Shown in pieces: positions 1 to 21,063 of a stretch of 21,063 bases of DNA. The position numbers and the translations under genes were made by a program. The number at the start of each line of letters is the position of its first letter. Within the stretch, counting starts at the first letter, position 1. The stretch covers positions 1-21,063 of the IMG/VR virus record IMGVR_UViG_3300033155_000948; one strand, written 5' to 3'. Origin of the DNA: a virus. The notes below the pieces were generated by a model. It was not told the origin of the DNA and searched no databases. It saw only the letters and a list, made by a program, of their open reading frames with translations.

Positions 1-172
1 TTTCTATAGATAATTTGTTTCTGGAATGGAAAGTATCACCCAATATTACTAATTCTTCTGTTCCTGTTGTATTATCAATAACCCACTCAAAGAAATTAAT
101 TAGGTCTTCGTTTTGTAATTGGGAGTCATTACCATTACCGAAATGGAGGTCTGTTATTAATATTTGTTGCAT
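1..172 (-). CDS. 47: gp47/SbcD/Mre11-like nuclease subunit (5' end only)
   Basis: The minus strand reads from an ATG at 172 to the window edge, giving the first 57 residues. The start MQQILITDLHFGNG and the later LVILGDTFHSR match the first two metal-binding motifs of calcineurin-like phosphoesterases: D8-x-H10 and G45-D46. Spacing and sequence resemble the N-terminus of T4 gp47, the Mre11/SbcD-type subunit that pairs with gp46 to process DNA ends in recombination-dependent replication. An AGGA lies 8 bases before the ATG. In T4 genes 55 and 47 are neighbours on one strand, and here a gp55-like gene lies upstream on the same strand, separated only by an HNH endonuclease gene. The 3' part is outside the window. 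Another metallophosphoesterase is possible, but the gp55 neighbour favours gp47. Confidence 0.72.
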   Translation of the reverse strand, partial: MQQILITDLHFGNGNDSQLQNEDLINFFEWVIDNTTGTEELVILGDTFHSRNKLSIE

Positions 173-215
173 TTATTGTATCCTGTTTGATTGTCATTCA
201 TTTTTAACATAAATT

Positions 216-223
216 GATAAATA
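216..223 (+). promoter_or_regulatory. Putative late promoter, leaderless, for the HNH gene
   Basis: GATAAATA lies exactly six bases before the ATG at 229, so a T4-type start site would coincide with the first base of the start codon. No Shine-Dalgarno sequence precedes the ATG. The same spacing recurs before 3635, 12035, 13780 and 20217. Confidence 0.55.
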
Positions 224-231
224 TATTTATG
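224..231 (-). promoter_or_regulatory. Putative late promoter for the gp47-like gene
   Basis: Read on the minus strand this is CATAAATA, a T4-type late -10 element. With the T4 geometry (+1 six bases after the last A) transcription would begin near 218 and run into the gp47-like gene. It is one half of a perfect 14-base palindrome shared with the plus-strand promoter. Confidence 0.4.
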
Positions 232-792
232 AATGATAACATTATTATAATTAAAAGACAAGATGCTAAGAACATAAATTTAAGATACTATTATACTGGA
301 AAAGAATGTATACATGGTCATATTGATTACCGATATACAATTTCTGGTAAATGTTTAACTTGTCAGAAGAAACAAAGTAAGCAATGGAATAGTGATCATA
401 ATGAAGAAATAGTACTAAAAGCTAAATCACCAGAAGCAAAAAAACGTGCTAAAGCTAAGTATGAAGAAAATTATATAAAGAATCATACATACTGGTTGTG
501 GAAGGGATTAAAATCAAAATCTAAAAGAAAAAACATACCTTTCATTATAGAAGTAAAAGATATCATTATACCCGAAAATTGTCCCATACTTGGAATAAAA
601 TTAGTAATTAACAAATCACATGGAAAAGATGATAGTCCTTCTGTTGATAGAATTATACCATCTTTGGGATACATACCATCCAATATAATTGTTATAAGTT
701 ATAGAGCAAACAAGATAAAGAACAATGCAACTATAGATGAATTAGAGAAAATATATAACTTTTATCATAATCTTCAATCTAGATCATCATAA
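229..792 (+). CDS. HNH-type (free-standing, probably homing) endonuclease
   Basis: A 187-residue protein. The N-terminal part has a small zinc-ribbon-like cluster (C27, H29, H31, C42, C45 in the context YYTGKECIHGH and KCLTC). The C-terminal half has the pattern seen in many phage HNH-like endonucleases: W-x-L, ENCPILG near 116-122, then PSVDRIIPSLGY and NIIVISYRANKIKNN (about 137-166). It probably cuts DNA and promotes its own spread. It is the only plus-strand gene between two minus-strand replication/transcription genes, and its 3' end overlaps the gp55-like gene by 19 bases, which suggests a late arrival. I use the ATG at 229; an in-frame TTG at 214 overlaps the promoter-like GATAAATA. 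The exact HNH subfamily is uncertain. Confidence 0.68.
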   Translation: MNDNIIIIKRQDAKNINLRYYYTGKECIHGHIDYRYTISGKCLTCQKKQSKQWNSDHNEEIVLKAKSPEAKKRAKAKYEENYIKNHTYWLWKGLKSKSKRKNIPFIIEVKDIIIPENCPILGIKLVINKSHGKDDSPSVDRIIPSLGYIPSNIIVISYRANKIKNNATIDELEKIYNFYHNLQSRSS

Positions 793-1208
793 TTTTGACC
801 AGATGAATGTTTTTCTTGGAAGTTTAGTGATGGATTATAGCTATTGTCTACCAGAAGTTGATCACGAATTTCTTGTTGACGTTTTTCTTTATTGAGAATT
901 TGAATGAAAGCATTGTGATTGATGCTGGTGAAGTATGCGAATGGATTCTCACTCTTACCAGAATCAAATTTATGGAGTGCAGCAACACATGCCACAATAC
1001 CACTGTTTATCATTTCTATTTTGTAACTGTATCCTGAAAAATTAGGTTTAGTCGCATAACGTGTTGCTAAAATCATAAACATTTTACCTAACTTGTCTGA
1101 TACTTTATTTTGTTTTTGGCAGATTATTAATTCAGCAAACATTTCCTTGTTGCTTAAATATCCTTCTTCTTTTTTTTTGTTTCTTTTTCTTTTTTTAGGT
1201 TCAGACAC
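774..1208 (-). CDS. 55: gp55-like sigma factor for late transcription
   Basis: A 144-residue protein starting at a GTG (MSEPKKRKR...), with a strong AAGGGGG four bases upstream. Residues 57-112 match the core of T4 gp55: FSGYSYKIEMINSGI, then LHKFD, NPFAYFTS, NHNAFIQ and a basic NKEKRQQ. In T4 this small divergent sigma directs host RNA polymerase to TATAAATA promoters and works with the gp45 clamp through its C-terminus. It is shorter than T4 gp55 (185 residues) and begins with a very basic stretch. A PSLNF at 126-130 resembles the PSLDF of the T4 clamp-binding tail but is followed by 14 further residues. The last codons overlap the HNH gene on the other strand. Late-promoter sequences throughout the window agree with this call. 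Confidence 0.85.
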   Translation of the reverse strand: MSEPKKRKRNKKKEEGYLSNKEMFAELIICQKQNKVSDKLGKMFMILATRYATKPNFSGYSYKIEMINSGIVACVAALHKFDSGKSENPFAYFTSINHNAFIQILNKEKRQQEIRDQLLVDNSYNPSLNFQEKHSSGQNYDDLD

Positions 1209-1252
1209 ATTGCCCCCTTATAACCATAGATAAGATTAGTATAACAAACATT

Positions 1253-1260
1253 ACTAAATA
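1253..1260 (+). promoter_or_regulatory. Putative late promoter for the 63-residue gene
   Basis: ACTAAATA matches the CTAAATA variant of the late promoter known from T4-like cyanophages. The expected start near 1266 would leave a 24-base leader containing AGGA at 1277-1280 before the ATG at 1290. It is interleaved with the opposing minus-strand promoter. Confidence 0.4.
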
Positions 1261-1270
1261 AGTATATTAC

Positions 1271-1278
1271 TATTTATA
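1271..1278 (-). promoter_or_regulatory. Putative late promoter for the gp55-like gene
   Basis: The minus strand reads TATAAATA, the exact T4 late consensus. The expected start is near 1265, 57 bases before the GTG of the sigma gene. If real, the late sigma factor would also be transcribed by its own holoenzyme (positive feedback). Confidence 0.45.
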
Positions 1279-1289
1279 GGATTAAGATT

Positions 1290-1481
1290 ATGAAAAAATA
1301 TACAAATATGGATTCCCAAATGCAATGTGTTGAATTTGAAGGTGTAGCTCAATTTTTACGCAGAGGTCAATCGGTAACGAATGATTTAAAAACTATTCGT
1401 GTACCCAAAGGTGTTTTAGTTGAGGATGTTGTTGAAACTAAGCAATCAGAAACCAAAAAAACCACTAAAAGAAGAAAGTAA
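1290..1481 (+). CDS. Small unknown protein upstream of the sheath gene
   Basis: A 63-residue ORF with AGGA nine bases before the ATG. The centre (VEFEGVAQFLRRG, then IRVPKGVLVEDVVE) looks like a small beta-rich domain. The last 14 residues are almost all Lys, Arg, Thr, Ser and Glu. There is no membrane segment or signal peptide. It is expressed toward the sheath gene and lies between two promoter-like sites, so a late structural or assembly role is possible, but I do not recognise the family. Confidence 0.6.
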   Translation: MKKYTNMDSQMQCVEFEGVAQFLRRGQSVTNDLKTIRVPKGVLVEDVVETKQSETKKTTKRRK

Positions 1482-1502
1482 AGATACTATTTCGTCGAAA
1501 AT

Positions 1503-1538
1503 CCTAAATAACAATATAAGAGAATAATATTATTTAGG
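1503..1538 (+). promoter_or_regulatory. Late promoter nested in an RBS hairpin upstream of the sheath gene
   Basis: CCTAAATA (1503-1510) is a late-promoter variant with expected start near 1516. CCTAAATAA (1503-1511) and TTATTTAGG (1530-1538) are perfect inverted repeats with an 18-base loop. The 3' arm takes in AGG of the Shine-Dalgarno AGGAG (1536-1540). Read-through RNA could fold and hide the ribosome-binding site, while RNA begun at the late promoter lacks the 5' arm. Confidence 0.5.
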
Positions 1539-1549
1539 AGAAATACATA

Positions 1550-3022
1550 ATGACATACCCTATTTCGGCAGGTGTCTACCCAAGAGAGATTGATCAGAGC
1601 TTTATCGTACCAGCAGTTGCTAATAGCATCGGTGGTATTGTTGTTCATTCTGATAAAGGTAATACGGGTGAACTAAACCTTGTAACAAGTAACAAAGAAT
1701 TTTTGGATACTTATGGTGATCCATCACCAGACAATCCAAGCATGTATGCTGCTTTAGCGTTCTTAGAACGTGGTAAGCGTTTATTAGTAGCACGTGCAAT
1801 TAATGATGCAGTTAAATCAACTTTAACAGTAGATGATGTTCAGGGCACACCTGTATTGGCATTTACAGTTAATTCTAAAAATGAAGGTTCGTGGGGAAAT
1901 AGTTTAACAATTTCTACATCTGCGTCAGTATCTGACGTATTTACATTAACCGTTAAACTAAGTGGTACAACTGTAGAAGAATTTGAAGTAACACGTAACC
2001 CATTAGCTAAAAATGGTTTTGGTCAAAGTATCTTCATTGAAGATGTTGTTAACAAACAATCAATTTATGTTGATATCGTTGACAATGCTGCTAATCCTTA
2101 TACTGGTGCTGATGTAGAAACTATTACTGATTCTGCAATGACAGGTGCTAGTAATGACACTACTGCTCCTACTGATGGAATGATTAATACTGAATGGGAT
2201 CGTTTCGCAATTAAAGAAGAAGTTGAAGTTAGCTTATTAATCAATGGTGGTTGGGCAACTATCGCAGTTCATAACAAGATGATTACAATAGCTGAATCAC
2301 GTAAAGATTGTTTTGCAATTCTTGATTTTGCTGCTGCTGATAAAACTTCTGCTGACATGATAACTTATACCAGCAGCACTTTAAACGCAAACACTTCATA
2401 TGCTGCTATCTATGCAGGTTGGGTTTATGTTTATGATCAATACAATGACAAATATTTATATGCACCACCTTCAGGTTACATTGCTGGTGTATTTGCTAAT
2501 ACCGCAGCAGTAAGTGAAGTATGGTATGCACCAGCAGGTGTAAGACGTGGTGTGATGAACGTATTGGGTGTTGAAACAGTTTGGTCTGAAGGTGATAGAG
2601 ATTCGTTATATTCTGCGAAGATTAATCCTATTCAGAACTTCACTGGTGAAGGTATTCAAGTATATGGTCAAAAAACATTACAAACTGCTGCATCTGCATT
2701 AGATCGTGTAAACGTTCGTATGCTTATGATTACTATTGAAAAAGCACTTGAACGAGCTTTACGTCCATTTGTGTTTGAATTTAACGATACATTCACACGT
2801 GACAATATTGCTTCTATCATCAATTCATATATGGAAGACATCAAAGTAAGACGTGGTGTTTATGAATACTTAGCAGTTGTTGATGAAACTAACAACACAT
2901 CACAAGTAATCGACCAAAATAAATTGATTGTTGATTTATATGTGAAACCAACGCGAGTAGCTGAATTCATTCAAATGAATGCGATTATTACTGCAACTGG
3001 CGCAAGTTTTACAACGTCATAA
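1550..3022 (+). CDS. 18: Tail sheath protein (gp18-like)
   Basis: A 490-residue contractile tail sheath protein that would polymerise around the tail tube and contract on infection. The N-terminus (SAGVYPREID, then SIGGIVVHSDKG, EFLDTYGDPSPDNPS, ALAFLERGKRLLVARA) is the family signature. The C-terminal third, with RVNVRMLMITIEKALERALRPFVFEFND and DLYVKPTRVAEFIQMNAI, is the conserved domain that forms the handshake between subunits. It is shorter than T4 gp18 (659 residues), so the surface protrusion domains are smaller. The leader TTTAGGAGAAATACATAATG is nearly the same as that of the following tube gene. The next gene starts 18 bases after the stop. Confidence 0.93.
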   Translation: MTYPISAGVYPREIDQSFIVPAVANSIGGIVVHSDKGNTGELNLVTSNKEFLDTYGDPSPDNPSMYAALAFLERGKRLLVARAINDAVKSTLTVDDVQGTPVLAFTVNSKNEGSWGNSLTISTSASVSDVFTLTVKLSGTTVEEFEVTRNPLAKNGFGQSIFIEDVVNKQSIYVDIVDNAANPYTGADVETITDSAMTGASNDTTAPTDGMINTEWDRFAIKEEVEVSLLINGGWATIAVHNKMITIAESRKDCFAILDFAAADKTSADMITYTSSTLNANTSYAAIYAGWVYVYDQYNDKYLYAPPSGYIAGVFANTAAVSEVWYAPAGVRRGVMNVLGVETVWSEGDRDSLYSAKINPIQNFTGEGIQVYGQKTLQTAASALDRVNVRMLMITIEKALERALRPFVFEFNDTFTRDNIASIINSYMEDIKVRRGVYEYLAVVDETNNTSQVIDQNKLIVDLYVKPTRVAEFIQMNAIITATGASFTTS

Positions 3023-3040
3023 GATTAGGAGAAATATAAA

Positions 3041-3541
3041 ATGGCAAATATACAAGATATCCGCGCAATCAATACCCCACAAAAGTCGTATCAGTGGGAA
3101 GTTGATGTACAAGGTTTGTCTACTGGTGGTTTACAAGGATTGTCTTTCTATGCAAAGACAATCTCTATTCCACAAATAGCGGTAGAGCAAATCATCATCA
3201 ATTATAAAGGATTGAAAACTCACCATGCTGGACGTGATGCATCAGGTCATACTGTTACTATCTCTTTCTGGGATGATGAAGCACAAACTATTCACAAATT
3301 TTTCGATGATTGGATGAACTTAGTTCTCAATCAAGAAAACGGTGCTAGTGTGGGACGTGACATTTATTCTGCTGATTTGGTAATCCGTTTAATGGATTCA
3401 TCAGACGCAGAAACTACAAGTACAATTAAATTAACTAAAGTGTTTCCAACAGACATGGCAGAAATTGCTTTAAGTTATGATAGTTCTGAACCTGTAGAAC
3501 ATAGTATCACGTTATCATTCGATTCTAAGATTGTAGAATAA
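3041..3541 (+). CDS. 19: Major tail tube protein (gp19-like)
   Basis: A 166-residue protein of the T4 gp19 tail tube family, which stacks as hexamers to make the inner channel. Diagnostic stretches are YQWEVDVQGL, SFYAKTISIPQIAVEQ, INYKGLKTHHAGRD, TISFWDDEAQTIHKFFDDW and the closing SYDSSEPVEHSITLSFD. Length matches T4 gp19 (163 residues). It directly follows the sheath gene, as in T4, with its own TTAGGAG, and is followed by a strong intrinsic terminator, so sheath and tube form a discrete late unit. Confidence 0.92.
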   Translation: MANIQDIRAINTPQKSYQWEVDVQGLSTGGLQGLSFYAKTISIPQIAVEQIIINYKGLKTHHAGRDASGHTVTISFWDDEAQTIHKFFDDWMNLVLNQENGASVGRDIYSADLVIRLMDSSDAETTSTIKLTKVFPTDMAEIALSYDSSEPVEHSITLSFDSKIVE

Positions 3542-3593
3542 TAACAACACCCTTAACGTCACTCAGCGAAACGCACCATATAGGGTTACTTTG

Positions 3594-3618
3594 GGGAGCA
3601 GCAATGCTCCCTTTTTTT
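3594..3618 (+). terminator. Intrinsic terminator after the tube gene
   Basis: GGGAGCA and TGCTCCC form a perfect 7-bp stem closed by a GCAA (GNRA) tetraloop and followed by seven T. It lies about 50 bases after the tube stop and just before the next late promoter, so it separates the sheath-tube unit from the baseplate genes. Confidence 0.9.
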
Positions 3619-3621
3619 ATG

Positions 3622-3629
3622 GATAAATA
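3622..3629 (+). promoter_or_regulatory. Putative late promoter, leaderless, for the second tube gene
   Basis: GATAAATA begins four bases after the terminator's T-run and ends exactly six bases before the ATG at 3635, placing the expected +1 on the start codon. An in-frame reading upstream is stopped by TAA inside the motif, so the motif is not coding here. No Shine-Dalgarno sequence is visible. Confidence 0.6.
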
Positions 3630-3634
3630 AAGTT

Positions 3635-4201
3635 ATGGGATTTGATATAGATAACATTCGTGATAAAGCACACCAGCTACGCAATCTTAAAGATGCTGCT
3701 GGTAGTCTTTATTCAGGGGCAATTGAAGACTTTCTTCCTAAGAATCCACAAAAAACATATTTGTGGGATATAGACATAATTGGTGATAACACCAACATTA
3801 AAACATATGCTAAGTCAATAGTTATACCACAAGCAAGCATAGAACCTATTGTTGTTAACTATATGGGTGAACGAGTATTTTATGCTGGTAAGGAAACTTC
3901 GGCTAAAACAGTAGTCATTACATTTTGGGATGATGAACGTGGAACTATATTAAGATACCTTGAAAATTGGTTTACACAAGTTCATGAAAACGAAACAGGT
4001 CACATGTTAGCTGAAAGAGAATACAGACGAACAATTAAACTAATGTTAACTGACAGTACTGATTTATCTAATACTTCTATTACAGAGTTATCAGGTGCTT
4101 TTATTATAGACATTGCAGAAACACAATTATCATATGAGACTTCTGATGTTATTGAAATAACAGCAACGTTCCAATATGAATTAAAGGATATTTCAATATG
4201 A
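3635..4201 (+). CDS. Second tail-tube-fold protein (gp19 paralogue)
   Basis: A 188-residue protein whose residues from about 37 repeat the layout of the tube protein: KTYLWDIDI, TYAKSIVIPQASIEP, VNYMGERVFYAGKET, ITFWDDERGTILRYLENW and QLSYETSDVIEITATFQYE. The first 35 residues are an added, probably helical, N-terminal segment. It likely caps or initiates the tube at the baseplate or closes it at the head-proximal end, but sequence alone cannot say which. Its stop overlaps the start of the next gene (ATGA), implying translational coupling. A second copy of the major tube subunit is the alternative. Confidence 0.75.
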   Translation: MGFDIDNIRDKAHQLRNLKDAAGSLYSGAIEDFLPKNPQKTYLWDIDIIGDNTNIKTYAKSIVIPQASIEPIVVNYMGERVFYAGKETSAKTVVITFWDDERGTILRYLENWFTQVHENETGHMLAEREYRRTIKLMLTDSTDLSNTSITELSGAFIIDIAETQLSYETSDVIEITATFQYELKDISI

Positions 4202-4872
4202 CATATAACATAGCAGAGGTTATGTCACAGAAACGCAACGATTCGCCAATGCGTAGTTATTTGTGGAGAGTATTATTACCCGATCTTACCATTGGATTAC
4301 AAAATAATGGTGTGACGTATGGGGATGGTGTTAGTAATGCAAAAGATTTATTTTCTGGTGCTAACAAAATCAATCATGATTTGAGTACACGTATTGTAAA
4401 CATGTCTATACCGTTTAGTACAGTGGAAACTGACAAAGGTATAAAAGGTAATTCCTTTTGGTATTATGCAAAGAGTAATGATATTGGTAGCATAAATTTT
4501 GAAATGCATGAATATGAAGATGGATTAACATTAAAATATATTCAAGCATGGCAAAATCTTATGTTTAATAGTGATGGAACATATAATGCACCTTCTGTAT
4601 ATAAGAAAGATATCATGTTTTACCGATTGAGTTCTAATAAAGAAGATGTGGTAATCCACACATATAATGATTATTTTATAAGTGGTGTTGCTGATATTAG
4701 TAATGATTATGAAGGAAATGATATAGTCCGATATGCTGTTAGCTTAACGGGTGATTCAGTTGAACATCGGATAGTTGGATTGGATGATCTCAAAAACGTA
4801 GGTTCATTAGACAAAACATTAGATGATTTAGGGTCTATATTAAGTATTGGTAACATTGCTAACCTATTTTAA
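4198..4872 (+). CDS. Tube-fold baseplate protein, probably gp54-like tube initiator
   Basis: A 224-residue protein with a diverged tube-like core: SYLWRVLLPDL, a long insertion at about 40-60, TRIVNMSIPFSTVET, INFEMHEYEDGLTLKYIQAWQ, then DVVIHTYNDYFISGVADI and RYAVSLTGDSVEHRIVGLDD. T4 gp54, which starts the tube on the baseplate, has the same order (a KMPENRL strand, a residue-packed helix at a W, then a final beta pair) and a similar hydrophobic C-terminal tail. The end here (LDDLGSILSIGNIANLF) would suit such a tail. The start overlaps the previous stop by four bases, with AAGGA nine bases upstream. The gp54 assignment is by pattern only. Confidence 0.55.
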   Translation: MTYNIAEVMSQKRNDSPMRSYLWRVLLPDLTIGLQNNGVTYGDGVSNAKDLFSGANKINHDLSTRIVNMSIPFSTVETDKGIKGNSFWYYAKSNDIGSINFEMHEYEDGLTLKYIQAWQNLMFNSDGTYNAPSVYKKDIMFYRLSSNKEDVVIHTYNDYFISGVADISNDYEGNDIVRYAVSLTGDSVEHRIVGLDDLKNVGSLDKTLDDLGSILSIGNIANLF

Positions 4873-4876
4873 ACTT

Positions 4877-4884
4877 AATAAATA
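4877..4884 (+). promoter_or_regulatory. Putative late promoter for the gp26-like gene
   Basis: AATAAATA with expected start near 4890, giving a short 17-base leader that carries AAAAGGGGA before the ATG at 4907. Unlike the GATAAATA group, this one has a normal leader and ribosome-binding site. Confidence 0.5.
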
Positions 4885-4906
4885 ACAACATAAAAGGGGA
4901 AACAAT

Positions 4907-5749
4907 ATGTTTGAAGAAGACCAAGATGCAATTGATGATGATAAAGTAAAAAAACCATCAACAAAAAAGAAGAAAAAAGAAAAAGAAGAAGATTTATCAC
5001 TTAAGTATTATTCAACAAAATTACCTTCTAATGGTTTGTTGGGTTATTCAGAAGAAATTGAATACAGAGATATTCTGGTTCGTGATGAAAAAATATTATC
5101 TTCAGCAACCGCTAATACATTTCAACAAGTTATCAACAAAGTATTGAAATCATTATTAAAAGATGGTGACATTTTTGATGATTTATCATTACATGATCGT
5201 GATTACCTATTACTTTGGGTGTGGGCAAACAACTATACTACCATTAAAGAATTTGATGTAACTTGTCATGTTTGTTCTAATGTTGATCATATTTCTGTTG
5301 ATGTAACTAAAGTTGATATTTCTGAATTATCAGAAGAATATGAAAATCCCTTTGAATACGTATTAAATAATGATGATTCTGTATATCTAAAATTATTAAC
5401 TGTCAAAGATGAACAGATTGCCGAAGATTTCATGAAGAAAAATAAAGATCATAGTTTAGAATCTGTGATGTTAGCTTTATCCATTGATGTTGGTAAGGTT
5501 ATGATGTTACCACAAAAAATGAAATTTATAGAAGATAATATAAATGGTCATGATATGGGTATGATTCGTGGATTCCAAGAATATTTCAATTATGGTATTG
5601 ATGATAAGACTGAACATGTATGCGAATCGTGCGGCGAGGTCACGACTCACAATATACCCTTTTCTCTCGAATTCTTTATGCCAACCTTACGAAACGATTT
5701 TGCGAAAATGCTTCGAACTAACAAGCGGTCTAAACATAAGTCCAATTGA
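4907..5749 (+). CDS. gp26-like baseplate/tail-assembly protein with zinc finger
   Basis: A 280-residue protein. Residues 11-30 are a Lys/Asp/Glu-rich disordered start. The core (LPSNGLLGYSEEIEYRDILVRDEKIL, then DLSLHDRDYLLLWVWANNY) and two Cys pairs, C120/C123 and C239/C242, resemble the T4 gp26 family (T4_baseplate), which has the same CxxC next to a beta strand. The cysteines probably bind zinc. It lies between the tube genes and the tape measure gene, the usual place of tail-assembly chaperones. The zero-frame end (RTNKRSKHKSN) is Lys/Arg-rich and unlike the rest, and a +1-frame ORF overlaps it and continues beyond it. The ribosome-binding site is AAAAGGGGA. gp26 is my best match, but a functional chaperone analogue is possible. 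Confidence 0.55.
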   Translation: MFEEDQDAIDDDKVKKPSTKKKKKEKEEDLSLKYYSTKLPSNGLLGYSEEIEYRDILVRDEKILSSATANTFQQVINKVLKSLLKDGDIFDDLSLHDRDYLLLWVWANNYTTIKEFDVTCHVCSNVDHISVDVTKVDISELSEEYENPFEYVLNNDDSVYLKLLTVKDEQIAEDFMKKNKDHSLESVMLALSIDVGKVMMLPQKMKFIEDNINGHDMGMIRGFQEYFNYGIDDKTEHVCESCGEVTTHNIPFSLEFFMPTLRNDFAKMLRTNKRSKHKSN

Positions 5750-5843
5750 CATAGATCTTATGTCAGTTACGGAGGTAAGGTATTACCTTAAGTGGTTGAA
5801 TGAAAAAGTTAAACGTGAGAATGATGCTATTCGCAATTCTTAA
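5706..5843 (+). CDS. Probable +1 frameshift extension of the gp26-like protein
   Basis: The frame one base ahead of the gp26-like gene is open through its 3' end and stops at 5843. From about 5709 it reads as ordinary protein (CFELTSGLNISP, IDIDLMSVTEVRYYLKWLN, EKVKRENDAIRNS), while the zero frame degenerates to a basic tail. I see no start codon with a suitable ribosome-binding site; the ATG at 5760 would give only 27 residues. A +1 slip of the Lys codon in the AAAA run at 5705-5708 would join residue 267 to a 44-residue extension, 311 in total. The sheath-tube-chaperone-tape-measure order is where many phages use frameshifted chaperone pairs. A sequencing error or a broken gene would look similar. 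Confidence 0.45.
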   Translation, partial: KCFELTSGLNISPIDIDLMSVTEVRYYLKWLNEKVKRENDAIRNS

Positions 5844-5869
5844 TTTGTATAAATACTATATAAATTAAG
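5839..5869 (+). promoter_or_regulatory. Consensus late promoter inside a long hairpin
   Basis: TATAAATACTATA (5848-5860) is almost the complete T4 late consensus; expected start is near 5861. The region folds as a 13-bp stem (5839-5851 with 5857-5869, one G-U pair) and a five-base loop. A transcript from the promoter would keep only part of the 3' arm and have GAGGA at 5874-5878, six bases before the ATG at 5885. Read-through RNA would carry the full hairpin just ahead of that site. Confidence 0.65.
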
Positions 5870-5884
5870 GATTGAGGAAAGTAC

Positions 5885-6826
5885 ATGTTTAACCATCAAA
5901 ACGTAATAGAAGAAGCATTTGAATTATTATCAGGTAAAACAATTTTATCTGAGCAAGAAGATATTTTCAAAGGAAATGTTTACAAAGATAAGTCTAAATT
6001 ACCAAGTGGAAGATTAAAAAGAAACCTCTTTGATTTCAGAAAACATCTAACGGGTAACATTGACAGGTTACAACCTCTATTCATCATCGGTTATAATCTT
6101 GAAGAATCCCGTTTATTCTATGAAATTTGGTATCTTCCATTTGAAGGTCAATACATCATCGTTGATAAGTTTGGTAAACGTACTACTAAATTCCATAAGT
6201 ATGAAACAATCACACAAGCAGTTGATGAATTAGTTGATATCGTCAGTACTGTTGATATTGAAAATTTCGATGAAGACGATCTTGAAAAAGATATAGAACG
6301 AAATGCTGAACGTAATATCAAAAGCAGATATAAAACAACTTCCCGTACATTTGATCGTGATGAATGGGGTGATGATTCAAGATTTAAACGTTATGCTGAA
6401 TGTGAAACTCAAGAAGATATAGACACATTACTTGAACAAAACATCACATCACGTGGTTTACTTGCCGATATGATTAATTCTAATATCACTGAATACAGAG
6501 AAACCAGAATGAATCGTAACAAAATTAATTCAATATGGAAATTTTTACTTGGTCGTGATATCGAATACCCAACCAAATATCTTGGTGGTGGACTAAAGGG
6601 TGTTGTGCTTAAATTAATTGGCAGAGAAAAAGAAGCATCATTTGTTGTTGGTTACTCATTAGGTGGAAAACTTGATTTCGAAATTTGGTTTGTTAAGTCT
6701 GTGACCAAGGGTAAAGGTAGTTTCTATGTATTTGATATTACTGCTGCAAAAGTTTTGGCAAAAGATTTACCTAATATGCGTCAAGCATATGCTTACATAG
6801 CAAACAAAATTACAACTAAGGTTTAA
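5885..6826 (+). CDS. Unknown protein with an internal duplication
   Basis: A 313-residue protein I do not recognise. It contains two copies of one domain: residues 67-118 (FIIGYNLEESRLFYEIWYLP, then a YIIVD strand and a helix TITQAVDELVDIV) and 253-307 (FVVGYSLGGKLDFEIWFVK, a FYVFD strand and a helix NMRQAYAYIANKI). Both have GY-x(n)-FEIW followed by a strand and helix. Between them lies an acidic-to-basic linker (about 120-165) and a helical stretch. There is no membrane segment. It is driven by the best late promoter in the window and ends four bases before the tape measure gene, so it is probably a tail-assembly or baseplate protein made late. Confidence 0.65.
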   Translation: MFNHQNVIEEAFELLSGKTILSEQEDIFKGNVYKDKSKLPSGRLKRNLFDFRKHLTGNIDRLQPLFIIGYNLEESRLFYEIWYLPFEGQYIIVDKFGKRTTKFHKYETITQAVDELVDIVSTVDIENFDEDDLEKDIERNAERNIKSRYKTTSRTFDRDEWGDDSRFKRYAECETQEDIDTLLEQNITSRGLLADMINSNITEYRETRMNRNKINSIWKFLLGRDIEYPTKYLGGGLKGVVLKLIGREKEASFVVGYSLGGKLDFEIWFVKSVTKGKGSFYVFDITAAKVLAKDLPNMRQAYAYIANKITTKV

Positions 6827-6830
6827 TTAA

Positions 6831-9005
6831 ATGCCTATAGACGATAATGTAAATCAACAAAATCTTCAGGACTTCATTAATGAACTTGAAAAGATCAGAT
6901 TTGATATACGTAAAAATGCTGTCCTCAATAAGTCAAGTGATAAGTATGTCCGTAATCTTGAAAAATTAATCAAGACATCAAAAGGTATTGTTAGTGGTAC
7001 TGGCAGTAAAGGTGATACTAAAAAGTTTGAAAAATTAGTTCGTGATACCGATATGTCATTACGCATGTTGCGTAAGAAAAATCGCGGTGATGAAAAATTC
7101 CAACAAGAATTTACTAATGTGTTTGGTGATATAAAAGAATCACAAGATGCATCTGTCAGCGTGTTTAAAAAGATTAATGTGTCATTGAAACAAATGACAA
7201 GTTCCATTGCTATTATATCAGATGCATCAGCTAAAGATGTTGAGGATACCGGATTAAGTTTTCTTACAGGCGCGTTCGGCCAGATAGCAAAAGAAACAGT
7301 TGGTGTTGATAAGTTAACGGATATACCATCAATAACAAAGGGTAAGTTTAGTGGATTGTTTGGTAAAGATGTTGAAGGGCAAGCACATGATGGAATGACC
7401 AACATACCAAATGAAGGTACTTATAACCTTGATGAAGGTGAGCGTGTCATTGCACCACAACAGAATAAAGATTTAAGTTCATTCTTATCTAGTCCTGAAG
7501 CTGGTGGTGGAGTATCGTCAACATTCTTAAAAAACATTGAAGAAAATACAGAGATACTTTCTAATGATAAACCATTAGAAGTATTCAACAAAGATCATAA
7601 CCCAACTTATTTTGATGCTATCATAGATAATGATGACAGACTTAACATTGAACGTGAAAATTTAGAAAATAAACATCATAAAGAAATCAGAACCAAGTTT
7701 GAAATTCTTGGTGATATTATGTCAGCAGTAGCTGGTAGTTGGTTAGCGAATTTTGTTTTGGGTATTAGTATTTGGTCTAAACGTTTTGCAAGACATCCTA
7801 TCTTAATGACAATAGGTGTATTAGTTCAGGGTATAAGTGGTTTAGTAAAAGGGTTTGCTGGATTTACTGGTATATCAGCACTTCTTGGTGGTATTGGAAA
7901 ATTTCTTTTTGGTACTGAAGCTAAAAAAGATACTGATAGAATTGTTCAGGCCAACGAAGATATTATTGATGCTGTACGTGGTGAAGCACAAAAAGACCGC
8001 AGAGGAATAATTAAAAAAGCTAAAGATGCTCTTAAAACTGGAACAATTAATTTAGGTAAAGCTGCTCTTGGTGGTCTTGGTGGAATGCTTACTAAGGGGT
8101 TTGCTGCTGCTAATAAAAAGTTACCACAAAAACGTGACTCTAAAGGTCGATTTGCAAAACGTGATAAAACAGACATTCTTATTGATAGCATCAAAGAGGT
8201 GTCTAAAGGTATCTGGGCAATATTTGAAATTAATGATGAAACACTTGAAGAAACCAAAAAGGGTAAAGGTAAAGGTGGTGGATTATTAGCTAGTCTTATG
8301 GGTGGCAAGGGTATACTTGGTAAAATATTAACTGGTGGTAAATCATTCGCAAGATTTGGTGGAACTTTAGTTAAGAGTATTGGTATAGGATTATTAGTAG
8401 GACTCAAAACATTTGGACTGAAAATATTCTCAGTCATTGGTACAAAAATGTTTGGTATGTTAGGACTTGCATTAACTGGTGGTGGATTGATTGGTACGTA
8501 TTTATTAAATCCATTACTGAAATGGTTTGATGATACTTTTGGTACTGGTATTATCAGTATGATTGGTGGACTAATGGTGAAGATTGTTGCGGGTTTAGAA
8601 AGTTTACCTTTGATTGGTGGACTTATTCAAAAAATTACGGGTGGCGAAGCGTCTGCTGCTATCGCAAGTAATCAAAAGAATGCATCATTAGATGCTGAAA
8701 CTGCTGGATATCAAAACGTGGCAGCACGTGTTAAATCTGGTGAACTCCAAAAAGGTTCTACTGAGGTTTTAGGATTATTGGATAAAGTTAAATCCGGTGA
8801 TTATGAAATTAAACCAGTACAAGCAGTTGACAAAACACAGATAACTTCACAAGTAATAGAACAAAAAATTAGTGAAGCAGCAACATATATGAAACAACAA
8901 GCACAAGCGGTTTCTAATACTGTGGTAAATAATACACAACAAATAGTTAAATCATTACCCGCAGTAGATGATTTAGGTACAGCATTAGCGAGTTATGGTG
9001 GATAA
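6831..9005 (+). CDS. Tape measure protein (gp29 role)
   Basis: A 724-residue protein with tape-measure features. The N-terminus is charged and helical (about 1-135). A typical tape-measure signature, HDGMTNIPNEGTYNLDEGERVI, lies at about 186-207. Two large Gly-rich hydrophobic regions follow (about 291-361 and 493-603), which in this family help the tape cross the host membrane. The end is Gln/Ser/Ala-rich. By the usual 0.15 nm per residue it would set a tail of roughly 105-110 nm (inference). T4 gp29 has 590 residues and does the same job. It starts four bases after the previous stop and is followed two bases later by a gp48-like gene, the T4 order 29-48. Confidence 0.8.
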   Translation: MPIDDNVNQQNLQDFINELEKIRFDIRKNAVLNKSSDKYVRNLEKLIKTSKGIVSGTGSKGDTKKFEKLVRDTDMSLRMLRKKNRGDEKFQQEFTNVFGDIKESQDASVSVFKKINVSLKQMTSSIAIISDASAKDVEDTGLSFLTGAFGQIAKETVGVDKLTDIPSITKGKFSGLFGKDVEGQAHDGMTNIPNEGTYNLDEGERVIAPQQNKDLSSFLSSPEAGGGVSSTFLKNIEENTEILSNDKPLEVFNKDHNPTYFDAIIDNDDRLNIERENLENKHHKEIRTKFEILGDIMSAVAGSWLANFVLGISIWSKRFARHPILMTIGVLVQGISGLVKGFAGFTGISALLGGIGKFLFGTEAKKDTDRIVQANEDIIDAVRGEAQKDRRGIIKKAKDALKTGTINLGKAALGGLGGMLTKGFAAANKKLPQKRDSKGRFAKRDKTDILIDSIKEVSKGIWAIFEINDETLEETKKGKGKGGGLLASLMGGKGILGKILTGGKSFARFGGTLVKSIGIGLLVGLKTFGLKIFSVIGTKMFGMLGLALTGGGLIGTYLLNPLLKWFDDTFGTGIISMIGGLMVKIVAGLESLPLIGGLIQKITGGEASAAIASNQKNASLDAETAGYQNVAARVKSGELQKGSTEVLGLLDKVKSGDYEIKPVQAVDKTQITSQVIEQKISEAATYMKQQAQAVSNTVVNNTQQIVKSLPAVDDLGTALASYGG

Positions 9006-9007
9006 CA

Positions 9008-9703
9008 ATGGCAAAACATATACATTTAGACGAAGTAGACGAAAGACAACTTATACACATTGTTGATCCTGTTCACGGTTTAACAGTCAGAGCAAATATG
9101 CCTGAAACTATGACAATTGGTGTGGGTAGTGAAATTGGTTCACCCTTTGCAGGATATGCCAGTGAGGGTACTGCTGCAAAAGTTTTAGCGTTAACTACGG
9201 GTGCATCAAGTAAGATTGGTATCGTAACCAAACGATTATTCATGGGTGTTGATCAACCTGATATAAGTTTAGATTTAAAATTCGAAGCATATTATTCAGC
9301 ACTTGAAGAAGTGGTTATACCATGTATTAAACTTATGTTAATTGCTTCTCCCGAAGAAAAGAATTTAGAACAAAGTGTAAAAACTGCTATCGAGTTATTA
9401 GAAGGTGGTGGTGAAGTATATGGTAATATTTTAGCTAATGTTAAAAAATCTAAAACAGTAGACAGTGATAAACTAATTAACTATTTGAAAACACCAGCAG
9501 TGTGTAAAGTAAAATTTGGTGATATATTTACATTACGCAATGCGTTTTTAGCAAGTGCGTCTGTATCCTACAGTAATATACTTGATAGTGATTTTCTTCC
9601 AATGGAAGCAACTGTATCAGTAACAATTACGCCACAAGACCCATTCACTAAAAATGAAATCATAACTATGTTCAAAAGCCGCGTAAAAAAAGGAACATCA
9701 TAA
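9008..9703 (+). CDS. gp48-like baseplate/tube-cap protein
   Basis: A 231-residue protein. Two stretches recall T4 gp48, the baseplate protein that caps the hub and seats the tube: a central QPDISLDLKFEAYYSALEEVVIPC (compare the TWDLTPRST...IINIYQYF helix of gp48) and a C-terminal strand set, PAVCKVKFGDIFTLRNAFLA, SVSYSNILDSDFLPMEATVS and VTITPQDPF. The last part looks like a tube-family fold edge. The order tape measure then gp48 is conserved with T4. It has GGTGGAT six bases before the ATG and is two bases from its neighbours on each side, so it belongs to a tight operon. It is shorter than gp48 (364 residues); a LysM/XkdP-type hub connector is the alternative. Confidence 0.55.
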   Translation: MAKHIHLDEVDERQLIHIVDPVHGLTVRANMPETMTIGVGSEIGSPFAGYASEGTAAKVLALTTGASSKIGIVTKRLFMGVDQPDISLDLKFEAYYSALEEVVIPCIKLMLIASPEEKNLEQSVKTAIELLEGGGEVYGNILANVKKSKTVDSDKLINYLKTPAVCKVKFGDIFTLRNAFLASASVSYSNILDSDFLPMEATVSVTITPQDPFTKNEIITMFKSRVKKGTS

Positions 9704-9704
9704 T

Positions 9705-10052
9705 ATGCTCACTGATAAAAAAGATATGTATAAAAAAGTATTGATCAATAATAACAAAGAAACGGATTACTTGGACACAAGAATCACTGATTTAGTTTTT
9801 GATACTTATACTACTTTTATTGTTCCACAATTCACCATAGGTAGAATTGATCTAATATCATATATTCATTATGATACTGTTGATTTGTGGTGGTTAATAG
9901 CACAAGTTAATGATGTCATTGATCCTATAACCGAATTATATATGGGTAGAGTATTAAGAATCCCTGCTGTTGGTGATTATTATGGTTTCTATAATACTAA
10001 TTCAATCATAGATGAAATTGAAGAAGTATTTGATTCAAGAACATTAACATAA
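9705..10052 (+). CDS. gp53-like baseplate wedge protein
   Basis: A 115-residue protein. Residues 47-92 (IDLISYIHYDTVDLWWLIAQVNDVIDPITELYMGRVLRIP) carry the LysM-like motif found in T4 gp53 and related wedge proteins: a helix from RPDLIS-type residues, a Tyr before DxWWLI, ND-x-DP, and a final LxIP. gp53 joins neighbouring wedges around the hub in the assembled baseplate. It is shorter than T4 gp53 (196 residues), which has an extra C-terminal part. The stop overlaps the start of the hub gene (TAATG), suggesting coupled translation. Confidence 0.65.
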   Translation: MLTDKKDMYKKVLINNNKETDYLDTRITDLVFDTYTTFIVPQFTIGRIDLISYIHYDTVDLWWLIAQVNDVIDPITELYMGRVLRIPAVGDYYGFYNTNSIIDEIEEVFDSRTLT

Positions 10053-11269
10053 TGGCTGAAAGCAAAAAAACAGTAGTATTTGAAGAAGAATGGAAAGATA
10101 ACTTTTATATGAAGTTAGAATCTGATCATGACACTGCTGCGTCTGGTTTACAAGTTAGTAGTATTGGTATAACCGAAACATTATCTACTGGTTCTCCATT
10201 CTTAGTATTACGTATGCAAGATGCCTTTGGTGATTTGATTAATCATACTTATATTTCACCTGATGCTGATTATGATTTGTATATAGGAAAAGACAGAAAC
10301 GAAAATTCAAAAAGTTCTTTTTCTATCTCGGTTAACAACATGGGGAATATGACCAATGGTAAAGCTGACAGTATTGCATTAGATTTAACTTTTATGAATA
10401 GTAAGTGGGACAAATTTCTAAGAGACACTACATCACGTTCATGGAAAGACAAAAGATATAGTGATGTTGTTAAAGAAATAGCAACAGAAAATGGTTTTGG
10501 TATTACTGATATAGAAGACACCGATGGTTTGTACGATATCATTCAGCCTAATTGGAGTAACCTAAAATTCATTAAATGGTTATCAAAGCAATCAAAAAAC
10601 ATTGCTAGAATTGGTGGATATGATTTTGGATTAACATTAGATGATAGATTAATTTTTACTTCATTAGATTCTTTGTACAACAAGAAACCAGTCAAGTCTG
10701 TAATTCTTGCTACTCCTGATGATGAAAGTGTGGGTTTGGTTATTAGTACGTTTAACATTAAACAAGATTATGCACCTATGATGATACAAGGTGCTGGTGG
10801 TCTAAGCTACACTTATTTTGATTATGATAAGAAAGAATATGTTACTGGTACTAAAACTATCAGTGATACCAATTCACGTCAATTATCTGATTGGTCGTTT
10901 ATAGCAGAAGAACATAATACTGCAAAGAAAGTGTTCGATGGTGGTAGAGACACTAACACTCCTACTGTTGCTGAATCCAGAATTACTAATGCTGCTAATT
11001 CTATCCAGAAGATAACTGTTAATACACAAGGCGATATTGGCATTCATGTTGCAGACATCATTGATATAATTATACCATCATCAGAGTATTCTAAGACAGT
11101 AGTGAATGAAAAGTATTCTGGTCGTTGGATGGTTGGCAAAGTTTTACATAATATTGATTTTGATAATAAGTCATTTCAATCAAATCTTACACTTATTCGT
11201 GCTGGTATTAATGGTACTGAACTTAAAGGATTAGTTAAAACCAAGAAAGGAAAACAAATAGGTAAATAA
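10052..11269 (+). CDS. Baseplate hub protein (gp27/gpD-like)
   Basis: A 405-residue hub protein. The central part (RYSDVVKEIATENGFGI, then YDIIQPNWSNLKFIKWLSKQSKN at about 135-183) is the conserved layout of gp27/gpD/gp44 hub proteins: a short helix that binds the previous strand, then 'Q...SDLxFLxxLA'-like residues. The beginning (about 35-115) is a beta domain and the end (IHVADIIDIIIP, RWMVGKVLHNIDF, NLTLIRAG) is the closing barrel that links tube and spike. In the virion a trimer would sit between the tube and the spike encoded at 12781. The start overlaps the gp53-like stop by one base. Confidence 0.72.
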   Translation: MAESKKTVVFEEEWKDNFYMKLESDHDTAASGLQVSSIGITETLSTGSPFLVLRMQDAFGDLINHTYISPDADYDLYIGKDRNENSKSSFSISVNNMGNMTNGKADSIALDLTFMNSKWDKFLRDTTSRSWKDKRYSDVVKEIATENGFGITDIEDTDGLYDIIQPNWSNLKFIKWLSKQSKNIARIGGYDFGLTLDDRLIFTSLDSLYNKKPVKSVILATPDDESVGLVISTFNIKQDYAPMMIQGAGGLSYTYFDYDKKEYVTGTKTISDTNSRQLSDWSFIAEEHNTAKKVFDGGRDTNTPTVAESRITNAANSIQKITVNTQGDIGIHVADIIDIIIPSSEYSKTVVNEKYSGRWMVGKVLHNIDFDNKSFQSNLTLIRAGINGTELKGLVKTKKGKQIGK

Positions 11270-11273
11270 TGGT

Positions 11274-12002
11274 ATGAAATTGAGTGTATTAATGGAACGT
11301 ATGAACCTTCGGGCAGCAGAAGATAATGTTGATGAAATGGAAGATGCTTATGATGAATTGGCATTACTGAATCGTGCGTTTAAAGAAAACGATCTTGGTA
11401 TCCTAATTAATAAACATGGTGATAATCTTAATCAAAATGATGTACGTGAAATTAAACGTAAGTTAGCTGGTATTGTAAGAAACAATCCTATCATTGATGG
11501 TTCTGAAGTTAATAGAGGTCGTGATGGATATGAAAAATTACGTCTTATTGGACGTGGTGTTGGTCATGGTTTGGAACTTGCTGCAACAGGTGCATTAACT
11601 GCTGCTTTAGGATCATTAGCGGTATCATCTGCTGCTGTCCCTATAGCTTCAGTGTTAAGTGGTACAGCAGCAGTTGGTACAGCAGCATTAGCTAAAAATC
11701 AATACAATATTATCAGAAGTTTAAAAGCAACTTCCAGATTATTAACAGCACTGGATGCTTATGAAGACTTAAAACCAAAAGCAAAAAGACGTTCACTCTT
11801 TAAACAATTTTTAGATTTTATTACTCGTAAGTCTAAAGATGAAATTAAAAAAGATGCATTAAAGAGAATCAAAAAAGCAAGTATTAAAGCACAGCGCAAA
11901 TTTGAAAAGAGTATAAAAGGATTTCCTAAATATATTGATTTCAAAGATTCAAAAGGAAACCAACAACAAGTATCAATAGCAACATTATTCGATGATTTGT
12001 AA
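11274..12002 (+). CDS. Unknown protein with Ala/Gly-rich hydrophobic hairpin
   Basis: A 242-residue protein without a recognised family. It has a charged helical N-terminus (1-95), then a 44-residue Ala/Gly/Ser-rich hydrophobic stretch (98-141: GLELAATGALTAALGSLA, SSAAVPIASVLSG, TAAVGTAALA) with Gly at intervals as in glycine-zipper membrane helices. A Lys-rich helical region (166-216) precedes a short acidic end. It lies between the hub and spike genes, the position of gene 28 relative to 27 in T4, but similarity to gp28 is not evident. A role at the distal tip or in crossing the host inner membrane would fit (inference). The start is the ATG at 11274, five bases after the hub stop. Confidence 0.62.
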   Translation: MKLSVLMERMNLRAAEDNVDEMEDAYDELALLNRAFKENDLGILINKHGDNLNQNDVREIKRKLAGIVRNNPIIDGSEVNRGRDGYEKLRLIGRGVGHGLELAATGALTAALGSLAVSSAAVPIASVLSGTAAVGTAALAKNQYNIIRSLKATSRLLTALDAYEDLKPKAKRRSLFKQFLDFITRKSKDEIKKDALKRIKKASIKAQRKFEKSIKGFPKYIDFKDSKGNQQQVSIATLFDDL

Positions 12003-12021
12003 ATACTTCATAAAAGTATAT

Positions 12022-12047
12022 GATAAATACTATTATGTATATTTATC
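12022..12047 (+). promoter_or_regulatory. Late promoter, leaderless, with start-codon hairpin (endonuclease 1)
   Basis: GATAAATACTATT (12022-12034) matches the T4 late consensus apart from the first base and ends right at the ATG 12035, which is the expected +1. GATAAATA (12022-12029) is also perfectly complementary to TATTTATC (12040-12047), so read-through RNA could place the start codon in a 10-base loop, whereas promoter-initiated RNA could not fold this way. Confidence 0.6.
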
Positions 12048-12733
12048 TCATCACAAATTCAGTTAATAATAAGAAGTATATTGGACAAACTGTGCGTGAT
12101 TACAAAAAACGTTGGAAAAGTCATATTTATTCTTCCAAAAATCCAAAATATACAATTCATATGGCAATGAGAAAAAATGGTATTTCGCAGTTCCATTTCG
12201 AAGTCATTGATGAATCAGCTTCTGATCTTGATGAACTCAATGATTTAGAAGAATTCTATATCTCATTCTATGATACGTATAAAGGTGATGGATATAATTC
12301 TACTTCTGGTGGTGGAGGATATGAAGTATCTGATGAAACCAGACAAAAGTTATCTGTATTAAATACTGGTAAAACTCATTCTGATGAATCCAAAAATAAA
12401 ATATCAACAACATTGAAGGGTAGAACTCTTTCAGAAGAAACTAAAAAGAAAATGTCAGAATCTGCTAAAGGTAAAACTCCTTCTGTTAAAACCAGACAAA
12501 AAATGTCAGAAGCAAAAAAAGGTAAAAAACATCCCATGTATGACAAACTTGGAATATTAAACCATAACTCTAAAAAGGTAATTCAGATAGATAAGATCAC
12601 CAGTGAAGAAATCATGTGTTGGTTTTCTATGAGTGAAATAAAAAGAGAATTAGGAATACCCCAACCAAAAGTATCAATGTGTTGTAAGGGCAAATTAAAA
12701 TCAGCAGGTGGATTCAAATGGAGATATTTGTGA
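12035..12733 (+). CDS. GIY-YIG homing endonuclease, copy 1
   Basis: A 232-residue free-standing homing endonuclease like the T4 Seg family. Residues 1-90 are the GIY-YIG nuclease domain: MYIYLITN and KKYIGQT (the GIY and YIG strands), the following Arg, HMAMRKNG, FEVIDE and the acidic LNDLEEFYI. Residues 97-165 hold several NUMOD3-type DNA-binding repeats (GKTHSDESKNKIS, GRTLSEETKKKMS, GKTPSVKTRQKMS). The end (KKVIQIDKITSEEI, CWFSMSEIKRELG, GGFKWRYL) is a NUMOD1-like helix-turn-helix. I start at 12035, not the in-frame ATG at 12020, because the latter overlaps the late promoter and the other copies align from MYIY. It separates the Ala/Gly-rich gene from the spike gene. Confidence 0.88.
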   Translation: MYIYLITNSVNNKKYIGQTVRDYKKRWKSHIYSSKNPKYTIHMAMRKNGISQFHFEVIDESASDLDELNDLEEFYISFYDTYKGDGYNSTSGGGGYEVSDETRQKLSVLNTGKTHSDESKNKISTTLKGRTLSEETKKKMSESAKGKTPSVKTRQKMSEAKKGKKHPMYDKLGILNHNSKKVIQIDKITSEEIMCWFSMSEIKRELGIPQPKVSMCCKGKLKSAGGFKWRYL

Positions 12734-12774
12734 GTCTACTAATCACTTCACAAAAGAAAATTCACGATGAGTAG
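12730..12774 (+). other. Short ORF in frame with the spike gene, ended by TAG
   Basis: After GGAG (12720-12723, encoded by the W-R codons of endonuclease 1) there is a well-spaced GTG at 12730. It opens 14 codons (MSLLITSQKKIHDE) that stop at an amber codon, 12772-12774, in the same frame as the spike gene whose GTG follows at 12781. It may couple translation into the spike gene or be a relic of an older start. Confidence 0.3.
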
Positions 12775-12780
12775 TTCGTA

Positions 12781-13752
12781 GTGTACAACCAATTAGTTGA
12801 CAGAGAAAAATCTACTGATAGATTTGATGGTTTTTATAGGGGAGTGGTGATTGATGTCAGTGATCCTACAGAAAGTGGTCGCATTCGCATTAAGGTTTAT
12901 CCTATGTTTGAGCATGTTGATGACGATGTTCTTCCTTGGGCTATTCCTGCTGATTCAACATTTGGTGGATCGGCAAATGTAGGAAGTGCCGCAGTACCTA
13001 TCGTTAACAGTCATGTATTTTGTTTCTTTGAGAATGGTGACTTCCGTTATCCTGTATATTTTGCTTCTGCTCCTGCAATACAAAATGATGTACCAGACAT
13101 TCCTACGTTATCAAGGAAGGATGATGGAACTGTAGTTGCGATTAATGCAGCACGTTCACAAAACGTTTCTGATGCGTTTGGTGGAACATGGAGTGAACCT
13201 GTCAGTGCATATGCTGCAACTTATCCAAAGAACAAAGTGTTTAGAAGTGAAACGGGGATCATTATAGAAATAGATGATACTCCTAATAATGTAAGATTTC
13301 ATGTTTATCATCCTAGTGGAACAAGAACAGAAGTTGATAATTCTGGTAATACCGTAGAACACGTAGCTGCTACGAAAACTACTGTAATTATAGGTGATGA
13401 TAATATTGAAGTAAAAGGTGATCAAAATACTACAGTCGGTGGTAGTCATGGTGTAAAAGTTGGTAGCAATGGTAAAGTTGATATTATTGGTAGTTATGAT
13501 ATTACTGTGGGTGCTACTTGTACAATAAATGTAACAGGAAATACCACACTGACAACACCACTTGCTACTATTAATGGTAATGTACAAGTAAATGGAACTG
13601 TTAGTTCTACTGGTGATATTAGTTCTGATTCTGCTATGAGTGCTGGTGGTAATGTATCTAGTGGTGCTGTTATTTCTGACAGTACAGGTTCTATGCAGGA
13701 TATGAGGGACACTTATAATGCTCATTCAACACATCCACCTAATGATATGTAA
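12781..13752 (+). CDS. Baseplate spike protein (gp5/gpV-like), no lysozyme
   Basis: A 323-residue spike. Residues about 17-105 are the OB-fold of gp5/VgrG proteins (GFYRGVVIDVSDPTESGRIRIKV, LPWAIPADS, VNSHVFCFFENGDFRYPVYFA). Residues about 155-185 (KVFRSETGIIIEIDDTPNN) and the following repetitive VEVKGD, TTVGGS, GVKVGS and DIIGSYDITVG form the three-stranded beta-helix of a membrane-piercing needle. The C-terminus AHSTHPPNDM resembles the His-containing metal-binding tip of P2 gpV-type spikes. No lysozyme domain lies between OB-fold and needle, unlike T4 gp5 (575 residues). The GTG start at 12781 has only a weak ribosome-binding site; an in-frame TAG at 12772 rules out earlier starts. It sits between two homing endonucleases. 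Confidence 0.82.
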   Translation: MYNQLVDREKSTDRFDGFYRGVVIDVSDPTESGRIRIKVYPMFEHVDDDVLPWAIPADSTFGGSANVGSAAVPIVNSHVFCFFENGDFRYPVYFASAPAIQNDVPDIPTLSRKDDGTVVAINAARSQNVSDAFGGTWSEPVSAYAATYPKNKVFRSETGIIIEIDDTPNNVRFHVYHPSGTRTEVDNSGNTVEHVAATKTTVIIGDDNIEVKGDQNTTVGGSHGVKVGSNGKVDIIGSYDITVGATCTINVTGNTTLTTPLATINGNVQVNGTVSSTGDISSDSAMSAGGNVSSGAVISDSTGSMQDMRDTYNAHSTHPPNDM

Positions 13753-13766
13753 TGTAAGTTTAAATT

Positions 13767-13774
13767 GATAAATA
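13767..13774 (+). promoter_or_regulatory. Putative late promoter, leaderless (endonuclease 2)
   Basis: GATAAATA ends six bases before the ATG at 13780, so the expected +1 is the A of the start codon. It lies 15 bases after the spike stop. No Shine-Dalgarno sequence precedes this ATG. Confidence 0.58.
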
Positions 13775-13779
13775 AGATT

Positions 13780-14472
13780 ATGTATATATATTGCATAACA
13801 AATTTAGTTAATGATAAGAAATATGTTGGTCAAACTATTCGTGATCCAGATGTAAGATGGTATGAACACAAATATAATGCTAATAATGATTGTGTTTATT
13901 ATATACATCGTTCTATGAGAAAATATGGTTCTACTAATTTTCAGTTTGAAGTGATAGATGAATCTACTAATAACATTGATGAACTCAATGATTTAGAGGA
14001 ATTCTATATTTCATTTTATGATACGTTTAAAGGTCATGGGTATAATCTTACATCTGGTGGAGACAGTTTTGTTATGTCTGAAGAAACCAAAGAAAAACTG
14101 AAACAAGTGCATTTAGGTAAAAAATTGACAGATGAACACAGACAAAAATTATCAGAATCACAAATAGGAAGAAAACATTCTAAAGAAACTAGACAACGAA
14201 TGGTGGAATCTCGTAAAAATATAATTTTATCTGAAGATTCTAAGAGGAAAATATGGGAAGCCAATTTAGGTAAAACTGGATTTCAATCAGGATCTTCAAA
14301 AAAGATAATTCAGATTGATAAAAATACTGGTATGGAAATAGCTTGTTGGTTTTCAACAAGATGTGCTGCAATATTTATAGGAAAAAATCTAACATCAGGT
14401 ATATCTAAGGTGTGCAAAAATCAACGTAAAACTGCTGGTGGATTCATTTGGAGATATGTTGATGCCTGTTGA
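13780..14472 (+). CDS. GIY-YIG homing endonuclease, copy 2
   Basis: A 230-residue paralogue of copy 1. The nuclease domain (MYIYCITN, KKYVGQT, MRKYGSTNFQFEVIDE, DELNDLEEFYISFYD) keeps the GIY-YIG strands and the acidic residues. NUMOD3-like repeats occupy about 98-165 (GKKLTDEHRQKLSES, GRKHSKETRQRMVES). The last 50 residues (KKIIQIDKNTGMEIACWFST, GISKVC, GGFIWRYVDAC) form the NUMOD1-like end, slightly diverged at AAIFIGKNL. Its last 11 bases overlap the gp25-like gene, and the WRY codons contain the GGAG that serves that gene. I prefer the ATG at 13780 over the in-frame TTG at 13765 because the latter lies in the promoter motif. Confidence 0.87.
   Translation: MYIYCITNLVNDKKYVGQTIRDPDVRWYEHKYNANNDCVYYIHRSMRKYGSTNFQFEVIDESTNNIDELNDLEEFYISFYDTFKGHGYNLTSGGDSFVMSEETKEKLKQVHLGKKLTDEHRQKLSESQIGRKHSKETRQRMVESRKNIILSEDSKRKIWEANLGKTGFQSGSSKKIIQIDKNTGMEIACWFSTRCAAIFIGKNLTSGISKVCKNQRKTAGGFIWRYVDAC
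14450..14453 (+). promoter_or_regulatory. Ribosome-binding site of the gp25-like gene inside endonuclease 2
   Basis: GGAG in the Trp-Arg codons of the endonuclease C-terminus lies eight bases before the ATG at 14462. This spacing favours 14462 as the gp25 start over the ATG at 14456, which is only two bases away. Confidence 0.6.
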
Positions 14473-14881
14473 TCCGAATAGCGGCCTTAATAAATTCAAA
14501 ATAGAACTAACCGAAGTTTATAGTGATCTTGATTTTGGTCTTAAAAAAAATACAGCAGGTAATGTTGTAATAGTCAAAAATAATAATTGTATTAATCAAT
14601 CTATTAAAACTATTTTATCAACAACACCCGGCGAACGTATAATGCTGCCTGAATTTGGTAGTAATTTAAAAGAGTACGTATTTGAACCATTAGATTTCTC
14701 AACAAAGGAATTAATTATAGCTGAAGTAGAACTCGCATTAGAACGTTGGGAAGACAGAATTTCAATATATGATGTGCGTGTTGAAGAATTAGAAGATGAT
14801 AATATTTTGACGCTTACCGTAGAGTATTCAATTAATGAAACTGGTGAAGTTGATAATTTTATCGGAAAAATAAAACAATAA
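14462..14881 (+). CDS. 25: Baseplate wedge protein gp25-like
   Basis: A 139-residue protein of the GpW/gp25 family (T4 gp25 is 132 residues). gp25 sits in the wedge core and is where the sheath begins to polymerise. Family features are MPVDPNSGL, DLDFGLKKNTAGNVV, NNNCINQSIKTILSTTPGER (the usual 'NPxxGER'-type turn), MLPEFGSNLKEYVFEPLD and the final NILTLTVEYSI. The gene begins inside the end of endonuclease 2 and uses a ribosome-binding site in that gene; its own stop is 13 bases before endonuclease 3. The gp25-gp6 order, with an endonuclease between, matches T4-like and P2-like baseplate modules. Confidence 0.88.
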   Translation: MPVDPNSGLNKFKIELTEVYSDLDFGLKKNTAGNVVIVKNNNCINQSIKTILSTTPGERIMLPEFGSNLKEYVFEPLDFSTKELIIAEVELALERWEDRISIYDVRVEELEDDNILTLTVEYSINETGEVDNFIGKIKQ

Positions 14882-14884
14882 ATA
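14877..14884 (+). promoter_or_regulatory. Putative late promoter (endonuclease 3)
   Basis: AATAAATA overlaps the stop codon of the gp25-like gene, with expected start near 14890, only five bases before the ATG at 14895. AGGA at 14886-14889 would lie upstream of that start, so promoter-made RNA would have almost no leader while read-through RNA keeps a Shine-Dalgarno sequence. Confidence 0.45.
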
Positions 14885-14894
14885 TAGGATTGAT

Positions 14895-15572
14895 ATGTAT
14901 ATATATTTGATAACAAATTTAACGAATTTTAAGAAGTATGTTGGTTTGACTACTGAAAAGAAACCAGTAATTAGATGGAATAGACATAAAACAGAAACTA
15001 CCGCTGAGTCTACATGTGCTATTCACTGCGCTATGAGAAAATACGGTATTGATAACTTTCAATTCGAAGTCATAGACGAATCTGCTAACAACATTGATGA
15101 ACTCAATGATTTAGAGGAATTCTATATCTCATTCTATGATACGTTTAAAGGTAATGGATATAATTGTACATCAGGTGGAGGTAGTTTTATTATGTCTGTC
15201 GAAACTAAAAAGAAAATGTCAAGGAATATGTTAGGAAAATTAAATCATATGTATGAAAAAAAACATTCAGAAGAATCAAAACGAAAAATGTCTGAATCAC
15301 GAACGGGCAAACTTAATCATTTTTATGGTAAGATATTTTCTAAGGAATATCGGAAGAAATTATCAGAAGCACATCTTGGTAAGTTTTCGGGGTTATCTAA
15401 TATTCTGTCTAAGAAAGTAATTCAAATTGATAAAATAACAAATAAAGAAATAGCTTGTTGGTTTTCTATGTGTGAAGCAGCAAAAGAATTAAATATAAGT
15501 GATAGTAATATATCACAGGTGTGTAGAGGACTACGTAATACCACTGGTGGATTCAGTTGGAGATACATGTAA
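14895..15572 (+). CDS. GIY-YIG homing endonuclease, copy 3
   Basis: A 225-residue paralogue of copies 1 and 2. GIY-YIG strands (MYIYLITN, KKYVGLT), MRKYGIDNFQFEVIDE and LNDLEEFYISFYD are intact. Repeats GKLNHMYEKKHSEESKRKMSE and GKLNHFYGKIFSKEYRKKLSE are NUMOD3-like; the ending KKVIQIDKITNKEIACWFSM, CEAAKELNISDSNISQVC, GGFSWRYM is a well-kept NUMOD1-like helix-turn-helix. The YIG strand reads YVGLT rather than YxGQT. It has AGGA five bases before the ATG. Its stop shares a base with the start of the gp6-like gene (TAATG), and the GGAG in the Trp-Arg codons is that gene's ribosome-binding site. Confidence 0.88.
   Translation: MYIYLITNLTNFKKYVGLTTEKKPVIRWNRHKTETTAESTCAIHCAMRKYGIDNFQFEVIDESANNIDELNDLEEFYISFYDTFKGNGYNCTSGGGSFIMSVETKKKMSRNMLGKLNHMYEKKHSEESKRKMSESRTGKLNHFYGKIFSKEYRKKLSEAHLGKFSGLSNILSKKVIQIDKITNKEIACWFSMCEAAKELNISDSNISQVCRGLRNTTGGFSWRYM
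15559..15562 (+). promoter_or_regulatory. Ribosome-binding site of the gp6-like gene inside endonuclease 3
   Basis: GGAG formed by the Trp-Arg codons of the endonuclease end lies nine bases before the ATG at 15572. It is the only Shine-Dalgarno-like sequence for the gp6-like gene. Confidence 0.6.
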
Positions 15573-18500
15573 TGGCTAATTTTGACTACACAAAATATTC
15601 ATATGATGAATTGGTGCAAGAAGTTACCAGATTGGTATCAGCGAAAGATGAGTGGAAAGATGCTTATATGAGTTCAACGGGTCAAGTGTTGATTCAAGTT
15701 GTAGCTGCTATCACTGATCAGATGATGTACATGCTTGAGCGTAGAAGTCAAGAAAATTTCTTACCTACTGCAAAATTAGAAACATCTGTTAATGCTATCG
15801 TAAATTCTATTGGTTATAGACCACGAAGAAAAGTATCTGCATTAGGTACACTTTCATTAACATTAGTTGATGGTAATGGTATTCCGGTACAAAACACGGA
15901 CACTATCACTATACCAAAATATTCAAAATTAACTTTTGGTGATGATGTTTTTGTTAATACTGATGATATTACATTGCTCTCAACACAAGTATACCCATAT
16001 ACATTTATTATAAAAGAAGGTACTTTAATTTCATTAACATATGATCCTTCTGATATTACTGGTTCTTTGTATCTGAATGACTATATAGAAATTGAAGATT
16101 ATTTGAATATAGAGAATACAAGTTTTTACATTTATACAGCCACTCAAACATTCACAGATGTTATAGAACGGGTTGGTGATGAAGCACCTATTGATTCTTT
16201 AAGTTTCGCAGAGGCAACTGATGAAGTATATGATCTTAATAATACCAATAATGGATTAAGATTGTTATTTGGTGATGGTACTTCTGGTGAAAAGCCAACG
16301 GGTATATTAACTGTAAAATACATAGAATCTTCTGGTAATTCTGTTGAAGTTCTAACTACTGATAATAATTTTGTATTTGATGATTATGCCACAGAGCTAA
16401 TTGATGCTTCATCAGATACATACAAATATACTTTAACTAACACAACTACGATTGATAGTGGGTTAAATGAAGAAACAATTGATGAAGTTAAGAAAAACGC
16501 ACCTTCGTATGTCAGGACAGCTAATAGAGCAGCATCTAAAAATGATTATATTTTTTGGGTGAACAGATCTGGTATTGGTGGTATTGTTGATTCTAATGTT
16601 TATGGTGAAGAAGAAATTGGTATATCTGTCATTAATGCTAATAATGTTTATATTATATATTTAACTAATGATGGATTAGCATTGTCTTCTAATGAGTTAT
16701 CAATATTAGACAACTATGTTGATAACTATAAAATTGTTACATCACAAACAATATACGAAGCAGCAACAGTAATACCATTACAAATTGAATTGAAAATAAA
16801 ACGTAGTCCTACATTAACCGCGTCAAGCAGTGAAATTTATGATGTCCTTAAGAATGATATGGTAGATTATTTTGAATTTGCCGAAGGTACTTTAGGTAAA
16901 AATACCAATCATTCTGAAGTAGTCGATCACTTCCATCTTTTAACAATTGTAAAAAATGGTATAACAAGATTAATTTCTGATTATATCAATATTGATATCA
17001 AAGCATTATATGCTTTTTCTACTCCTTGGGAATCAATTCAAGATATTGATATCACCTTTACTTATGGTGCAGATGGTAATGTTTATACTATTCTTCTTAA
17101 TGATGTTCCATATTCATATACAGCGCAAGGTGGTGATACTGTAACAGAAGTTGTTGGTAAATTATTACAATATATTAGTTTAGATTTGAATGTTATTCCT
17201 TCTGTTGTGTCTAACGTCATTACGTTAGCAAGAGACAATAGTACTGCTGAAAATTTATTAATTCATAGTGAAGAATTAGATGATGCTGTATGGTCACTTA
17301 CTGGTACTATGACTATAACACCTGATGCTGATGTTGCACCTAATGGATTAACTGTTGCAACAACATTGAATGATACTGATGCAGTAATCACATCTAATAT
17401 TTTACAAACAGCATCAATGACGTTAGATAATAATTATAAAACCGTTTCGGTGTTTATTAAAAAAGATTCTGACACGTCAAGATTCCCTGCTTTATATATA
17501 AAACAAAGTGGTGGTAGTTCAATACAATCTTTCGTTTCAATAAACACACAAACAGGTGCAACTGCATGGATTTCTGGTTCAGTCCCAACTATTGTCACTG
17601 ATGATTTTATTGATTATTGGAGAATTAGTGTCACGTTACAAAATAACATAACTAACAATGTGGTTGAAATGGGTTTATATCCTGCTTATTCAAGTACATT
17701 AGGTGGTGCTGCTGACGGTACATTAACAGGGACTATAACAGCATTTGGTTTACAAGCTGAGAACAAAGGTGCTGTTGGAAAATATATAAGAACAACTTCA
17801 AAACCATTATTATTAACATACGGCGAACGTGCTATTGAAAACAGATTACTATATAACGAAGAATTAAATAATACTGTATGGATTAAAACAGGTACTACAA
17901 TAACACCAGATTCTCTTAATGACTCTGATGGTTTTTTAACTGTTGATACAGTTACATTTGCTGGTTCTGCCGCAGGAGAAACGGTATCACAAACAATAAA
18001 CAATATACATAGTGGTACTGCCTATACTTTTGGTTGGAGAGCACAAGAAGGGTCATTAAGCACAGCGGGGTTTGGAGCATATGATGTCACAAATGCTGCA
18101 TGGATTGTTGATCCAGCAACTACCATAAAAACATATACTGCTACTTTAGATTTATATGAAGAATCATTCGTTGTACCAGAAACATGTACTTCTATCAGAA
18201 TTCATCCTGTATACAAAGATAATACCGCAGGGACAGTTTATGTTGGGCAATCCCATTTAAGAATAACTGCCAATTCAAACGATTATATACAAAGTCATGA
18301 AAAACAATCATTTTATTATGATGAAGGATTCTTCATTACAAATACAGGAACAACAATTCTTGCTAATGCTGCAATTAATATACCAGTACAATTACCATTA
18401 TCTGTTCTTAATAATCCAGAAAGTAATCAATTATTCTATCCAAGTAGTATAGAAATTATTGAAACAGATGGAACTATTATTGCAACAGATGATGGTGCAG

Positions 18501-18706
18501 GAAATATTTATGGTGGTACAGTTGATTACATAACAGGTGTAGTAACAATTCCACTTTTAGCAGATGATGATTATTATATAAGATATCAACAGAACGTTGA
18601 ACAAAACTTTACTTCTAATGAAAGACAAGCATTCTCATATTCTTTACCAAAAACTAATTATGTTGATGTCACTGAACTTTTATCGACTATTGAGATTATT
18701 AATTAA
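15572..18706 (+). CDS. gp6/gpJ-like baseplate wedge protein with carbohydrate-binding-like insertions
   Basis: A 1044-residue protein, much larger than T4 gp6 (660). The N-terminal half (about 1-470) is the gp6/gpJ wedge: DAYMSSTGQVLIQVVAAITDQ, MLERRSQENFLPTA, LETSVNAIVNSIGYRPRR, later LRLLFGDGTSG, NAPSYVRTANRAASKNDY and VIPLQIELKIKRSP. Around 475-555 is an Ig-like stretch. Two related beta domains follow, starting NLLIHSEELDDAVW (residue 561) and NRLLYNEELNNTVW (757). They look like the 'NLL-xx-SEEF-xxxxW' jellyroll modules of phage tail fibres, so they may bind glycans. The last 130 residues are a beta domain ending SYSLPKTNYVDVTELLSTIEI. The start is set by GGAG and the TAATG overlap with endonuclease 3. 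Confidence 0.78.
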   Translation: MANFDYTKYSYDELVQEVTRLVSAKDEWKDAYMSSTGQVLIQVVAAITDQMMYMLERRSQENFLPTAKLETSVNAIVNSIGYRPRRKVSALGTLSLTLVDGNGIPVQNTDTITIPKYSKLTFGDDVFVNTDDITLLSTQVYPYTFIIKEGTLISLTYDPSDITGSLYLNDYIEIEDYLNIENTSFYIYTATQTFTDVIERVGDEAPIDSLSFAEATDEVYDLNNTNNGLRLLFGDGTSGEKPTGILTVKYIESSGNSVEVLTTDNNFVFDDYATELIDASSDTYKYTLTNTTTIDSGLNEETIDEVKKNAPSYVRTANRAASKNDYIFWVNRSGIGGIVDSNVYGEEEIGISVINANNVYIIYLTNDGLALSSNELSILDNYVDNYKIVTSQTIYEAATVIPLQIELKIKRSPTLTASSSEIYDVLKNDMVDYFEFAEGTLGKNTNHSEVVDHFHLLTIVKNGITRLISDYINIDIKALYAFSTPWESIQDIDITFTYGADGNVYTILLNDVPYSYTAQGGDTVTEVVGKLLQYISLDLNVIPSVVSNVITLARDNSTAENLLIHSEELDDAVWSLTGTMTITPDADVAPNGLTVATTLNDTDAVITSNILQTASMTLDNNYKTVSVFIKKDSDTSRFPALYIKQSGGSSIQSFVSINTQTGATAWISGSVPTIVTDDFIDYWRISVTLQNNITNNVVEMGLYPAYSSTLGGAADGTLTGTITAFGLQAENKGAVGKYIRTTSKPLLLTYGERAIENRLLYNEELNNTVWIKTGTTITPDSLNDSDGFLTVDTVTFAGSAAGETVSQTINNIHSGTAYTFGWRAQEGSLSTAGFGAYDVTNAAWIVDPATTIKTYTATLDLYEESFVVPETCTSIRIHPVYKDNTAGTVYVGQSHLRITANSNDYIQSHEKQSFYYDEGFFITNTGTTILANAAINIPVQLPLSVLNNPESNQLFYPSSIEIIETDGTIIATDDGAGNIYGGTVDYITGVVTIPLLADDDYYIRYQQNVEQNFTSNERQAFSYSLPKTNYVDVTELLSTIEIIN

Positions 18707-20205
18707 TGTCTTTACAAGATAACTTAAAAAAATATTTACCTCAATCACAACAAGGTAATTTGTCTTTAGATGAATTTATGGATAGTATTGGTGAACTTCT
18801 TGATAATTTTAAAACAGCTATTGATGATTTTCAAACATACAATGATTTTGCATTAATCAAAGAATCACAATTAGATAATTTAGCTAAACAGTTTGATGTA
18901 GAATTCCCACGTAATATGTCTGATGAAAGAAAAAGACATTATTTAAGAGATGTGGTAACTCTTTATCGTTCTAAAGGTACTAAGAAATCATTAGAACGTG
19001 TGTTTAGATTAATTGGTTGGGAAGTTGAAATTAAAGAATATTGGATTGTTAATCCAGATTGGTATGCTTCCCCTTCTTCTATATATACACTTACCAATGA
19101 ATTAGGAGCAACATTTGATTTAGGTTTATATGATACTATTAATGGTGATAATGAATATTACCGAAATGATAAAATTTATATTGATTTAGTTGATCTTCAA
19201 GGTAACATATACCCACAAAGACAAATATATGGATCTTCATATAAAGTAATTGATCTTGTAAATTTTATTAAAGTTCCTTATGTAAAAATTTCAGTAACAT
19301 CCGAAGATTTTGATTTATTCACTGCACCATATGTTGAAGATGGTAATGCATATTCGTATGATAATACTGAAGAATTTGAAATACTTACTTACATACGCGA
19401 ATATTTCTTAGATAGAATTCGTCCTGCAAATGTGGCAATTCTTGAAATATCAACACCATTCCAATTATCAGACTCATTTGTATTCTTTGTTCATTCTGAT
19501 ACTGGCGGTGCGAGTCTATCAGGTACACCAAACATATCATTTAATAATGCTGATCCTTACACAATCACAAGGGATGCTGGTGATTTCAGCACTGATGGGT
19601 TCTTACCAGAATCCTACATCAATATTACAGGATCTATTAGCAATAATGACAGATTTAAAATTAGATTAGTTGGAGCTACCATATTAACACTCTATTATGA
19701 AAATCCTTTAGTAACTGAATTAACTGTTGCTGGTGTTTCTATTACAGATGAAGGACAAACATTAACAACACAAAATACTGGTGCTCAGTATGATGGGACA
19801 CTTGCATATGGTGTATTAATTGATCGATATATTTTAGGTGAGACTATGGGTAATTTTCAATACGGAAATAACACTATGGACTATTATGGAGTAAGGGAAG
19901 ACGCACCTGATGAATCAGTCCCACGTAGTTATACAATTGGGACTTCTGGTAATCAAAATAGAATTCCATTACGTAAGAATTCTGATATTGTTGTTACCGT
20001 ACCAGCAGATGCATCTATCACAATTTATGCAACAAAGGATTCTCATAATACAGTACTTACTGGTAGTCCTACTTGGGTTATTATAGCAACAGGTGTAACA
20101 AATGTTGTAAGTCAAACACATGTTCTGGCTGATTATTTCTCAACTTTTATCAAGGTTGACACAGCATCTTCAACAACAATAGACGTTACCGTAAATCTAT
20201 ATTGA
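18706..20205 (+). CDS. Baseplate wedge protein of the P2 gpI type (gp7 role)
   Basis: A 499-residue protein. Residues 20-115 match the tail protein I family: FALIKESQLDNLAKQFDVEF, DERKRHYLRDVVTLYRSKGTKKSLERVF and RLIGWEVEIKEYW. About 225-250 (YIREYFLDRIRPANVAILEI) is the usual end of that domain. In P2 gpI binds gpJ in the wedge; in T4 gp7 pairs with gp6. The direct gp6-like neighbour and TAATG overlap fit. The rest is added: residues 269-348 form a module also found in the next gene, and about 360-499 are a further beta region (YGVLIDRYILGETMGNFQYG, then Ser/Thr-rich strands). Confidence 0.72.
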   Translation: MSLQDNLKKYLPQSQQGNLSLDEFMDSIGELLDNFKTAIDDFQTYNDFALIKESQLDNLAKQFDVEFPRNMSDERKRHYLRDVVTLYRSKGTKKSLERVFRLIGWEVEIKEYWIVNPDWYASPSSIYTLTNELGATFDLGLYDTINGDNEYYRNDKIYIDLVDLQGNIYPQRQIYGSSYKVIDLVNFIKVPYVKISVTSEDFDLFTAPYVEDGNAYSYDNTEEFEILTYIREYFLDRIRPANVAILEISTPFQLSDSFVFFVHSDTGGASLSGTPNISFNNADPYTITRDAGDFSTDGFLPESYINITGSISNNDRFKIRLVGATILTLYYENPLVTELTVAGVSITDEGQTLTTQNTGAQYDGTLAYGVLIDRYILGETMGNFQYGNNTMDYYGVREDAPDESVPRSYTIGTSGNQNRIPLRKNSDIVVTVPADASITIYATKDSHNTVLTGSPTWVIIATGVTNVVSQTHVLADYFSTFIKVDTASSTTIDVTVNLY

Positions 20206-20211
20206 TAAATA
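20204..20211 (+). promoter_or_regulatory. Putative late promoter, leaderless, for the peripheral baseplate gene
   Basis: GATAAATA overlaps the stop of the wedge gene and ends six bases before the ATG at 20217. It is the fifth example of the exact spacing that puts the expected +1 on the start codon, again without a Shine-Dalgarno sequence. Confidence 0.58.
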
Positions 20212-20216
20212 AAAAC

Positions 20217-20975
20217 ATGAATAGTAATTTTATAGATAACGTTTTACCTGAAATGTCTGGTTTATTTGAAATCAAAACAATTGACAAATTAACAGGTAAA
20301 ATTATTGATGAATACGAAGAAAAAAACGTCATTGTTATTGATTCAAAAGAAGCAATCATAAACGCTATATCAACATTAACAAATGATGGTGTTATCGAAG
20401 TATTGAAAATTGGTGGTGATGTTGGTGATCCAGTATCAATGCAAGGTTCACCAAATCTTAATTTCGCAGATCTTGATCCTGATACTATCACACGAACTGC
20501 TGGTAGTTGGATTGATGACGGGTTCATTGATGAAATGACATTAACTATAACCAGTTCTGTTAGTAATAATGGAACATTTACCGTTGATGCTGTAACTACA
20601 TCAACTCTTACGTTAATTGCAACAGATTCACTAGTTGATGAAAGTGGTACTTCAGGTGTATCAGTAATTGGAACACCTTCATTGAATAATCCAATACCAC
20701 CATTAGACACATTTAATAGTAGTTCGATGTCACTTGTATATACATCACCAGATACTTTTACTCTTGGTTATTCTAATCCAACATCAGTCACATTTAGTGT
20801 GACGATTGATGGTGTAGACGTGATGACTTATTATCCATTAGATATAACAAAGACTATAACAAGTGCAGCATTACATACAGGTAATACTAAGGTATTTGCC
20901 TATAAAAGATTTCCACAAAAATCAGTTTCAGCATTAGTTGATATTTTGATTAACTGGACAATAAAATTTGATTAA
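20217..20975 (+). CDS. Peripheral baseplate or tail-fibre-like protein
   Basis: A 252-residue protein. The start (GLFEIKTIDKLTGKIIDEYEEKNVIVIDSKEAIINAI) resembles the N-terminal attachment region of many phage fibre and collar proteins, where a strand pair ends in 'NxIV' before a helix. Residues 75-151 form a module shared with the preceding wedge protein (GSPNLNFADLDPDTITR, DDGFIDEMTLTITSSVSNN). After a Pro-rich joint (NNPIPPLDTFNSSS), residues about 170-252 are a beta domain (SVTFSVTIDGVDVMTYYP, KVFAYKRFPQ, INWTIKFD). It probably decorates the baseplate rim. I prefer the ATG at 20217; an in-frame TTG at 20202 lies in the promoter motif. Function is inferred from context. Confidence 0.6.
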   Translation: MNSNFIDNVLPEMSGLFEIKTIDKLTGKIIDEYEEKNVIVIDSKEAIINAISTLTNDGVIEVLKIGGDVGDPVSMQGSPNLNFADLDPDTITRTAGSWIDDGFIDEMTLTITSSVSNNGTFTVDAVTTSTLTLIATDSLVDESGTSGVSVIGTPSLNNPIPPLDTFNSSSMSLVYTSPDTFTLGYSNPTSVTFSVTIDGVDVMTYYPLDITKTITSAALHTGNTKVFAYKRFPQKSVSALVDILINWTIKFD

Positions 20976-20996
20976 TAATATAAAGGGGAATCAAAA

Positions 20997-21063
20997 ATGA
21001 GTGAATTAACAGTAAGTGTAGTACTAAGTAGTGTAGAAGCATTAAAAGAATTATCTAATAAGG
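20997..21063 (+). CDS. Start of an unidentified gene, cut by the window
   Basis: An ATG at 20997 is preceded by AAAGGGGAA eight bases upstream, a good ribosome-binding site, and begins MSELTVSVVLSSVEALKELSNK before the edge. The 22 visible residues suggest a helical, possibly coiled-coil, protein. It lies 22 bases after the previous stop and is on the same strand as the baseplate genes. Not enough is present to name it. Confidence 0.5.
   Translation, partial: MSELTVSVVLSSVEALKELSNK

Follow-up and report, generated by a model that had tools for sequence, protein, structure and literature searches.

A set of T4-type late promoters in this virus is very probably placed so that the phage gp55 factor would start transcription on the A of the start codon, and the late mRNAs made from them would be leaderless. 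By "the window" we mean the whole 21,063-nucleotide stretch analyzed here. It encodes a gp55-type sigma factor, the presumed reader of late boxes, which is 34% identical to gp55 of HTVC008M and of syn9 (Table 1). The exact distance from box to ATG recurs in two branches of T4-like phages, as comparison of the sequences confirmed, and was not seen at an ATAAATA-type promoter in T4. One account of T4 numbers the late box from -13 (PMC2988020); with the box at -13 to -6, a spacing of five bases therefore makes the A of the ATG +1. In the mechanism we propose, gp55 would read a T4-type late promoter, transcription would begin on the A of the start codon, the late mRNA would begin 5'-AUG with neither leader nor Shine-Dalgarno sequence, and the ribosome would initiate on this 5'-terminal AUG. 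The case is built on spacing, conservation, branch restriction, absence of Shine-Dalgarno sequences, the base at -1 and terminators at one gene family, and from these we infer the actual 5' end, the dependence on gp55 and the translation of leaderless mRNA.

The five plus-strand copies of GATAAATA listed in the initial annotation are all where it placed them, and each is followed by an ATG on the sixth base, that is, after exactly five intervening bases. A pattern with six spacer bases has no match in the window, as expected for a spacing of five. The open reading frames behind these boxes run to 187, 188, 232, 230 and 252 codons. A sixth copy lies on the minus strand at 12040-12047, inside the GIY-YIG 1 gene and away from any start. 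That the arrangement reflects chance and selective reading of an AT-rich genome has next to no probability: the copy number of GATAAATA is indeed ordinary (6 against 3.0 expected, with at least 6 in 7 of 100 shuffles), but GATAAATA-N5-ATG occurs 5 times against a mean of 0.069 and a maximum of 2 in 1000 shuffles, the control that had been called for. Without the open reading frame condition, the spacing-5 pattern still gives 5 against a mean of 0.42 (maximum 2). On these shuffle counts we rejected chance, and the relatives described below refute it as well. It had also been noted that ATAAATA is missing from the inside of plus-strand genes; on the sense strand this is so, with none of 8 plus-strand copies wholly within a gene, while 6 of 8 minus-strand copies are antisense inside plus-strand genes.

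Table 1. Features of the window, with the bases between each box and its ATG (N5) where the spacing is five
Feature	Position	Strand	Remarks
Late box GATAAATA	216..223	+	N5 tattt, then ATG
HNH/endonuclease VII-like gene, predicted leaderless	229..792	+	phrog_3322 endonuclease, 1e-31
gp55-type late sigma factor	774..1208	-	PHROG phrog_234 late sigma transcription factor, E 1.1e-33
Predicted intrinsic terminator, directly 5' of tube-paralogue promoter	3593..3618	+	stem -12.2 kcal/mol; T-run ends 3 nt before box
Late box GATAAATA	3622..3629	+	N5 aagtt, then ATG; N5 kept in clade loci
Tail tube paralogue, predicted leaderless	3635..4201	+	phrog_45 tail tube, 2.3e-20
Weaker box GGTAAATA, overlapping upstream stop codon	11261..11268	+	N5, then ATG; spacing kept in G001
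Candidate leaderless gene, function unassigned, 242 aa	11274..12002	+	L004 relative 72% identical, same spacing
Late box GATAAATA	12022..12029	+	N5 ctatt, then ATG; absent from corresponding G001 junction
GIY-YIG homing endonuclease 1, between 242-aa gene and gp5, predicted leaderless	12035..12733	+	PF01541 from residue 1
Late box GATAAATA	13767..13774	+	N5 agatt, then ATG
GIY-YIG homing endonuclease 2, between gp5 and gp25, predicted leaderless	13780..14472	+	phrog_314, 2e-43; PF01541 from residue 1
Late box AATAAATA	14877..14884	+	10 bases before ATG of GIY-YIG 3
Late box GATAAATA, overlapping upstream stop codon	20204..20211	+	N5 aaaac, then ATG; G001 spacing kept (caacc)
Gene downstream of tail protein gene, predicted leaderless	20217..20975	+	phrog_5417 unknown function, 8e-05

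The same spacing stands out among the window's relatives. Of 84 boxes in the clade, 23 (22 distinct, since identical sites were retained in this count) lie at spacing 5, which makes it commoner than the other short spacings, as had been predicted: four lie at spacing 6, two at spacings 0-4 and 7-17 together, and a second broad mode falls at about 18-40. G001 has 10 matches to the spacing-5 pattern against a mean of 0.86 and a maximum of 6 in shuffles without the open reading frame condition (one counted site, at 51565, falls inside another gene), and HTVC008M has 9 against 2.0 (maximum 4). Over whole records, spacings 4, 5 and 6 occur 1, 9 and 1 times in HTVC008M, where 9 of 45 boxes are thus at spacing 5, 1, 8 and 1 times in Mosig, and 0, 4 and 2 times in Melnitz, whose weaker peak of 4 matches is equalled by shuffles (maximum 4). 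In HTVC008M, all 12 ATG starts at spacing 5 (behind 9 ATAAATA and 3 CTAAATA boxes) are annotated CDS starts. No ATAAATA-type box at spacing 5 precedes the ATG of a 50-codon open reading frame among 65 boxes in T4, 38 in syn9 or 117 in phiKT1024; the pattern matches there (phiKT1024 5, T4 2, against 0 in each reversed control) open no such frame. Weaker boxes make the distinction less sharp: CTAAATA or GTAAATA stands at spacing 5 once each in T4, phiKT1024, Carin-5 and L010, and Melnitz and HTVC008M each have one such case with a GTG or TTG start. Spacing 5 accounts for 9 of 435 boxes in 146 other gp55 contigs (1.6 Mb), so the trait is not general. This count and the gp55 tree leave out L105, L106 and L111, which repeat other records; the tree also leaves out L001, L002, L007, L009, L012 to L019 and L254. 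Removal of stretches shorter than 80 residues and of identical sequences reduced the gp55 set for the tree from 157 to 121, and the window is represented there by L003 because its gp55 is identical.

The notion of one fixed GATAAATA promoter-start cassette was only partly right. Its five-base spacing and ATG are invariant, but the five bases themselves and the base at -13 vary. CATAAATA, TATAAATA, AATAAATA and GGTAAATA also occur at exactly five bases, and GATAAATA precedes leadered genes in G001 at spacings of 24, 19, 28, 23 and 24. We therefore rejected GATAAATA as the invariant, since the base at -13 can also be C, T or A and leadered genes use the octamer as well. At spacing 5, the clade has an excess of G at -13 (14/22 against 6/25 leadered; Fisher p 0.0085, a post hoc comparison). 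The statement that other variants mostly keep a leader holds for ACTAAATA (+29), CCTAAATA (+39), AATAAATA (+22 and +10) and TATAAATA (+29), but not for GGTAAATA at 11261, which is followed by N5-ATG. The tube-paralogue box keeps N5 in all clade loci that have the gene (the window, L001, L004, L005, L006, L007 and L009), which amount to five independent sequences, L009 and L001 being near copies of the window and L004; the spacer bases vary among them (aagtt, tagtt, gtggt, ataga, atgat). A scan that used the tube paralogue as its one protein gave L009 only.

Where transcription would start can be approached from the bases themselves. A purine occupies the sixth position after leadered boxes in 19/19 cases in Melnitz, 19/19 in syn9 and 23/30 in T4, exceeding both neighboring positions, and leadered boxes of phiKT1024, Slickus01 and HTVC008M show no clear purine peak there. 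In the window's clade the sixth base is a purine in 17/25 and bases 8-13 likewise in 16-20/25, with no distinct peak; leadered promoters that also have spacing 5 or 6 were left out of these tables. This blunt signature fits a start just 5' of the ATG, with a very short leader of 1-4 nt, as do the four clade sites at spacing 6 and the occurrence of this spacing at the gp25 gene in both G001 and L005 (matched to gp25 by eye in L005), so that room must be left for a leader of 1 nt or a shift by one base. We nevertheless consider this near-leaderless arrangement improbable, as the peak is at exactly 5 and spacings 7-9 are nearly empty in the clade. The base at -1 also fits +1 at the A: it is a pyrimidine in 20/23 spacing-5 genes, against 13/29 leadered genes (p 0.003) and 61/148 other genes (p 6e-5), comparison genes whose starts were picked partly by Shine-Dalgarno strength.

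Translation signals point toward leaderless starts as well. All five GATAAATA genes of the window lack a Shine-Dalgarno sequence, as originally reported, and in the clade one at or below -4.5 kcal/mol precedes 0/22 spacing-5 genes against 16/23 leadered genes, with starts picked by position only and without L002, which nearly duplicates part of G001. A looser count gives 1/23 clade spacing-5 genes, though its comparison is biased because comparison-gene starts were picked partly by Shine-Dalgarno strength. Identical sites were counted once in the Shine-Dalgarno, -1 pyrimidine, purine and 146-contig counts. Shine-Dalgarno-like sequences do precede 2/9 spacing-5 genes in HTVC008M and 1/3 in Melnitz; T4 has them in 23/28 leadered late genes, and syn9, which lacks spacing 5, is also poor in them (4/16 leadered genes). 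All 34 spacing-5 sites behind ATAAATA start with ATG, which is weak evidence because 28/29 leadered genes also do, and lower folding near the 5' end is marginal (p 0.05 in the clade, 0.32 in HTVC008M, 0.70 in Melnitz). It could be argued that ATAAATA is an A-rich translation signal and not a promoter, since A-rich upstream regions stand in for Shine-Dalgarno sequences in some bacteria. We regard this as very improbable, given that the octamer resembles the gp55 late box in a phage that encodes gp55, that some genes with a Shine-Dalgarno sequence have the same box 18-40 bases upstream, and that about half or more of the other genes in these phages have such a sequence (their starts being picked partly by it).

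Transcripts from upstream might instead be read through and translated by coupling or from an in-frame codon 15 bases upstream, which would leave the box of little use. Two ATAAATA boxes of the window and GGTAAATA at 11261 do overlap the upstream stop codon, and an in-frame TTG, ATG or GTG stands at -15 in 11/40 sites, including four of the five window GATAAATA sites. But the other 29 sites have no such codon, and as a true start it was rejected for that reason; counted from the downstream start, the GIY-YIG domain starts at residue 1; and in G001 and HTVC008M gp2 is one of a divergent pair whose start codons are 25-26 bp apart, so that coupling is not possible there. In addition, wherever the clade has the tube paralogue, a predicted terminator whose stem differs between sequences ends 0-4 nt short of its box, and transcription of this gene should therefore begin no more than about 20 nt from the AUG. 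Of the five window GATAAATA boxes a single one has a terminator, and the scan at 3593..3618 found 1 against 0.5 in shuffles. We think translation from read-through RNA very unlikely as an explanation. With transcription starting on the AUG, only a gene's own late transcript would presumably support efficient translation, read-through RNA would not, and 13 bases would suffice for late-only expression.

Six of the seven homing endonucleases encountered in the clade are at spacing 5; GIY-YIG 3 is the exception, with an expected leader of 5 nt. The HNH/endonuclease VII-like gene, which has no match in Pfam, is probably a homing endonuclease and is not shared with L004; the blastn alignment of the window to L004 begins at 773. 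Four insertion sites were compared with a relative. In three of them (two at spacing 5, one at spacing 10) the relative's empty site has no box; the G001 junction that corresponds to GIY-YIG 1 is empty. In the fourth, the endonuclease has taken the position of the late promoter of its target gene, the box at 13767..13774 occupying the position of gp25's own GATAAATA-N6-ATG in G001. Our best reading is that the leaderless arrangement would be used both by structural genes and by inserted homing endonucleases.

T4 late transcription is a textbook system, with leadered mRNAs. The phages studied here share with it (gp55, TATAAATA) an octamer box, a phage-coded gp55 and some ordinary leaders; the window and its relatives have G/C/T/A-ATAAATA and GGTAAATA boxes, close to TATAAATA, at tail and other genes. 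They differ in that about a quarter of clade boxes are at spacing 5, often with G at -13, whereas no NATAAATA box in T4 is so placed before an open reading frame of 50 codons, and one CTAAATA box is. The lambda cI mRNA is leaderless. Leaderless mRNAs have also been described in mycobacteria (PMC4633059). Both share the 5'-terminal start codon and lack of a Shine-Dalgarno sequence, and differ in that the arrangement here would be tied to a dedicated phage sigma factor and the late class. Like T4 I-TevI and segB and Aeh1 mobE, the window's endonucleases would be read late and presumably not translated from upstream RNA. The late transcript of a T4 homing endonuclease is described as keeping a Shine-Dalgarno sequence that a hairpin hides in longer RNAs (PMC2988022), whereas the HNH, GIY-YIG 1 and GIY-YIG 2 genes, with box and five bases before the ATG, have none to hide. 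For an HNH endonuclease hidden in mycobacteriophage methylase genes leaderless initiation has been proposed (PMC11855218); there too a homing endonuclease is suggested to be translated without a Shine-Dalgarno sequence, but, in that description, from a GTG that lies within a longer transcript and has no promoter of its own, whereas here a late box stands at a fixed distance from the ATG. We found no description of leaderless late mRNAs of gp55 phages in the literature searched.

We think it likely that two separate T4-type branches have a regular class of leaderless late mRNA in which the gp55 promoter also sets the translation start, the 13-base junction driving virion genes (gp2, gp25, tape measure) without a Shine-Dalgarno sequence, restricting translation to genuine late transcripts and giving inserted endonucleases a ready late-only site. 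In a branch whose late promoter doubles as translation start, the switch of sigma factor would bring with it a different mode of translation. Virion genes of the cultured phages HTVC008M and Mosig would allow leaderless initiation to be tested, and start codons and promoters could be called better in related phages. The claim of leaderless late mRNAs in the initial annotation is strongly supported by the relatives and by several sequence signatures, apart from the single GATAAATA cassette.

Two further genes deserve mention. The label "fibre-like" for the gene at 20217 is not supported, as Pfam gave nothing and PHROGs only a family of unknown function; a relative in L013 is 71% identical. For the 242-aa gene at 11274 neither PHROG nor Pfam gave a match; its GGTAAATA box with N5-ATG had been overlooked, and its G001 relative has the same spacing.

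Every plus-strand copy of the late box GATAAATA in the window lies exactly five bases 5' of an ATG (5/5), and each of these ATGs opens an ORF, the shortest with 187 and the longest with 252 codons. Copy number is unremarkable (6 copies found, 3.0 expected), but placement is not: GATAAATA-N5-ATG is seen five times, whereas 1000 dinucleotide shuffles of the window average 0.069 and never exceed 2. The single fixed distance described in the initial annotation is confirmed, at five intervening bases. The absence of ATAAATA inside plus-strand genes also holds on the sense strand, where 0/8 copies lie wholly within a gene; on the minus strand, 6/8 are antisense within plus-strand genes. At the first site, box and start form a near-palindrome, which also yields a CATAAATA box on the minus strand, some 50 bases ahead of a minus-strand ORF.

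Coordinates of features discussed in the text
Feature	Record	Position	Strand	Detail
Start of minus-strand ORF	window	near 172-174	minus	
Near-palindrome of box and start	window	216-231		GATAAATATATTTATG
gp55 late sigma factor	window	774-1208	minus	phrog_234, E 1.1e-33
Predicted terminator before tube paralogue	window	3593 onward		
Third tail-tube-related gene	window	4198-4872		phrog_45, 3e-13
242-aa gene, start	window	11274		
gp5, start	window	12781		apparently GTG
GIY-YIG 2 between gp25 promoter place and gp25 start	window	13752-13800, 14457-14480		
GIY-YIG 2, 3' end	window	14440-14480		
GIY-YIG 3, 3' end	window	15540-15590		
Unknown-function gene, start	window	20217		
Spacing-5 box inside another gene	G001	51565		
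ACTAAATA site	G001	69014		
Divergent pair with gp2	L012 (G001)	18540-18575		25 bases between start codons
Divergent pair with gp2	HTVC008M	18916-18943		26 bases between start codons

The same spacing recurs in relatives. A sheath-protein scan of IMG/VR identified 11 loci, and the tube-paralogue box sits at exactly five bases in L001, L004, L005, L006, L007 and L009 (L001 and L004 are both of the type of record G001, and L009 is 98% identical to the window), with the five spacer bases varying across five independent sequences; the tube relatives of Slickus01 and of record G005 (22-31% identity) were left out of this comparison as more distant. Spacing 5 is also kept in G001 at the unknown-function gene and the 242-aa gene, the latter behind GGTAAATA. 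Among 84 NATAAATA boxes in the clade (the window, G001, L002, L003, L005, L006 and L007), 23 have spacing 5 (22 distinct, as an L002 site repeats one of G001), including one that sits inside another G001 gene. Four have spacing 6 (one an ORF cut by a contig end), one has 7, one has 10 and none has any remaining spacing within 0-17; further boxes form a second, broad cluster around 18-40. Outside this count, the G001 ACTAAATA site opens an ORF left uncalled as a gene. At the clade's spacing-5 sites a T usually precedes the G at -13 (TGATAAATA), and it is possible that clade gp55 reads such a TG element.

What would this placement mean for transcription? A T4 review (PMC2988020) gives the late box numbers that begin at -13, so the sixth base after the box is +1, and at spacing-5 sites +1 is probably the A of the ATG. 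Leadered boxes, those further upstream of their genes, serve as a check on this numbering: Melnitz has a purine as sixth base in 19/19 cases (neighbouring positions 11 and 12), syn9 in 19/19 (11 and 13) and T4 in 23/30 (11 and 16). This signal is not distinctive in the clade (17/25, neighbours 12 and 12, yet 16-20 at bases 8-13), phiKT1024 (29/40, neighbours 23 and 32), Slickus01 (13/18) or HTVC008M (5/8). Transcription usually starts at a pyrimidine-purine step, and a pyrimidine directly before the ATG, which fits, is found in 20/23 spacing-5 genes vs 13/29 leadered (p 0.003) and 61/148 other genes (p 6e-5).

Start signals point the same way. At a pairing threshold of <= -4.5 kcal/mol, and with clade starts picked by position only, a Shine-Dalgarno sequence precedes 0/22 spacing-5 genes vs 16/23 leadered genes in the clade, 2/9 vs 5/5 in HTVC008M and 1/3 vs 13/19 in Melnitz; leadered genes have one in 23/28 cases in T4 and 4/16 in syn9. 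Each of the 34 spacing-5 starts behind ATAAATA is an ATG; this is weak evidence, given that ATG is nearly universal in leadered genes as well (28/29). Taken as sequence evidence, these patterns strongly support leaderless late mRNAs at spacing-5 boxes, as the initial annotation proposed; its single GATAAATA cassette was too narrow, since boxes with C or T at -13 and GGTAAATA also occur at N5.

The tube paralogue offers a separate argument. The window and the six clade loci holding this gene all have a predicted intrinsic terminator whose end falls 0-4 bases 5' of the box; stem energies run from -8.9 to -13.7 kcal/mol, and the stem sequences differ (shuffles of the window give 0.5 such sites). 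Upstream RNA would largely end there, and the tube-paralogue mRNA should therefore begin within about 20 bases of the AUG, a stretch without a Shine-Dalgarno sequence. Two HTVC008M genes likewise have a predicted terminator just before the box; the other four window GATAAATA boxes have none. In G001 and HTVC008M, divergent pairs including gp2 carry back-to-back late boxes of variable strength with spacing 5 on each strand.

How far does the arrangement extend? Requiring an ORF of 50 codons, spacing 5 occurs at 9/45 boxes in HTVC008M (also 7 once, 8 twice), 3/42 in Melnitz-2 (0 once, 2 twice, 16 once), 1/35 in RHph_TM30 and 1/65 in the distant record G005, and at none in T4 (0/65), syn9 (0/38), Slickus01 (0/50), phiKT1024 (0/117), Carin-5 (0/51) or the distant loci L010 (0/3) and L008 (0/2). 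With no ORF condition and the reversed pattern as control, ATAAATA-N5-ATG counts are 9 vs 1 in HTVC008M, 8 vs 0 in Mosig, 4 vs 0 in Melnitz-2, 5 vs 0 in phiKT1024 and 2 vs 0 in both T4 and RHph_TM30, though none of the phiKT1024 and T4 matches starts an ORF of 50 codons. Counts are even in P-SSM2 (3 vs 3), P-SSM4 (2 vs 2) and syn9, Slickus01, Carin-5, phiLo and Apostate (1 vs 1 each), 0 vs 2 in KVP40 and NCTB, and 0 vs 0 in GR11A and pf16. Spacings 4 and 6 give 1 and 1 in HTVC008M and in Mosig, and 0 and 2 in Melnitz-2. The weaker CTAAATA/GTAAATA boxes at spacing 5 (window 1, G001 2, HTVC008M 3) are less telling because T4, phiKT1024, Carin-5 and L010 have one each.

All 12 HTVC008M spacing-5 ATGs match annotated CDS starts; the genes encode a 2OG oxygenase, CsgF, a cyclase, tape measure, gp2 (DNA end protector), head closure, tail tube cap, a baseplate wedge protein, wedge initiator, a hypothetical protein after the major head protein, a tail completion protein and a transcriptional regulator. 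Among the genes with spacing 5 in both the window clade and the HTVC008M branch are gp2 (G001, HTVC008M) and tape measure (L007, HTVC008M), and probably gp25 shares the arrangement (5 in HTVC008M, 6 in G001 and L005), the HTVC008M and L005 genes being matched by eye only. A midpoint-rooted FastTree tree of 121 gp55 sequences, read without support values, has spacing-5 sites at 4/4 tips of the window clade, 7/13 of the HTVC008M/Melnitz clade and 2/104 of the rest; tips cover about 4 to 190 kb each, so zeros on short contigs mean little. There is no excess among the cyanophages related to HTVC008M, which suggests that the trait probably arose on two or more occasions or else was repeatedly lost. 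On the HTVC008M branch, four metagenomic contigs (L201, L227, L245, L253) have a spacing-5 box at a gene near gp55 of 206-208 codons, beginning MT(I/T).

Homing endonuclease genes of the clade also carry the arrangement. In a non-exhaustive set of seven (the window HNH and three GIY-YIG genes, two in L003, one in G001/L002, whose best family match in G001 is labelled NAD synthetase, with homing endonuclease second), the box stands at spacing 5 in six, and its -13 base is G, C or T. The 242-aa gene/gp5 and gp25/gp6 junctions of G001 have neither insert nor box, and the L003 insertion site in the window has neither insert nor ATAAATA box. Because these empty sites have no box, the box seems to have arrived with the insert in three cases, at spacing 5 in two and 10 in GIY-YIG 3; the same sites could also have arisen if the relative lost insert and box together. 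Besides arrival with the insert, a box may in one case derive from the target gene: G001 gp25 has its own GATAAATA-N6-ATG at the place occupied in the window by GATAAATA and then GIY-YIG 2, which lies between the place of the gp25 late promoter and the gp25 start codon. It is possible that GIY-YIG 2 captured this promoter. At their 3' ends, GIY-YIG 2 and GIY-YIG 3 carry the codons TGG AGA TAY (W-R-Y), whose GGAG sits 8-9 bases ahead of the gp25 and gp6 start codons; the ribosome-binding site of the following gene thus seems to be provided by the insert. The gp5 start that adjoins the GIY-YIG 1 insertion is ATG in G001. T4 homing endonuclease genes, unlike the clade's spacing-5 endonuclease genes, keep a Shine-Dalgarno sequence, hidden by a hairpin in early RNA (PMC2988022).

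Among the matches listed in full-text literature, a scope mostly outside subscription journals, we found no description of leaderless late mRNAs in gp55 phages; in passages of the Melnitz and Mosig papers, "leaderless" stands only inside a reference title. The AR9 paper describes phage transcripts as often leaderless, and in mycobacteriophages leaderless initiation is proposed for a hidden HNH endonuclease (PMC11855218). The papers from which passages were covered include seven more records (PMC3014915, PMC3037559, PMC9004378, PMC5312081, PMC11845039, PMC7892664, PMC2704228).

Phage records yielded no DNA-level match to the window, and its named relatives are distant, since the best-ranked sheath match has 36.9% identity and none of the 2687 matching records reaches 60%. 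Much of the window outside gp55 is taken up by a tail and baseplate cluster of T4 type into which endonuclease genes are inserted, and the third tail-tube-related gene lies downstream of the tube gene and tube paralogue.

Follow-up and report, generated by a model that had tools for sequence, protein, structure and literature searches.

A putative tail assembly chaperone gene of a contractile-tailed phage with a conserved +1 tail, probably reached by programmed frameshifting

The DNA analyzed here (the window, 21,063 nucleotides of the viral record IMGVR_UViG_3300033155_000948) carries a gp26-like open reading frame (ORF) that is overlapped at its end by a tail in the +1 frame (Table 1). The zero frame closes with the residues FAKMLRTNKRSKHKSN, whereas no stop interrupts the +1 frame between about position 5565 and a TAA at 5841-5843. 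Joining the zero frame to the +1 tail gives a fusion of 311 aa, as the initial annotation of this sequence had proposed and as translation confirms. Upstream of this gene lie a sheath gene and then three tube-like genes; downstream, one gene for a 313-aa protein separates it from the gene for the tape measure protein.

The three tube-like genes are arranged in tandem (3041-3541, 3635-4201 and 4198-4872, within 3041-4872 of the window), and all of them match phrog_45, tail tube. A homologue of the 313-aa protein also follows the chaperone gene in the relative L003.

Table 1. Features of the chaperone locus in window coordinates, and shift sites in the window and its relatives (skipped base in brackets)
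Feature	Position	Strand	Remarks
TAC-N, zero-frame gp26-like ORF	4907..5749	+	280 aa; stop TGA 5747-5749
Unchanged block, 20 codons	5654..5713	+	Identical in window and L003; half of the gene's codons differ
AAAA run	5705..5708	+	Not conserved; GAA at the matching place in L001, L028, L030, L033, L036
Most likely +1 shift site, CUU-[C]GA	5711..5716	+	Leu codon in P site, base 5714 skipped, CGA in A site
TAC-C, +1 tail	5715..5843	+	42 residues, ELTSGLNISPIDIDLMSVTEVRYYLKWLNEKVKRENDAIRNS
Gene for 313-aa protein, between chaperone and tape measure genes	5885..6826	+	No Pfam match; no PHROG match beyond chance
Tape measure protein gene	6831..9005	+	phrog_13674, tail length tape measure, E 8e-13; phrog_2854, E 1e-8
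Site CTT[C]GA			Window, L003, L023
Site TTA[C]GA			L024, L001
Site CTA[T]GA			L028, L030, L033, L036
Site TTA[C]AA			L032
Site CTA[T]CT			L029
Site CTA[T]TT			L006
Earlier site GAA[T]AA / AAA[T]GA			L025 / L027; zero frame stops three codons earlier

The product of 4907-5749 matches the Pfam family PF12322, T4_baseplate (E 1.4e-16, 61.3 bits against a cut-off of 24.5), and phrog_150, baseplate hub (E 1.6e-19). Both gp26 and gp51 of phage T4 match PF12322 and are homologous to each other, gp51 consisting of a gp26-like part and about 45 additional C-terminal residues. The family match and the tape measure gene downstream agree with the tail-chaperone identity put forward in the initial annotation. 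In SP-15, immuto, LIS04 and P1, the chaperone gene either adjoins the tape measure gene or is separated from it only by the tail ORF.

An AlphaFold model of the fusion had a mean pLDDT of 77 (near 90 in the body, 50-75 in the tail), its folding alignment holding only one relative's tail as a row. Helices are predicted at residues 279-283 and 287-310 of the fusion, within the +1 tail. The best viral structural match of the model was the gp26-like protein of SP-15, and the model of a close homologue of T4 gp51 showed the same order of C-terminal elements (ribbon, short helix, helix, short helix, long helix). A Foldseek comparison of the fusion model with the PDB gave no significant match, and a sequence search of the PDB gave no match. 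The best two of 902 re-aligned PDB chains were both phage tail assembly chaperones, YqbN (3klu, entry title protein yqbN, Z 5.5) and that of HK97 (2ob9, Z 5.1), at low Z values that unrelated folds also reach. When the window-clade tail alone was compared with the gp51 tail of T4 as profiles, the probability was 0.2%.

Scans of IMG/VR and of phage genomes yielded 13 relatives that were kept (33-78% identity, with sequence running past the gene end); comparisons of 14 sequences refer to these and the window. One relative, L001, comes from a cultured Alishewanella phage, and a near-identical second Alishewanella phage shares the arrangement; a search of genome_contigs with the Alishewanella protein found no relative. 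In the comparison that the initial annotation had suggested for its proposed +1 programmed frameshift, all 13 relatives keep the overlap, the zero frame stopping at nearly the same place and the +1 frame being open past that stop.

The contig being metagenomic and having an A-run nearby, one might suspect a sequencing or assembly indel in a formerly continuous gene, an error that the initial annotation itself had named as grounds for rejecting its reading. However, a separately assembled contig (L002) equals positions 2706-7645 of the window with a single difference, at 5359, and since it has the same sequence at the A-run, an assembly indel there is excluded. The same structure moreover recurs in L003/L004 and in 12 other relatives, some of them isolate genomes, and none of the sampled relatives has one continuous frame, so that the chance of such an artifact is negligible. 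From position 7646 onward, inside the tape measure gene, L002 diverges sharply from the window in an ungapped comparison; a recombination point, an allele exchange or an indel are possible causes.

For the greater part of their length the +1 tails give a gap-free alignment, with the consensus [DE]LTK.L.ISP.D..M... in the relatives and with a Leu, a Pro and a Met that are invariant among the 13. In the 38 codons after the shift, none of the 14 sequences has a stop in the +1 frame, whereas stops number 1-7 in the zero frame and 0-9 in the third. The mean pairwise BLOSUM62 score was 67.3 for the +1 tails, as against 21.0 and 20.8 for the other two frames and 19.4 (sd 0.5) for shuffled residues; by this score, the +1 tail is conserved above chance. 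Past the zero-frame stop, the window and L003 (78% identity) differ at 4, 0 and 10 sites in the three codon positions of the +1 frame. This corresponds to 9 synonymous and 3 nonsynonymous codon changes in the +1 frame, compared with 0-1 synonymous and 10-11 nonsynonymous changes in the others, a synonymous bias thus being seen in the +1 frame only. On this comparative evidence, we show here that the +1 tail is under selection.

The odd basic end of the zero frame (RTNKRSKHKSN), to which the initial annotation drew attention, is indeed present up to 5749, but judging from the alignment it is read-through beyond the shift site and not conserved protein. The functional part of TAC-N probably ends near residue 269.

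Could the +1 tail be a separate small gene, translated from an internal or coupled start in the overlap and never fused? A GTG at 5568 begins a 91-aa ORF in the +1 frame, and GenBank lists the tail as such a small ORF in SP-15, Mel-JY01, immuto and KVP40. Yet no Shine-Dalgarno-like sequence precedes any of the +1 starts in the overlap of the window, and no start from which the tail could begin is conserved in position among the relatives, which bears out the earlier remark that the +1 frame lacks a credible start of its own. Furthermore, the conserved +1 residues directly follow the last conserved zero-frame residue, and T4 gp51 carries body and tail in one frame. We therefore consider an independent gene very unlikely.

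Because a slip anywhere in the overlap yields a product of the same length, the shift had to be placed by residues. In the 14 sequences, conservation of the zero frame (block DF...L) extends to the Leu codon CUU at 5711-5713, and a +1 block ([DE]LTK) starts directly after it. CUU-[C]GA is consequently the better site, and from this juxtaposition we infer the exact position of the slip. The initial annotation had instead placed the slip on the AAAA run, where the re-pairing of AAA with AAA in the +1 frame would be perfect and the product equally long, with two residues different (CF instead of ML). This site is unlikely, though, given that the AAA codon is not conserved (five relatives have GAA) and that the conserved zero-frame residues go on to the Leu codon. 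As for transcriptional slippage altering the mRNA by one base, the sequence is AT-rich and contains this short A-run; but the run is of only four A, it is not conserved, and the CTA[T]GA and TTA[C]GA sites of the relatives contain no homopolymer, making this explanation extremely improbable.

At the CUU-[C]GA site and its counterparts, every one of the 14 sequences would skip a pyrimidine (C or U). The slip does not always fall at the same place, since L025 and L027 need an earlier one (Table 1). CGA is rare in the phage itself, with a usage in the window of 2.9 per 1000 codons, compared with 43 for UUA and 16 for AGA; AGA, although its frequency is five to six times that of CGA, never occurs at the shift site in the window clade. 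Part of the site pattern is attributable to the need for Asp or Glu in the +1 frame, for which any NGA would serve. On the basis of these sites, the event looks like a pause at a rare codon or a stop codon with a slip on the Leu tRNA, as in the release factor RF2 (CUU UGA). The re-pairing of the CUU tRNA with UUC is no better than in RF2.

Some features of the flanking sequence might contribute. The GC content is 42% in 5600-5720 and 28% in the gene body, and an uninterrupted run of 20 unchanged codons between the window and L003 has a permutation P of 5e-5. This suggests a candidate cis signal upstream of the shift, within 5654-5713. The RNA upstream of the site folds no better than shuffles. 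All 60 bases of 5654-5713 are identical in the window and L003, a degree of identity that constraint on the protein does not seem to explain by itself. A Shine-Dalgarno-like stimulator before the site is absent in the window (0.1 kcal/mol), and a strong one was found in L001 only (-6.2). For the 87 nt 3' of the site, the predicted fold is slightly more stable than those of shuffled sequences (z -2.3). A downstream RNA hairpin is not claimed as a signal, the first hairpin not being kept, by eye, in L003.

Our preferred reading, to which we assign a probability of roughly 0.88, is that the gene at 4907-5843 encodes a tail assembly chaperone of a contractile-tailed phage, made as TAC-N and as a +1-shifted form, TAC-NC. 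Most ribosomes would end at 5749 and produce the short form of 280 aa, while some would pause at the Leu codon CUU before the rare CGA (5714), pass over its C and continue in the +1 frame as far as 5843, thereby producing a 311-aa TAC-NC with a helical tail of 42 residues. By analogy with gpG/gpGT of phage lambda, the short form, present in many copies, would cover the tape measure protein, and the long form, present in few, would deliver tube subunits to that protein. The comparative evidence for a programmed +1 frameshift is strong. The conserved architecture, the family membership and the position before the tape measure gene are what we show here, by sequence comparison; the efficiency of the shift and the binding to the tape measure protein are presumed, and we infer how the slip works and what the tail does.

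The chaperone reading is supported by a related gene of phage P1, pmgB (L132:44492-45373, minus strand), since its deletion prevents complete tails and leads to aberrant polytubes (PMC9024508). This gene has a conserved +1 tail, GIPIQDAERLTESYAFFLLEKLEEKLKPKR, which runs toward the tape measure gene sit. The tail is kept in Punavirus relatives (71-74% identity), in Cronobacter phage JK004 and in phage D6 (39%) (L189-L193, L201, L202). The family link is weak: the PmgB family, phrog_1854, matches the Alishewanella member L001 (E 3.4e-6), and the connection of PmgB to the window family through phrog_150 is weak as well (E 0.024). A +1 frameshift is thus predicted in P1 pmgB, an essential gene without an assigned product function. 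In a P1-like contig, L187, the zero frame extends through to the tail region and encodes 312 aa; this continuous frame probably reflects an indel before the stop, either natural or an error.

A +1 tail was also observed in distant PF12322 members, namely those of Streptococcus phage GXN1, Bacillus phage SP-15 and Listeria phage LIS04, as well as Microcystis phage Mel-JY01, Flavobacterium phage immuto and LR756508. The candidate sites are CCC[C]GA in GXN1, GCC[C]GA in SP-15 and ACC[C]GA in LIS04, and lie near CCU in Mel-JY01, immuto and LR756508; all of these are less certain than in the window clade. In cyanophage and KVP40-like loci (L016, L017, L039-L120), the tail is in the -1 frame, directly after U UUU UUC, in 84 of 84 cases. 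This heptamer immediately precedes the stop of gp26, and the gp51-like tail mostly lacks an ATG of its own. The -1 tail is open over its full length in 83 of the 84 loci, being short in L093, where a stop or the contig end terminates it. A common family, phrog_634, links the cyanophage tail with gp51 (E 1e-29), and the annotation of KVP40 already likens the small ORF to the end of T4 gp51. In T4 itself, the short and long forms are separate, divergent genes on opposite strands.

These distributions lead us to favor, with some reserve, the view that the direction of chaperone frameshifting has switched between contractile-tail lineages of the T4/P1 type: +1 in the window clade, SP-15-like phages, GXN1, Flavobacterium phage immuto, Microcystis phages and pmgB of P1 and D6, whereas cyanophages and KVP40 shift -1 at U UUU UUC and T4 has two genes instead. 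The site used in the window clade would be of an RF2-like Leu-[Y]GA type, at which a rare sense codon and the UGA stop are interchangeable. A two-form chaperone would then be kept by selection while the route of its production changes (+1, -1 or two genes), and the window clade would provide a set of natural +1 shift sites that carry sometimes a rare codon and sometimes a stop codon. In practical terms, many genomes wrongly annotate the tail as a tiny separate gene, or omit it.

Frameshifted tail chaperones have been described before. A 2016 review regarded the G-T frameshift as general "except T4", with a -1 shift in lambda gpG/gpGT and very likely a +1 shift in a tail gene of the halovirus HSTV-2 (PMC5009743). 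The chaperones of T4-like phages were identified by Vladimirov, Gautam & Davidson 2022, as related in PMC10885494 and PMC12846349; according to passages of these papers, TAC-N genes of T4-like phages carry poly-T -1 signals (PMC12846349) and some T4-like phages carry separate short and long chaperone genes (PMC10885494). The opinion in the initial annotation that gp26 homologues are not generally described as frameshifted is hence at odds with these passages, which name frameshifting in some T4-like groups. A two-form, frameshifted T4-like chaperone is, going by these papers, a known kind and not wholly new; the shifts reported in the T4/P1-type gene family are mostly -1. For the +1 form in the window clade, SP-15-like phages, P1 pmgB and D6, we found no description in the open-access literature.

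With the T4-like gp26/gp51 system, the window clade shares PF12322, the short-plus-long design and, in the frameshifted groups, the place before the tape measure gene; it differs in that its shift is +1, on a Leu codon followed by CGA, UGA or some other codon, whereas cyanophages and KVP40 shift -1 at U UUU UUC. Lambda gpG/gpGT is similar in having a short and a frameshift-extended chaperone encoded upstream of the tape measure gene, but lambda shifts -1 and the window +1, the two being compared here by design. HSTV-2 likewise has a myovirus chaperone, very likely with a +1 shift; it is an archaeal virus, likened here by shift direction. The RF2 (prfB) site, CUU UGA C, also combines CUU in the P site with a +1 slip, and CUA UGA occurs in L028, L030, L033 and L036; the A-site codon of the window is CGA, however, not UGA, and the window has no internal Shine-Dalgarno sequence. 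Finally, P1 PmgB resembles the window chaperone in its conserved +1 tail and in its position upstream of the tape measure gene sit, although only a weak family link connects the two.
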